A DNA stretch of 64,000 nucleotides from Costus lasius (Eukaryota > Streptophyta > Magnoliopsida > Zingiberales > Costaceae). Shown here piece after piece: positions 1 through 64,000 of this stretch. The notes beneath the pieces are model-generated. The model saw nothing but the letters and a program-made list of their open reading frames with translations. It did no database searches and had not been told where the DNA came from. Position 1 is the first letter of the stretch. The number at the start of each line of letters is the position of its first letter. The stretch is taken from assembly GCA_027563935.2 (NCBI GenBank), contig CM050454.1:20395501-20459500 (forward strand). Direction: 5' to 3'. The position numbers were made by a program, and so were the translations under genes.

Positions 1-2030
1 GTTTGGATTGGATCCATTCTCATAAGCTATCCCCAGACAAGGTACCATAGCAGATATGGGACAACTTTGGTACATGTGAGACTAGTGTATGGGCTGGTTA
101 GGTGCGGGGCACAGTAACGCAGACATACAAGTGCATTGGATGCACTGGACTGATCCACCATGAGGATAGACTTGTCTAGTCAACGAGTCAATCTCACATG
201 CAAGAGGTTTGCATTGATCCTTAGACTTGAGGTATTCATATCTAGATTTGATGATGGGTATGCTTTGATACAGTCTTACGTCTCTCCATAATTGGGAGAC
301 CAAAACGACTGACATTGGGCATGTCATAAGTCATGTAGAGACATGGATGACCAATAGTAGGATTTGCCCCTTCCTTATTGAAAGCATGATATCCACTCCG
401 GGGCGCCCCACCTTATTGGTGCATGACAGGAATGTGTGGCCACACTTATTGAGTTATGACCAATGCATTGGATTGATAAACTTGAGACTAATCCAATGGC
501 AGGATATCAGTTTAGGCAAAGGGATCTATAATGCAATGGGAATCCTCGTTGCTTGTTAGGAGTTGTTGCCATAATGACTTAAGTCCTATGACATGGGTAG
601 TAGTGATGTGTTGCTAGATACCCCCCACTACTTATGATGTTTACATCATTGCCATCGTCATATGGATCCTACGGGGTCACACGCAATAGACTCTTGACGT
701 TGCTTTAATCAGAAGCCTTAGGATCAAGTTATTGAATAACTTGGATCCATTTGGAAGATTTCATCAGCGCCAATGGGCCTGATGAGTTGGAAGAAAGTTA
801 TTGGAGCAAAACTTCAATTTTGGCAGGTTGACCCGAAATTGACCTTAATTGGTTATATTTGGATTAGGGTTGCATTGGATTAGATCCAATGGCTTAATCA
901 ACCCATGTAATGAAGTTTGGGCTAACTCATTATCCAATGAGGCCCAATAATAAGTTGTCATGAAGAGATTAGAGGCAAAAAGGGCATAATGGGGAGAAAT
1001 CTCACCCCATTGGTGCCTAGGGGCATAATGGGGTGAGGGAGGCGCCTTTGCTTCATTATGGAAGTAAAGGGCGCCTAGCCCTTCTTCCTAGGATGGAATG
1101 CATGCCTTTAAGGCATCTCTTGGGCTGATATGGTTATAGGGCAAATAAGGATAGGTTGAATGAGGTTTATGGAAAAGTCTTAGAGACTTTCTTTGCCACA
1201 AACCCCCTTCATCCTAGCCGCCCACTTGGCATGATCTTGGCCCTCCCTAAACCGCCTCTTGACCTTATAAATAAGACCCTAGCCGCCCCCTCTAAAAAGG
1301 TTAACTCCTTGAAGGCGTGAAGACACATAGAGAGGCGTGAGCAAGGGCAAAGGGTGACAACTTGAAGGTGGCGCAACTCTTCTTCCTCCTTGAAGCCGCA
1401 AGCTTTCTTCTCCTTCTTCACCTCTTGACGTAATTTGGAGAAGGGCTTGGTGGCGACATCTCTTGGAGAGAATTGGAAGCTTAGGGTGGTGACAATTTGA
1501 GAGCTTGGAGCTCTCCTTCTTCATCAAGGAGCGCAATCTTCTTCTTCCTTGGAACCGCAAGTTCTTCCTCTTCCTGTCTTCTTTGGCGCAAGGATTCTTT
1601 GTGCTTGGTGGCGTCTTCTTGCCACAAGCCCTCATCGTTCCTTGTCCATAGGCGCACCTTGGAGGTGGCGCAAGCAAAGAAGAAGAGGGAAGTCCTTGGC
1701 GGCATCTTCCCTATCCCCTCCTTGGCGCAAGTTCTCTTGAAGGTGGCGCAAGTGAGGTGAAGGCTTGATTCTCTTCTCGAGGCTAGCACCAAGCGTGGAA
1801 GGGAGCAACGATCAGGGAGTCGATGCTTGGATACTTGTAAAGGGCGAACACTTGGGCGCCTTCAACATGGCTTCGGCAACTAGACAAGCAAAAGAGGTAC
1901 ATCTCTAACACATCCTTGTGTCTTCTCTCTCACATGGATCCTTGGGACCGGAATATGTTTCGGGTGTAATGATTCTTCCGCTGCGTCCTGGGACTGCAAA
2001 ATTTTAAATTACACCTGGTATTCCCTAACA
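1..2030 (+). repeat. Left LTR of copia element A, cut by window edge
   Basis: This stretch is repeated almost unchanged at 17979-19976, which together with the primer site just after it identifies it as an LTR. It ends in CCTAACA, then one base, then a methionine-type primer-binding site. By comparison with the second copy, about 159 bp of its start lie outside the window. A TATA box sits at 1266-1273. Several open stretches in the region (for example 1279-1677 on the minus strand) are accidental: they lie in repeated LTR sequence and resemble no protein. The family resembles the LTRs of the Angela/BARE-1 copia lineage, which are also long (near 1.8 kb). Confidence 0.9.
1266..1273 (+). promoter_or_regulatory. 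TATA box of the left A LTR
   Basis: TATAAATA lies in the LTR at the place expected for a copia U3 promoter, upstream of the part joining the primer site. The 32 bp carrying it (from CCCTA at 1245 to CCCTA at 1277) are missing from the second A LTR, so only this copy keeps the core promoter. Confidence 0.65.
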
Positions 2031-2031
2031 G

Positions 2032-2043
2032 TGGTATCATAGC
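2032..2043 (+). other. Primer-binding site of A (initiator Met tRNA)
   Basis: TGGTATCATAGC follows the LTR end after a single G. It matches the standard copia primer site TGGTATCAGAGC with one change, complementary to the 3' end of plant initiator Met tRNA. It marks the start of minus-strand DNA synthesis and fixes the LTR boundary at 2030. Confidence 0.85.
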
Positions 2044-5000
2044 TACTTGCGAGAAACACAAGGTGTATGTTTGCTTGTATGAAAAGTTTTTGGAAAATTT
2101 TTCTTCTATCCATGCGCGTTTCACATAGAAAGCCTCTTTCATCCAAACTTCTTTTATCATTTTTATGGCCGAAATTTGGATTGTGTTTATGATGGATTTA
2201 AGACCAAACTGTTGGGAAACCCCGGGGACATTTTACAATTTTCAGAGTTATGGACATACATTTTTCGCAGCGGAAGAATGTCCCCGAAACAGGCCAGTCC
2301 CAAAAACCCAGTGAAGATCGCATGCAAGGGAGTCGACACGATGAGTTAGGAAATACCTTAAGAGCAATGTAGAGCGATATCGATGAAGGCGCCCAAGTGT
2401 TCGCCCTCTGCAGTCTCGCACACACGGATCTCTTGAGTTCTCTACTTCCACGCCCGGTGCTAGCCTCGGGAAGAAGATCCAAGCCTTAGGGAGATACTCT
2501 ACTTCACTTGCACCACCAAGAGAGATGAGGCGCCAAGAGAAGAAAGAAAACCGCCCAAGCCGCCAAGCCCTAGATCTCCTTGCGCCAAGAGGAAAGGAGG
2601 AAGAGGCTTGCGGTTATGGAAGATGCGCCCTTGCTCCAAGCACTCGCCCCTCTCCTTGTGTTCACGCCTTCAAGGATTGATTACCCACAAGAGGGGGCGA
2701 CTAGGGTCATATTTATAGGGCAAGAGGCGGTTAGGGTAATGGCTAGGATCATGACAAGTGTAGGGCTAGGATGAGGAGGTTTGAGATAAGGAAAGTCTCC
2801 AAGACATTTTCATAATTCTCATTCAACCTTACTTTTTGTTCCCATGCCTTTCCTTGTGCGCCAAGGCCTTGCCTTGCGCCTCAAGCAATGCCATAGAGGC
2901 ATGCATTCCATCCTAGGAAGTGAGGGGGAGGCGCCCTTTACTTCCATAATGAAGCAAAGGCGCCAACATGACCCCATTATGCCCCTAGGCGCCTAATGGT
3001 TCATGTTTCTCCCCATTATACCCTTTTAGCCTCTCATCTCTTCATGAGAACTTGTTATTGGGCCTCATTGGATAATGAGCTAGCCCAAACATCATTGCAT
3101 AGGTTGATTAAGCACTTGGATCCAATCCAATGCAACCCTAATCCAAATGTGACCAACCATGGTCAAATACGGGTCAACCTGCCAAAAATGAAGTTTGGCT
3201 CCAATAACATTCTTCCATCTCATCAGGCCCATTGGCGCTGATGAAATCTCCCAATTAGATCCGAGTTATCCAATAACTCGATCATAAGGCTTCCCGATCA
3301 ATACGAGAACTCAAGTATCAAGGTGTGTGACCCTGTAGGTTCTTCTGACGCTGGTAGTGCTAACCAGAGGTCATCACAAGCAGTGAGTGGCACCTAGCAG
3401 TGCATCGCTACTACCCAGGTCATTGGAATGGATATCGACATCGACATCCCCATCATCGCAACTAGGTACAGATGCATTATAGTCTCTTTGCCGAACTGAT
3501 ATCCGATTGGACAAGTGTGTCACCACTTGTTTTCATCCAATCACATGGCTATGACTAAAACAGGTTCTCACCTGGGTATGGCCATACACTCTCAGTCATA
3601 GAACCATAAAGAAGCTCCATGGATATCATACTTCCTTAGGGAAGGGGCAAATCCTATGTCTGTCCATTGATCTTCTCATATGGGTCGTGACATGCTCAAT
3701 AACAACCGTTATGACCTCCCAGCTATGGCAAGGTGTTAGGTTGTATCAAAGCAAGTCCCTAATCATATAGAATGATCAATGACCTCAAGTCAAGGGATCA
3801 ATGCATCTCCTGTCACTTATGAGGATAACTCATGACACCAAGTCATAGCCTCATAGCGGGTCTATCCAGTATATCCCCAATGATATACCCATGTGTCTGC
3901 GTTAGCACCACGTGCCTAACCAGCCCACATACCAGTCTCACAAGTACCATAGCTGTCCCATATCCACTAAGGTACATCGACTGGGGATTATAATTCGAGC
4001 ACAGATCCAATCTGTCTCCAGGGACATTATCATGTAAGTATACAATCGCAGGTGTAGTCAAACAATGATAATGACAATGCCAGAATGATATATAAATATC
4101 AGTGTCAAGTAGTACATAAGTTGACCAAAACTAGGTCCTAGGGCATATACACCAACAAGGCGCACGTAGTTTTGTTAAGTAGGACGGGCATTGTGTCTTC
4201 GGACTGGCCGGGTCTCTTGATCTGACAAAATTGCCAGCCGATAGGGTCCATGAAATCATCATGAAACTTGATCCCAATTTTAGCATAAATTTGATTGAGA
4301 GAGTGCTTTGGATGATGTTGAAACATAAGGTGCTAAAATTTGATTTTTCCGGATTTTCAAATTTTACATGCGCCACTTGATTGGGTTGATATGGTCATAG
4401 CGAATGCCCTCCTGTGTTGTGATGTGGAAGCATGTTTCCACTTGTGATGAATGCTTGTAAAATCTCTTTCCACCTGCGTGTGGTTCTCTCCCTATCTTGT
4501 TGTAAAGATTTTTTTTCATCTTGTTTAGAATAGATGTAGAATTATATGATAGGTTAAGGCTTCATCTTGACAACAAGGAGTCTTCTTCCATCGAAAAGAG
4601 TGTGGTGCCAGCTTTGGAAGCATGGTGATGGACTTGCGGCTGAAGGAAGGACACTTGCTTTCGGCTTCTGGCATGGGCTGATTTGCTTCAGGGACTCGCA
4701 ACCCTTGCATGCACGATAACATGTCACATGGCTCGTGACAAGTTATGTGTATGAAAAGGGCTATGACCATATCGACCAAACTAGCATGCCTGTGATGGTT
4801 TATTATTTTGTCCATAGCATGCCTGTGATGTTTTTCCTTTCCTGCCATAACCATAGGAAAATTGCATGCTAGAAAAGAATAAGATCATCGTGTAAAACTC
4901 TCAATACAATATCAAGTCAATAGCCTTCTAACGCGTAGCCCTCATCAAGCTATTGATCAGTGGTGTTGTGAACTGTTTTCCACCCGCGTGGGGCACACCC

Positions 5001-5479
5001 ACTTATCTTTAGAAAATGTGAGGTGACAATGATTTCCCCAGTCCAGTTTTAACCTAGGCGTGCCTTCGCAAGGAATTCGTTGGCCCTGGGCATAACGGTT
5101 AGGACCAGACTTGACTAGTTTTTCATATGACACTGACATGATGAATCACTAGAGGCAGCTGTTGAGAGGATAGGGTTCTGTGTTGTATCCAGCCCTCGCT
5201 GGACACAGGGCGCCTAGTCTGTCTTAACTAAGAGGAATTGTGCACGGCACAATTGGCTGGCATGCCTACCTAAGGAAGCATGAGAAACTCTGTGCATCCC
5301 AACTCACCCTCGTGAGTCGCGGAGACCTCATGTGAAATTAGGATCCTACTCACTTATTTCTATGTTGAGTTTGAGAGTTCTCAACTTGTTCTTGGAAATA
5401 GTGGGAGCATAGCATTTAAGTTAAAGTCCTTGTTAAATGCTTTATCATAGTACTTATTTTACTTATTTGCTTATTGTAG
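2044..5479 (+). other. 5' leader of A, split by a solo LTR
   Basis: Untranslated leader between primer site and gag, in two pieces (2044-2209 and 4158-5479) around the solo LTR at 2210-4157. The second piece resembles the leader of N on the opposite strand (near 14080-14220 and 15040-15140), including the CACGTAGTTTTGT and CGGGCATTGTGTCTTCGGAC blocks, so A and N share leader ancestry. No convincing coding sequence is present. Confidence 0.7.
2210..4157 (-). mobile_element. Solo LTR of the N/U copia family
   Basis: A 1948-bp LTR read on the minus strand, starting TGTTGGTGTATATGCCCTAG at its right end and finishing TTTCCCAACA at its left. It closely matches the N LTRs (8163-10050 and 15337-17224) along its length but has no internal region attached, so it looks like a solo LTR left by LTR-LTR recombination. 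A TATA-like motif lies near 2703-2718. The uninterrupted A leader at 20140-20170 shows the empty site. No clean 5-bp target duplication is visible (left flank CAAAC, right flank AGGCG), so the flank has mutated or recombination joined different copies. Confidence 0.85.
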
Positions 5480-6043
5480 ATGGCATCTCGTGATCTAAGA
5501 TTGAAACTTTATAAAAACAAACTGGATGGGACAAATTGGACAAAATGGTTCAAGATTTTGTCCAAGATACTGGAACAAGAGAATAAGGTGCATCTTCTTA
5601 AAAGACCTTCATCCCAGCCCAGTGTGTATTTCACTACTGAGTGGGAGTGGAATATCTATCTTGAACATTGTGAAGATAACGAACAGTACACTGCTCTTGT
5701 CTTAGAGTGCATGACCCCAGAAGTCAAGGTTGAGTGTGATGAGATGGGGATTTATGATCTTATCATACATCTCAAAGGTCTCTTCACACCATGCTCTATA
5801 GACAATGATCAGGAGAGTTCTGTTGGATCTTTAGAGTGTATGCCTAAATCTGAGAATGACCATGGTTCTGTATCTTCGAAGCTAATACTTCAGAAGACTG
5901 GGAATGCATGGGTATTTCGAAGAGGATTAATGGCCAAGAAGAGCATGACAAAGAAGAAGGGATGTAATCCATCCGCTTCAGGTATTGTGTTACCGAGGTC
6001 TTTTGTCTACTTCTTATTCATGGGTACTGGGTACCGTATATGA
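5480..6043 (+). pseudogene. gag remnant of copia element A
   Basis: Encodes 187 residues beginning MASRDLRLKLYKNKLDGTN, the typical opening of a copia gag (Lys-Leu-(Asp/Asn)-Gly-(Thr/Ser)-Asn followed by W-x-x-W). It continues with the CLM/LMT-type helical region (residues about 55-100) and then loses similarity: no CCHC zinc knuckle follows before the stop. It lies directly after the leader, in line with the pol remnants downstream. It is broken and probably makes no functional capsid protein. Assignment rests on the opening motif, position and strand. Confidence 0.75.
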
Positions 6044-8157
6044 GGCTCACATATGTTTTACATGTGCAGGAGCTCAAAAGAAGTAGGACGATGAGACTTG
6101 ATGGGATCGACTCTCGGGTCAAGGACGGAGAATTGGATGCTGCTATTGATATCATCTCACTGCCTTGAAGACTTTATCTAGAACTTTGCTATTATGTATC
6201 AGCTTATGTATTAGAACATCATTCCTTTTGGAAAGGATTTCAGTTTAAAATAATATATGATATTTTTCTTTATAACTGAGATGTTCTATTGAAGTGATAC
6301 AGTTGATAATAGTTTGTGGCTCTATATGTAACACAATATCAGATCCATTGATTCAATTAACATCCTCTTATGGCATTGTCTCTTGAACCATAGAACAATG
6401 GTCACATCCAAAGGTCCATGGACTGTTGGGATCATTATCCTTTCAGGATTATGATACATGTAAGCCTTGTTCAAAGGAGCAAAATTACAGATGCTGCCTT
6501 CACCATAAAGGGTGGAAGGGTAAGTAGCTTGTTGGATCTATTACACAGCAATGTGTGTGAATCCATATAAACAAGCACGAAGAGGTGTTATATGCTTCAT
6601 CAGGTGTGGGTATGCCTTATCCAACCTAAGAACTTTGGAGAAATCCAAGAAGTTCACAAATGAAATATTGAGTCAAATTGGAGGATCTATTAAAGCACTT
6701 TGATTGGATCAAGGTGATTAGTGGAAAATTTGATGACTATCCTAAGGAGTGTGAGGATTATCTCACAGCTTACTTGGAACACCACTGTGTGGTGATTTTC
6801 AAAGAAAGAAAGAGGAACACATTGGATGTGGTTCCATCTTTGAATAATCATGCAAATATACTACTATGATGCCATGCAAACAGATGCACAGCCACTCCAT
6901 AAGAAAGTGTCTAAATTAGCTTTTGAGTTGCGAACTGCAAATATCCCATTTCTTCAATGGAATTGGGAATGTAATGTGCAGTGATTCAAAAGTATGTGTT
7001 TGTAGTGCACTGTAGAGTGCTAATTCTATCCCAAAGAGAACAAAATATTTGTTGCTCAAACTGCTGTCTCTCTTGAGAAAGTATTTCTTTTAAAAGAAGC
7101 TAGTGGGAATAGATTTGATTGGGACAAGGTCCAGAATCAACCACAATATAATTAGACACAAATGGAGAGCAAAACCTCACATACAGGTTGAAAGTCAACC
7201 TGAGGTTCAAGTAACACAGGAACCACATAAGTCTGGATTGATTCGATATGCTGGTCATGACGAATTTTTCATCAAGGATGAACCTAAGACTTATGAGGAA
7301 ATGGAAGAGGTCAGTGGACCAGATTCCAAGAAATGGCTAAGGGCCATGAGAACCCAAAATGGACTCCATGTCTACTGATCAAGTCTGGGACTTGGATGAG
7401 CCGCCAAAGGGGTTATACCCACAGGCTGTAAATAAATCTTCTAGGAAGATAGACATGGAAGGTAATATTGTTACCTTAAGGGCAAGCTGGTGAACATAAA
7501 TTTCAGGCAAATCCACTGGGTGGATAATGATGAAATTTGTCACCAATAGCTGAGTTTTAAGTCCATTAGGAATCTGCTTGTTATAATTGCATAATCAGTT
7601 ATGGCGTGTTGTTATGAAAACTGCCTTTCTTGCATGGACGTCTGAAAAGATATCTATAAGGAAATAGCCAGAAGGTTTTCATATCAAGGCCATAAAGATA
7701 TGCATGGTGTTATGCAAGCATGTTTAAAAGAGCCTGTGTTTACAAGAAGATCAGTGGGAGCACCATAATAGTTCTTGTTCTAGAAAATTGATGATATTCT
7801 CCTCGCATGGAATGACATCTCAACTCTTCACATGGTGAAGACAAGGCTTGAGAAGTATTTTGAGAAGAATGATATAGGGAGTGATGCCTACATCCTAGGC
7901 ATGAGGATCTATAGATAGAGATCCAAGAAAGTCATTGCCCTTTAGTCAATCTATGTTCATCCAAGAGTTTCTGGAAAGGTTTATATTGGATGATTCCAAA
8001 TATTGATACCTTCCAGAGAGATATGGTCTGACTCTCATGAGGATGTTGTGTCCTATGACATAGCTGGAGAGTAATAACATGGGTCTGAAATCCTGATACA
8101 TGGTGTATAGGATGGATCATGTTTTGAGTAATATACACAAGACCATTTGTGGCAAAT
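6044..8157 (+). pseudogene. Decayed pol (integrase, RT) of copia element A
   Basis: No long frame survives, but ordered fragments are recognisable. Near 6640-6700 there is integrase text of the FEKFKEF...IKAL type. Near 7030-7090 lies the VFVA...FLEKEFLLKEASG linker. At 7180-7378 the linker before RT survives, including DEPKTYEEM, VSGPDS and KWLRAM. Weak RT remnants follow to 7920, including a corrupted DDI motif near 7785. The order matches copia pol (INT before RT). The N insertion at 8163 interrupts it, and the RNase H end resumes at 17230. Confidence 0.7.
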
Positions 8158-8162
8158 GCTTG
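8158..8162. repeat. Target-site duplication of N, left copy
   Basis: GCTTG lies immediately before TGTTGGG at the left end of N and is repeated at 17225-17229 just after the right end. Removing N and one copy joins A pol to A RNase H. Five bp is the usual copia duplication length. Confidence 0.9.
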
Positions 8163-10050
8163 TGTTGGGAAACACCGGGGACATTTTACAAATTTATCAG
8201 AGACACATACATACATTGCACAGCGGAAGAATGTCCCCGAAACAGGCCGGTCCCAAAAACCAGTGAAGATCGCATGCAAGGGAGTCGACACGATGAGTTA
8301 GAAAATACCTCAGAGCAAGATGAGATCGATGTCGTGATAGGCGCCCAAGCGTGCGCCCTCTGCAGTCTCACACACACGGATTCCTCGAGTCCTCTTCTTC
8401 CACGCCCGGTGCTAGCCTCAGGAAGAAGATCCAAGCCTTAGGGAGATGCTCTAACCACCTTGCGCCACCAAGAGAGAAAGATGCGCCAAGTGGTAAGGAA
8501 GGAGAAGCTTGCGGCCACTTGATGGAAGAGGAAGAGATTGCGCCTTTGCTCCTTGCTCTCGCCCCCTTCTTATGTTCACGCCTCCAAGGATGAATCATCA
8601 TAAGAGAGGGCGGCTAGGGTCACATATATATAGGGCAAGAGGCGATTAGGGCAAGGGCTAGGATCATGACAAGTGTAGGGCTAGGATGAGGAGGTTTGAT
8701 GTAAGGAAAGTCTCCAAGACTTTACCATAAACTTCATTCAACCTTTCCATAATTGCCCAAGTACCATATCAGCCCAAGACATGCCTTAAAGGCATTCATA
8801 CCATCAAGGGAGAAGGGCTAGGCGCAAATTGCTTCCTTAATGAAGCAATTTTGCCACCCTAACCCCATTATGCCCCTTAGGCGCCAATGGGGTTGGGTTT
8901 CTCCCCATTATACCCTTTTAGCCTCTCTTCTCTTCATGAGAGCTTGTTATTGGGCTTCATTGGATAATGAACTAGCCCAAACTTCATCCTATGGGTTGAT
9001 TAAGCATTTGGATCCAATCCAATGCAACCCTAATCCAAGTGTGACCAACCATGGTCAAATACGGGTCAACCTGCCAAAAATGAAGTTTGGCTCCAATAAC
9101 ATTCTTCCATCTCATCAGGCCCATTGGCGCTGATGAAATCTCCCAATTAGATTCGAGTTATCCAATAACTCGATCATAAGGCTTCCCGATCAATACGAGA
9201 ACTCAAGTATCAAGGTGTGCGACCCTGTAGGTTCTTCTGACGCTGGCAGTGCTGACCAAAGGTCACCACAAGCAGTGAGTGGCACCTAGCAGTGCATCGC
9301 TGCTACCCAGGTCATTGGAATGGATATCGACATCGACATCCCCATCATCGCAACTAGGTACAGATGCATTACAGTCTCTTTGCCGGACTGATATCCGATT
9401 GGACAAGTGTGTCACCACTTGTTTTTCACCCAATCACATGGCTATGACTAAAACAGGTTCTTACCTGGGTATGGCCATACACTCTCAGTCATAGAACCAT
9501 AAAGGAGCTCCATGGATATCATGCTTCCTTAGGGAAGGGGCAAATCCTATGTCTGTCCATTGATCTTCTCATATGGGTCGTGACATGCTCAATAACAACC
9601 GTTATGACCTCCCAGCTACGGCAAGGTGTTGGGTTGTATCAAAGCAAGTCCCTAACCATATAGAATGATCAATGACCTCAAGTCAAGGGATCAATGCATC
9701 TCCTGTCACTTATGAGGATAACTCATGACACCAAGTCATAGCCTCATAGCGGGTCTATCCAGTATATCCCCAATGATATACCCATGTGTCTGCGTTAGCA
9801 CCACGTGCCTAACCAGCCCACATACCAGTCTCACAAGTACCATAGCTGTCCCATATCCACTAAGGTACATCGACTGGGGATTATAATTCGAGCACAGATC
9901 CAATCTGTCTCCAGGGATATTATCATGTAAGTACACAATCGCAGGTGTAGTCAAACAATGATAACGACAATGCCAGAATGATATATAAATATCAGTGTTA
10001 AGTAGTACATAAGTTGACCAAAACTAGGTCCTAGGGCATATACACTAACA
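8163..10050 (-). repeat. 3' LTR of N
   Basis: Same length as the 5' LTR (1888 bp). It keeps proper termini, TGTTAGTG at the minus-strand start (10050) and CCCAACA at the end (8163). It borders the polypurine tract on its right and the target duplication on its left. Short open frames inside it are accidental. Confidence 0.95.
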
Positions 10051-10060
10051 ATCTCCCACT
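10051..10060 (-). other. Polypurine tract of N
   Basis: On the minus strand, AGTGGGAGAT directly precedes the 3' LTR start TGTTAG. This is the plus-strand primer. The same AAGTGGGAGAT sequence precedes the A LTR at 17809-17819, and this form is known from BARE-1-type elements. Confidence 0.85.
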
Positions 10061-10071
10061 TGCACTAAGAC

Positions 10072-13000
10072 CTAGAAGTTGAGGAATCTCAACCCCATAT
10101 CTCTAGCGTGACCATCATGCTTCTGCTGCGCCAAAGCCTTGGTCAATGGGTCTGCCAGATTGTTTTCTGTGTCTACTCTACTAATCTTGACATCACCTCT
10201 ATCAATGATCTCTCTGATCAGGTGAAATCTTCTGAGTATGTGTTTGGATCTTTGATGAGACCGTGGTTCCTTGGCTTGTGCAATTGCTCCATTGTTGTCA
10301 CAGTAGAGTTCAATGGGATCCATTGCACTAGGTACCACTTGAAGATCACATAAGAACTTCCTTATCCAAACAGCTTCCTTGGCTGCCTCAGAAGCAGCCA
10401 CATACTCAGCTTCGGTTGTAGAATCTGCTATGGTGGATTGCTTGAAGCTCTTCCAACATACAGCGCCTCCATTTATCTTGAACACATAGCCGGCCTGCGA
10501 TCTAAAGTCATCAGGGTCAGACTGGAATGATGCATCAGTATAGCCCTGCATACTGAGCTCTTCCTGTCCCCCATAGACCAAGAACAAATCCTTAGTTCTC
10601 CTCAGATACTTTAGGATGTTCTTTACAGCCACCCAGTGCTGCAGACTTGGATTGGATTGGTATTGGCTGGTTATGCTTACAGCATATGCCACGTCTGGTC
10701 TAGTACACAACATTGCATACATGATCGATCCTACTGCTGAAGCATAAGGAATTCGACTCATGTCATCCCTCTCAGCCTGTGTTGTAGGACACTGGCTCTT
10801 TGAGAGAGTAAGGCCATGTCTTACTGGAAGGTATCCTTTCTTGGATTGCTCCAAGTTAAACCTCTCCAGGACCTTATCAATGTAGGTACTCTGACTAAGG
10901 GCCAGGAGCCTCTTGGATCTATCTCGGTAAATCCTCACGCCTAGAATATAGGCGGCCTCCCCTAAGTCTTTCATCTCAAAACACTTCCCCAACCATGTCT
11001 TCACAGCTTGAAGACTAGGGATGTCGTTTCCGATGAGCAGTATGTCATCGACATACAAGACCAGAAAAATCACCAAGCTCCCAGTGAATTTTCTATATAC
11101 ACAGGCGTCATCTTCGCTTTTGATAAAGCCATAATTTCTCACAGCTTCATCAAATCGAAGATTCCAACTTCGAGATGCTTGCTTTAATCCATAAATGGAT
11201 CTCTTTAGCCTGCAGACCTTACTAGCCTCTGCAGGATGGATGAAGCCATCAGGTTGTGTCATGTACACATCCTCAGTCAGCTTCCCGTTAAGGAACGCTT
11301 TCTTCACATCCATCTGCCATATCTCATAGTCATGATATGCAGCTATAGCAAGCAGAATCCGAATGGACTTGATCATGGCAACTGGCGAGAAGGTTTCATC
11401 ATAGTCCACCCCGTGGACTTGTTTAAATCCTTTAGCCACTAGTCTACCCTTATAGGTAACTATATTGCCATCCATGTCTGTCTTCTTCTTGAAGACCCAT
11501 TTACACCCTATGGGTTTTACCCCATCAGGCAGCTCAACCAAATCCCAGACTTGGTTAGCCGACATGGAGTCCATCTCGGATCGCATGGCGTCAAGCCATC
11601 TCTCGGAGTCCGGTCCACTGACCGCCTCATCATAGGTTCTGGGTTCATCCTCAATGATGAAAATTCCATCGTGTTGGGTCGGCAGCGACCCGTACCTCTC
11701 AGGTGCACGACGAATCCTCCCAGACCTACGTGGGACCTGTGTCTGAGCCTCAGGTTGTATAACAACCGGTGCAGGTGGCTCAGATTCCATCTCTTTGTCT
11801 TGTGGTTGCACTTGGACCTCATCCAAGTCAAACTCCCTCCCACTAACTTCTTTCATAAGAAATTCTTTCTCTAGAAAGACAGCACCCCGAGCAACAAAAA
11901 CTTTGTTGTCGGTTGGGACATAGAAGTAGTATCCTTTAGTTTCCTTAGGATACCCCACAAATACACACTTATCAGATCTAGGTTCTAGCTTGCTAGAATC
12001 CTGACGTTTGACATAAGCCTCACATCCCCAGATCCTGATAAACGTGAGATTAGGGCGTCTCCCACTCCATACCTCGTATGGTATTTTGGAGACACTCTTA
12101 GATGGAACATTATTCAGTATCAGAGAAGCTGTCTCTAGTGCATGCCCCCAGAATGAGGGAGGTAGAGTTGCATGACTCATCATAGATCGAACCATATCCA
12201 ATAAAGTTCGATTTCTCCTTTCAGACACACCATTCCATTGAGGTGTTCCAGGAGGAGTGAGTTGGGATATGATCCCAGACTCTCTCAGATAGTCAAAGAA
12301 CTCTCCACTCAGGTATTCTCTACCTCGATCTGATCGAAGGGCTTTAATGGATCTTCCAAGCTGGTTCTCTACTTCATTCTTGAACTCCTTGAATTTCTCA
12401 AAGGACTCAAATTTATGTCTCATTAAGTAGACATATCCATACCTACTGAAGTCATCAGTGAAGGTGATGAAGTAGTTGTACCCTCCTCTGGCTTGTTTAT
12501 TGAAAGGCCCACACACATCAGTATGTATGAGATCCAATAAACCTCCTGCCCTCTCACCAATCTTGGTGAAGGGTGCCTTTGTCATTTTCCCTAATAAACA
12601 AGGTTCACAAGTATCAAATTCCTCCAAGGAACTTGAATCTAACAATCCATTTGCATGGAGTTGTTGGATGCGATTCTTGTTTATATGGGCTAATCGACAG
12701 TGCCATAGGAAAGCACCAACTGAACCACTCAGTTTGGTCCTTTTATTACTTATGTTACAGATAGAACTTTCCATATCCAAGATATATAGACCATTGCACA
12801 AAGTACCCTTCCCATAGAACATATTTGCAAATGAAAAAGAACAAGAGTTCTTATTTATTTCAAATTTAAATCCCTTCTTTGCTAAGCAAGGAATGGATAC
12901 AATGTTCTTAGTAAGTGAAGGTACACAAAAGCAATTATCTAGTTCTAATTGAAGTCCAGAAGGCAAGGAGAGAGTCAAAACGCCTACAGTAACAGCAGCA

Positions 13001-13677
13001 ACCTGTGCCCCGTTTCCAACGCGTAGGTCAATCTCTCCAAGTCGCACCGATCTACTTTTCTTGAGCTCCTGCATATTTGTACAAATATGAGCTCCACATG
13101 CGGTATCCAATACCCATGACATGGAAGTAGAAAGGTTGACTTCTGTAACATAAATACCTGAGCATGAAGACGACGCCTTGCCTCTCTTCTTCTCATTCTG
13201 AAGTCGTACTATGTCCTTTATCATGTGAGGTGGTCCTCCACATGAGTAGCACTTATTATTCCTGACTCTTTCCATCTTTGTTTTCAATGTATTAGTTAAG
13301 CCTTTGGGCTCAACGCACTGAATGTTTACTTTGGGAGGGTTGAGCTCAACCAATGCATCAAAGAGCTGCCTTAGATTAGAAATAATTTCAGAGGCACTCT
13401 TAGATTCATATTGCCCTCTAAGCTCGGGCGACATGTTGGTTAGCATCAATTGTGCAACCTCCGAAGTATCAGCTTGATGCTTATCATAAGCATCCTTCTC
13501 AGCCGCCGAGGCCAAGCATGGAAGTGGTTCAGGAATTGGCTTCTCAAGGACATATAGCTTCCTCTCGAGCTTGAGCACAATTCTCAAATTCATATACCAA
13601 TCCTTTAAGTTGGATCCAACCAACTTATCCCTTTCCAGGGTAGATCGCAGTGACCATCTGCCATTGTTCACAGCCAT
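10072..13677 (-). CDS. gag-pol polyprotein of copia element N
   Basis: An uninterrupted frame. I choose the Met at 13677 because MAVNNGRWSL matches the usual start of this gag family; the frame is open 16 codons further upstream (to 13725). Residue numbers here count from that upstream Met. A short gag (17-185) ends in a zinc-knuckle-like CYSCGGPPH (C159, C162, H167) whose fourth Cys is Ile172. Protease has DTA at 207-209 instead of the usual DTG. Integrase has LWHCRLAH...CEPC zinc ligands (341-376) and D403, D466, E502, with 35 residues between the last two. RT has MDVKKAFLNG (805-814) and YVDD (891-894). RNase H has D1063, E1105 and D1143. The integrase SDRGGE motif reads SDRGRE. Gag is roughly 100 residues shorter than in BARE-1-like relatives. 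Pol looks intact, but capsid function is doubtful. Confidence 0.93.
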   Translation of the reverse strand: MAVNNGRWSLRSTLERDKLVGSNLKDWYMNLRIVLKLERKLYVLEKPIPEPLPCLASAAEKDAYDKHQADTSEVAQLMLTNMSPELRGQYESKSASEIISNLRQLFDALVELNPPKVNIQCVEPKGLTNTLKTKMERVRNNKCYSCGGPPHMIKDIVRLQNEKKRGKASSSCSGIYVTEVNLSTSMSWVLDTACGAHICTNMQELKKSRSVRLGEIDLRVGNGAQVAAVTVGVLTLSLPSGLQLELDNCFCVPSLTKNIVSIPCLAKKGFKFEINKNSCSFSFANMFYGKGTLCNGLYILDMESSICNISNKRTKLSGSVGAFLWHCRLAHINKNRIQQLHANGLLDSSSLEEFDTCEPCLLGKMTKAPFTKIGERAGGLLDLIHTDVCGPFNKQARGGYNYFITFTDDFSRYGYVYLMRHKFESFEKFKEFKNEVENQLGRSIKALRSDRGREYLSGEFFDYLRESGIISQLTPPGTPQWNGVSERRNRTLLDMVRSMMSHATLPPSFWGHALETASLILNNVPSKSVSKIPYEVWSGRRPNLTFIRIWGCEAYVKRQDSSKLEPRSDKCVFVGYPKETKGYYFYVPTDNKVFVARGAVFLEKEFLMKEVSGREFDLDEVQVQPQDKEMESEPPAPVVIQPEAQTQVPRRSGRIRRAPERYGSLPTQHDGIFIIEDEPRTYDEAVSGPDSERWLDAMRSEMDSMSANQVWDLVELPDGVKPIGCKWVFKKKTDMDGNIVTYKGRLVAKGFKQVHGVDYDETFSPVAMIKSIRILLAIAAYHDYEIWQMDVKKAFLNGKLTEDVYMTQPDGFIHPAEASKVCRLKRSIYGLKQASRSWNLRFDEAVRNYGFIKSEDDACVYRKFTGSLVIFLVLYVDDILLIGNDIPSLQAVKTWLGKCFEMKDLGEAAYILGVRIYRDRSKRLLALSQSTYIDKVLERFNLEQSKKGYLPVRHGLTLSKSQCPTTQAERDDMSRIPYASAVGSIMYAMLCTRPDVAYAVSITSQYQSNPSLQHWVAVKNILKYLRRTKDLFLVYGGQEELSMQGYTDASFQSDPDDFRSQAGYVFKINGGAVCWKSFKQSTIADSTTEAEYVAASEAAKEAVWIRKFLCDLQVVPSAMDPIELYCDNNGAIAQAKEPRSHQRSKHILRRFHLIREIIDRGDVKISRVDTENNLADPLTKALAQQKHDGHARDMGLRFLNF

Positions 13678-15316
13678 TGTTCTACAACAACCAAGAAACA
13701 GCAGATTAGTACTACTTCGAGTCATTTAAACTGGACTTGTTTTAAATGACCATGGCTCCCACTATTTTAAATTCGAATTGACAACCCACAAAGTCAATCG
13801 GGAAGTTTAAAACTTCCTAGTGAGATGGGATCCTTATTTCACATGAGGCTTCGCGTCCCACGAGGGTGGGATGAGATGCACAAAGTAACCCATGCTTCCT
13901 AAGGTGGGCGCACCGGCCGGTTGCTCCAAGCAACTCCCCTTGTTGAGACAGTCTGGGCATTTCATGTCCAGCGAGGGCTGGATACAACATGAAACCTTTA
14001 CCTCTCAACGATGCCTCTAGACTTTCACCATGTGCCCAGCACATGTGAATTTCTAGTCAAGTCCATTCCTAACCGTTATGCCCAGGGCCAACGAGTTTCC
14101 TTGCGAAGGCACGTCCAGGTTAAAACTGGACTGGGGAAACCATTGCCATCACGCACTTTCTAAAGATAAGTGGGTGTGTCCCACGAGGGTGGGAAACAAT
14201 TCACAACTCCACTGATCGATAGCTTAGTGAGGGCTACGCGTTAGAAGGCTACCAGACTTGATATTTTAATTGAGGGTTTTTAAGGTCTCATCAGTTTTAT
14301 CTTATGTCTAACAATACAGGCATGCAATCCTATAGTGATAACATAATGATAAAACATCATAGGCATGCTTTTAGCAGATAAGGAAAGCAGTAAAAGATGA
14401 TGTGATCAAAGCCCTTTCAAGACATTGAACCAACCCATGCCAAAAGGAGGTTCAACTCTTGACATAGGACTCAAGCCCCTATGATAGACCTATCCTAGCC
14501 GCCCTCTATCTTGGTCTTCAAGGTTGGCTCCAAGGTCCTTCCTTCATGGCTTAGCTCTCAAACCTTAAGGGTGGACCTCAAAGGTTCGGCCAATGCCATG
14601 GTCTTCCTCCAAGGAGAATGCGCCTCAATGAAAGATGCCAAGTTAGCTAGCTCTCAAACCCAAGGGTTCGGCCATGCCTAACTTGTGCCATCAAGCAAGG
14701 TTGCGCCTTTTCCTTGATGCTTGTTGCGCCACCATCCAAGGTGCGCCAACTTCATGCATGCGCCAAGCTCCAAGTACATGCGCTACCCTAGTCTTCTTAA
14801 AAGCAAAAAGAAAAGCGGCACGCAGGCCTCACGAGGATACATCACAGGCATGCAAAGGGGGCTTGACTAATGATCACAACATTATGCACAATCAAGGTAT
14901 TTACTCATGCAATTCTACATGCTCATGAAAAACATAAAATCTGAAATTTTACTTTTTCATTAAAACCAGTCTCTTTTTCTCATCTTCTTCTCACAAATCT
15001 TTTGGTTAATTGCGATTTATTTTTCAAGATGATTTCAGAGATCCTTTCGGCTGGCAATTTTGTCAGATCAAGAGACTTGGCCAGTCCGAAGACACAATGC
15101 CCGTCCTACTTGACAAAACTACGTGCGCCTTTGATCTTTAAATCAGACAAGAAAAATAGTCCAAAAATCCAAAAGAGATTGAGAGGATGATAGAAACAAG
15201 AAACCCTAATTTTTCCTACTTAGAAAAATCGTTTGCCATGCATTATGCTATTTTCGAAAATAGAGATATGGCATGTGAGCATGAAAGAAAAGCATAAAAC
15301 ATCGTTCGAGTCTTGC
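13678..15316 (-). other. 5' leader of N
   Basis: About 1.6 kb of untranslated leader between primer site and gag. It shares blocks with the A leader and the U remnant, including the GGATACAACATGAAACC and CCAGTTTTAACCTGGACG regions (RNA strand). A long leader is normal for Angela/BARE-1 elements and holds packaging and dimerisation signals there; I can only infer that role here. The stretch 14400-14830 is rich in GCGCC and CCAAGG words and has no credible coding sequence. Confidence 0.75.
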
Positions 15317-15335
15317 AAACCTGGCTCTGATACCA
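15317..15335 (-). other. Primer-binding site of N (initiator Met tRNA)
   Basis: Minus-strand TGGTATCAGAGCCAGGTTT, 19 bases complementary to the 3' end of plant initiator Met tRNA as I know it. One spacer base separates it from the 5' LTR end. Confidence 0.92.
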
Positions 15336-15336
15336 C

Positions 15337-17224
15337 AGTTGGGAAACCCCGGGGACATTTTACAAATTTATCAGAGACACATACATACATTGCACAGCGG
15401 AAGAATGTCCCCGAAACAGGCCGGTCCCAAAAACCAGTGAAGATCGCATGCAAGGGAGTCGACACGATGAGTTAGAAAATACCTCAGAGCAAGATGAGAT
15501 CGATGTCGTGATAGGCGCCCAAGCGTGCGCCCTCTGCAGTCTCACACACACGGATGCCTCGAGTCCTCTTCTTCCACTCCCGGTGCTAGCCTCGGGAAGA
15601 AGATCCAAGCCTTAGGGAGATGCTCCAACTACCTTGCGCCACCAAGAGAGAAAGATGCGCCAAGTGGTAAGGAAGGAGAAGCTTGCGGCCACTTGATGGA
15701 AGAGGAAGAGATTGCGCCTTTGCTCCTTGCTCTCGCCCCCTTCTTATGTTCACGCCTCCAAGGATAAATCATCATAAGAGAGGGCGGCTAGGGTCACATA
15801 TATATAGGGCAAGAGGCGATTAGGGCAAGGGCTAGGATCATGACAAGTGTAGGGCTAGGATGAGGAGGTTTGATGTAAGGAAAGTCTCCAAGACTTTACC
15901 ATAAACTTCATTCAACCTTTCCATAATTGCCCAAGTACCATATCAGCCCAAGACATGCCTTAAAGGCATTCATACCATCAAGGGAGAAGGGCTAGGCGCA
16001 AATTGCTTCCTTAATGAAGCAATTTTGCCACCCTAACCCCATTATGCCCCTTAGGCGCCAATGGGGTTGGGTTTCTCCCCATTATACCCTTTTAGCCTCT
16101 CTTCTCTTCATGAGAGCTTGTTATTGGGCTTCATTGGATAATGAACGAGCCCAAACTTCATCCTATGGGTTGATTAAGCATTTGGATCCAATCCAATGCA
16201 ACCCTAATCCAAGTGTGACCAACCATGGTCAAATACGGGTCAACCTGCCAAAAATGAAGTTTGGCTCCAATAACATTCTTCCATCTCATCAGGCCCATTG
16301 GCGCTGATGAAATCTCCCAATTAGATCCGAGTTATCCAATAACTCGATCATAAGGCTTCCCGATCAATACGAGAACTCAAGTATCAAGGTGTGCGACCCT
16401 GTAGGTTCTTCTGACGCTGGCAGTGCTGACCAAAGGTCACCACAAGCAGTGAGTGGCACCTAGCAGTGCATCGCTGCTACCCAGGTCATTGGAATGGATA
16501 TCGACATCGACATCCCCATCATCGCAACTAGGTACAGATGCATTACAGTCTCTTTGCCGGACTGATATCCGATTGGACAAGTGTGTCACCACTTGTTTTT
16601 CACCCAATCACATGGCTATGACTAAAATAGGTTCTTACCTGGGTATGGCCATACACTCTCAGTCATAGAACCATAAAGGAGCTCCATGGATATCATGCTT
16701 CCTTAGGGAAGGGGCAAATCCTATGTCTGTCCATTGATCTTCTCATATGGGTCGTGACATGCTCAATAACAACCGTTATGACCTCCCAGCTACGGCAAGG
16801 TGTTGGGTTGTATCAAAGCAAGTCCCTAACCATATAGAATGATCAATGACCTCAAGTCAAGGGATCAATGCATCTCCTGTCACTTATGAGGATAACTCAT
16901 GACACCAAGTCATAGCCTCATAGCGGGTCTATCCAGTATATCCCCAATGATATACCCATGTGTCTGCGTTAGCACCACGTGCCTAACCAGCCCACATACC
17001 AGTCTCACAAGTACCATAGCTGTCCCATATCCACTAAGGTACATCGACTGGGGATTATAATTCGAGCACAGATCCAATCTGTCTCCAGGGACATTATCAT
17101 GTAAGTACACAATCGCAGGTGTAGTCAAACAATGATAACGACAATGCCAGAATGATATATAAATATCAGTGTGAAGTAGTACATAAGTTGACCAAAACTA
17201 GGTCCTAGGGCATATACACCAACA
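15337..17224 (-). repeat. 5' LTR of N
   Basis: 1888 bp, matching the 3' LTR at over 99% by hand count. Its last base (15337) is A on the plus strand where the 3' LTR has T, so the terminal CA of this LTR has become CT. Its outer end CACCAACA borders the target duplication GCTTG. It contains the N promoter. Confidence 0.95.
15797..15808 (-). promoter_or_regulatory. TATA box in the N 5' LTR
   Basis: Minus-strand CTATATATATGTG-type TATA motif about 460 bp from the LTR end, retained in both N LTRs (the other near 8622-8634). It is the probable promoter for N genomic RNA. No transcription start can be fixed from sequence alone. Confidence 0.6.
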
Positions 17225-17229
17225 GCTTG
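17225..17229. repeat. Target-site duplication of N, right copy
   Basis: GCTTG directly after CACCAACA, identical to 8158-8162. Confidence 0.9.
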
Positions 17230-17806
17230 GAGCATAGCCAGTAAGTTTCAATCAGATCCTAGTGTTTAACACTTGATAGCTGTGAAAGCAATCCTTATAT
17301 ATACTTGGGAAGTATAAAGGATTGAAGTCTAGTCTATGATAGACAGGAAGAATTTTGGGTACAAGGATACACTGATACTTCGTTCCAGTCTTATGACCAC
17401 AGCCAGGATTTGCGCTTTGCCTTGTTGTGGTGTTGTGTGCTGAAAGGCGCATGCAAACCATGATGGCAAAATTCTACAAATAAGGCTGAGTACATTGCAG
17501 CTTCTTGTGGCAGCCAAGGAAGCAGCTTCATTTATTTGAACTTGATTAATTCCTGGTGCTTGATGGTCCAGTATAGTTCTTACTGGAGCCATAGCATAAG
17601 TGAAGGAACTTAGTGCTCAAGTATGTACTGCAGCATATCATATGATCTTAGAGATCATGGATGAGGATGATGATCAAATTTATTAAAATAAACACAGATA
17701 GCAATCTGAAAAAACCCACTGACATAGCCTCTGGCGCAGCGGAAGATAAATAGGTCATACTAGAGACATTGGAACTGACTAAACATCAGTTGCCCTTGGT
17801 CTTAGT
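17230..17806 (+). pseudogene. Decayed RNase H end of copia element A
   Basis: Continuation of A pol after the N insertion. Recognisable RNase H pieces, in different frames, are GYTDTSFQS near 17360-17390, a KAEYIAAS block near 17485-17510, and the DHG/MRMMIKFIKI region near 17650-17700. The last part matches the usual VKI...NPADPLTK tail (KKPTDIASGAAEDK). Frameshifts and stops make it non-functional. It ends at the polypurine tract next to the right A LTR. Confidence 0.7.
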
Positions 17807-17808
17807 GC

Positions 17809-17819
17809 AAGTGGGAGAT
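17809..17819 (+). other. Polypurine tract of A
   Basis: AAGTGGGAGAT immediately before the LTR start TGTTGGTG, the same tract as in N. Confidence 0.85.
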
Positions 17820-19976
17820 TGTTGGTGTTTATGCCCTGCAGACCAATGTTTGGACATAGTCGGGCATTGTTTAAATGTACTTTGATAGAATTATTATTCT
17901 CTATAAAGGCATGGTCATTATTATGCAGACTTCTCTACCTGTGTTGATGTATTGAGTTGCATATATAATGTCCCAAGAGTTTGGATTGGATCCATTCTCA
18001 TAAGCTATCCCCAGACAAGGTACCATAGCAGATATGGGACAGCTTTGGTACATGTGAGACTGGTGTATGGGCTGGTTAGGTGCGGGGCACAGTAACGCAG
18101 ACATACAGGTGCATTGGATGCACTGGAGTGATCCACCATGAGGATTGACTTGTCTAGTCAACGAGTCAATCTCACATGCAAGAGGTTTGCATTGATCCTT
18201 AGACTTGAGGTATTCATATCTAGATTTGATGATGGGTATGCTTTGATACAGTCTTACGTCTCTCCGTAATTGGGAGACCAAAACGACTGACATTGGGCAT
18301 GTCATAAGTCATGTAGAGACATGGATGACCAATAGTAGGATTTGCCCCTTCCTTATTAGAAGCATGATATCCACTCTGAGGCGCCCCACCTTATTGGTGC
18401 ATGACAGGAATGTGTGGCCACACTTATTAAGTTATGACCAATGCATTGAATTGATAAACTTGAGACTAATCCAATGGCAGGATATCAGTTTAGGCAAAGG
18501 GATCTATAATGCAATGGGAATCCTCGTTGCTTGTTAGGAGTTGTTGCCATAATGACTTAAGTCCTATGACATGGGTAGTAGTGATGTGTTGCTAGATACC
18601 CCTCACTACTTATGATGTTTACATCATTGCCATCGTCATATGGATCCTACGGGGTCACACGCAATAGACTCTTGACGTTGCTTTAATCAGAAGCCTTAGG
18701 ATCAAGTTATTGAATAACTTGGATCCATTTGGAAGATTTCATCAGCGCCAATGGGCCTGATGAGTTGGAAGAAAGTTATTGGAGCAAAACTTCAATTTTG
18801 GCAGGTTGACCCGAAATTGACCTTAATTGGTCACATTTGGATTAGGGTTGCATTGGATTAGATCCAATGGCTTAATCAACCCATGCAATGAAGTTTGGGC
18901 TAACTCATTATCCAATGAGGCCCAATAATAAGTTGTCATGAAGAGATTAGAGGCAAAAAGGGCATAATGGGGAGAAATCTCACCCCATTGGCGCCTAGGG
19001 GCATAATGGGGTGAGGGAGGCGCCTTTGCTTCATTATGGAAGTAAAGGGCGCCTAGCCCTTCTTCCTAGGATGGAATGCATGCCTTTAAGGTATCTCTTG
19101 GGCTGATATGGCTATAGGGCAAATAAGGATAGGTTGAATGAGGTTTATGGAAAAGTCTTGGAGACTTTCCTTGCCACAAACCCCCTTCATCCTAGCCACC
19201 CACTTGGCATGATCTTGGCCCTCCCTAGCCGCCCCCTCTAAAAAGGTTAACTCCTTGAAGGCGTGAAGACACATAGAGAGGCGTGAGCAAGGGCAAAGGG
19301 TGACAACTTGATGGTGGCGCAACTCTTCTTCCTCCTTGAAGCCGCAAGCTTTCTTCTCCTTCTTCACCTCTTGACGTAATTTGGAGAAGGGCTTGGTGGC
19401 GACATCTCTTGGAGAGAATTGGAAGCTTAGGGTGGCGACAATTTGAGAGCTTGGAGCTCTCCTTCTTCATGAAGGAGTGCAATCTTCTTCTTCCTTGGAA
19501 CCGCAAGTTCTTCCTCTTCCTGTCTTCTTTGGCGCAAGGATTCTTTGTGCTTGGTGGCGTCTTCTTGCCACAAGCCCTCATCGTTCCTTGGCCATAGGCG
19601 CACCTTGGAGGTGGCGCAAGCAAAGAAGAAGAGGGAAGTCCTTGGCGGCATCTTCCCTATCCCCTCCTTGGCGCAAGTTCTCTTGAAGGTGGCGCAAGTG
19701 AGGTGAAGGCTTGATTCTCTTCCCGAGGCTAGCACCAAGCGTGGAAGGGAGCAACGATCAGGGAGTCGATGCATGGATACTTGTAGAGGGCGAACACTTG
19801 GGTGCCTTCAACATGGCTTGGGCAACTAGACAAGCAAAAGAGGTACATCTCTAACACATCCTTGCGTCTTCTCTCTCGCATGGATCCTTGGGACCGGAAT
19901 ATGTTTCGGGTGTAATGATTCTTCCGCTGGGTCCTGGGACTGCAAAATTTTAAATTACACCCGGTATTCCCTAACA
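17820..19976 (+). repeat. Second A LTR (2157 bp), TATA deleted
   Basis: Begins TGTTGGTGTTTATGCCC after the polypurine tract and ends CCTAACA before a primer site. It matches 1-2030 closely. It lacks 32 bp found at 1245-1276 in the first copy, lying between two CCCTA words. The lost segment held the TATA box, so this copy probably has no core promoter. An internal sequence follows it, so it is both the 3' LTR of one unit and the 5' LTR of a second. Confidence 0.92.
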
Positions 19977-19977
19977 G

Positions 19978-20387
19978 TGGTATCATAGCTACTTGCGAGA
20001 AACACAAGGTGTATGTTTGCTTGTATGAAAAGTTTTTGGAAAATTTTTCTTCTATCCATGCGCGTTTCACATAGAAAGCCTCTGTCATCCAAACTTCTTT
20101 TATCATTTATATGGCCGAAATTTGGATTGTGTTTATGATGGATTTAAGACCAAAGGCACACGTAGTTTTGTCAAGTAGGACGGGCATTGTGTCTTCGGAC
20201 TGGCCGGGTCTCTTGATCTGACAAAATTGCCAGCCGATAGGGTCCATGAAATCATCATGAAACTTGATCCCAATTTTAGCATAAATTTGATTGAGAGAGT
20301 GCTTTGGATGATGTTGGCGCATAAGGTGCTAAAATTTGATTTTTCCGGATTTTCAAATTTTACATGCGCCACTTGATTGGGTTGATA
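19978..20387 (+). other. Second primer site and leader of A (tandem unit)
   Basis: TGGTATCATAGC at 19978-19989 and the following leader copy the sequence at 2032-2209 and then 4160-4395, this time without the solo LTR. It stops near 20387 (ATTGGGTTGATA) where minus-strand copia LTR sequence begins. A normal 3' LTR should be followed by host DNA, so A was a tandem of at least two units sharing this LTR. Confidence 0.85.
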
Positions 20388-22165
20388 CGGGCAGTGTCAC
20401 ACACACGGATTCCTCGAGCTCTTTTCTTCCTCGCCCGGTGCCAGCCTCGGGAAGAAGATCCAAGCCTTTGTTCACCTTCTTCAAAGCTTGCACCACCTCG
20501 AAGGATCATGCGCCAAAGAAGAAGAAGGGAAGGAGAAGATGCCGCCAAGGAGAAGTGCTTCTTGCGCCAAGAGGAGGAGAAGAAGACTACTTGCGGCTTT
20601 GGAAGAAGAAGGGTTGCGCCACTTGAACCCTTGCTCTCGCCCTTCACCTTTTGGTCATGCCAACTTCAATTCACACACCTTGCTCTTGCATATACATATG
20701 TATATATAGAGCAAAGGGGCGTGGAGGCAAGAGGGATGTGGGAGGTGCAACTTCATGAAGGATTCGGCTAGGGTTAGAGCTTGAGTGCAATTAGGGTTTA
20801 GGTTTTTAGAAAGTCTCCAAGACTTTTCCATAAACACCTTGCAATCGCCCAAGACTTACCATAGAAGTCTCTCATGCCTTAGATGCCTCAAGCCTTGCCA
20901 TAGAGGCAAGCTTTCCATCCAAGCACAAAGAGGCAAGGCGCCAATAGCTTCCATAAGAAGCAAAATCGCCCACTCCACCCCATTATGCCCCTAGGTGCCA
21001 ATGGGGTGGAGACTTCTCTCTATTATACCCTTTTAGCCTATTCTCTTATCATGAAAACTTGTTATTGGGCCTCATTGGATAATGAGCAAGCCCAAACTTC
21101 ATTACATGGGTTGATTAAGCAATTGGATCCAATCGAATGCAACCCAAAGTCAAATGTGACCAACCATGGTCAAATTCGGGTCAACCTGCCAAAAATGAAG
21201 TTTGGCTCTAATAACTCTCTTTCATATCATCAGGCCCATTGGTGCTGATGAAATCTCCCAATTAGATCCGAGCTATCCAATAACTCGATTATAAGGCTTC
21301 CCGATCAATACGAGAACTCGAGTATCAAGGTGTGCGACCCTGTAGGTTCCTCTGACGCTGGTAGTGCTGACCAAAGGTCACCACAAGCAGTGAGTGGCAC
21401 CTAGCAGTGCATCGCTGCTACCCAGGTCATTGGAATGGATATCGACATCGACATCCCCATCATCGCAACTAGCTACAGATGCATTACAGTCTCTTTGCCG
21501 AACTGATATCCGATTGGACAAGTGTGTCACCACTTGTTTTCACCCAATCACATGGTCATGACTAAATCAGGTTCTCACCTGGGTATGACCATACACTTTT
21601 AATCATAGAACCATAGAGGAGCTCCATGGATATCAAGCTTCCCTCAGGAAGGGGGAAATCCTCTGTCTGTCCATTGACCTTCTCATATGGGTCGTGACAT
21701 GCTCAATGACAACTGTTATTACCTCCCAACTACGGTGAGATGTTGGGTTATATCAAAGCATATCCCTAACCATATAGAATGGTCAATGACCTCAAGTCAA
21801 GAGATCAATGCATCTCCTATCACTTATGAGGATAACTCATGACACCAAGTCATTGCCTTACAGTGGGTCTATCTAGTATATCCACCACTGATATACCAAT
21901 ATGTTTGCGTTAGCACCTTGTGCCTAACCTGCCCATATACCAATCTCACAAGTACCAGAGTTGTCCCATATCCACTCAGGTACATCGACTGGGGACAATC
22001 ATTTGAGCACAGATCCAATCTGTCTCTAGGGACATTAATAAGTAAGTACATAATTGCTGATGTAAACAAACATAGATAATGACAATGCCAGAAAGATATA
22101 TAAATATCAGACTTAAGTAGTATAAAGATGGACCAAAATTAGGTCTTATGGCATATACACCAACA
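20388..22165 (-). repeat. 3' LTR of copia element U, truncated
   Basis: Matches the N LTR family from the CACACACACGGATTCC block onward and finishes at CACCAACA (22165), next to a mutated polypurine tract (AGTAGGAGAT). About 190 bp of the left (U5) end are missing at the junction with the A leader, so no target duplication can be seen. Clearly more diverged than the N LTRs. Confidence 0.85.
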
Positions 22166-22186
22166 ATCTCCTACTTGCACTAAGAC

Positions 22187-25100
22187 CTAGAGGTAGAGGA
22201 ATCTCAACCCCATATCTCTAGCGTGACCATCATGCTTTTGCTGTGCTAAAGCCTTGGTCAATGGTCTGCCAGATTGTTCTCTGTGTCAACTCTACTAATC
22301 TTGGCATCACCTCTGACAATGATCTCTCTGATCCGGTGAAATCTCCTGAGTATGTGTTTGGATCTTTGATGAGACCGTTGTTCCTTGGCTTGTGCAATTG
22401 CCCCATTGAGGTCACAATAGAGCTCAATGGGACCCACTACACTTGGAACCACCTAAAGTTTAGAAATGAACTTCTTGATCCAGACGGCTTCTTTGGCTGC
22501 CTCAGAAGCGGCCACATACTCAGCCTCGGTTGTAGAATTATTTACAATGGACTACTTAGAACTCTCTCAGCTCATAGCACTTCCATTTAATCTGAACACA
22601 TAGCCTATCTGCGATCTGAAGTCATCAGGGTCAGACTGGAATGACACATCAGTGTAGCCCTGAACACTGAGCACTTCCTATCCCCCATAGACCAAGAACA
22701 AATCCTTAGTTCTTTTCAGATACTTAAGGATGTTCTTTACAGCCACCCAGTGCTGCAGACCTGGATTGGATTGGTATCGACTGGTTATGCTCATAGCATA
22801 AGCCACGTCTGGTCTAGCACACAACATTGCATACATGATCAATCCCACCGCCGAAGCATAGGGCACTCGACTCATGTCATCCCTTCGCAGCCTATGTGGT
22901 AGGACACTGGCTTTTTGAGAGAGTAAGGCCATGTCTCACCGGAAGGTATCCCTTGTTGGATTGCTCCAAGTTGAACCTCTCCAGGACCTGAACAATGTAG
23001 GTACTCTGACTAAGGGCCATGAGCATCTTGGATCTATCCCGGTAGATCCTCACACCTAGGATATAGGCGGCCTCCCCTAAGTCCTTCATCTCGAAACACT
23101 TACCCAACCACGTCTTCACAGACTAAAGACTAGGGATGTTGTTCCCGATGAGCAGTATGTCATCGACATACAAGACTAGAAAAGTCACCAAGCTCCCACT
23201 AAATTTTCTGTATACACAGGCGTCATCTTCACTTTTGATAAAGCCATAATTTCTCACAGCTTCATCAAATCGAAGATTCCAACTTTGAGATGCTTGCTTT
23301 AATCCATAAATGGACTTCTTAAGCCTGCAAACCTTGTTGGCTTCTATAAGATGGAAGAAGCCATCAGGTTGTGTCATATACACATCCTCTGTCAGCTTCC
23401 CATGATATGCAGCTATAGCAAGAAGAATCCGAATGGATTTGACCATGGCAATTGGCGAGAAGGTTTCATCATAGTCCACCCCGTGGATTTGTTTGAATCC
23501 TTTAGCCACTAGTCTACCCTTATAGGTAACTATGTTGCCATCCATGTCAGACTTCCTCTTGAAGACCCATTTACACCCTATGGGCTTTACCCCATCAGGC
23601 AACTCAACCAAATCCCATACTCGGTTAGCTAACATGGAATCCATCTTGGACCGCATGGCCTCAAGCCATCTCTTAGAGTCCGGTCCACTGACCGCCTCAT
23701 CATAGGTCCTGGGCTCATCCTCAATGATAAAGATCCTGTCGTGTTGGGTCGAAAATGACCCATACCTCTCAGGTGCATGACGAATCCTCCCAAACCTACG
23801 TGGGACCTGTGTCTGAGCATCAGGCTGCCTAGCAACCGGTGCAGGTGGCTCAGGTTCTATCTCTTTTTCTTGTGGTTGCACTTGGGCCTCGTCCAAGTCA
23901 AACTTCCTCCCACTGACTTCTTTCATGAGAAATTCTTTCTCTAGAAAAACAGCACCCCAAGCAACAAATACTTTGTTCTCGGTAGGAACATAGAAGTAGT
24001 ATCCGTTAGTTTCCTTAGGATACCCCACAAACACATATTTATCAGATCTGGGTTCTAGCTTGCTACAATCATAATGTTTGACTTAAGCCTCACATCCCCA
24101 GATCCTAATAAATGAGAGATTAGGGTGTCTCCCACTCCATACCTCGTATGGAATCTTGGAGACACTCTTAGATGGAACGTTATTCAGTATCAGAGAAGCT
24201 GTCTCAAGTGCATGACCCCAGAATGAGGGTGGTAGAGTTGCATAACTCATCATAGATCGAACCGTGTCCAAAAAGGTCCGATTTCTCCTCTCAGACACAC
24301 CATTCCATTGAGGTGTTCTAGGAGGAGTGGGTTGAGATATAATCCCATGCCCTCTAAGATAGTCAAAGAACTCACCGCTCAGGTACTCTCCACCATGATC
24401 TGATTGAAGAGTCTTAATGGATCTACCAAGCTGGTTCTCTATTTCATGTCTGAACTCCTTAAATTTCTCAAAGGATTCAGACTTATGTCTCATCAAATAG
24501 ACATATCCATATCTACTGAAGTCATCAGTAAATGTGATGAAGTAGTTGTACCCTCCTTTGGCTTGTTTACTAAATGTCCCACACACATTACTGTGTATAA
24601 GATCTAATAAACCTTGCGCCCTCTCACCAGTATTGGTGAAGGGTTCTTTTGTCATATTCCCTAATAAAAAAGGCTCACAAGTATCAAATTCCTCCAAGGA
24701 AGTTGAATCTAACAACTCATTTGTATGGAGTTGTTGGATGCGATTCTTGTTTATATGGGCTAATTGACAATGCCATAGGGAAGCACCAACTGAACCACTC
24801 AATTTGATCCTTTTATTATTTATGTTACATATAGAACTATCCATGTCTAAGACATATAACCCATTGTATAAAGTACCCTTCGCATAAAACATGTTTGCAA
24901 ATTAGAAAGAATAAGAGTTCTCCTTTATTTCAAACTTAAATCCTTTCTTTGCCAAGCAAGGAATGGATACAATGTTTTTAGAGAGTGAAGGTACATAATA
25001 GCAATGATCTAGTTCATTTTGAAGTCCAGAAGGCAGGGAGAGAGTCAAAACTCCTACAGCAACAACAGCAACCTGTGCCCCATTTCCAACCCGTAGGTCA

Positions 25101-25747
25101 ATCTCTCCAGGCCGCACCGATCTACTTTTCTTGAGCCCCTACATATTTGTTCAAATATGAGCTCCACATGCGGTATCCAATACCCATGATATGGAAGTAG
25201 AAAGGTTGACTTCTATAACATAAATACCTGAGCTTGGAGACGAAGTCTTGCCTCTCTTCTTCTCATTCTGAAGCTGCACCATGTCCTTTATCATGTGAGG
25301 TGGTCCTCCACATGAATAGCACCGATTATTTCTGATTCTTTCCATCTTTATCTTCAATGTTTTTGTTAAGCCTTTGGGCTCAACACATTGAATGTCTACT
25401 TTAGGAGGGTTGAGCTCAACCAATTTATCAAAGAGCTGCCTTAGATTAGAAATAATCTCAGAGGCACTCTTAGATTCATATTGCCCTTTTAATTCGAGCA
25501 ACATGTTGGTTAGCATCAAATTAGCAACCTCCAAAGTATCAGCCTGATGCTTATCATAAGCATCCTTCTCAGTCGCTGAGGCCAAGCATGGAAGTGGCTT
25601 AGGAATTGGCTGCTCAAGGACATAGAGCTTCCTCTCGAGCTTGAGCACATTTCTTAGGTTCATATACCAATCCAGTAAATTGGATCCAACCAACTTATCA
25701 TTTTCCAGGGTAGATCACAGTGACCATCTGCCATTGTTTACAGCCAT
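22187..25747 (-). pseudogene. gag-pol of copia element U, inactivated
   Basis: Collinear with the N frame but broken by several stops and frameshifts (open pieces 25693-25151, 25117-24902, 24892-24083, 24034-23123, 23119-22892, 22932-22678). Gag begins MAVNNGRWSL near 25747 and keeps the same shortened form as N, with CYSCGGPPHMIKD and no fourth Cys. Protease reads DTACGAHI. Integrase keeps HSNVCG, SDHGGEYLS and SERRNRTFLD. RT has lost 15 residues in frame, between AIAAYH and GKLTEDVY, which removes the MDVKKAFLN catalytic Asp motif; YVDDILLIGN remains. RNase H is fragmentary. It is non-autonomous and old compared with N. Confidence 0.9.
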
Positions 25748-25970
25748 TATTCTAAGAAACAGCAGATTAGTACTACTTTCAGATCATTTAATCTAGACTT
25801 ACATTAAATGACTATGGCTCCCACTATTTTAATCGAATTGACAATCCACAAAGTCAATTGAAAAATTTAAGATTTCCTAGTGAGATGGGATCCTTATTCC
25901 ACATAGGGCTTCGTGTCCCATGAGGGTGGGATGAGATGCACAAAGTAACCCATGCTTCTTAAGGTGGGCA
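25748..25970 (-). other. Start of U leader, truncated
   Basis: Follows the N leader (13678-13905 equivalent) up to AAGGTGGGCA and then stops abruptly at the Q LTR. The rest of the U leader, its primer site and its 5' LTR are absent from the window. Confidence 0.75.
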
Positions 25971-26188
25971 CTAATGCCTTGTATTTTAGTAGTAATATTC
26001 ATAGCTATTTCATGCTAAATCTAGGCTTGTTTTGACACTTTTATACTCTTTATAGGCTTATTTCCTTGATATATTCGGAATCTTCACTTTTTGGTACTTT
26101 TATGGACTTTCAGGTAAAATCACCCTATTTTGACATCTTTTGAAGATTCTAAGGCCATAGGACGATTTCTTATATAAAGATGAAGCTA
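25971..26188 (+). repeat. Q 5' LTR, part 1
   Basis: AT-rich LTR start ending GATGAAGCTA; it rejoins 32628 once element P and one AGCTA copy are removed. It resembles the start of the Z LTR (54857 onward), including the CGGAATCTTCAC word. Its first bases (CTAATGCC) lack a clear TG, so the true LTR start is probably lost at the junction with U. Confidence 0.75.
26184..26188. repeat. Target-site duplication of P, left copy
   Basis: AGCTA precedes TGATAAGTG and is repeated at 32623-32627 after the right LTR. Confidence 0.9.
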
Positions 26189-27672
26189 TGATAAGTGATT
26201 TTTACACCATGTTTTTGCCTATGTTTTAGATCATATTTTGGGCTTATTTGTATGATTTTGTGTTACTATTAGTGTTTTATTCTTACTTTGCACAGAATCT
26301 TCACTTTTTCTGTTTTTATTGAAAATGTAGGTAAAAAGGCATAAAAATGATGGATTTTGAGGGTTTTGAAGTCAAAGCATGATTCCCGAGGAGATCACGA
26401 GCTCACACGTCCAATTTGAGGCAAAAACGGTGAAGAATGAGAGATTTTCGGCCTTGGCCATAATTGCGTATTCGGCCATGAAAGCGACGACGAACAGAGG
26501 ACGAAAATCGGCTAAGTTAAAAAGTTCACTGAAACTTTCACGGGTGAGGCCGTGAATCCATCACGGTCCGTGAAACTTTTTGTGTCTAAAAGCATTATAC
26601 ACCGAAAGAATTACGGCCTTGGCCGTAAACTCATCACGGGCCTTAAAAATGACCGCCCTTCGTGTTTCTCACTCGATTCGACTCCAAACTGAACTAAAAT
26701 TGAACCAAACTCTCTAGAAACCCTCCTAGACCGGTTCTATACTGATTAGACTATAAAAGGAAAGGTTTTGGAAGGATTTCGGGGGCTTCTCGGCATGAAA
26801 ACCTGAGGAGGTAGCGGCGACGGCGAGAATTGATTCTAGGGCAAAACGACGGTGAGAGATCATGCAAAGGAGAGGATTTGATGCTTCATCTTCATCACCA
26901 GATCAAGGGGAAGAGTTCTAATTACTTTCCTAGTGTCTCTTTGCTTTATTTTAGAGAGATTACATGTTTAATTCAACGATGAACATGCTGTTTGCTTTGA
27001 ACATGAACGTGTAAACCTTATCTTTGGGATTTGGGGATAGCCCGTTAACGATTTATGGATTAAATATATTGTTTTAAATCTTTTACGTGAATTATATAGA
27101 TTTGATTTGATTAGAATTGTGTTTATTCCGTAATTTACCCTGATCAAGTAATTTTACGTCTTAGATGTTGCGAGAAGGACCGGGAGGTGAAACGCAACGT
27201 CGGATCTATTCTTTTCAAACCTGTGAATCCGATCACGAGAGTAGTTCGGATTTGCTTGAAGGATTACCATGGTTTTTCATAGAACTTAAAGGATCTAACT
27301 ATGTTAACTGTCACGAGAGTAGGGAGTTAGCATAGTTAGATACCGGATTACGCTTCGGGAGGAGGTAATCTGTACCTTAGGAAAAATCCCTTTCAAAACT
27401 ATATTTTTCTATTGAAAGATTTATTTTTATTAAATTCATATTTGTCAACGTGGTAAAACCCCGAATCCTGAATTTATCCAAATCGATTTTTGCCAAAACC
27501 CTAAAAACACCTTTTTGTTTTCTTGCATTAGAAGTTTCCAAAACAAAAACCATCATTTGAATCGTCTAGATATAGATCAATCGTGTAATCGGTATTTGAT
27601 CGCCAGTTCCTCATTGGGAACGATAATCTTTTTATTACTTCGATAAATCTGTGAACTTGCGGATACTTATCA
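26189..27672 (+). repeat. 5' LTR of P
   Basis: 1484 bp from TGATAAGTG to GATACTTATCA. TATA-like ACTATAAAAGG lies near 26749-26760. Between 26440 and 26660 it carries several short palindromes of the CACGG..CCGTG and TACGG..CCGTA type, for example TTCACGGGTGAGGCCGTGAA at 26537-26556, whose near copy occurs inside the element at 29755-29774. Confidence 0.93.
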
Positions 27673-27678
27673 AGTTTT

Positions 27679-27698
27679 TGGCACCGTTGCCGGGGATC
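27679..27698 (+). other. Primer-binding site of P (tRNA-Asp)
   Basis: TGGCACCGTTGCCGGGGATC, complementary to the 3' end of plant tRNA-Asp(GUC) apart from one base. It follows the LTR end after AGTTTT. This primer type is characteristic of Athila elements. The next 200 bp (to about 27870) are low-complexity T-rich sequence. Confidence 0.88.
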
Positions 27699-27926
27699 AG
27701 GCCAGTCAATATTGATGTAATCGTGAGATTTATAGACTAGACATTTTTTTAAATTGTTTGTTTTTATTTTTATTTTTGTTTTTGTTTTTATTTTTGTTTT
27801 TAGTTTATTTGTTTTTGTTTTCATTTTTTTATTTTTATTTATTTTTCACATTTTTTTTATATAGGTAGTTTTTTTTTTCTCTTTTTGGATTAACACGTTA
27901 TATGTGCAGGAGAACTGAAAAATCAC

Positions 27927-29417
27927 TTGTCTACATATTTTGCATTTCCTGTTCTACATTATATATTTTTGAATTTATTGCATAAATTGAAAAGAATAAT
28001 GTTTAACCAATGTCAATGGTCAAATCAGGGATATGTGCCACCTGTAAAGACTAGAGAATATGTGCCGCCAGTTGCATTTCAATCACCTGTAGCAAGGGTA
28101 AATTCTTTTTCTCAACACACTGAATATTTAAGAATGAAATCTTATGTTACTTGTGATATTTCTGGAAGCTATTATCATTATCCTTCTGAGTGTCAATTTG
28201 GGAATCCTACCAGTTCTAATTTATCACGGTACCAAGATGATCAGTATAATTCTAGATGGAAAAATCAGCAAACTTCTTTTGATGAGGATTTCTCAAATAA
28301 TATTTCAGAACCACACTTTGAGGAATCTGAAGAATCTATGCTAGAATCCATGCTTGAAAAAATTATAATAAATCAGAGTAAGGAACTTGTAGATCTTAGT
28401 GAGATGATTGCTCAGCTTACTTCTCAAGTAGAATCTATATGTGCTAATACTAGAATGCTAGAAACATAGATAGCATAACAAAGTTGTATACTTGAGTTTG
28501 ATTTGGAAAGTGAAGATATTCATAGTATGATTGATGGCACTAATAAAAATGAAATAAAGGAAGAAATCCATGATGAATCTAAGAATTTTGTAGAGTTAGA
28601 TCAATCATTAGTCATGACTCCTGATTGTAATTTACCTTCTGCAAATTTTGAGGATTCTGCAAATTTTGATGATTGTGATTTACCTTCTTCGAATTTTGAT
28701 GATTTTAAAAATTTTGATAATTGTGATTTACCTTCCTCAAATTTTGATGATTTGGATGATTATGATTTACCTTCCTCTGCAATTAACCAGCCATCTAGTC
28801 GCCTCTCACATAATGAAGTGTCTTGCAACACAAATACTTGGGACATGTTTGAAGAGATATATGAATTTTTTGAGTCTTGTGAGAAGAAGGATGATGAATT
28901 TAAAGATCCTCAAGAAAGAACTAATGATATAGATGGGGATGAAATTGACAGTGTTAAGATGAAATACCCCATTGAAAAGAAAGAAATTGAGAAAAATTAT
29001 GAGGAAGAGGATCTTATGCATATTGTACCATCAATTCTTATTCTCAAGGAAAATCCATTAGAAATTTGCATGATTAATGATGAAGATGATAATTTTAAGG
29101 ATAATGATGATGAAGTGATTGAAATATTATTTGATGCAAATTTAGCTACAGGTACCCAAGAGAAGATAGCGCATGAGATTCTTGATTTCATTGGCATTGA
29201 GGTAAATGAAAAATCAAATTTGAAATTTGAAAACTTTTTGATCAATCCAGGGTATGAATTCTTTGATTTTAATTCTAATCTTCTTCCAATTGCTAATGTA
29301 AATCTAAAGGAAGAATGCATGATATTACTCTTGGATAAATATAAGAAAATTATTGATTATTCTTTGCATGACGTTAACTCTTGTTTTTGTATGCATGTAC
29401 TGGCTACTGCAACATGA
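27927..29417 (+). pseudogene. P gag/linker-derived acidic ORF with two stops
   Basis: One reading frame of about 496 codons, interrupted by TAG at 28467 and TAA at 28476 where related proteins read Gln (LETQIAQQ-like context). Both fit C-to-T changes in CAG and CAA. The likely real start is MFNQCQWSNQ near 27999. The first part holds a helical stretch (LVDLSEMIAQLTSQVES) like the gag C-terminus of R and Z. The second part is very acidic with a tandem repeat of the DLPSSNFDD kind (four copies, about residues 45-90 after the stops). The end, DYSLHDVNSCFCMH, matches the linker just before RT in R (GYSIDDLKGINPSFCMH), where the frame stops. It is thus gag C-terminus joined to the pre-RT linker, with protease and pol removed. 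Confidence 0.75.
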
Positions 29418-31138
29418 ATCCACCCGTTTAACTGGATATATTTGGTGGACACACTCTTGAGGAGAAGGAAAAGTAGAAGATTATATGCTCTCTACTATGA
29501 CACAGATTCACCAACTCCATCATGACATGAAGCTTTGGTCAAGCTAATGACCTTAAACAAGCGCTTTTTGAGAGGCAACCCAAACTTCTGATTTTTATTA
29601 CTCTTAGTTTCAGTTTTTGATTTTCTTTATATTTTAATAAATTTTTGCAGCATGATTTGATGAATTTTTATTGATGAAAAATTTTAATAAGTTGTTTTTG
29701 CTTGTAGGAATTTTTGGAAAATTTTTACTTGGAGGAAAAGTGTTCAACGAGATGTTCACGGGTGCAGCCGTGAAACAATTATAAACCGTGATGACGACAT
29801 TTTCTTTGTGAGTATGGTTAATATGAATTTGATTGTGAAACATGATGGTATTTAATGTTTGAAACTTGTTTACATTATAAAACATGATTATCTTTAATGT
29901 GATATAGTTTCTAAATCTTTTTGGTTCATGTTTTCATATTTTGATATAATTGCATAGGGAATCATAATATATTTTAAAAGGAACTCTTGAAAAATTTTTC
30001 TGAAATATGTCATTCATTGATTTTAATGTTTATGTATATGCAACAACTTAAGTCTAGGGTGTCCTTCATATATTTTGCTTTTTCATCAAAGCTTTATAAA
30101 TATGTATTTTGAATGTTTATGATTGTTAAGGATGATCAAATTTGTTTTACCCTTGATTTTGGACTTAGGAAACATTTTGAGTGATTGATTTGATAACTTA
30201 GGGAATTTTTGAAATTTCATGTAGACTTAAATTGTTAAGTAAATTCAATTCTGGTATTGATAAAATACATATGTGAATTGTTATATGTTCAAACGACACG
30301 TGCATAGTATCTTTATACTTGAAGTTTAATTTATCTATTTTTTTTTGCTTGATGGAAATTTTTATGAATAGAAATTTGGTGATTTATCTTTTTAAAATGA
30401 GATTTGCTCCAACTCCTCTAGTTGAGAAATCTAAAGTCATGAGTTATATTATAACACGAGTTGGTATACTTTAAATCTGTTACGATCAAGTATCAACAAC
30501 GATTTAAGTACCATGCCACTGACCGGCTTTCTCCAGAAAAAGAAAAAGAAAAAAAAGGACAAAGACTCCTCTACTTGGCACTGATAAATTTGACAGTGGT
30601 ACCTAAGACATGAGTTGAAGTCTAATAATAATAAAAAAAAGAGGATGAAAATGGAGAAAAAGAGAAAGCTGTAGGCCATGTGGACAACTCCACTGACTTT
30701 CATGATTGAGACTATGAGTTAAATTATACTACTTTGTAGTATACTTTAAACATGTAATGATGCTAACAGTAAATAGCATATAACAGTTTAAAGACCAAAT
30801 TGCTTTAAAAATCTCTTATCTTTAACATCACTGAAATTCTTGAAGTAGAAATTTTATATGTTAAGTGAAATGGATGAAAGTATTTGATGCTTAGTGTGTG
30901 TTAAATGGATGTTATGACATGAATTGTAAATTTTATCTTTCTTGGATTGTAACCTCTTGGGAATTTATTTCTATTATGATTTTTCTTGAATTACTTGAGT
31001 TTGAAATATCAATTGCTTAATTTGTAAACTGAGGATATTAATAGGGGCAAAAACAATTGAAAAATCCTTATCTTTACATTCTTTATAAATATCAAGGTAT
31101 TGCTTGAGGACAAGCAAAATTCTAAGTCTAGGGTTATT
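29418..31138 (+). other. P 3' non-coding region with conserved hairpins
   Basis: Starts with the post-pol block AGCGCT..GAGAGGCAACCCAA (29560-29584), shared with Q, R and S. One palindrome follows, TTCACGGGTGCAGCCGTGAA, at 29755-29774. Near 30568-30618 is the CTCCTCTACTTGGCACT block shared with R and S. Close to the 3' LTR, TTGCTTGAGGACAAGCAA (31100-31117) can form a 7-bp stem. No coding sequence is recognisable. Confidence 0.75.
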
Positions 31139-32622
31139 TCATAAGTGATTTTTACACCATGTTTTTGCCTATGTTTTAGATCATATTTTGGGCTTATTTG
31201 CATGATTTTGTGTTACTTTTAGTGTTTTATTCTTACTTTGCACAGAATCTTCACTTTTTCTGGTTTTATTAAAAATATAGATAAAAAGGCATAAAAATGA
31301 TGGATTTTGAGGGTTTTGAAGTCAAAGTATGATTCCCGAGGAGATCACGAGCTCACACGTCCAATTTGGGGCGAAAACGGTGAAGAATGAGAGATTTACG
31401 ACCTTGGCCGTAATTGCGTATTCGGCCGTGAAAGCGACGACGAACAGAGGACGAAAATCGGCTAAGTTAAAAAGTTCACCGAAACTTTCACGGGTGAGGC
31501 CGTGAATCCATCACGGTCCGTGAAACTTTCTGTGACTAAAAGCATCATACACCGAAATAATTACGGCCTTAGCCGTAAACTCATCACGGGCCGTAAAAAT
31601 GTCCGCCCTTCGTGTTTCTCACTCGATTCGACTCCAAACTGAACCAAAATTGAACCAAACTCTCCAGAAACCTTCCTAGACCGGTTCTATACTGATTAGA
31701 CTATAAAAGGAAAGGTTTTGGAAGGATTTTGGGGGCTTCTCGGCACGAAAACGTGAGGAGGTAGCGGCGACGGCGAGAATTGATTCTAGGGCAAAACGAC
31801 GGCGAGAGATCACGCAAAGGAGAGGATTTGATGCTTCATCTTCATCACCAGATCAAGGGGAAGAGTTCTAATTACTTTCCTAGTGTCTCTTTGCTTTGTT
31901 TTAGAGATATTACATGTTTAATTCATCGATGAACATGCTGTTTGCTTTGAACATAAACATGTAAACCCTATCTTTGGGATTTGGGGATAGCCCGTTGATG
32001 ATTTATGGATTGAATATATTGTTTTAAATCTTTTACGTGAATTCTATAGATTTGATTTGATTAGAATTGTGTTTATTCCATAATTTACCCTGATCAAGTA
32101 ATTTTACGTCTTAGACGTTGCGAGAAGGACCGGGAGGTGAATCGCAACGTCGGATCTATTCTTTTCAAACCTGTGAATCCGATCACGAGAGTAGTTCGGA
32201 TTTGCTTGAAGGATTACCATGGTTTTTCATAGAACTTAAAGGGTCTAACTATGTTAACTGCCACGAGAGTAGGGAGTTAGCATAGTTAGATACCGGATTA
32301 CGCTTCGGGAGGAGGTAATCTGTACCTTAGGAAAAATCCCTTTCAAAACTATATTTTTCTATTCAAGGATTTATTTTTATTAAATTCATATTTGTCAACG
32401 TGGTGAAACCCCGAATCCTGAATTTATCCAAATTGATTTTTGCCAAAACCCTAAAAGCACCTTTTTGTTTTCATGCATTAGAAGTTTCCAAAACATAAAC
32501 TATCATTTGAATCATCTAGATATAGATCAATCGTGTAATCGGTACTTGACCGCCAGATCCTCGTTGGGAACGATAATTATTTTATTACTTCGATAAATCC
32601 ATGCACTTGCGGATACCTATCA
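31139..32622 (+). repeat. 3' LTR of P
   Basis: 1484 bp, same length as the 5' LTR. It begins TCATAAGTG (TG mutated to TC) and ends GATACCTATCA before the duplicated AGCTA. It keeps the same palindromes (31390-31610). Confidence 0.93.
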
Positions 32623-32627
32623 AGCTA
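32623..32627. repeat. Target-site duplication of P, right copy
   Basis: AGCTA, identical to 26184-26188. Confidence 0.9.
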
Positions 32628-33870
32628 CACGTCAAATTTGGGCCAAAACGGAGTTAGCCTGAAAAATACAGGGGGTTTACCAGTTTCTTCGCCAGACCAG
32701 CAGAACCTCACAGTGAGCTTCACGAATGGGTTCACCAGATTTCTTTCAAGCCGAGAACTTCACAGAGCAAAGCACAGCCTGCGGGGTTCACCGCGCTTCT
32801 TTAAGCCAGATTTCACAGAACAAATCGCCAGGTGAACCCGATGGGGTTCACCCGTGATTCCAACCCAGACTCGCGGAGACCGAGTTCCACTCGGATTTTT
32901 AGTGATTTCTCACTCGTTTGACATCCAAATTTGGCAAGTGAGGACTCTATGGAAAGCTCTTTCAAAGGAGAATGCAAAGGATATAAAAACCCTAATTTTC
33001 TTGCCCTAATTATTGAGCAATCACATGACAAAGTGGCGGGGGCAGAAGAACTAGGCGACAACACGAGTTCGGGGCGATTTTTCGAGATCTGATCGTCGGA
33101 ACGCTTCGATTCTTCAGGATTTGTTTTGGTTTATCTTCTCCTATCCTTTAGAAACTCTTCCTTGTGATCTTCCTATGTTAAAAGAGAGATTTTTAAGTGT
33201 TTCAATGACGATTGTAGCGTAAACCCTATTTTGGGGCTTGGTTGAAACCCGTTGACGAATTTAATCGCAAACTTTATCTTTATTCTGTTATTTGGATTAT
33301 GTTGTGAGCATATTTTTCTTTAAAGTGTTTATTTCATGATTTTACCTTGGCCGAGTACTTTCACGTGTTAGCCATTACGATGCATATCGAGAGAAGAATC
33401 GTAAGGGTGGAATCCCTTAGTAAAACTTGCGAGACTCCACACGAGAGTGCTTAGTTTTTGCTCGAGGGTTTTATAATCTGCCATAGAACTCATTGGGTTT
33501 ATCTTAGAACGATCCACCGCGAGAATAGGAGGTTGATCTAAGTCGAACACCGGGGTGTACACTTGAGAGAGGGCACCTTGTACCTTAGGGTTAGATTCCT
33601 TGTGCAAAATCAATAATCCAAATAACCGACATCTGTCTTGTTCGATTAAAGTAGTCATCGTGGTGGAAACCAAAGCCCTAATTTCTCTCTCATATTTAAT
33701 CCCTGCAGTCGTAGCGTTGATTGCTTGTTTTCGATTTCTACTTTCAAAACCCAATTTCGATTCGCCTAGTTATTAGGACTCGGATTTTCTGGTACTCAAC
33801 CTTGTTCCCTATGAGATTCGACATCTTTTATATTACTTCGACATAACCGTGCACTTGCGGGACGTGTCCA
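32628..33870 (+). repeat. Q 5' LTR, part 2
   Basis: Continues from 26188 (GAAGCTA|CACGTCAAATTTGGGCC) to the LTR end CGTGTCCA. With part 1 the LTR is about 1.46 kb. It carries GGTTCACC-type palindromes (32690-32860), notably GGTGAACCC..GGGGTTCACC at 32831-32852, the same word as the array in the Q interior. Confidence 0.85.
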
Positions 33871-33875
33871 GTTTT

Positions 33876-33893
33876 TGGTGCCGTTGCCGGGGA
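33876..33893 (+). other. Primer-binding site of Q (tRNA-Asp)
   Basis: TGGTGCCGTTGCCGGGGA, one base different from the exact tRNA-Asp complement, six bases after the LTR end. Confidence 0.88.
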
Positions 33894-34020
33894 ACAACGG
33901 TTGATATTAGTATACTTCTGAGAATTGGTAGACTAGGCCTTAGGTTAGATTTTCTTTACTGTACTGTTATTTTTCTTTTTTTTTCTCTTTATTTACTTGC
34001 TGTCTTAGAACTTTATAATT

Positions 34021-35860
34021 TTGACTGATCATTTTATGCAAAGAAATTCTAGGGCAGGTACATTCTTTGACATTGATCCTGAAATCGAGCTCACCTTCTG
34101 GACAAGAAGGAAGCAAAATCAAATTCTGAAGAAAGAAGTCATGAACCATCCAGAAGGAGAAAATCATATGGAGCACATTCAGCTTGATGCGAACAATGAC
34201 CGAGTACCACAACCAATGGGGAACAACTATAACAACAAGACATTGAAAGATTATTCTGCTCCCTATGCTTATGGTTTTCAATCAGGAATTTCTAGGCCCG
34301 CTGTTGAGGCCAATAACTTCGAAATAAAACCTGCTCTTCTTTCTATGGTGCAATAAAATCAATTTGGTGGTTCTCCTCTTGAGGACCCCAACATGCACCT
34401 CTCTATTTTTCTCTAATATTGCGATATGTTGAAAATTAACGGTGTGTCTGCTGATGCTATCAGGTTGTGACTATTTCCCTTCTCTTTGAGGGACAGAGCG
34501 AGAGCTTGGCTGCATACACTACCTTCTACTTTAATAAGAACATGGGCAGAGCTTTCTCAAGCCTTTCTCTCCAAGTACTTTCCTTCATCAAAGACAATTC
34601 AATTGTGAAATCAGATAACGAGTTTCATGCAAAAAGATGGAGAATCTCTATACGAAGCTTGTGTCCACATCACGGAGTTGAGACTTGGGTTTTAATCCAA
34701 ACGTTCTATAGCGGTTTGGATTAGAACACAAGACTTATAGTGGACGCTGCAGCAGGAGGCGCTTTGATGAATAGGAGAGTTGAAGATGCAATGAACCTTC
34801 TCGAGGACATGGCGATTAACCATCACCAATAGACATCTGAGAGAGGTACTTCTACCAAGAAGTCAGGTAAGTATGACCTTGACTCTTTGATTGCACTAAC
34901 AGCTAAGGTGGATAATTTGACTAGAAAGCTTGACTCTTGGTTTGTTAATTCGATGGATATTAACTCTATTTCTTGTGAGGTCTGTGGAGTTGTAGGTCAT
35001 GTAGGGGCAGATTGTTAGGCAGGAGATGGACAGATAGGTGCGATCAACTATGAGCAATTGAATGCTGTTGGAAATTTCAACTCTAACAACAACCCTTATT
35101 CCAACTTCTAAATCCAGGATGGCGCAACCACCCAAATTTCTCTTACCGGACAACTCAACCAATTCAACCTGAACAAGTTCCACTACAGCAAACCCAGCCC
35201 CCACAAGGAAACTTCAGGCAGCCCCAATAGAACAATTTCAGACCGCCAGGATTTCAAGCTAGGAACTACAATGTACCACCACCACAGCCAAGGCCCAATA
35301 ATGATTCAAATTTTAGCAAGCAACTTGAATGACTTACAAACATGATGAAGATGATGATGACAAGGATGGACTCCTTGGAAACACACAATAAAATGCTAGA
35401 GAGTCAGCTAGCCCAGCAAGCTAGCTCATTTTTCAGAACGCCCGGCAAGCTTCCATCCCAACCAGAGGTGAACCCGAGGGAGCATTGCAATGCAATCTCC
35501 ACTTGGAGCGGATGCAACACCGGTGGCACTTGAACCAGCTGAAGAGGAGCGGCCCTACATGGGACCGCCTGCATATAAGCAATCGATCCCTTTTCCACAG
35601 AGGCTTGTCAAATCCAAATTGGACAAGTAGTTCGGTAAGTTTTTGGAAGTATTGAAAAAACTTTATATTAACATTCCCTTTGTTGATGCCCTTTCACATA
35701 TGCCAACCTATGCGAAGTTCCTGAAGGACATCCTCTCAAATAAAAGGAAGCTGGAAGACCAAGGAACCATCACACTTACTGAGGAGTGCAGTGCAATTTT
35801 GCAAAATAAGCTTCCACAGAAACTCAATGGCCCTGGCAGCTTTTCCATACTATGCTAGAT
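34021..35860 (+). pseudogene. gag and pre-protease region of gypsy element Q
   Basis: Collinear with R gag (43615 leftward). It reads KTLKDYSAPYAYGFQ, NNFEIKPALLSMVQ, LFPFSLRDRA, then KYFPSSKT in shifted frames, a degenerate CEVCGVVGHVGADC knuckle near 34975-35015, and IPFPQRLVKSKLDK..FGKFLEVLKK (35590-35660) leading to the protease. Stops at MVQ|NQF (34354) and later points, with several frameshifts, show decay. Many stops sit where R has Gln, Trp or Arg, which fits C-to-T change. Confidence 0.8.
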
Positions 35861-35867
35861 AGGAGAG

Positions 35868-36656
35868 ATGACCTTCCAGAGAGCACTGTGCGATCTAGGA
35901 GCGAGTGTCAGCATTATGCCGTTATCACTGTGTAGAAAGCTGGAGTTGGGTGACTTGAAATCGACTAATATCTCTTTGCAGCTTGCCGATAGATCAGTTC
36001 GGAGTCCAGTGGGTATTTTAGAGGATGTACCCATTAAAGTAGGAGATTATTTTATTCCTGCCGACTCTGTTGTGTTAGAGATTGACGATGATGATAGACT
36101 TCCTATTATCTTAGGAAGACCTTTTCTTGCTACAGCTGGTACTGTCATCGATGTTAAAAATGGGAAACTGGATTTAAACATCGGTGGTAGTGTTATCGAA
36201 TTTGATCTAACTGACACCCTGAAAAACCCTTCTCTTGCAGGTACATGCTGTAGAGTGGACATGGTGGAGGAGGCCACACAGAATGTTGAACCCTACAGAA
36301 GAGAAATGGAACCATTGGGACCCACCCTGACAAATCCCACTAAAAATGCCAAGAGCTACAAAGCACGCACCAAGTTTTGGCATGACAAACACATAGCAAA
36401 GAAGGAATTTCATGAGGGAGAAAAAGTACTTCTATTTAATTCAAGACTTCGGCTATTTCCAGGAAAGCTTCGCACGAGGTGGTCCGGTCCTTTTACAGCT
36501 CAGAAGGTTCAACCATATGGTGCCATCACAATTTGGATAGAACGAACTAGAATTTTCACAGTTAACGGGCACCGCCTCAAGCACTATTTCGAAGATGAGA
36601 GGGTCGAAAGAGAGGAAGTTCTTGCTCTCTCAGACCCCACAACTTTGCAACTCTGA
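35868..36656 (+). CDS. Q protease fused in frame to integrase C-terminus
   Basis: A clean 262-residue frame. Residues 1-125 are the Athila-type aspartic protease region: CDLGASVSIMPLSLCRKL carries the DLGAS form of the active site, and LPIILGRPFLATAGTVID is the flap-to-C-terminal motif. After the EFDLTDTLKNPS block it jumps, near residue 150, to the integrase C-terminus ([45 protein letters not shown]), ending like R pol. RT, RNase H and the catalytic core of integrase are missing without loss of frame. The Met at 35868 is only the first in-frame Met after the stop at 35857; the family protein would start upstream. Whether it is translated is unknown. Confidence 0.85.
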   Translation: MTFQRALCDLGASVSIMPLSLCRKLELGDLKSTNISLQLADRSVRSPVGILEDVPIKVGDYFIPADSVVLEIDDDDRLPIILGRPFLATAGTVIDVKNGKLDLNIGGSVIEFDLTDTLKNPSLAGTCCRVDMVEEATQNVEPYRREMEPLGPTLTNPTKNAKSYKARTKFWHDKHIAKKEFHEGEKVLLFNSRLRLFPGKLRTRWSGPFTAQKVQPYGAITIWIERTRIFTVNGHRLKHYFEDERVEREEVLALSDPTTLQL

Positions 36657-36691
36657 AAAAACTCTCACGGTTGAGCTACCGACCTAAACCT

Positions 36692-36715
36692 AGCGCTCTT
36701 GGGAGGCAACCCAAG
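36692..36715 (+). other. Conserved post-pol hairpin of Q
   Basis: AGCGCTCTTGGGAGGCAACCCAAG can pair TTGGG with CCCAA around an AGGCAA loop. The same block follows pol in P (29560-29584), R (38662-38686, reversed) and S (46945-46970), so it is under selection or copied with the 3' module. Confidence 0.7.
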
Positions 36716-36894
36716 TTTTTGATCGATTTTAATTTTTATGCATTGATTTAGACGTTATTTTACACTGTTGATTTATTCTTCATTTAATTTTTGGATTTCT
36801 AGAGGGGATTGCTACTAATTTGATGTCTCTTTATGCTGTAGGAGGAAGATGTAGCGTATGAGAATTTTTCTAGAATTTTTCAAGTTATTCAGTG

Positions 36895-37215
36895 CAAATC
36901 ACGGCCAGGTGAACCCCATGGGGTTCACCCATGAAGTGCACTGTATAGCGCGCCTAGACCTTGTGACCAGAGCGTTTCACAGGCAGGTGAACCCCACGGG
37001 GTTCACCAGTATTTATTTCTGCGCAAAAACCTTCTAGTATACTTCACAGGCAGGTGAACCCCACGGGGTTCACCATCTTCTCTGCACTTGAAGGAAGCCA
37101 CCAGAACACTTCACAGGCTAGTGAACCCCAGCGGGTTCACCCATGCTTCCGTTGCAACAACCCGACCCCAGAATACTTCACGGTCAAGTGAACCCGGGCG
37201 GGTTCACTGGAATTT
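36895..37215 (+). repeat. Palindrome array of Q, five units
   Basis: Five palindromes GGTGAACCC..GGGTTCACC at 36908, 36986, 37053, 37120 and 37187. The last three intervals are each exactly 67 bp and the first is 78 bp. Most units are preceded by CTTCACAGGC. The arms pair over about 10 bp with a 2-bp centre that varies (AT, AC, AG, GG). The DNA between units is not conserved. The array lies between the pol end and the start of the next ORF at 37526. Confidence 0.9.
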
Positions 37216-37525
37216 CAACTTCTGCTCACCCGAGTTAGGGCACTGCACGCGAAGGGTTTCCGCCGCCGCCTTCCAAGCTTGACGGAATCCACCCGATCGC
37301 GCCACCTTCTCTTCTTATAAGCTTCCGAAGGAGATCTTCGAGGATATGATCTGAGTTTCCCCTCTCATCCAGACAGGTTTCTTCTCTTTTCGCTTCGGAT
37401 TTCTTCATCGCCGGTTTTTCTGAATCTTTCCGCCGATCCACAGCCGCCTCCGTTTCTACTTGCACATACGCCCGGATCTCTTCGGCTAAAGTTCGCAAGT
37501 CTTCTTCTGACCTTCCCTAGCCACC

Positions 37526-37579
37526 ATGCCTCAAAGAACCAAGGCCATGGCTTCCAAGAGGACCGCACGTCCGCAGTAG
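37526..37579 (+). pseudogene. Start of Q downstream ORF, truncated
   Basis: Seventeen codons, MPQRTKAMASKRTARPQ, then TAG. They match the opening of the S gene at 48056 (MAPRTKSIFPRRKGK) in position and basic character. The sequence changes to R at about 37580, so the gene was cut off just after its start. Confidence 0.5.
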
Positions 37580-38700
37580 GCACTCACCATTTAACACATA
37601 AGGCTCAAACTTTGCTTGTCCTCAAGCAAAAATCAAAATTTGAAATCAAAGTTTGATAAAAAGAATAACCTTTTCATGCTCATTAAAATTTTAAAATACA
37701 ACTTGTCAATGAAAAATTCTATCAATTGATTTACAAAATTTCAAGTAAACATATCATCCTCAGAACTCAATTTTCTAGATTCACAACTCAATCAAATAAA
37801 ACTTTGCAACCGTATGATAAATAGAATTTTTAATCTCATGATTTCACCCGGTATCAATTTAAATCTATCAATGCTTTTGTTTACAGGAATTAGGTCTCCA
37901 AGATCTTTTTCCACACAATTTTTTTTTATGCATTTTGTTTGTTTTTGTATAGATGACATGTATCCACAAAGACACATACTTTTTATTTTCGACTTCAACT
38001 CTTTCTTCGGTACCATTGTCAATTTTACACAGTGCCAAGTAGAGGAGTCTTATTCTTTTTCTCCCTCATTATTTTTCATGTTTAGATTTCAACCCATGTC
38101 TTAGGTACCACTATCAATTTTACATAGTGCCAAGTAGGGGAGTCTCTCACTATTTTTTTTTTTTTTGGATCTTGGATTCTTATTTCCCAACAAATAGCAA
38201 AAATAGACTAAACCTCAACTAGGTTGATCAATTGATCTAAATTCACAAATCATACTAATATACTCATTTTATTCAAAAGAGAAGTTTCACCTTTAAATTT
38301 TATTCCTCAAATAATATATCTATCTAAAATTTTATGCATCAATCAATGTCATGTCTCAATAGACAAATAAGTATTGAAGAAATAAATTTAACATGACAGG
38401 ACTATATCTTCAAAAAAAAAAAACAATAGGATCATACCACAAGATGGTAGAGAATGGATCGTATGCATCCAATTCTTTTTCAAAAGATCGAGGAAAATAG
38501 AATGCAAAGTAGTATGGAAAGTGATGCTCACAAAATTTAATTTTTCGCCACCGTTGGATTCAACTTTCTTCATAACTCCCTCTTTATTCCATTCTCCTAA
38601 AAAAAGGAAATTTTAATTCTAAAAACAACTAAAATATAAGTGATTAAACTAAGCAAGAGTGCTTGGGTTGCCTTCCAAGAAGCGCTAGTTTAAAAGGTCA
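37580..38700 (-). other. 3' non-coding region of gypsy element R
   Basis: Read on the minus strand it follows R pol: the post-pol hairpin (38662-38686), two copies of the CTACTTGGCACT..AAATTGA block (around 38025-38065 and 38105-38150), then a TTGCTTGAGGACAAGCAA hairpin (37611-37630) and GAGCCTTATGT. In S this text runs directly into the 3' LTR, but here it breaks off at about 37590. The R 3' LTR is therefore missing. Unlike S and Q, this region has no palindrome array. Confidence 0.75.
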
Positions 38701-40008
38701 TTAGCTTGACCGTTCGACACTCGGATTTGATCGTGGCTCATCAATGTAAAAACTTTCCTTTTCCCCAATCTGCTCTTCCTGATAATAATGCTTCAATCTT
38801 TGACCATTAACTTTGAATTCTCCCATTTCTTTGCTCCATACGTCTACAGCTCCGTAGGGATAGGCTTTCTTTACTTGAAAAGGACCAGACCATCGAGACT
38901 TAAGCTTTCCTGGAAAAAGTCTCAATCTAGAATTGAATAATAGAACAAAGTCACCTGGTTGGAAGTCTTTTCTGAAAATCTGTCGATCATGCCATCTCTT
39001 AATCCTCTCTTTGTAGACTCTTGCATTCTCATATGCAGAGAGTCTGATCTCATCTAGCTCATTTAATTGCAACCTCCGTTTCTCACCCGCATTTTTCAAG
39101 TCAAAATTTAGCTTCTTGATCGCCCAATACGCCTTATGTTCGAGCTCTACAGGTAGGTGACATGACTTTCCATAAATTAATTGAAATGGGGACATACCTA
39201 TTGGTGTTTTGAAAGCAGTTCGGTAAGCCCACAAAGCATTGTCGAGTTTGGACGCCCAATCTTTTCTATTGCGCGACACTATCTTTTCTAAAATTCCATT
39301 GATCTCTCTGTTTGATATTTCAACTTGTCCACTTGTTTGGGAGTGATATGGCATTGAAACTCTATGATTTACCCCATATTTTCTGAGTAGGGCTAAAAAC
39401 TTATGTTCTATGAAATGCGAGCCTCCATCACTGATCACTACTCGGGGTGTCCCATATCGTGGAAAAATAATCTTCTTAAACAGTTTTAATAACAACTCTC
39501 GAATCATTGGTTGGTGAAGCAATAGCTTCAACCCATTTTGAGACATAATCAACTGCTACAAGAATGTACTTGTTACCTCCAGAAGATGGGAAAGGTCCCA
39601 TGAAGTCAATCCCCCAAACATCAAATATCTCAACTTCAAGAATATTGGACAGTGGCATCTCATGTCTTCTGTTAATGTTCCCAGTCTTTTGACATCTATC
39701 ACAATATGATACAAAGTTTCTAGCATCTTTGAAAATTGTGGGCCAATAAAAAGCTGATGTAGCACCTTAAAAGCAGTTTTTTTAGTACCGGCATGACCAC
39801 CATAGGAGGATCCATGGCATTGAAGCAAAATATCTGCAATTTCTTCTTTAGGTACACATCTTCTAAAAATGCCATCAGCACATCTTCTAAACACATAAAG
39901 CTCATCCCAAAAATAGTGTTTCACCTCAACCAAAAATCTTTTCCTTTTTTGGTAGCTCAAATCAGGAGGAAAAATATTTGCTACAAGATAATTCACTATG
40001 TCAGCATA
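38701..40008 (-). pseudogene. Integrase of gypsy element R
   Basis: Three overlapping open pieces in different frames (39996-39556, 39658-39476, 39552-38701). They cover the zinc region (CHGSSYGGHAGTKKT), the core ([30 protein letters not shown], giving the D, D, E residues) and the C-terminus ([36 protein letters not shown]). Two frameshifts, near 39650 and 39530, disrupt it. The text is typical of Athila/Tat-type integrase. Confidence 0.9.
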
Positions 40009-41381
40009 CTAGGGTGCTTTGAGTTGTTCAATGGTTAAGAGCTGTTCTTTAGGGAAAGAATCATTGATTTCATCATTCTTTTCAGTGTCTGCCATTATTC
40101 TTGAGAGATGATCTACAATAAGGTTTTCTGATCCTTTTTTGTCTTTAATCTCCAAATCAAATTCTTGCAGAAGTAAAATCCATCTGAGTAATCGTGGTTT
40201 GCTATCTTTTTTCTGCATTAAGTATTTCACAGCTGCATGGTCAGTGTACACTACCACTTTGGAGTTAATCAAGTAAGACCTAAATTTATCAAAAGCAAAT
40301 ACTATGGCCAATAATTCCTTCTCAGTGGTGGTGTAATTTCTTTGAGCCTCATCCAAAGTTTTGCTGGCGTAGTGAATAACATGAGGTTTCTTATCTTTTC
40401 TTTGTCCCAAGACTGCTCCTACTGCATAATCGCTGGCATCACACATGAGCTCAAAGGGTAAGTCCCAATCTAGGGGTTGCATGATCGGTGCTGATATCAA
40501 GGCCTTCTTTAGTTCCTGAAAAGCACACAGACATTTCTCATCAAAGAAGAATTTGGCATCTTTACAAAGTAAATCAGTTAAAGGTTTAGCAAGTTTAGAG
40601 AAGTCCCTAACGAATCTCCTGTAAAACCCTGCATGTCCTAGGAAGCTTCTAATTTCTTTAACAGTGGTGGGTGGTGCCAACTTCTCAATCACTTCTATTT
40701 TGGCCTTGTCCACTTCAATCCCTCTCTCTGAAACTAGATGGCCCAAAACTATCCCCTGTCTAACCATAAAGTGGCATTTTTCCTAATTCAAGACAAGGTT
40801 AGTCTCTTCGCATCTCTGCAAAACTCTAGAGAGATTAGCTAAGCAGTCATCAAAAGAAGAACCATAAACCGAAAAATCATCCATAAAGACATCCATGAAG
40901 TCTTCAATAAATTCAGAAAAAATTGCCATCATACACCTCTGAAAAGTAGCAGGTGCATTGCATAAACCAAAGGGCATTCTTCTATAAGCAAAGGTACCAT
41001 ATGGGCATGTAAAAGTGGTCTTATCTTGATCATTAGGATGAATAGGAATCTGAAAAAATCCGGAATACCCATCGAGGAAACAAAAGTATGAGTGTTTAGC
41101 TAGTCTCTCAACCATTTGATCAATAAAGGGTAGGAGAAAATGATCCTTCCTAGTGGTCGTATTTAATTTTCTATAATCGATACACATACGCCAACTAGTG
41201 ACAGTTCTAACAGGTATTAATTCGTTGTCCTTATTTTTCATTACAATGACACCCCCCTTCTTTGGAACAAGTGTACAGGACTCACCCACTTACTATCTGA
41301 GATAGGGTAGATAATACCTGCATCTAGCAATTTTAGTACTTCCTTCTTCACCACTTCCTTCATAGATGGGTTGAGCCTTCT
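40009..41381 (-). pseudogene. RT and RNase H of gypsy element R
   Basis: RT motifs in order: KEVLKLLDAGIIYP, WVSPV, WRMCIDYRKLN, LDGYSGFFQIPI, MPFGLCNAPATFQRCM and FMDDFSVYG (the FMDD form usual in Athila). Then [12 protein letters not shown] and the RNase H part ([39 protein letters not shown]). The frame stops at 40783 (LN*EKCH, where relatives have Trp) and at 40009 (AP*YADI, also Trp). Both are TGG to TAG. A frameshift lies near 41285. Apart from these few lesions it is well preserved. Confidence 0.92.
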
Positions 41382-42383
41382 CTAAAAATCTACATGCAGC
41401 TTGTGCTCATCCTCCATGTGAATCCTATGCATACAAAAAGAAGGGTTAATCCCTTTTAAGTCATCAATGGAATACCCAATTACCTTTCTATGAATTCTTA
41501 GCTCCTTCAAGAGTAAATCAGTTTCCCTGGCATCTAATTTAGCATCCACAATCACAGGGTAAGTAGAGTTAGGACCAAGAAATTTATATCTAAGGTTATC
41601 AGGTAAAACTTTCAACTCAACTTTAGGGATCTTTTCACTTTCATTATCAAAAGTAGCATAATCTAAGATATCGTGTTTCTCATCATCAAAGTCATCAAAA
41701 TCATTCTCAAAACCAGGACTATCAATTTTTTCACAAGAATTTTCCAAGGAATTAGAAAAAGAAACATCAGCAGAAGAATCAATAAACAAACAACTAGCAT
41801 CATAAACTGTGTCATCAATGGACTGAATAGTACAACAAGAACTAGCATAAGCAGGTTTTTTCATTGAATTATTCAAATCAAACTCAATCTTATCATTGCC
41901 AATTCTTAGAGCAAGTTTGTCAATTCCTACATCAATAAGGGCTCCAGCAGTGGCTAAGAATGGCCTACCCAGAATAATAGGAATCTTGGCGTCCTCTTTC
42001 ATTACAAGTACCACAAAATCAACAGGTATGAAGTACTTACCAACTTGTATAGGAACATCCTCTAGAATACCTACTGGATATTTTACTGATCGATCGGCGA
42101 GCTGCAAAGAAATTGTAGTCGGCTTAGGAGCTCCCATGTCCAATTTCTTGCACACAGACAAAGGCGTAAGACTTACACTAGCCCCTAGATCACATAAGGC
42201 TCGGTCGAAAGCCATATTTCCAATAAAACATGGGATAGAGAAACTACCTGGATCATTCAATTTTGGTGGTAACCTGTTTTGAATAACAGCACTACATTCT
42301 TCGGTTAAAGAAACAGTACCATAGTTTTCTATCTTTCTTTTGTTAGACAAGATTTCCTTCAAAAATTTAGCATATATGGGCAT
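41382..42383 (-). pseudogene. Protease and linker of gypsy element R
   Basis: An open stretch of 333 codons. It starts in YAKFLKEILSNKRK, carries CDLGASVSLTPLSVC (active site), IILGRPFLATAGALIDV, an acidic linker rich in Asp/Glu/Ser, then YSIDDLKGINPSFCMHRI just before RT. It ends at TAG (41382) in HVDF*RRLNP, where relatives read Gln; the RT frame continues beyond. The protease core looks intact. Confidence 0.9.
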
Positions 42384-43615
42384 TTGAGATAAAGCTTCAG
42401 TAAATGGTATATTAATGTAAAGATTTTTCAGAACATCAAGAAATCTCCCAAATTGCTTATCTAACTTTTCTTGTTCTAACCTTTGGGAAAAAGGTACCAG
42501 TGGTCTAAAGGATGGAGGTAGATTAGTCTTAGATCCGTCTTCTTTACATGGAACATCCCCTTTCTGATTACTACCCTTTTGAGGTGTTGAACTATGTAGG
42601 GTTTGTTTATGTTCAGAAGGCTTTTCTAATTCTAATTCTTCATCCTGATCATTAATAGACTCTTTTTCCTTAAGTTCTCCTAGTTATCTCCCACTTCTAG
42701 TGATAATGGCATTGCAATGTTCCCCAGTGTTTAATCTAGATATTTGTCCTTCTAAAATTTTATTGCAAGTAACTAAGGATTCTACTTGAGAAGCAAGATG
42801 ACTAACAGTTTCTTCAAGATCTTCGATTTTTTTTTTGTGTTTTGAATTTGCAATGAATAGATTTGACTAGTTAAAAATTTTTCTAACATGTGCTCACTAA
42901 CCTCTTCAGTCAGGGTTTGCTAATTCTCATTCTCATTCTTACCATGTTGATGACAATATGAAATTCCTTCATCTGGAGCCCATTGGCTCTGATTCAAGGA
43001 CATCTCCTCAAACAACTTAAAGGCATCATCAATTGTTCTACTCATCAAGGCTCCCCCTGCAGAAGCATCAACAATGAGGTGAGTGTGATTAATTAAACCA
43101 TAATAAAAAGTTTCAATTAAGACTCGTCGCTCCAAGCCATGGTGAGGACATTTCCTTTGCAATTCATTGTATCGTTCCCATGCTTCGCTAAAAGATTCTC
43201 CTTCTTTCTGTTGGAAGTTCATGATTTGATTTCTCAATTGGAAAGTCTTGCTTGGTGGGAAATATCTCGTTAGAAAAGCTTTTGATAATTGATCCCATGT
43301 TGTGAAAGTATTGGGTTGATGAGAATGCAACCAAGTTTGTGCTTGATCCCTGAGAGAAAAAGGGAATAATATCAATTTTAGTGCATCATCAGAAATTTCA
43401 TGAATTTTTAATGTATCACAATATTCAAGAAAAGTATATAAATGTGAATAAGGATCTTCGATTGATGATCCTCTAAACTGGTTCTGCTGGATCATGGAGA
43501 TAAAGGCGGGGTTAATTTCAAAGTTGGGGGTCTCAATTGTAGGTATAGCAATGCTGAAGTGTATCCCCTGAGGATTAGGGGCAGCATAGTCCCTTAGTGA
43601 TCTTTGATCAGCCAT
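42384..43615 (-). pseudogene. gag of gypsy element R
   Basis: Start chosen at MADQRSLRDY (43615), the family opening; the frame is open 27 codons further up. It has the retrotransposon gag core: PAFISMIQQNQFRG, LFPFSLRDQAQTWL, WDQLSKAFLTRYFPPSK, EGESFSEAWERYNELQRKCPHHG and GGALMSRTIDDAFKLFEEM. The first 232 codons are open. A stop at 42920 and a frameshift at a run of ten A (42829-42838 region) split off the C-terminal part (coiled-coil SHLASQVESL, IPFSQRLEQEKLDKQFGRF). No CCHC knuckle is seen. Confidence 0.88.
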
Positions 43616-43753
43616 TAGAAATGAATGTCCTGTGCACACTAGAGCAAACTGATCAAATGATGTAAGTAAACAGAAAAGAATAAAAAGATAAAACATAAAT
43701 GAAACCTAGTCTAGCAATACTCTCAATGTCTTTAATATCGACAAAAACTAAGG

Positions 43754-43771
43754 TCCCCGGCAACGGCGCCA
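43754..43771 (-). other. Primer-binding site of R (tRNA-Asp, exact)
   Basis: Minus-strand TGGCGCCGTTGCCGGGGA, fully complementary to the last 18 bases of plant tRNA-Asp(GUC). It is the copy nearest gag and the first of five primer-site-like sequences in the R 5' end. Confidence 0.9.
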
Positions 43772-43777
43772 AAAACT

Positions 43778-43959
43778 TGATAGCCCGAAAGGGAACACAA
43801 CAAATCTGGCACGCGTGTACCTTGGACTAATCCTTGGTAACGGCACCAAAAACTTGATAGCCCGAAAGGGAACACAACAAATCTGGCACGCGTGTACCTT
43901 GGACTAATCCTTGGTAACGGCACCAAAAACTTGATAGCCCGAAAGGGAACACAACAAAT
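43778..43959 (-). repeat. 77-bp tandem repeat holding primer-site copies
   Basis: Two full 77-bp steps (TCTGGCACGCG at 43805 and 43882) and a partial one. On the minus strand each reads CTTTCGGGCTATCA, AGTTTT, a primer-site copy (TGGTGCCGTTACCAAGG, two or three changes from tRNA-Asp), then ATTAGTCCAAGGTACACGCG. Each unit looks like an LTR tail, primer site and leader start. Confidence 0.9.
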
Positions 43960-44495
43960 TTATAACATGAATTTAAAGAGAGTCTAAGCACAAATATCAC
44001 ATGAGCAAAATCATCATGTTAAGATCAAACTCAACGAAATATTGAAAAAGAGTTATCTAGTCATTGGAAGTTAAGTAAATTACTTCCCCATGTCCCAAAA
44101 ATAGTTTAAGCTATCATCATCCGGGAATTACAACAAATCATGGTTTCAGAGGTTCGAAAATTGAAAGACAAGAGGAGTTTTAGAAAATACAGCATGGCTG
44201 TGAAGTATTTTCACAGCCGTAATTTGCAAATAGCTTCGGTGAACAGTGTCGGTGATGCTTTGCTCTTCGATTCCTCCTCCAATCAATCTCTTTATGGTCT
44301 GAAAGTTTTGGTGTGTTGTCTCCTCCCTCTGACGAAGCTTCAGTATGAAAATCGCGGCTGGAGATCGTCTGGATCGAGCGCGGCGGCGAAATCCCCAGCA
44401 ACGGCGCCAAAAACTTGATAGCCTGAAAGGGAACACAACAAATCTGGCACGTGTGTACCTTGGACTAATCCTTGGTAATGGCACCAAAAACTTGT
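43960..44495 (-). repeat. Internal LTR piece plus two more primer-site copies
   Basis: 43960-44395 repeats the X LTR interior found at 45067-45500. At its right end GAAATCCCCAGCAACGGCGCC replaces the LTR text GAAACCCTCGGCGACGGCG, a switch between similar words. A primer-site unit follows (44391-44412), then another copy (44471-44492) next to the full LTR. Confidence 0.8.
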
Positions 44496-45440
44496 TGTTA
44501 AACCACAAGTGCACGGGTATACAAAGTAATAAAAAAGTATCGAATCCACAGGGACCTACGTTGTCGAATACTAAATAGTTGATTTCTTACTATCTAGGCA
44601 AGTCGAGATCGTGAGAATAGCAATCGGTAACTAAAAGCGGTATTATCAGAGAGAAAAGCTGGGACTAGGATTTCGTTCACTTAAACTTTTATGACTAGAT
44701 ATGAATAAGGATTTCGTTGATTCAATTTTATCATGAAGAAGATTTATCAAACAATGAACTCAAGGATCACTTTCGTGCATCCGAGTTCTAGGAATCTCTA
44801 GTGGAGTCTCAAGGATCACTTTCGTGCATCCGAGTCTCGCAACTAGTTTTGCTCGAGGATCTCCAATGTTCCGATCCTTGCTTTCGCACAAGATCTCCAC
44901 GTTTGACAAATAGACTCGATCTATAGATTCATATTATAATCATGGCAATTATTTTACTAGAAAAGATCAAGATGAATCTAACCTAAGGAAGGGATCCTAA
45001 CATGCAATTCTAGGGTTCCAATTTCTCAAGCAATTACCTTTCGGTCTCAAGCAAAAATTCTAAGAACAAAATTTATAACATGAATTTAAAGAGAGTCTAA
45101 GCACAAATATCACATGAGCAAAATCATCATGTTAAGATCAAACTCAACAAAATATTGAAAAAGAGTTATCTAGTCATTGGAAGTTAAGTAAATTACTTCC
45201 CCATGTCCCAAAAATAGTTTAAGCTATCATCATGAGGGAATTACAACAAATCATGGTTTCAGAGAATCAAAAATTGAAAGACAAGAGGAGTTTTAGAAAA
45301 TACAGCACAGCTGTGAAGTATTTTCACAGCCGTAATTTGCAAATAGCTTCGGTGAACAGTGTCGGCGATGCTTTGCTCTTCGATTCCTCCTCCAATCGAT
45401 CTCTTTATGGTCTGAAACTTTTGGTGTGTTGTCTCCTCCA

Positions 45441-45726
45441 TCTGACGAAGCTTCAGTATGAAAATCGCGGATGGAGATCCTCTGGATCGAGCGCGGCGGC
45501 GAAACCCTCGGCGACGGCGTGGATCAAGATTTCTCCCTCGACGGTTGATCAAAATTGGAGCTTTTGACGAGAGGATTACGGAGAGAATGTTTTCTCCTCC
45601 CTCTGACAAAGCTTCAGTATGAAAATTGCGGCTGGAGATCGTCTAGATCGAGCGCGGCGGAGAAACCCTTGGCGACGGCGTGGATCAAGATTTCTCCCTG
45701 GACGGTCGATCAAAATTGGGGCTTTT
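45441..45726 (-). repeat. Tandem duplication inside X1
   Basis: A unit of about 162 bp occurs twice, 45441-45564 and 45603-45726 being its best-matched parts (CTTCAGTATGAAAAT, GATCGAGCGCGGCGG, GTGGATCAAGATTTCTCCC). The other X LTRs have it once. Confidence 0.8.
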
Positions 45727-45863
45727 GGTCTCTCTGTATTCCTCTCGTCAGAAGCTCCTCTTTTGCTTCTTATGGAACCCCACAAAAACCTCTGGATCAT
45801 TCGCAATCATCTCCACAAGAATCGGGCGTGGACATTGACCTGGGCGTCGCGTTCAAAACCTGT

Positions 45864-46235
45864 TTTACGGTAGTGTAATTGTTTACGGCCGGTGCCGTAA
45901 AATCTCTTGAGTCTTCTGTGTCGATGTCGTCTCAGAAAATACGGCCCGTAAAGTAGTTTACGGCTAGTACCGTAATTTTCAGGGCAACTTTCTGTTCTGA
46001 AACGGCTGGAAAATACGGCAGTAAAATCCCTTACGGCAGGCACCGTAAAATCGGGTGAAGTTTCTGTTCTGACGCGCTCCGAAATACGGTACCGTAATAT
46101 TGCTTACGGCCGGTACCGTAAAATCGAAAAATCTTTCTGTTCGGAAATCTTCACAAATTATGGCAGTGTTTGGATTTTACGGCACCATATGGAATTACGG
46201 TACCGTAAAATAGATTACGGCACTACCGTAATTTG
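45864..46235 (-). repeat. TACGG..CCGTA palindrome array in X1
   Basis: Imperfect palindromes at 45882, 45957, 46031 and 46104, then a cluster to 46235, spaced 73-75 bp. Typical units are TTTACGGCTAGTACCGTAA and TTACGGCAGGCACCGTAA, each paired with a shorter ATACGG..GTAA about 15-20 bp before it. TTTCTGTTCTGA recurs between units. The matching array in X4 is at 61484-61855. Confidence 0.88.
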
Positions 46236-46491
46236 CTCTCTTGCTCTGATTTGCGTGAAATTTCTTGGGTGATCTCCTCTTGATGATGGTAATCCTTCTA
46301 TGTATTTGATTCTGCTTAAAAACTCCTTAAAATAATGCCTTTTTATCTGAAAACCATGAAAAACCAAAACAGAAGTAGATTTTGTAATATTCAATGAATT
46401 TAGCATGGAAACAAGTGAAAGATTCTCAATTTTAGCATGAAAAGATATCAAAAAATGATGCAAAATATACTACATATTTTGGTGTCATCAT

Positions 46492-46898
46492 CCGCCACCG
46501 ACGACGATCTAATATTTGTGAAAGAGGAAAAAATTACATTTAATATTTGTGGGAAAATTATTGAGTTTGATCTTACTGATTCCTTGAATAAACTTTCATA
46601 CTCTGGATCATGCTGTAGTGTTGAAGTAGTTGATGATGTTGTTATTGATGTTTTCAATTTATTTGAAGAATCCTCAAATTTTGAAACTAACAATTTTTCT
46701 GAGGATATTGATAAAGGATTACAGGAGAAGAAAAACAAAATTTGTAAGAGAAGGAAGAAAAGAAGGAGAAGATCTAAGTTGATATTCAAAGGACAGAAGA
46801 TCTTGAGCAAATTTGGAGATTGTTTCAAGGCTGAGCCTTATGTAATTCGAAGTGATACCCAACCTAAAGAAAGATTAGGGAAGCAAATGGGGAATTAA
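46492..46898 (+). pseudogene. Protease tail of gypsy element S
   Basis: Open frame ending at 46898. GKIIEFDLTDSLNKLSYSGSCCSVE aligns with the protease C-terminal region of R (IEFDLNNSMKKPAYASSCC) and Q. A basic stretch (KRRKKRRRRSK) and a short tail follow. The protease active site and all of RT, RNase H and integrase are missing. It begins at the outer end of the R LTR, so upstream parts were lost there. Confidence 0.75.
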
Positions 46899-46944
46899 CG
46901 ATCAAATCTGAGTGCAAAAGGGTCAAGCTAATGACCTTTAAATT

Positions 46945-46970
46945 AGCGCTTCTTGGGAGGCAACCCAAGC
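46945..46970 (+). other. Conserved post-pol hairpin of S
   Basis: AGCGCTTCTTGGGAGGCAACCC, with TTGGG/CCCAA arms, preceded by GGTCAAGCTAATGACC (itself a GGTCA..TGACC palindrome at 46921-46936). Same block as in P, Q and R. Confidence 0.7.
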
Positions 46971-47057
46971 TTTCTAACCTTTATTTATTTTTTATTTTAT
47001 TTTAAGTTTTGCTTAAACTAACTTTTCTTTTATTTTTGTAGGTGAAACAAGGTTTGG

Positions 47058-47535
47058 TGCAAATTACGGCACTGCCGTAATGTATATTAAGGCACCGTAA
47101 TTTTCGTCCGCTTTCGACCAGAGAGTTGCGACGAAATTACAGTACTGCCCTAAACATTAACACGGTACCGTATTTTGTGTCAAAAATTTTCCCGAGAGCA
47201 TTGTTGATTTTATGGCACCACCGTATGATTTTACACGGGCCATATTTTCATGAGATTTTCTGACGAGAATTTTTGAAATTTACCCCGAAATTACGGTAGT
47301 ACCGTAAATTATTTTACGGGCGTAATTTTTAAGTTTTGATTTAAAAAAAAAATCGCTTGTTGATATTACGGCGGTACCGTAAACTTTTACACGGTACCGT
47401 TTTTGAGTAGAGAACTATCGTGATTTTATGGCGGTACCATAATCTGTTTCACGGTACCATATTTTCGAGCAAATTTTCACCTGAGAGATTCCTAATTTTT
47501 ACGGCACTGCCGTAAGATATTACACTGCCGTATTT
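47058..47535 (+). repeat. TACGG..CCGTA palindrome array of S, about seven units
   Basis: Units near 47062, 47134, 47208, 47290, 47363, 47424 and 47499, about 60-80 bp apart. Most are double: a TTACGG(N3-6)CCGTAA palindrome, about 8-12 bp, then an ACACGG(T/G)ACCGTA-type word. The sequence between is diverged. Position is the same as the Q array: after the post-pol hairpin, before the next ORF. The motif matches the X LTR of this element, not that of Q. Confidence 0.9.
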
Positions 47536-48055
47536 CTGTTCCTGGAACGCGATTCCTGAGCTATTTTTAGGGTTTTCCGGGCCGTATTTTAGGGTTTCAC
47601 GCTCGTTCTCACTCGTTCTCGCGCCGACTTCGCACCTCCGACCTTCTTCGACCACCAGAGCATGCCGGCGACTCTTCCGGTGAAGTTCCGACCGTCGATT
47701 GGGTACTCTTTTCACCGATTTCTCCACTTTGGTGAGTTTACATGATTTTCGCCCTTTCACTTGTTCTTCCTCGTTTCTTAGTCGTTTTGAGAGATTTTTA
47801 TTTCCAAATGCTTCTTAGAGGATAGGCGACGATTCCTAGTTCAATTCTAGAATTTTTGGAATGATTCATGGAGCGTATTGAGCAAGATTGAGCTCACACG
47901 AAAGTTTTCCACTCTGTTTCGATTTTGAAACGAATTTTCCAGAGATGATTGCTATGATTTAACTGATATTATCTGTAAATATTGCTTAGAATGAAAGATT
48001 ATATGATTGTATTGCTATATGGTGCATTGAATTTATAGTTTGTAGCTTGTTTGAG

Positions 48056-49301
48056 ATGGCACCAAGAACAAAGTCTATATTTCCAAGAAGGAAAGGGAAA
48101 GCCCCTACTGAACCTTCCCAGCCTGAAAACCCACATGGGATTATCTTTAGAAATGAGATGTAGGAGGCCAGGTACAATCAGATTCTTGAGAGGAAGGTTA
48201 TCAACACCAAGTATGGAGATAGGAGGACTTTGGAAGCTTTGGGGTTACATGAAGATGTGCTATGGATGTTTGATAGGATCCAGGCTAAGAAATTTTTCCA
48301 GATGACTCCATACACTTATTTGCCATTGGTTTTGGAGTTTATGAGTAGTTTGATTATTGATTTGAAGGAGTTCTCAAATGGACCTACAGAAGGAGAAATC
48401 ACTTTTAGACTAGCCAATGAAGAGAGGAAACTTACACTGCAGGAAGTCAGAGATATCTTTGAGCTGAGCATAAGGTTACACTGAGATACCCCTTGGGTTC
48501 ATTGAGAGCATTTTTTTGAATCAGATTACTAATGAGAGTCATTACTATGTTGTTTCTGCTAGAGCTTCAAAGATCATGAATCCGTGTATTAAGTATGCAC
48601 ATAGGGTGCTTGCACACACAGTGTTTGGAAGAGGAGATAGTGACGGTATGGTCCGTCAAGCTGAGTTGTATTTTCTTTGGGGAATGCTAAATGGATTTGC
48701 TGTGGATGTGACTTTCTTTATGGTGAAACATATGGACAAAGTTGCTAGGGCAAAAAGGGGAGCTGTAGTGATAGGAGGATTGATCACTCCTATAGCCCAG
48801 TATTTTGGAATAGAGCCCTATGGAGTGGAACTTGCAAAGGGGAATGCAAGGCATGATTTTGAGTCTTGCATAGCTATGAAGATGATTGTGAGAGAGGGGG
48901 ATACCTTTTGTTTGGTCCTTGGACCACATGTCCCTACTCTACCTTTACCCCACATTGAGAAAACCACTGTCAGAGATAGAGCAAATTGGAAGTTATCTCC
49001 GAGCGTCGCTGAGGCAGCCTTTACACCACCACTTGACACTATTCCGCCGCCACCCACATGGGGTGGAAGAGGTGACCCCTTTGGCATGGAGTCAGCCCAT
49101 CATGATTCTTCACACCCTACTGGTGATTCTTCACACACACCTAGAGGAGGATTTCCTAGTGCTCATGATCCCGGATTCCAGGCTCTGCATGCACAGATGT
49201 ATAATCAGGAGCGCCGCATGGAGAGGGTGATTGACTCCTTGGGGAAGGTGACTGAGTCTCTTGGGCACCTCCATCAAGATGTAGAGAGATTGAGCGACTA
49301 G
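48056..49301 (+). pseudogene. ATHILA ORF-1-type gene of S
   Basis: Starts MAPRTKSIFPRRKGK. After TAG at 48161 (probably CAG) it reads TLEALGLHEDVLWMFDRI, PLVLEFMSSL, GEITFRLANEERKLTLQEV, the first half of the plant ATHILA ORF-1 domain as I know it. Stops at 48482 and 48509 and a frameshift at a T7 run (48509-48517) separate the second half: NPCIKYAHRVLAHTVFGRGD, GGLITPIAQYFGIE, FESCIAMKM. A Pro/His-rich region and a coiled-coil-like end (MERVIDSLGKVTESLGHLHQ) follow. No signal peptide or membrane segment is seen. It lies downstream of the palindrome array, where an env-like gene sits in some Athila elements. Confidence 0.8.
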
Positions 49302-50623
49302 AGGAGACCAGAGGAGATATGGCTACTACGGTGATCAAGGGTGATTGACTCCTTGGGGAATTTCCTCTATGATCGCTTTGGATATGAAGACCAGAGGAGA
49401 TATGGCTACTACAGTGATCAAGGAGGGCAACCACATTATGATGCTGAGGCTACACACCCTGATGATGTGCAGTAGATGTTTTGTAAGTATCATCCTCCCT
49501 TACTTCTTTGCTATATTATTTATCCATATCTTATTGATGTTCCATGTTTTATAGGGAAGGATGACTCTTCCAAACTTCTCATGCCCGCACTACTAAATTG
49601 AAAATATTTTAATTCGATGTGGTTGTATAATATTGGTATTGGTTTTTGACATTTGATATGGATTGTGTGATGGATTTTATTTACTGACATTTCTTTTCAA
49701 TATGGTTGTATGGATAAATTCTGAGTTTTATTTACTGAGTTTTATCTTCAATACGGTTATACTACATGATGATGACTTGTTTAATTCTTGATGATAGTGA
49801 ATTCAAGCTAGTGATTAGAACTAAACTTATCATGTTAGATTTATTTCTTCAATGCATATCTATCTTCTGAAATTTGACATTGGTTGATGCATGAAATTTT
49901 GGGTAGATGTGTAATTTGAGGAATAAGATCTAAAGGTGAAACTACTCCTTTAAATAAAATGAGCATATGAGTATGATTTGTGAATTGATATCGATTGATC
50001 AACCTAGTAGATGTTTAATCTATTTTGCTATTTGTTGGGAAAGAAGAATCCAAGATCCATAAAAATAGTGAGAGACTCCCCTACTTGGCACTATGTAAAA
50101 TTGATGGTGGTACCTAAGACATGGGTTGAAGTCTATGTCTAAAACATAATGAGAGAGAAAAAGAATAAGACTCCTCTACTTGGCACTATGTAAAATTGAT
50201 AGTGGTACCGAAGATAAGAGTTGAAGTCAAAATAAAAAGTATGTATCTAAGTGGGTACTTGCCATCTGTGCAAAAACAACAAAATACATGAAAAAAATGA
50301 ATAAAAAAATATGTGTAGAAAAAGATCTTGGAAACCTAATTCCTATAAACAAAAATATGATAGATTTAAACTAAAATTAGGTGAAGTCTTGAGATTGAAA
50401 ATTCTATTTATTGTGCAAGTTACAGAGTTTTATTTGATTGAGTTGAGAATCTAGAAGATTGAGTTCTAAGAATAATATGTTTATCTGAAGTTTTATGAAG
50501 CAATTGATGGAATTTTTCATTGATGATTGTATTTTAGAAATTTATTGAGCATAAAAAAGTTTATCTTTTAATCAATTTTTGATTTTTGCTTGGGGGCAAG
50601 CAAAGTTTGAGCCTTATGTATTT
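49302..50623 (+). other. S 3' non-coding region
   Basis: Opens with an 80-bp partial tandem duplication (GACCAGAGGAGATATGGCTA at 49308 and 49388). Further on, the CCTACTTGGCACTATGTAAA block occurs twice (50086 and 50176), as in R. TTTGCTTGGGGGCAAGCAAA (50585-50604) can form a hairpin 20 bp before the 3' LTR. No coding sequence is recognised after the end of the ORF-1-type gene. Confidence 0.75.
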
Positions 50624-52554
50624 TGATGACACCAAAATATATAGTATATTTTGTATCATTTTATATACATTTTCATACTAAATTGAAGCTCTTTTGCCTT
50701 TTTTATGCCAAATTTATCATATATTGCAAAATCTACTTCTATTTTGGTTTTTGATAATTTTCAGGTAAAAAGGCACTATTTTTAACCGTTTTCGAGCAAA
50801 ATCAAATACATGGAACAATTCCAATCATCAAGAGGAGATTACATGGCAAATTTCATGCAAATCGAGGTAACAAACCAAAATACGGTAGGGCCGTAATCTA
50901 TATTATGGTACTGTATTTTCGTACGATACCGTAATATTAGAGCACCTATCATAATTTTGGGGAGTTTTCACCAAAATGTTTTCTGGATTTTACGGCACTA
51001 CCGTAAGAAATTACACGGCCGTAATTTGGAGCGCTTTCAGACCAGAGAGATTCACTGAAATTACGGCACTACACGGGGCGTATTTTCCAAACGTTCCGGA
51101 CTAGAATGTTCAGCAGATTTTACGGCACCGCCGTGAAGCATTTTATGGTGCCTTATTTTGTGAAGATCTCAAACAAGAACACTTGACCGATTTTACGGCA
51201 GTGCCGTAACATATTACACTGCCGTAATTTCCTTCCAGAACGCGACTTCCACAGTCCAATTCGAAGCTCAATTTTTGCGGAGAAGATTGCGTATAATCCA
51301 GACCTTAAAACTCGAAGCCGTAAGAAGAAGAAGAGGAGCTTTTGCGAATAGGAAGAGGAAGACAGTAAAAGCCCCAATTTTCATCCACAATACAGACAGA
51401 AATTGAGATTTCAGCCGCCGCCTAGGGTTTCACCGCTGCGACACACACAGTACATCTCTGGCCGTGAAATTTGATGGGAAGCTACGCCTGGGGTAAGAAA
51501 ACATACCCCAGAAGTTTTAGAGGGAAAGGAGATCAATTGGAGAAGAAATTAACGAAAAGGGAGGTGCCGCTACTGTTCATCGACGCTCAACTCAAAATTA
51601 TGGCTGTAATTTATATTACAGCCGTAGTGTATTTTCTAAAACCCTCTTCTCCCTTTGATTTTCGATCTTTTGAAACCATGGATTATTGTAACTCCTCCAC
51701 TATGCTAGCTTAAACCTTTATGGGACATGGGGGAGTAATTCCCTTTGATTTTCTCAATGACTAGATACTTTTTACTTTCATCATGATAGTTCTATTTTGA
51801 TGATTCTACCTATGCGATTATGGCTCTAAAATTCTCCTTAGTTTATTTATTGTCATGCATGATATAGAGTTTTCGCAATATAGACTAAAAAGTGATTTGC
51901 TTGAGAACTTGGAACCCTAAAATTGAATAATAGGAACTCACCGTAAGAAATTAGGTTAAGTTCTTATTTCTTGATTTTAGTAATTTTATTGCCATGTTTG
52001 ATAATTATGAACCTAGGATTGAGTTATTGTGTCAAACGTGGAGATCTTGCACGAAAGTGAGGATCAGAACATTGGAGAACCATAGGTAGAACGTGTATTG
52101 AAACTCGGATGCGCGAAAGTGATCCTTGAGATTCCACTCGAGATGATCAACTTAGAATTCGGATGCATGAAAGTGATCCTTGAATTCTTCATTTAGTGAT
52201 TTACTTATTTACAGCGTTGGGATAAATCTTGTGTGAAAGCAAAGATTAGTCCCTGCATGGTTGTCTGCACGAAAGGGAGATAATCCACTTATGAAGTAAA
52301 TTATGTCTTCATCATTGTAAAACTGGATTGATGAACATCTATTTTTATCTAGTCATGAAAATTAAAGTGGATGAAACCCTAGTCCCAGTTTCTCTGTGAT
52401 TATACTCTCCCGTTTGTTTTTCGATCATTGCTTGACTTCTATTCGATTGCCTAGATAGTAAGAAATCAATTATTCGGTACTTGATAACTTAGGTCTCTGT
52501 GGGTTCGATATCTATTTTATTACTTCGAGTATCCGTGCACTTGCAGAAATAACA
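50624..52554 (+). repeat. X-family LTR (X2), 3' LTR of S
   Basis: 1931 bp from TGATGACACC to AATAACA, directly after the S 3' hairpin. A palindrome array lies at 50880-51240 (units near 50989, 51058, 51118 and 51192, TTTTACGGCAC..CCGTAA type). The GGATGCGCGAAAGTGATCC pair is at 52107-52175. Confidence 0.88.
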
Positions 52555-52659
52555 ACAAGCTTGGTGACACAACAAGTCTTTGGAGCCGTGTCGGGGGGTG
52601 ACAAGTCCCCATATGCCAAACAACGAGTTTTTGGCCGCGACACCTTAGATAAGTTTTAG
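52555..52659 (+). other. Primer-site-like sequence after X2
   Basis: ACAAGCTTGGTG then AACAAGTCTTTGGAGCCGTG with TCGGGG resembles two damaged tRNA-Asp primer sites in a row. It implies that internal sequence once followed this LTR. The rest, to about 52660, is unassigned. Confidence 0.5.
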
Positions 52660-54171
52660 TCTACCTACTTGTTGGGATACAACAGCACTGTTTGAGCACG
52701 GGTTGTTAACGCAGGCATATAGGTATATTAATGGAGATATACTGGACGACTCGCCGTGGGATTCATCTTGGTGTCACAAGATGAAGATCACAGTGACAGA
52801 GTTATGATTGTCCTAGGCTTGAGGGCATTGGCATCTCTATATGGTGAATGAGGCACTTTGATACAACCTAACACTTCACCATAAAGGGGAAGTCATAATG
52901 GTTGTCATTGGGTGCATCATGAGCCATATGTGAGATTCAATGTGCCAAGAGAGGATTTGCCCCTTCCTTGCGAGGAAGCTTGATGTCCATGACGCCGCTA
53001 TATGTATGACTGAAAGTGTATGACTATACCTAGGTGAGAACCTGATATAGTCATGCCATAATATTGGGATCAACAGGTGTGACACACTTGCCCAATCTGG
53101 ACATCAGTCTAGCGAAAGGACAATTCTATACTTTCACTTTGTCGCAGTTTTAGAGGTTGTCGATGGTAACATTTATTCTGATGACTTGGGTAGCAATGAT
53201 GTACTGCTAGGTGCCACTCATCGCTTGTGATGATTTTTAGATTATCACTGCTAACGTTTGAAAAACCTACAGGGTCGCACACCTAAATACTCGAGTTCTC
53301 ATACTAATCGTTTAGCCTCTGATCGAATCATTGTGTTATTCGGATCGTTTTGGGAGACTGATGCTTTGAGATTTCTTCTGAGGAGATGATATTTTATTTA
53401 GTTTATGTTTGACCACTTGTTGACCTCTAGTGGACCACGTTTGACCTCTGTTAACCTGTGTTGTCAAAATGAGTCAAACAAGGGTCTTAGTACAAGTTTG
53501 GACTAAGCACTTTAGTCACATAAATAAAATAAAATTATTAATTTGCAAGAGAATTTTTTTCTTGGCTAATTAATATGTATAGGCGCATTTTGCAATTAAA
53601 TATTTAATTATGGAATTTAAATAGGTGCCTAAACAAAGTCCCACATAGAAAAAAATCTCCAAGAATAGCTAGTACATCTATTATAAATAGAGAGGCTCTC
53701 TTGGGAGATTTTTACACCAGTTCTTTCTCTCATCTCCTATTGTCACCTCCCCTCTCCTCCTTGGAGTGAGGGTCTTGAAGGTGATAACAAAAGAAGAATT
53801 TTTGCTTCAAGGTTGAGACAAGTGGTAGTGCTACTCACTCATTGTCGTCAACACTCCCATTTCTCCTTGGCGCTGGATCTTTATGCTTAGCACAAGTTGA
53901 GAAAATCTTAGAGGCATGGATCTCATCTCCTGGGGCTACCACCTAGCATGGAGGTTGAAGAGGACTCAAGGAGCCCGTGTGTGCACGATTGAAGAGGACG
54001 TATATGTATGCGTCTGCATCATCGACTGGTCCTAAAATTGCTTGATAAGGTACTACTCTTCACATCCTTCGATTTTCTCTCGTAAGTGATCCTAATGTTT
54101 CTGGGAATTCTATTTCGGACCTTCACTTCTGCTATGTTTAAAGTTTTTATAAGGTCCAGGGATTCCTAACA
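52660..54171 (+). repeat. Diverged copia LTR, 5' truncated
   Basis: Plus-oriented LTR of the A/N kind: GCACGGGTTGTTAACGCAGG, GAGGATTTGCCCCTTCC, a TATA region TATTATAAATAGAG near 53690 and an end at GGGATTCCTAACA. No primer site follows, so it is a solo or cut LTR. Matches to A are clear but much weaker than between A copies. Confidence 0.75.
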
Positions 54172-54856
54172 CAATTAAAGTACGTTAGTGGATAAGGGAT
54201 AACTTTGGTGCATGCTAGACTAGTATATGGGCTGATTGAATGATAGACATCAATTTAGACACATAGGTACATCATGTAATGGACGTACTAAACTAATCCA
54301 TCATAAAGCTATGACTATTGGTGTATATACCCTAGGACCAGTTATTGGTCCGACTTTGTATTACATTTATATTGATATTTTTATATATCGTAGCATTGTC
54401 ATTATTGTGCTTATAATTACATCTACGTTTTTATATATTTGCATGATAATATTCTTGGAGATAGATTTTATCTAGTCTCAAAGTTTGCCCCCATTCAAGT
54501 GTCATAGTAGATAAGGGACAACTACGGTGCATGTGAGACTAGTATATGCACTGATTGAGCATGTGGTGTCAACACAAGCATATCAGTATTAGATAGATTG
54601 AACCGACTTAGCATGAGGATTAACTTAGGTGTCACAAGTTAACCTCACATGTGATAGAGGTGCAATAGTCTTTTGACTTGAGGTCATTGACACCTCGATA
54701 TGGTAAGGGGGATACTTTGATATAACCTAATGTCTCATCATAGCAAAGGGGTCATAACAGTTATTATTGGGTATATCCTAAAGTGACAGATAGAGGATTT
54801 GCCCCTTCCTTAGGTATCCTCGGGCCTATGAATGCATGACTGAAAGTGTATGGCCA
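54172..54856 (+). repeat. Two partial copia LTR starts
   Basis: 54172-54316 is a U3 piece (GTGGATAAGGGATAAC..GACTAGTATATGGGCTG type). At 54317 a second copy starts with TTGGTGTATATACCCTAGGA, the usual family LTR opening, and repeats the same text (GTAGATAAGGGACAACTACG) before ending at 54856, where the Z LTR begins. Confidence 0.7.
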
Positions 54857-56268
54857 TATAATGACATGCATTTATATAGTATTTTTATTATGCTTTTACT
54901 ATAAAATATCTCTCTTTTCTATCATTTTTTTATTCATTTTAGCTTAAAATCTTCTATTTGTTCGGAATCTTCACCCTTGTTCATTTTTATTATATTTTAG
55001 GGGAAAATAACTAAATTTTGATGGATTTTGAAAGATCTGAGCACACGAATAGATTCCAGATGTCGAAAATAAGTCACCCGCCAAATTTCATGTGAATTGG
55101 AGCTAGTTTGAAAATTACACCCTAACCGTGATTTTTATCACGGTCGTAATTTCTACTGCTTCGTTTTCTATTCATAGAAGGCCTTAACGATCATATTTTT
55201 TCAAGAAATTTGGAGGAAAGCTGCACCTTAGGGAGGAGACAACAGAAACTAAATTTCATAGCAAAAGGGGTTCAAACGAGGGAGAAATCGCAAAAGGCGT
55301 TGCCAGAATTTGTTCTCTCACCGAGAGGTGTAGAGGGCATCACAGGCGACGAAACTTCGTGGAAAATTTCGCCCAAGGGAGGAGAGGATGCATGCAAAAT
55401 TTCAGTACAAAAGGAGTTCTGGATTGGGAGAAATCAATGAAAAACCGAATGTGCTACAGTAACCTTCGTGCGGAGCCAACAACACTTCATAGAAAGAATT
55501 ACGGCAGGGGTGTGATTATTTTCATGGCTGTGATTTCATGAAAATTTTCCATAGAAAGAATTTCGGCTTGCCCGTGATTATTTTCACGGCCGTAATTTCT
55601 ACATATAATTTTTATCACGGCCATAATTTGTGTCCAGAATGCACAAAAAGAATCACGGCCCTGCCCGTGATTATTTTCACGGCCGTGATTTTGTCAGCTA
55701 GTTTTGGTTTTAACCTCGTTTCTTGCCCGATTTGGCTCATTTTCTAGCCAAATTTTGGGAAAACCCTAATTAGATGATGGAGAACTATATAATCTACCAA
55801 TTGAGTGATTATTGGGGGGATTTTGGCAAGGATTTAACGCGAAATCAACAAAGGGGCGAAATCTAGAGCTACTGACGGTGGAAGGCATTTCTTCATCGGA
55901 AAAACTCTATTTTTTTGGCCGATTAGCATCAACCTTCACGAGGGAGCCTCACACTTCATCCTTCTTATTGTTTTTATTATTATTTTACCAATTTTGTAAT
56001 CAAAATATGGATTTTACAGCGTGAACATGAACATTATGCTACCATAACTTCTTCTTCAAGACTAGGGTGTAACTTAGTTAAAATTACATAAAATTGATTA
56101 CAACCCAATAGTGTTTTACTTTTTCTGCAACTTAGTTAAAATTAAATCCAACTCTTTTCAAGCTTATCTAGCTAACAATCCTAAGATAAAGTTAGTACTT
56201 GGCCTTTGGTCTATGTGGGATCAATATTTTTATTACTTCGATGTATCCGTGCACTTGCGGACACATCA
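54857..56268 (+). repeat. LTR of gypsy element Z
   Basis: About 1.4 kb ending GACACATCA before a tRNA-Asp primer site. The start near TATAATGAC is not a clean TG, so the left boundary is uncertain. Its first part matches the Q LTR start (GGAATCTTCACC). Probable TATA region near 55785-55800. Confidence 0.8.
55125..55690 (+). repeat. CACGG/CCGTG palindromes in the Z LTR
   Basis: Units near 55128, 55497, 55557, 55612 and 55652. The best read ATCACGGCC..GCCCGTGATTATTTTCACGGCCGTGATTT, so each is a pair of palindromic halves joined by GTGATTATTTTCACGG. The Z motif has GTGATT where X has CCGTAA. Confidence 0.8.
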
Positions 56269-56274
56269 AGTTTT

Positions 56275-56292
56275 TGGCGCCGTTGCCGGGGA
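56275..56292 (+). other. Primer-binding site of Z (tRNA-Asp, exact)
   Basis: TGGCGCCGTTGCCGGGGA, identical to the R site, six bases after the LTR end. Confidence 0.9.
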
Positions 56293-56525
56293 CCCATTTC
56301 GCCAATATTGACTCAAATGAAGGATTGTTAAACTAGATATTTTATTGCATTTTTATTTTCTTTTGTTTGTGAATTTTTTATATATAATTTTAATTTTTGT
56401 AAATACTTTATTTCCTTTTCTAGATTTTTATTTCTTTAGTATTAATTGAAAATTTTGTGTTATCTCTGCTTTAATCTTACTTGGTTTTTGTGCAGAATTC
56501 TATAGAAGCTTGATTCAATCATGTA

Positions 56526-57314
56526 ATGATGAACTCAGTTTTTTATGAGGATTATGGATGTTTCATTGACTATTCAACTGAATATCAGTTAGAGATCCCT
56601 CCTTGCTTGAAGCCATCCTTAGGACATGACTACACAAAAGGTAACTTCAACTCATGGCCCCAGAATAATCTAAACTATAATACTAATAAGCCGGATTGGA
56701 GAAATCAATCAAACTTCTTTTATGAGAATGATCAAAATCATATCTTTCAACCGAACTTTGGACCACCTCTAGAATTTAAAGAATGGTAGTTCAATCAACC
56801 TGAGAAATCTAACCTTGAGACTCTACTTGAGAATTTCATAGTTTCTGAGACCAAGAAAAGCGAGGAGTTCATGCAAGAATTTAGGCAGTTCGATCAACCT
56901 GAGAAATCCATCCATGAGACTCTACTTGAGATCTTTATTGCCACACAGACCAAGCAGAATGATGATTTTAGACATCAATTCAATTATTTTAGGCAAGAAT
57001 TCAAGCAAGTCGGTGAAGCTATCAAGAATCTGGCATTTGAGATGAAACCTATTAAAACCCGCCAGTTGATGCTAGCGAACCAGATAGTTCAGCAGGTTAA
57101 ACAATTAGAGGAGCCTTAGGTAAGTAACATCACTCTAGGTGAGGAAGATCACAGATTAGAACCCATTGAGCAACCAAGTAATGAAGAGGAGTCAACACCA
57201 CAAAATAGGGAACAAGAACCGGTGTACATTCCTCCTCCACCATATAAGCCTCCGATTCCTTTTCCCCAAAGGTTGGTAAAGGTAATAGTTGATAAGCAAT
57301 TTGGGTCATGTAGT
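56526..57314 (+). pseudogene. gag-linker region of gypsy element Z
   Basis: Reads MMNSVFYEDYGC, then an Asn/Gln-rich stretch, a stop at 56787, a helical repeat (PEKSNLETLLENFI at about 56800 and PEKSIHETLLEIFI at about 56900, an 81-bp duplication), a stop at 57117, and finally YIPPPPYKPPIPFPQRLVK, the conserved lead into the protease. The capsid core of R gag is absent: like P, Z goes from leader straight to the gag C-terminal part. A copia LTR interrupts it at 57315. Confidence 0.7.
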
Positions 57315-58436
57315 TGTTGGGAAACCCTAGGGATATTTTTAAAATTTGACATGACATTACAGATACACAGCGGAAGCATATTCCCGAAACAGGCCAGTCT
57401 CAAAAACCCAATGGATCTTATTCTTGCGAGGGAATCGACACGATGAGAGGAGAAAGTACCTAGAGCAAGAGTGGATCGATGTCGATGTAGAGGTAGGCGC
57501 CCAAGTGTGCGCCCTCTGTAGTCTCACACACACGGATCCCTCGAGTTCTCTTCTTCAATGCCCGGTGCTAGCCTCGGGAAGAAGATCCAAGCCTTAGGGA
57601 GATCTCCACTTCACTTGCGCCAACCTTAAGGAAGAGATGCGCCAATAGAAGAGGAGAAAAGATGATGCCGCCAAGCCTTTCGTTCACATGCGCCAAGGAA
57701 GGAGGATGAAGAAGAAGCTTGCGGCTCTATGGAAGATGGAAGAGATGCTTGCGCTAATTGACCCTTGATCTCACCCTTTGTTGTTCACGCCAACAATTAT
57801 TGTGTTGCTCTCACATATGTTAAGACATGTATTAGCAAGGGGGTGGCAAGAGAAGTATATTAGTGCAATACACAAAGAGACTTGCGGCTAGGGTAAGTGG
57901 GGAGACAATTAGGGTTAGATGATAAGATAAGACTCCAAGCCTTTTCCATATACATCTCCCCATCAGCCATATGCATTTGACACTTGCCTAAACAAGCCCA
58001 AGGAACCATATGCACCCCAAGTCTTGCCTTAGAGACAAGCATTCCAACCAAGGAACAAGGGCAAGGCACCATTAACTTCCTAAAGAAGCAATATGCGCTA
58101 ACCATACCCCATTATGCCCTTAGGCACCAATGGGGTTGGTTTTCTCCCCATTATACCCTTATGCCCTCTTATCTCTTCATGACAACTTGTTATTGGGCCT
58201 CATTAGGTAATGAGCTAGCCCAAACTTCATTGCACAAGTTAATAAAGTCATTAGATCTGATCCAATGCAACCCTAACTCAAATGTGACCAACCATTGTCA
58301 ATTTCGAGTCAACCTGCCAAAAATGAAGTTTGGCTCCAATAAGTCTCTTCCATCTCATCAGGCCCATTAGCACTGATGAAAATTTTCAAATAGATCCGAG
58401 CTATCCAAAAACTCGATTATAAGGCTTCCCGATTGA
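57315..58436 (-). repeat. Copia LTR of the N family, truncated
   Basis: Left end TGTTGGGAAACCC matches the N LTR; text follows to TAAGGCTTCCCGAT, where it stops. About 750 bp of the U3 end are missing. GTAGT lies before it, but with no right end the duplication cannot be checked. Confidence 0.85.
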
Positions 58437-58555
58437 CGGAGTCATAGACGCACTTGAGGACGACTCAACTCCTCTAGACGACACTTGGAGAGACTCCCCA
58501 GGGCCTGAGGTTGCCTAGCAAATTCAAGCTCAAAAAGCCATCTGCCGCCCTAAAC
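58437..58555 (+). other. Possible end of a gypsy pol
   Basis: In one frame this reads GVIDALEDDSTPLDDTWRD and stops at 58517. Acidic ends of this style occur at the end of chromovirus pol, but nothing diagnostic is present. It could instead be the start of the T LTR. Confidence 0.3.
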
Positions 58556-59080
58556 ATGGCCAGGCTGTGTCGGCAGACATGGCCGTGAAGAGTCCACCGA
58601 TCCCTTGCACGGCCATTCCTCCAGCCGTGTCTAGCACCGCAGGATCCAGCCGGTCAAGACACGGCCAGGCCGTGACCGCGAACACGGCCATGACACGGTC
58701 GAGGAGGAATGCGAACACAAGCACGGCCCTCGACACGCCCGTGACGCCCACCGTGACGAGTTCGGCGGAATTAGGCCTCAACGATCACGGCCGTGACAAG
58801 GAACACGGCCAGGCCGTGACCAGCGCTCCATCCAGCCCACTGCAACACGGCCAGGCCATGACTAAGAGCACGGCCATGTCCAAACATTATGTGGATTTTT
58901 GGCCTCAAAATACAGCCCATGATATTCATCACGGCACTGCCGTAAAATCTGCTCGACAACAGCACGAATAGCCCGTGTTCACAGACACGGCCGTGCCTCC
59001 TTCCACGTCCACCTTTGTCGAAAACCTAGAAACGCTGAACACGGCCATGACGACAAGCACGGCCAGCCTGTGTTTGGCCC
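58556..59080 (+). repeat. CACGGCC..GGCCGTG palindrome array of T
   Basis: Dense short palindromes such as ACACGGCCAGGCCGTGAC (58669 and 58801 regions) and CACGGCCCTCGACACGCCCGTG, with single half-sites (ACACGGCCATG) between, ending near 59070. GC-rich compared with the gypsy LTRs around. A frame at 58567-58971 is open but only spells the repeat (HGQAV, NTAM), so I treat it as non-coding. Confidence 0.8.
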
Positions 59081-59625
59081 CAGAAAACACAAAGAGGTTA
59101 TTTTCCATCTCGTTCGATGCTCACAACGGTCTTCGCACCCCCCGGACCGTTTCGTGGGTGTGGTGAGCCCTTCATCCGCCACGACTTGCCCCGTCCGCAT
59201 CATCAACGAGGCTTAACCCTAATCTTCGGAGTCCATTCAGCCCGTTCCCATGGCAACTCTTCCTCGAGGGCCTCCACATGAAGCCACCGCCAACCGCTAC
59301 AACAACCAGGTCCTCAACTCGGCCCAAGAGACCGCCACTAATGTTTAGAATCAGCCCACGATCAGCCGCTTCTGCTGCTTCATGGTCGCGTGCTCCGAGA
59401 TGGTGTGACGCACGAGACGGCCCGATCAACGGCCCAAGGAGTCGGTCCACGTGTAGCTTGCCCTTAAAGCCAGGCGCCTACCTCCAATATTCCCTGCAGA
59501 AGTTAGTTAGTGTCATGCTTTTAGTTTGTTAGAGGCATCTTGACCTCCTTTTAGGTAGTTAGAGGGAGTTGGCTTTTCCAACTACCTTCATGTGTTGTGC
59601 ATGTGACCCTCATTCCCTCTTGATC

Positions 59626-59632
59626 TATAAAA
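59626..59632 (+). promoter_or_regulatory. TATA box of the T LTR
   Basis: TATAAAA in GATCTATAAAAGAGGGCTG, upstream of the T primer site and gag once the insertion is removed (distance then about 440 bp to the LTR end). Confidence 0.6.
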
Positions 59633-59671
59633 GAGGGCTGAGGGCTTGTGTTGTTTTTTAGTTCGGTTGTA

Positions 59672-59676
59672 GTAGT
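59672..59676. repeat. Target-site duplication of the X composite, left
   Basis: GTAGT before TGATGACACC, repeated at 62109-62113. Confidence 0.85.
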
Positions 59677-60030
59677 TGATGACACCGAAATATGTGGTAT
59701 ATTTTGCATCATTTTAGATACCTTTTCATGCTAAATCGAGGATCTTTTTACTTATTTTTATGCTAAATCCATAAAATGTTGCAAAGTCTACTTCTATTTT
59801 GGTTTTTCATGTTTTTCAGGTAAAAAGGCACTATTTTAGGCGTTTTCAAGCAAAGTCAAATACATGGAAGAGTTCTCATCAACAAGAAGAAGTCACCCAA
59901 GAAATTCACGTAAATCGGAGCAAGTCGGCAAATTTCGGTAGTGCCGTAATCTATTTTACGGTACCGTAAAATTCGAACACTGCCGTAATTTGTAAAGATT
60001 TCTGAACAGAAAGATTTCCTGATTTTATGG
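59677..60030 (+). repeat. X3, first 354 bp of an X LTR
   Basis: Matches the reverse complement of 61737-62108 with scattered differences (about 90% or more by eye), including the palindromes TTACGG..CCGTAA near 59940-59990. It stops inside the array at GATTTTATGG. Confidence 0.88.
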
Positions 60031-60314
60031 TCTGGCATGCGTGTACCTTGGACTAATCCCCGGCAATGGCGCCAAAAACTTGATAGCCCGAAAGGGAACA
60101 CTACAAGTCTGGCACGCGTGTACCTTGGACTAATCCCCGGCAACGGTGCCAAAAACTTGATAGCCCGAAAGGGAACACTACAAGTCTGGCACACGTGTAC
60201 CTTGGACTAATCCCCGGCAACTGCGCCAAAAACTTATTAGCCCGGGAGGGAATCACTACAAGTTTGGCATGCATGTACCTTGGACTAATCCTTGGTAACG
60301 GCACCAAACCTTGA
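60031..60314 (-). repeat. Four tandem 77-bp primer-site units
   Basis: Unit starts (TCTGGCA-type) at 60031, 60108, 60185 and 60263. Primer-site copies on the minus strand lie near 60057-60074, 60134-60151, 60211-60228 and 60290-60307. The first three each differ from the exact tRNA-Asp complement by one base, at different positions; the fourth (TGGTGCCGTTACCAAGGA) has more changes and abuts the LTR. Confidence 0.92.
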
Positions 60315-62108
60315 TGTTAAACCGCAATACGGGTATACGAAGTAATAAAGAAAAGTATCGAATCCACAGGGACCTACATTGTCGAATACTAAATAGTCGA
60401 TTTCTTACTATCTTGGCAAATCGAGATCGTGAAAATAGCAATCGAAACTAAGAGCGGGATTATCAGAGAGAAAAGTTGGGACTAGGGTTTCGTTCACTTA
60501 AACTTTTATGACTAGATATGCATAAGGATTTCGTTGATTCAATTTTATCATGATGAAGATATTATCAAACGATGAACTCAAGGATCACTTTCGTGCATCC
60601 GAGTTCTAGGAATCTCTAGTGGAGTCTCAAGGATCACTTTCGTGCATCCGAGTCTCGCAATTAGTTTTGCTCAAGGGTCTCCAACGTTCCGATCTTTGCT
60701 TTCGCACAAGATCTCCACGTTTGACAAATAGACTCGATCTAAAGATTCATGTTATAATTATGACAATTATCTTACTAGAAAAGATCAAGATGGATCTAAC
60801 CTAAGGAAGGGATCCTAACATGCAGTTCTAGGGTTCCAAATTCTCAAGCAATCACCTTTCGGTCTCAAGCGAAAATTCTAAGAACATAATTAATAACATG
60901 AACTTGAGATTCTAAGCACAGTTAACGCATGAGCAAAATCATCATGTTAAGATCAAACTCAAAGAAATATTGAAAAAAAAGAAGTTATCTAATCATTGAA
61001 AGTCAAGTGAACTACTTCCCCATGTCCCAAAAATAGTTTAAGCTAGCATGGTGAAGAGATTACAGAATTCCATAATTTCAGAAAATTGAGATTCAACAAA
61101 AGAAAGAGTTCTCAGAAAATACGACACGGCTGTGAAATATCGGTGGCGATTCTTCTTTCTCTGATTTCTCCTCCAATTCGTCTCCTTTTGATCTGAAACT
61201 TTTGGCACATCCTCTCCTTCACCAGGCGCAACTTCGGTAGAAAGATCATGGCCGGAGATCGTCTAGATCGAGCGCGGCGGCGGAACCCTCAGCGGCGGCG
61301 TGGATTGAGATTTCTCCTTCTATAGTGCACGAAATTTAGGGCCTTTGGTCTCTCTGTAATCCTCTCATCAAAAGCTCCCCCTTTGCTTCTTACGGCTTTG
61401 AATATTAAGCCCTAGATCACCCGCAAGAATCTCCGCAAAAATCGGGCGTGGAAACTGACCGGGCGTAGCGTTCAAAACGGGTTTTACGGCAGTATAATTG
61501 TTTACGGCTGGTGCTGTAAAATCTCTTGAGTCTTCTGTACCGATGTTGTCTCGGAAAATATAGCCCATAAAATAGTTTACGGCCCGTGCCGTAATATCAG
61601 CTGAGCATTCTGGTTGGATTCGTCGGGAAAATACGGCCCATGTAATTCTTTACGGCGTGTGCCGTAATTTCAGGGCAACTTTCTATTCTGAAATGGCTGG
61701 AAAATACGGTACCGTAATATTGCTTATGGCCGGTACCGTAAAATCAGGAAATCTTTCTGTTCAAAAATCTTTACAAATTACGGCAGTGTTCGGATTTTAC
61801 GGTACCATGTGGAATTACGGTACCGTAAAATAGATTACGGTACTACCGTAATTTGCCGGCTTGCTCCGATTTGCGTGAAATTTCTTGGGTGATTTCTTCT
61901 TGTTGATGAGAACTCTTCCATGTATTTGATTTTTCTTGAAAACGCCTAAAATAGTGCCATTTTTCCTGAAAAATATGAAAAACCAAAATAAAAGTAGATT
62001 TTGCAACATTTGATGGATTTAGCATAAAAACAAGTAAAAAGATCCTTGATTTAGCATGAAAAGGTATCTAAAATGATGCAAAATATACTACATATTTCAG
62101 TGTCATCA
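60315..62108 (-). repeat. X4, complete X LTR
   Basis: 1794 bp from TGATGACACTG (62108) to GGTTTAACA (60315), shorter than X1, which has the extra 162-bp duplication. Palindrome array at 61484-61855, collinear with that of X1. The GGATGCACGAAAGTGATCC pair is at 60573-60651. Confidence 0.88.
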
Positions 62109-62113
62109 GTAGT
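62109..62113. repeat. Target-site duplication of the X composite, right
   Basis: GTAGT directly after GTCATCA, identical to 59672-59676. Confidence 0.85.
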
Positions 62114-62497
62114 CGCCTTCCCCGCGCAAGGCCTAGGTCCACTAGCTCCAAGGGACTCGCCTAGAGCTCCCTCGATCTTGTTTTCTGCATGTTTATCGCT
62201 TTCAATCAAAACACCCGGAGAACCCTCACCGGGCTCCGGGTCCTTTGCAAGAAATCTTATCTTCCGGTTCCGTGTCTTGGACTTGTGGATTGTCGCCATC
62301 GTAGCATCGTGAAGTTTCTCTGCGTGTTTGGGTGTTGCTCAAGAAACGTCCACTTGCTGTTCTCATCGGTTTTCTCGAGGCTTTCCCCGTCCGCGCACAT
62401 TTTATTCTCCCTCATCTCACGACCCTCTCTCGGTTTTAGCATCATCGTCTAGTTTTCCTAGAGTACGGAAATTAAGGCCCCTACATCCGCTGCGTCA
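62114..62497 (+). repeat. LTR of chromovirus T, right part
   Basis: Continuation of the T LTR after the composite, ending CCGCTGCGTCA four bases before a methionine-type primer site. No coding sequence. Confidence 0.7.
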
Positions 62498-62501
62498 ATT
62501 T

Positions 62502-62512
62502 TGGTATCAGAG
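62502..62512 (+). other. Primer-binding site of T (initiator Met tRNA)
   Basis: TGGTATCAGAG following ATTT after the LTR end. Chromovirus gypsy elements commonly use this primer; the Athila-like elements here use tRNA-Asp. Confidence 0.85.
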
Positions 62513-62605
62513 GGAGGTTGGAGCTAACTCATGTCTAGCTCCGCCGATCTCTTCATTGCATATCATACGGTTTCTCTGGCTTTGTTTTCCGCATACATAT
62601 GCATC

Positions 62606-63959
62606 ATGACAACTAGATCAGGCACCTCATATCAGAACCCCTCTACCCAAGTGCCCGTTACGACTGAAGACAGTCCTCTCCCTAGGATGGAGTCAGTTGA
62701 ATCGCTGTCCACACGCTTGGAAGAGATGGAAACCATGTTTCAGCATCTAATGTCGTCAGTCCAACATCTCACGGACCAAGTAGTGGAACTCTGATCTAAA
62801 CCCGCTGAGGGATAGCCCTCGTATACTGCACCCCCTCCGTTGGCCCCGTTCCGTATGCAGGCCACCGAGTCTCCCCGGTATGACCCCTTTGGTGATGAGT
62901 CCGCATGGGCTGAGGAGGCCTAACCCCTACGTCGCCCACTTCTGCGCAGCCGCGAGGACGACGAGGTCCACCAACTCACGCGCATCGAGCCACCCATCTT
63001 CAATGGTAGCCTTGACCCCCGCATGTTCCTTGATTGGGTCGCGGCTGTTGATAACTATTTTGAGTGGAGTGCCATGTCCGACCACCTCAAAGTTACCTAC
63101 GTTCGTCTCCTAATTACCGGCCTCGCTCGATTGTATTGGACAAACGTAGAGCGCCAGCTTGTTGACTAGCGTCTTCCTCCCATTACCCGGTGGGAGGAGA
63201 TGTGCTATCGCCTTAAGGAAAAGTATGTGCCTCCCACCTATAGACAGCAGCTCCTCGATTCGTATTGTGCCATAACCCAGGGCTCTGACTCCATCGATGA
63301 GTACCACACTCGCTTCGACGAGCTCAGCATTAGGTGCAATCTCAAGGAAGACTCGACTTTTACTTTGTCCCGCTTCAAGCGCGGCCTCGGTGACAACATT
63401 CGTCGTATGCTGCCGTCCCATGGCCTCGATTCGGTTATCCTAACCCTTCACCATGCTCGCGATATCGAGCAGGATCTGTGTGCTGCACACCCTCACGCAG
63501 AGTCGGGTCCCCCGCGTCGTACCTCCTACGCGCCTCTGGCACCGGCCCCGCCTCCTCGTCTTGAGGCACCCCCTTATCCAAACCACACGGGTCCTCGTCG
63601 ACCCCCACGCGATGCGCCGCCACATCGCTTGACTTGGGAAGAGAAGGGCAAGGCGCCCGTCTCTGCCGTTCCACCCGGTCCTTGCCGTCATTGTGGGCAA
63701 CCCGATCACTTCAACCAGGATTGCCCACGTTGTTCTCTCCACATCGTGGCCGCCCCGCGTGCCCCGTGTCCTTCGACCGTCGTCGCCCATGCGCCTCCCT
63801 CAGCCCAAGAGGTCAGCCCACAGTGCTACTCCGATGAGGAGTCGAGCCTGCATCCCACTATGGCAGTAGTCCGCTGCACCCTTGTCCACAACCCCCCTCC
63901 GTCTGAAGATTGGAAGCGCACGAGCATCTTCTACAATTACATCAAGTGTAATGGGCACT
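62606..63959 (+). pseudogene. gag of chromovirus-like element T
   Basis: Starts MTTRSGTSYQNPST with a coiled-coil-like stretch (LEEMETMFQHLMSSVQHL). The gag core follows: EPPIFNGSLDPRMFLDWVAA, WEEMCYRLKEKYVPPTYRQQ, EYHTRFDELSIRC and SRFKRGLGDNIRRML. Near 63682-63723 is a zinc knuckle, CRHCGQPDHFNQDC (C-x2-C-x4-H-x4-C). The single frame is interrupted at 62792 (TGA), 62813 (TAG), 62921 (TAA) and 63167 (TAG), with no frameshift. All four stops could come from CGA, CAG, CAA or TGG by C-to-T change. Confidence 0.88.
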
Positions 63960-64000
63960 CGTGCAAGATTGTGATAGACAGAGGTAGTAGCCTCAACGTC
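63960..64000 (+). pseudogene. Protease start of T, cut by window edge
   Basis: SCKIVIDRGSSLNV continues the gag frame. It matches the chromovirus protease active site (usually DSGSS); here the Ser after Asp is Arg, from AGA. The rest lies outside the window. Confidence 0.75.

Follow-up and report, generated by a model that had tools for sequence, protein, structure and literature searches.

Matching palindrome arrays in the LTRs and linkers of retrotransposons in a 64-kb window of Costus lasius

Elements in the window

The window, which is the whole stretch of DNA analysed (64,000 nucleotides of Costus lasius contig CM050454.1, numbered from its first letter), was annotated with Pfam and tblastn and by inspection of its repeats. 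Element P, on the forward strand, has a 5' LTR at 26188..27673 (borders set by eye), with an array at 26537-26665, compound units (described below) at 26539 and 26612 and a TATA-like box near 26752; a linker at 29755..29795, in which a complete palindrome and the decayed remains of another stand behind a pol-end-like stretch; and a 3' LTR from about 31137 to 32624, whose copy of the array has units at 31397, 31489 and 31562. The LTR pair (26191-27674 and 31141-32624) is 95.8% identical. From the AGCTA on both flanks of P, we infer that P was inserted into the LTR of element Q. The main part of the 5' LTR of Q (forward strand, 32625..33870) has an array at 32690-32860 and a TATA-like box near 32982; the LTR presumably begins on the left side of P. 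Coding remnants of Q on the same strand (34231..36644) comprise gag, protease and the C-terminal part of the integrase, as matched by tblastn and Pfam, the protease below the curated cut-off; neither search gave a match to RT or RNase H. They are followed by the linker array of Q (forward strand, 36898..37208), which has five units of the form TCAC-N6-GTGA-N12-TCAC with the last three gaps at 67 nt, and then by a TATAAG near 37316 and an ORF (ATG at 37526, MASKR at 37547) that is broken off near 37592; MASKR is also the start of the proteins P0001 and P0002.

The interior of element A (reverse strand, 37593..43705) encodes gag, protease, RT, RNase H and integrase, and has neither an ATHILA ORF match nor a word array after pol; its LTR (reverse strand, 44500..46490) carries a five-unit array at 45860-46240. 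Element S, on the forward strand, is represented by a linker (46970..47660; seven units, 47063-47535), by an ATHILA-type ORF (PF03078) that lies in pieces at 48056..49301 (Pfam E values of 1e-6 and 3.7e-9 for two pieces) and is spanned by the tblastn match of P0001/P0002, and by its 3' LTR, termed X (50624..52559), in which four compound units at 50880-51227 precede a TATA-like box near 51292. The W LTR (forward strand, 54860..56270, start approximate) has palindromes at 55125-55692 and a TATA-like box near 55786; a PBS-like stretch lies beyond 56270, and the interior is cut near 57305. An LTR fragment of the A/B type (forward strand, 59677..60031; 89.6% identity to B) has one unit, and the B LTR (reverse strand, 60329..62108) has five units at 61480-61860.

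The domain order gag-PR-RT-RH-INT, as in the Athila lineage of Ty3/gypsy, was found for element A only, which is also the only array-bearing element with an RT. Its Pfam matches include, in order, Retrotrans_gag, protease and H2C2, RVT_1, RT_RNaseH and rve, those to protease, H2C2 and rve being below the curated cut-off. An ATHILA-type ORF follows pol in S (PF03078) and, by its first codons only, in Q; tblastn of ATHILA proteins gave no match in A or P. The chromovirus class named in a preliminary description of this DNA was not confirmed: a Pfam scan of 25 window pieces found no chromodomain, and the two left-hand elements are Ty1/copia (RVT_2). Searches for relatives found none for the RNase H query in viral_contigs or genome_contigs, none for the ATHILA alignment in viral_contigs, and two homologues of an ATHILA ORF piece among 733 candidates in the protein database. 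The S word matched 49 stretches in IMG/VR and the Q word 15, each with one palindromic site and unclustered, and these matches are taken as chance.

Array words and fixed spacing

The words quoted in the preliminary description for P, Q and S sit at the positions given there. In the Q LTR, half-sites start near 32700 and GGTGAACCC-gatg-GGGTTCACC lies at 32831-32852; the Q interior has five palindromes at 36908-37208. Sites of the TTACGG..CCGTAA type occur in the X LTR (50880-51227) and in the S interior (47063-47535), where three are perfect palindromes with arms of 8-9. In P, TTCACGG-N6-CCGTGAA is found at 26537-26556 and 29755-29774, and also in the 3' LTR at 31487-31506. These words are not due to chance, and in P, Q and S/X the palindromes of LTR and interior match. 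When clustered 6-mers (at least two G/C, 600-nt windows) were ranked across the 64 kb with no word preset, the top six were array words: CACGGC (18), CCGTAA (16), ACGGCC (16), and GTGAAC, GGTTCA and GAACCC (10 each). AGAAGA and AAGAAG likewise reached 10, and 33 words reached at least 7. In one left-hand Ty1/copia LTR of 1.9 kb, TTACGG and TCACGG occur 0 times and TACGGC and GTTCAC once each.

Perfect palindromes (arm of 7 or more, loop of 0-8) were counted against 100 dinucleotide shuffles per region. No shuffle reached the count in the Q linker (5 against a mean of 0.18), X LTR (3 against 0.31), A LTR (5 against 0.52) or W LTR (3 against 0.24); one of 100 did so for the S linker (3 against 0.19) and for the P linker (1 against 0.01), two for the B LTR (3 against 0.38), four for the unassigned array D (2 against 0.27) and six for the P 5' LTR (2 against 0.37). 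The Q LTR alone was not significant (1 against 0.38; 30 of 100 shuffles). The raw palindrome count was dropped as evidence of specificity and is not diagnostic by itself, because the Ty1/copia element C (18 against 2.94; 0/100 shuffles) and the whole window (77 against 19.6; 0/10 shuffles) also exceed their shuffles. The diagnostic features are word clustering and fixed spacing.

One compound unit, YACGG-N5/6-CCGTR-N7/8-YACGG-N0-2-CCGTR, is common to S, X, A, B, P, W and array D; Q alone uses a different word, GTGAACC-N6-GGTTCAC. At up to three mismatches, the compound unit is matched 42 times in the window and 0-3 times in any one of 20 shuffles, the motif having been framed on the same data in which it was counted. 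These matches lie in LTR, LTR-derived or linker regions (34 of 42; 30 sense and 4 antisense) or in D (8 of 42, strands equal), and nowhere else in the window. Among 60 cases of CGG-Nn-CCG in the arrays (n up to 12), 55 have n=0-2 (26) or n=5-6 (29), the other five have n=9-12, and none has n=3, 4, 7 or 8; the 36 cases outside arrays are spread over n=0-12. N5 is used in all seven units of the S linker and all four of the X LTR, and in 2/10 units of the A and B LTRs, each of which has four N6 units and one N5 unit. The array period is about 73 nt in S, A, B and P and 67 nt in Q.

The claim that the words differ between families is overstated: the S-type word is also present in the P LTR (at 26611, TTACGGCC..GGCCGTAA) and is the one used in the A and B LTRs. 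Two further elements, Z and T, had been credited with forms of their own in their LTRs; these elements could not be placed, and the other LTRs found (A, B and W) carry the YACGG/CCGTR unit. When LTR and interior words of the three elements having both sites (P, Q and S) were compared, the true pairing scored best, at 1.40 against 0.08-0.67 for the other five of six pairings, which gives only p = 1/6. In word profile, the S linker resembles the A and B LTRs more closely (0.73 and 0.78) than X, the LTR of its own element (0.56), and the word is therefore that of a lineage, not of a single element.

Putative promoter context and competing readings

A TATA-like box lies at most 160 nt downstream of 7/10 arrays (the two LTRs of P counted as one array), compared with a fraction of 0.17 among random windows (p 3e-4), in a test that was not blind, the pattern having been fixed after reading the sequences and the array ends set by hand. 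The fraction is 4/6 for LTR arrays alone (p 0.009) and 6/9 with D excluded (p 0.001). Within 200 nt, no TATA-like box is present for the A LTR, the B LTR or the S linker. The TATA-like box of D belongs to the adjoining Ty1/copia piece. Multi-unit linker arrays occur in S (seven units) and Q (five units) only, and both stand before an ATHILA ORF or its start; among the four elements compared, S and Q have both array and ORF, A has neither, and P has a single linker palindrome with no ATHILA ORF behind it.

The reading to which we give slightly more than even confidence is that the palindromes work as upstream activating modules in Athila-type Ty3/gypsy elements, common to the LTR promoter and an internal promoter. 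In each array, a dimeric DNA-binding protein would have several sites at fixed spacings and would read half-sites of the form YACGG/CCGTR or, in Q, GGTTCAC. One array would lie in U3, upstream of the LTR promoter from which the gag-pol RNA is transcribed, and a related copy would lie after pol, ahead of an internal promoter of the ATHILA-type ('env-like') ORF; the match between LTR and linker would reflect copying from one to the other as well as the need of a single factor to recognise the two. Protein binding, promoter activity and the internal transcript are predictions from sequence, as would be any assignment of the factor to host or element. For Athila, env expression through a spliced mRNA has been predicted, as PMC2829016 states, and with such an mRNA an internal promoter would not be needed.

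Copying is part of this reading, and copying alone, in which reverse transcription carried functionless arrays between LTR and linker and tandem slippage enlarged them, would account for the regular array periods and for the terminal unit and flank common to the S linker and the LTRs. A variant final unit, TTAYACT(G/A)CCGTA..GAACGC, closes the arrays of the S linker and of the X, A and B LTRs, and its four window matches all fall there; from this homology, the linker array of S and these LTR arrays are judged to be related copies. Of the two explanations offered in the preliminary description, copying at origin is supported for S/X, because the variant final unit and GAACGC close both sets of arrays, and co-evolution with one factor is a candidate. 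That nothing besides copying is involved seems unlikely to us. When arms were set on one of the X, A and B LTRs and conservation was measured between the other two, arms changed less than spacers, with identities for arms and for the rest of the array of 85 against 65%, 90 against 62% and 96 against 80% in the three comparisons; Fisher p values ranged from 0.004 to 9e-7 (strict arms) and from 0.003 to 3e-5 (loose arms), and are overstated since units within one array are not independent. Most arrays, moreover, have a TATA-like box downstream, and their core and commonest spacing equal those of Sirevirus motifs. A spacer comparison between single units was discarded as unreliable because of free end gaps.

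Hairpins of RNA or of a single strand, acting in the transcript by aiding packaging or export or by triggering small RNAs, are another way to explain palindromes; maize Sirevirus LTR palindromes have been tied to small RNAs (Bousios 2016, as cited in PMC10760457), and the units outside D are mostly sense (30 against 4). Pairing was counted in 31 units from the compound-unit matches, a set without one N3 unit of D, the other-strand D units, P 31397, the four antisense matches and the LTR fragment. With all families taken together, the first palindrome covaries in its outer pair (T-A 22, C-G 6, T-G 3, C-A 0; Fisher p < 0.001), although by lineage, with T-A in S, X, A and B and C-G mostly in P, W and D. 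Within S, X, A and B, however, covariation of the inner pair is absent (C-G 8, T-G 7, C-A 4, T-A 2; Fisher p 0.85), the outer pair of the second palindrome is C-A in 8/21 units around a loop of 0-2 nt, and 270 arm pairs from 45 sites include 6 G-U, 14 A-C and 33 other mismatches; the sense strand folds better in only 3/8 arrays. Hairpins are accordingly given a low probability, and dimeric DNA-binding sites are favoured over them because the spacing is fixed and the arms do not covary in S/X/A/B. An anti-silencing system of the VANC type, in which a protein of the element itself, perhaps the product of the ATHILA ORF, targets the arrays and changes together with the word, would fit the family-differing motif arrays in non-coding parts, as in VANDAL elements (PMC5735166), and the position of the ORF behind the array in S and Q, but we hold it to be very improbable: A has LTR arrays yet no ATHILA ORF match, the ORF has no known DNA-binding domain in Pfam (its only matches were ATHILA and, below cut-off, PF20167, 'Putative plant transposon protein'), and the AlphaFold model of P0001 was uninformative (mean pLDDT 35). 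A protein that reads the half-sites is the better-supported explanation for the upkeep of the arrays.

Comparison with known systems

The preliminary description knew of no named system of this kind, which is incorrect. The layout is that of the Sirevirus RM boxes, here extended to Athila-type Ty3/gypsy elements. According to PMC2829016, which terms the motif Sirevirus-specific, RM boxes are palindromes with a CGG-CCG core and family-specific flanks that occur many times upstream of the TATA box in the upper LTR; ENV-bearing elements also have them in the linker, where 77 of 79 linker copies stand before ENV, linker copies are absent from the four elements without ENV, and an internal env promoter is suggested for Sireviruses, not demonstrated. 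CGG-CCG palindromes likewise lie upstream of a TATA-like box in the P, W and X LTRs, whereas the A and B LTRs have palindromes without the box and Q has the box with a different, non-CGG word. RM box consensus words with CGG-CCG have N5 in 8/12 cases and N4 in 3/12 (PMC2829016), and N4 is absent from the arrays here, whose units are paired palindromes with a fixed N7/8 between them. RM boxes belong to Ty1/copia, whereas at least the array-bearing element A is Ty3/gypsy (RVT_1, Ty3 pol order). Exact copies of the Sorghum and Inga RM cores stand in X at 51196 and in S at 47294 and B at 61838, an identity that may be partly chance given 15 CGG-N5-CCG array sites. A LOB-domain factor would be one conceivable reader of CGG-CCG.

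In Arabidopsis, the VANDAL/VANC system has family-specific arrays of non-coding motifs that change with the family's protein (PMC5735166 and PMC10398659); VANDAL is, however, a DNA transposon with the motif YAGTATTAY in a single orientation and no palindrome array, and its anti-silencing is demonstrated (PMC5735166). In foamy virus, a single factor, Tas, serves both the LTR and an internal promoter (PMC8670036, PMC4929722 and PMC7828637). That is a vertebrate virus with Tas, whereas no transactivator was found here, and the internal TATA-like box lies behind the linker array of Q and not that of S. We know of no palindrome arrays in foamy virus. Retand has family-specific tandem repeats between pol and the 3' LTR (PMC11963269). 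Diaspora of soybean, an env-less element of the Athila/Calypso lineage, resembles A in having gag-pol without an env-like ORF, and 'palindrom' has no occurrence in the text of its description (PMC1142308). No such arrays in Athila were described among the titles and abstract openings listed for the open-licence literature.

That Athila-type Ty3/gypsy elements and Sirevirus Ty1/copia elements independently reached the same control, with CGG-N5/6-CCG arrays before both promoters read by one conserved plant factor and family flanks co-tuned to it, is possible, though we regard it as rather doubtful; the same geometry in two superfamilies would suggest a shared host factor. The arrays bear on the expression of the puzzling env-like ORFs of plant retrotransposons, and a copied promoter module with rigid geometry would offer a concrete motif for start-site mapping and for screens of plant factors.

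Nested elements

The window consists of plant LTR retrotransposons nested in one another, with at least two Ty1/copia elements (RVT_2) in the left 26 kb and Ty3/gypsy elements of the Athila type in the right part. Element A (37593-43705, minus strand) encodes gag, protease, RT, RNase H and integrase in the Ty3 order, and neither an ATHILA ORF nor an array of palindromes in a linker (the stretch between pol and that ORF) was found in it. Element S, on the plus strand, consists of a protease remnant, a linker, an ATHILA ORF (PF03078) and the 3' LTR X, its left part having been lost at the A LTR. Gag, protease and an integrase tail are present in element Q, in which matches to RT and RNase H were searched for and none found. 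Element P seems to lie inside the LTR of Q, as AGCTA was read by eye on both of its flanks, and elements B and W and one fragment are represented by LTRs or 5' ends. Q and S, the two elements with the ATHILA ORF or its start, gave no RT or RNase H match in their surviving parts (34231-36644 and 46494-46895), and a division of labour between these two elements and the gag-pol element A is possible.

A Ty1/copia element at 8163-17224 is probably a young insertion, because its LTR-like copies are 99.3% identical over 1887 nt and it retains a 1217-aa open frame; it also has an excess of short palindromes. Tandem units of 77 nt, with primer-binding-site-like stretches, occur in the leader that follows the LTR of A (43762-43959, 2.6 copies) and in that of B (60030-60315, 3.7 copies); the A leader also has an LTR-derived duplicate in between. 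The palindrome TTGCTTG-N4-CAAGCAA is located about 20 nt 5' of the 3' LTR in P (31100-31117) and S (50585-50604), and at a like distance before the end of the interior in A (37611-37630).

Palindrome words and the compound unit

The words quoted in the preliminary description for P, Q and S were found where it put them, and when clustered 6-mers were counted without a preset word, the array words took ranks 1-6. Palindromes were above shuffle level in most arrays; for the Q LTR alone the excess was not upheld, since 30 of 100 shuffles reached its count. A Ty1/copia element likewise exceeded its shuffles, so palindrome count alone is not specific. The words are more specific: TTACGG was counted 10, 10, 16 and 14 times in the 0.7 kb array regions of S, X, A and B, and neither TTACGG nor TCACGG occurred in the 5.0 kb A gag-pol or in one 1.9 kb Ty1/copia LTR.

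A compound unit, YACGG-N5/6-CCGTR-N7/8-YACGG-N0-2-CCGTR, is common to S, X, A, B, P, W and the palindrome array D (58500-59080). It had 42 matches (both strands, up to three mismatches) versus 0-3 in each of 20 dinucleotide shuffles, the motif having been framed on these same data from one window with few elements. LTR, LTR-derived or linker regions held 34 of the matches (30 sense, 4 antisense) and D held 8, with none elsewhere in the whole window. The main family difference is the first half-site base, which in a subset of units was T in S (22/28), X (13/16), A (19/20) and B (19/20) and C in P (10/16, both LTRs), W (6/8) and D (10/12); P and S therefore differ mostly by one base per half-site. 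Only Q has a different word, equally rigid in spacing: GTGAACC-N6-GGTTCAC was found six times in the Q arrays and, at any spacing of 0-15, nowhere else in the window; TTCAC-N6-GTGAA was found four times in these arrays and in no other place. The proposal that the word differs between families is overstated: it holds for Q, and the others share one unit. Array D, with CACGGCC..GGCCGTG, lies outside the assigned elements, by a Ty1/copia LTR-like piece beginning at 58433, and has equal numbers of compound units on both strands.

Candidate protein sites or hairpins, and copying between sites

The palindromes are candidate protein sites, a reading favored over hairpins on several grounds. Of 60 CGG-CCG pairs in the arrays (n ≤ 12), 55 were spaced by 0-2 or 5-6 and none by 3, 4, 7 or 8; better folding on the sense strand was seen in only three of eight arrays; and arms were more conserved than the remaining array sequence when the LTR defining them was left out of each comparison. 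A stem would account for the covariation of the first palindrome's outer pair across all families (T-A 22, C-G 6, T-G 3, C-A 0; p < 0.001), but this covariation tracks lineages and would suit a symmetric protein site equally well. Within S, X, A and B, the two members of the inner pyrimidine/purine pair change independently of each other (p 0.85), and on the sense strand G-U pairs (6) are not in excess over A-C (14).

Judged from their sequences, the LTR and linker arrays are copies, in agreement with the copying between sites that had been proposed as one explanation. A variant final unit (TTAYACT(G/A)CCGTA, then GAACGC) closes the array in the S linker and in each of the X, A and B LTRs, and these four are its sole occurrences in the window. 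The first S unit (47060-47110) also aligns with the first X unit (50876-50925), but S units match those of A and B equally well, which leaves the last unit as the informative one. The suggested match between LTR and linker within an element was borne out in part. N5 spacing was found in 7/7 S units and 4/4 units of its own LTR X versus 2/10 LTR units of A and B (Fisher p 0.002 and 0.015, the units not being independent), and the true pairing ranked best of all six among the three elements with both sites, a number that cannot give significance. In word profile, however, the S linker resembles A and B (0.73, 0.78) more than X (0.56), which argues against strict matching at the element level.

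Array position and Sirevirus RM boxes

The linker array lies upstream of the ATHILA ORF in S and Q; only the first codons of this ORF are kept in Q (MASKR at 37547, also present in P0001 and P0002, two proteins matching across the S ORF). P has a single linker palindrome, and a search for an ORF there found none. In the S leader (47732-48056), GTGAGT (47732) lies 3' of the array and TTTGTAG (48039) shortly 5' of the ATG (48056), which may mark an intron or a splice acceptor. A TATA-like box was present within 160 nt downstream of 7/10 arrays (the P, Q, W and X LTRs, the Q and P linkers, and D) versus 17% of random windows, with the pattern set after the sequences were read; none followed the A LTR, B LTR or S linker arrays at this distance. 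The box of D falls in the adjoining Ty1/copia piece, and leaving D out gives 6/9.

Among the matches listed for open-licence literature (titles and abstract starts), there was no report of palindrome arrays in Athila, although one may exist. The view that no named system resembles these arrays was superseded by the palindromic RM boxes of Sireviruses, which (PMC2829016) share layout, core and most frequent spacing with the window arrays; two RM cores recur letter for letter in these arrays, perhaps partly by chance. In PMC2829016 the RM motif is called Sirevirus-specific, and an internal promoter for the Sirevirus ENV is offered, not demonstrated. The window arrays are not members of the RM system, because the array-bearing element A is Ty3/gypsy; judged by layout, they may nevertheless work like it.
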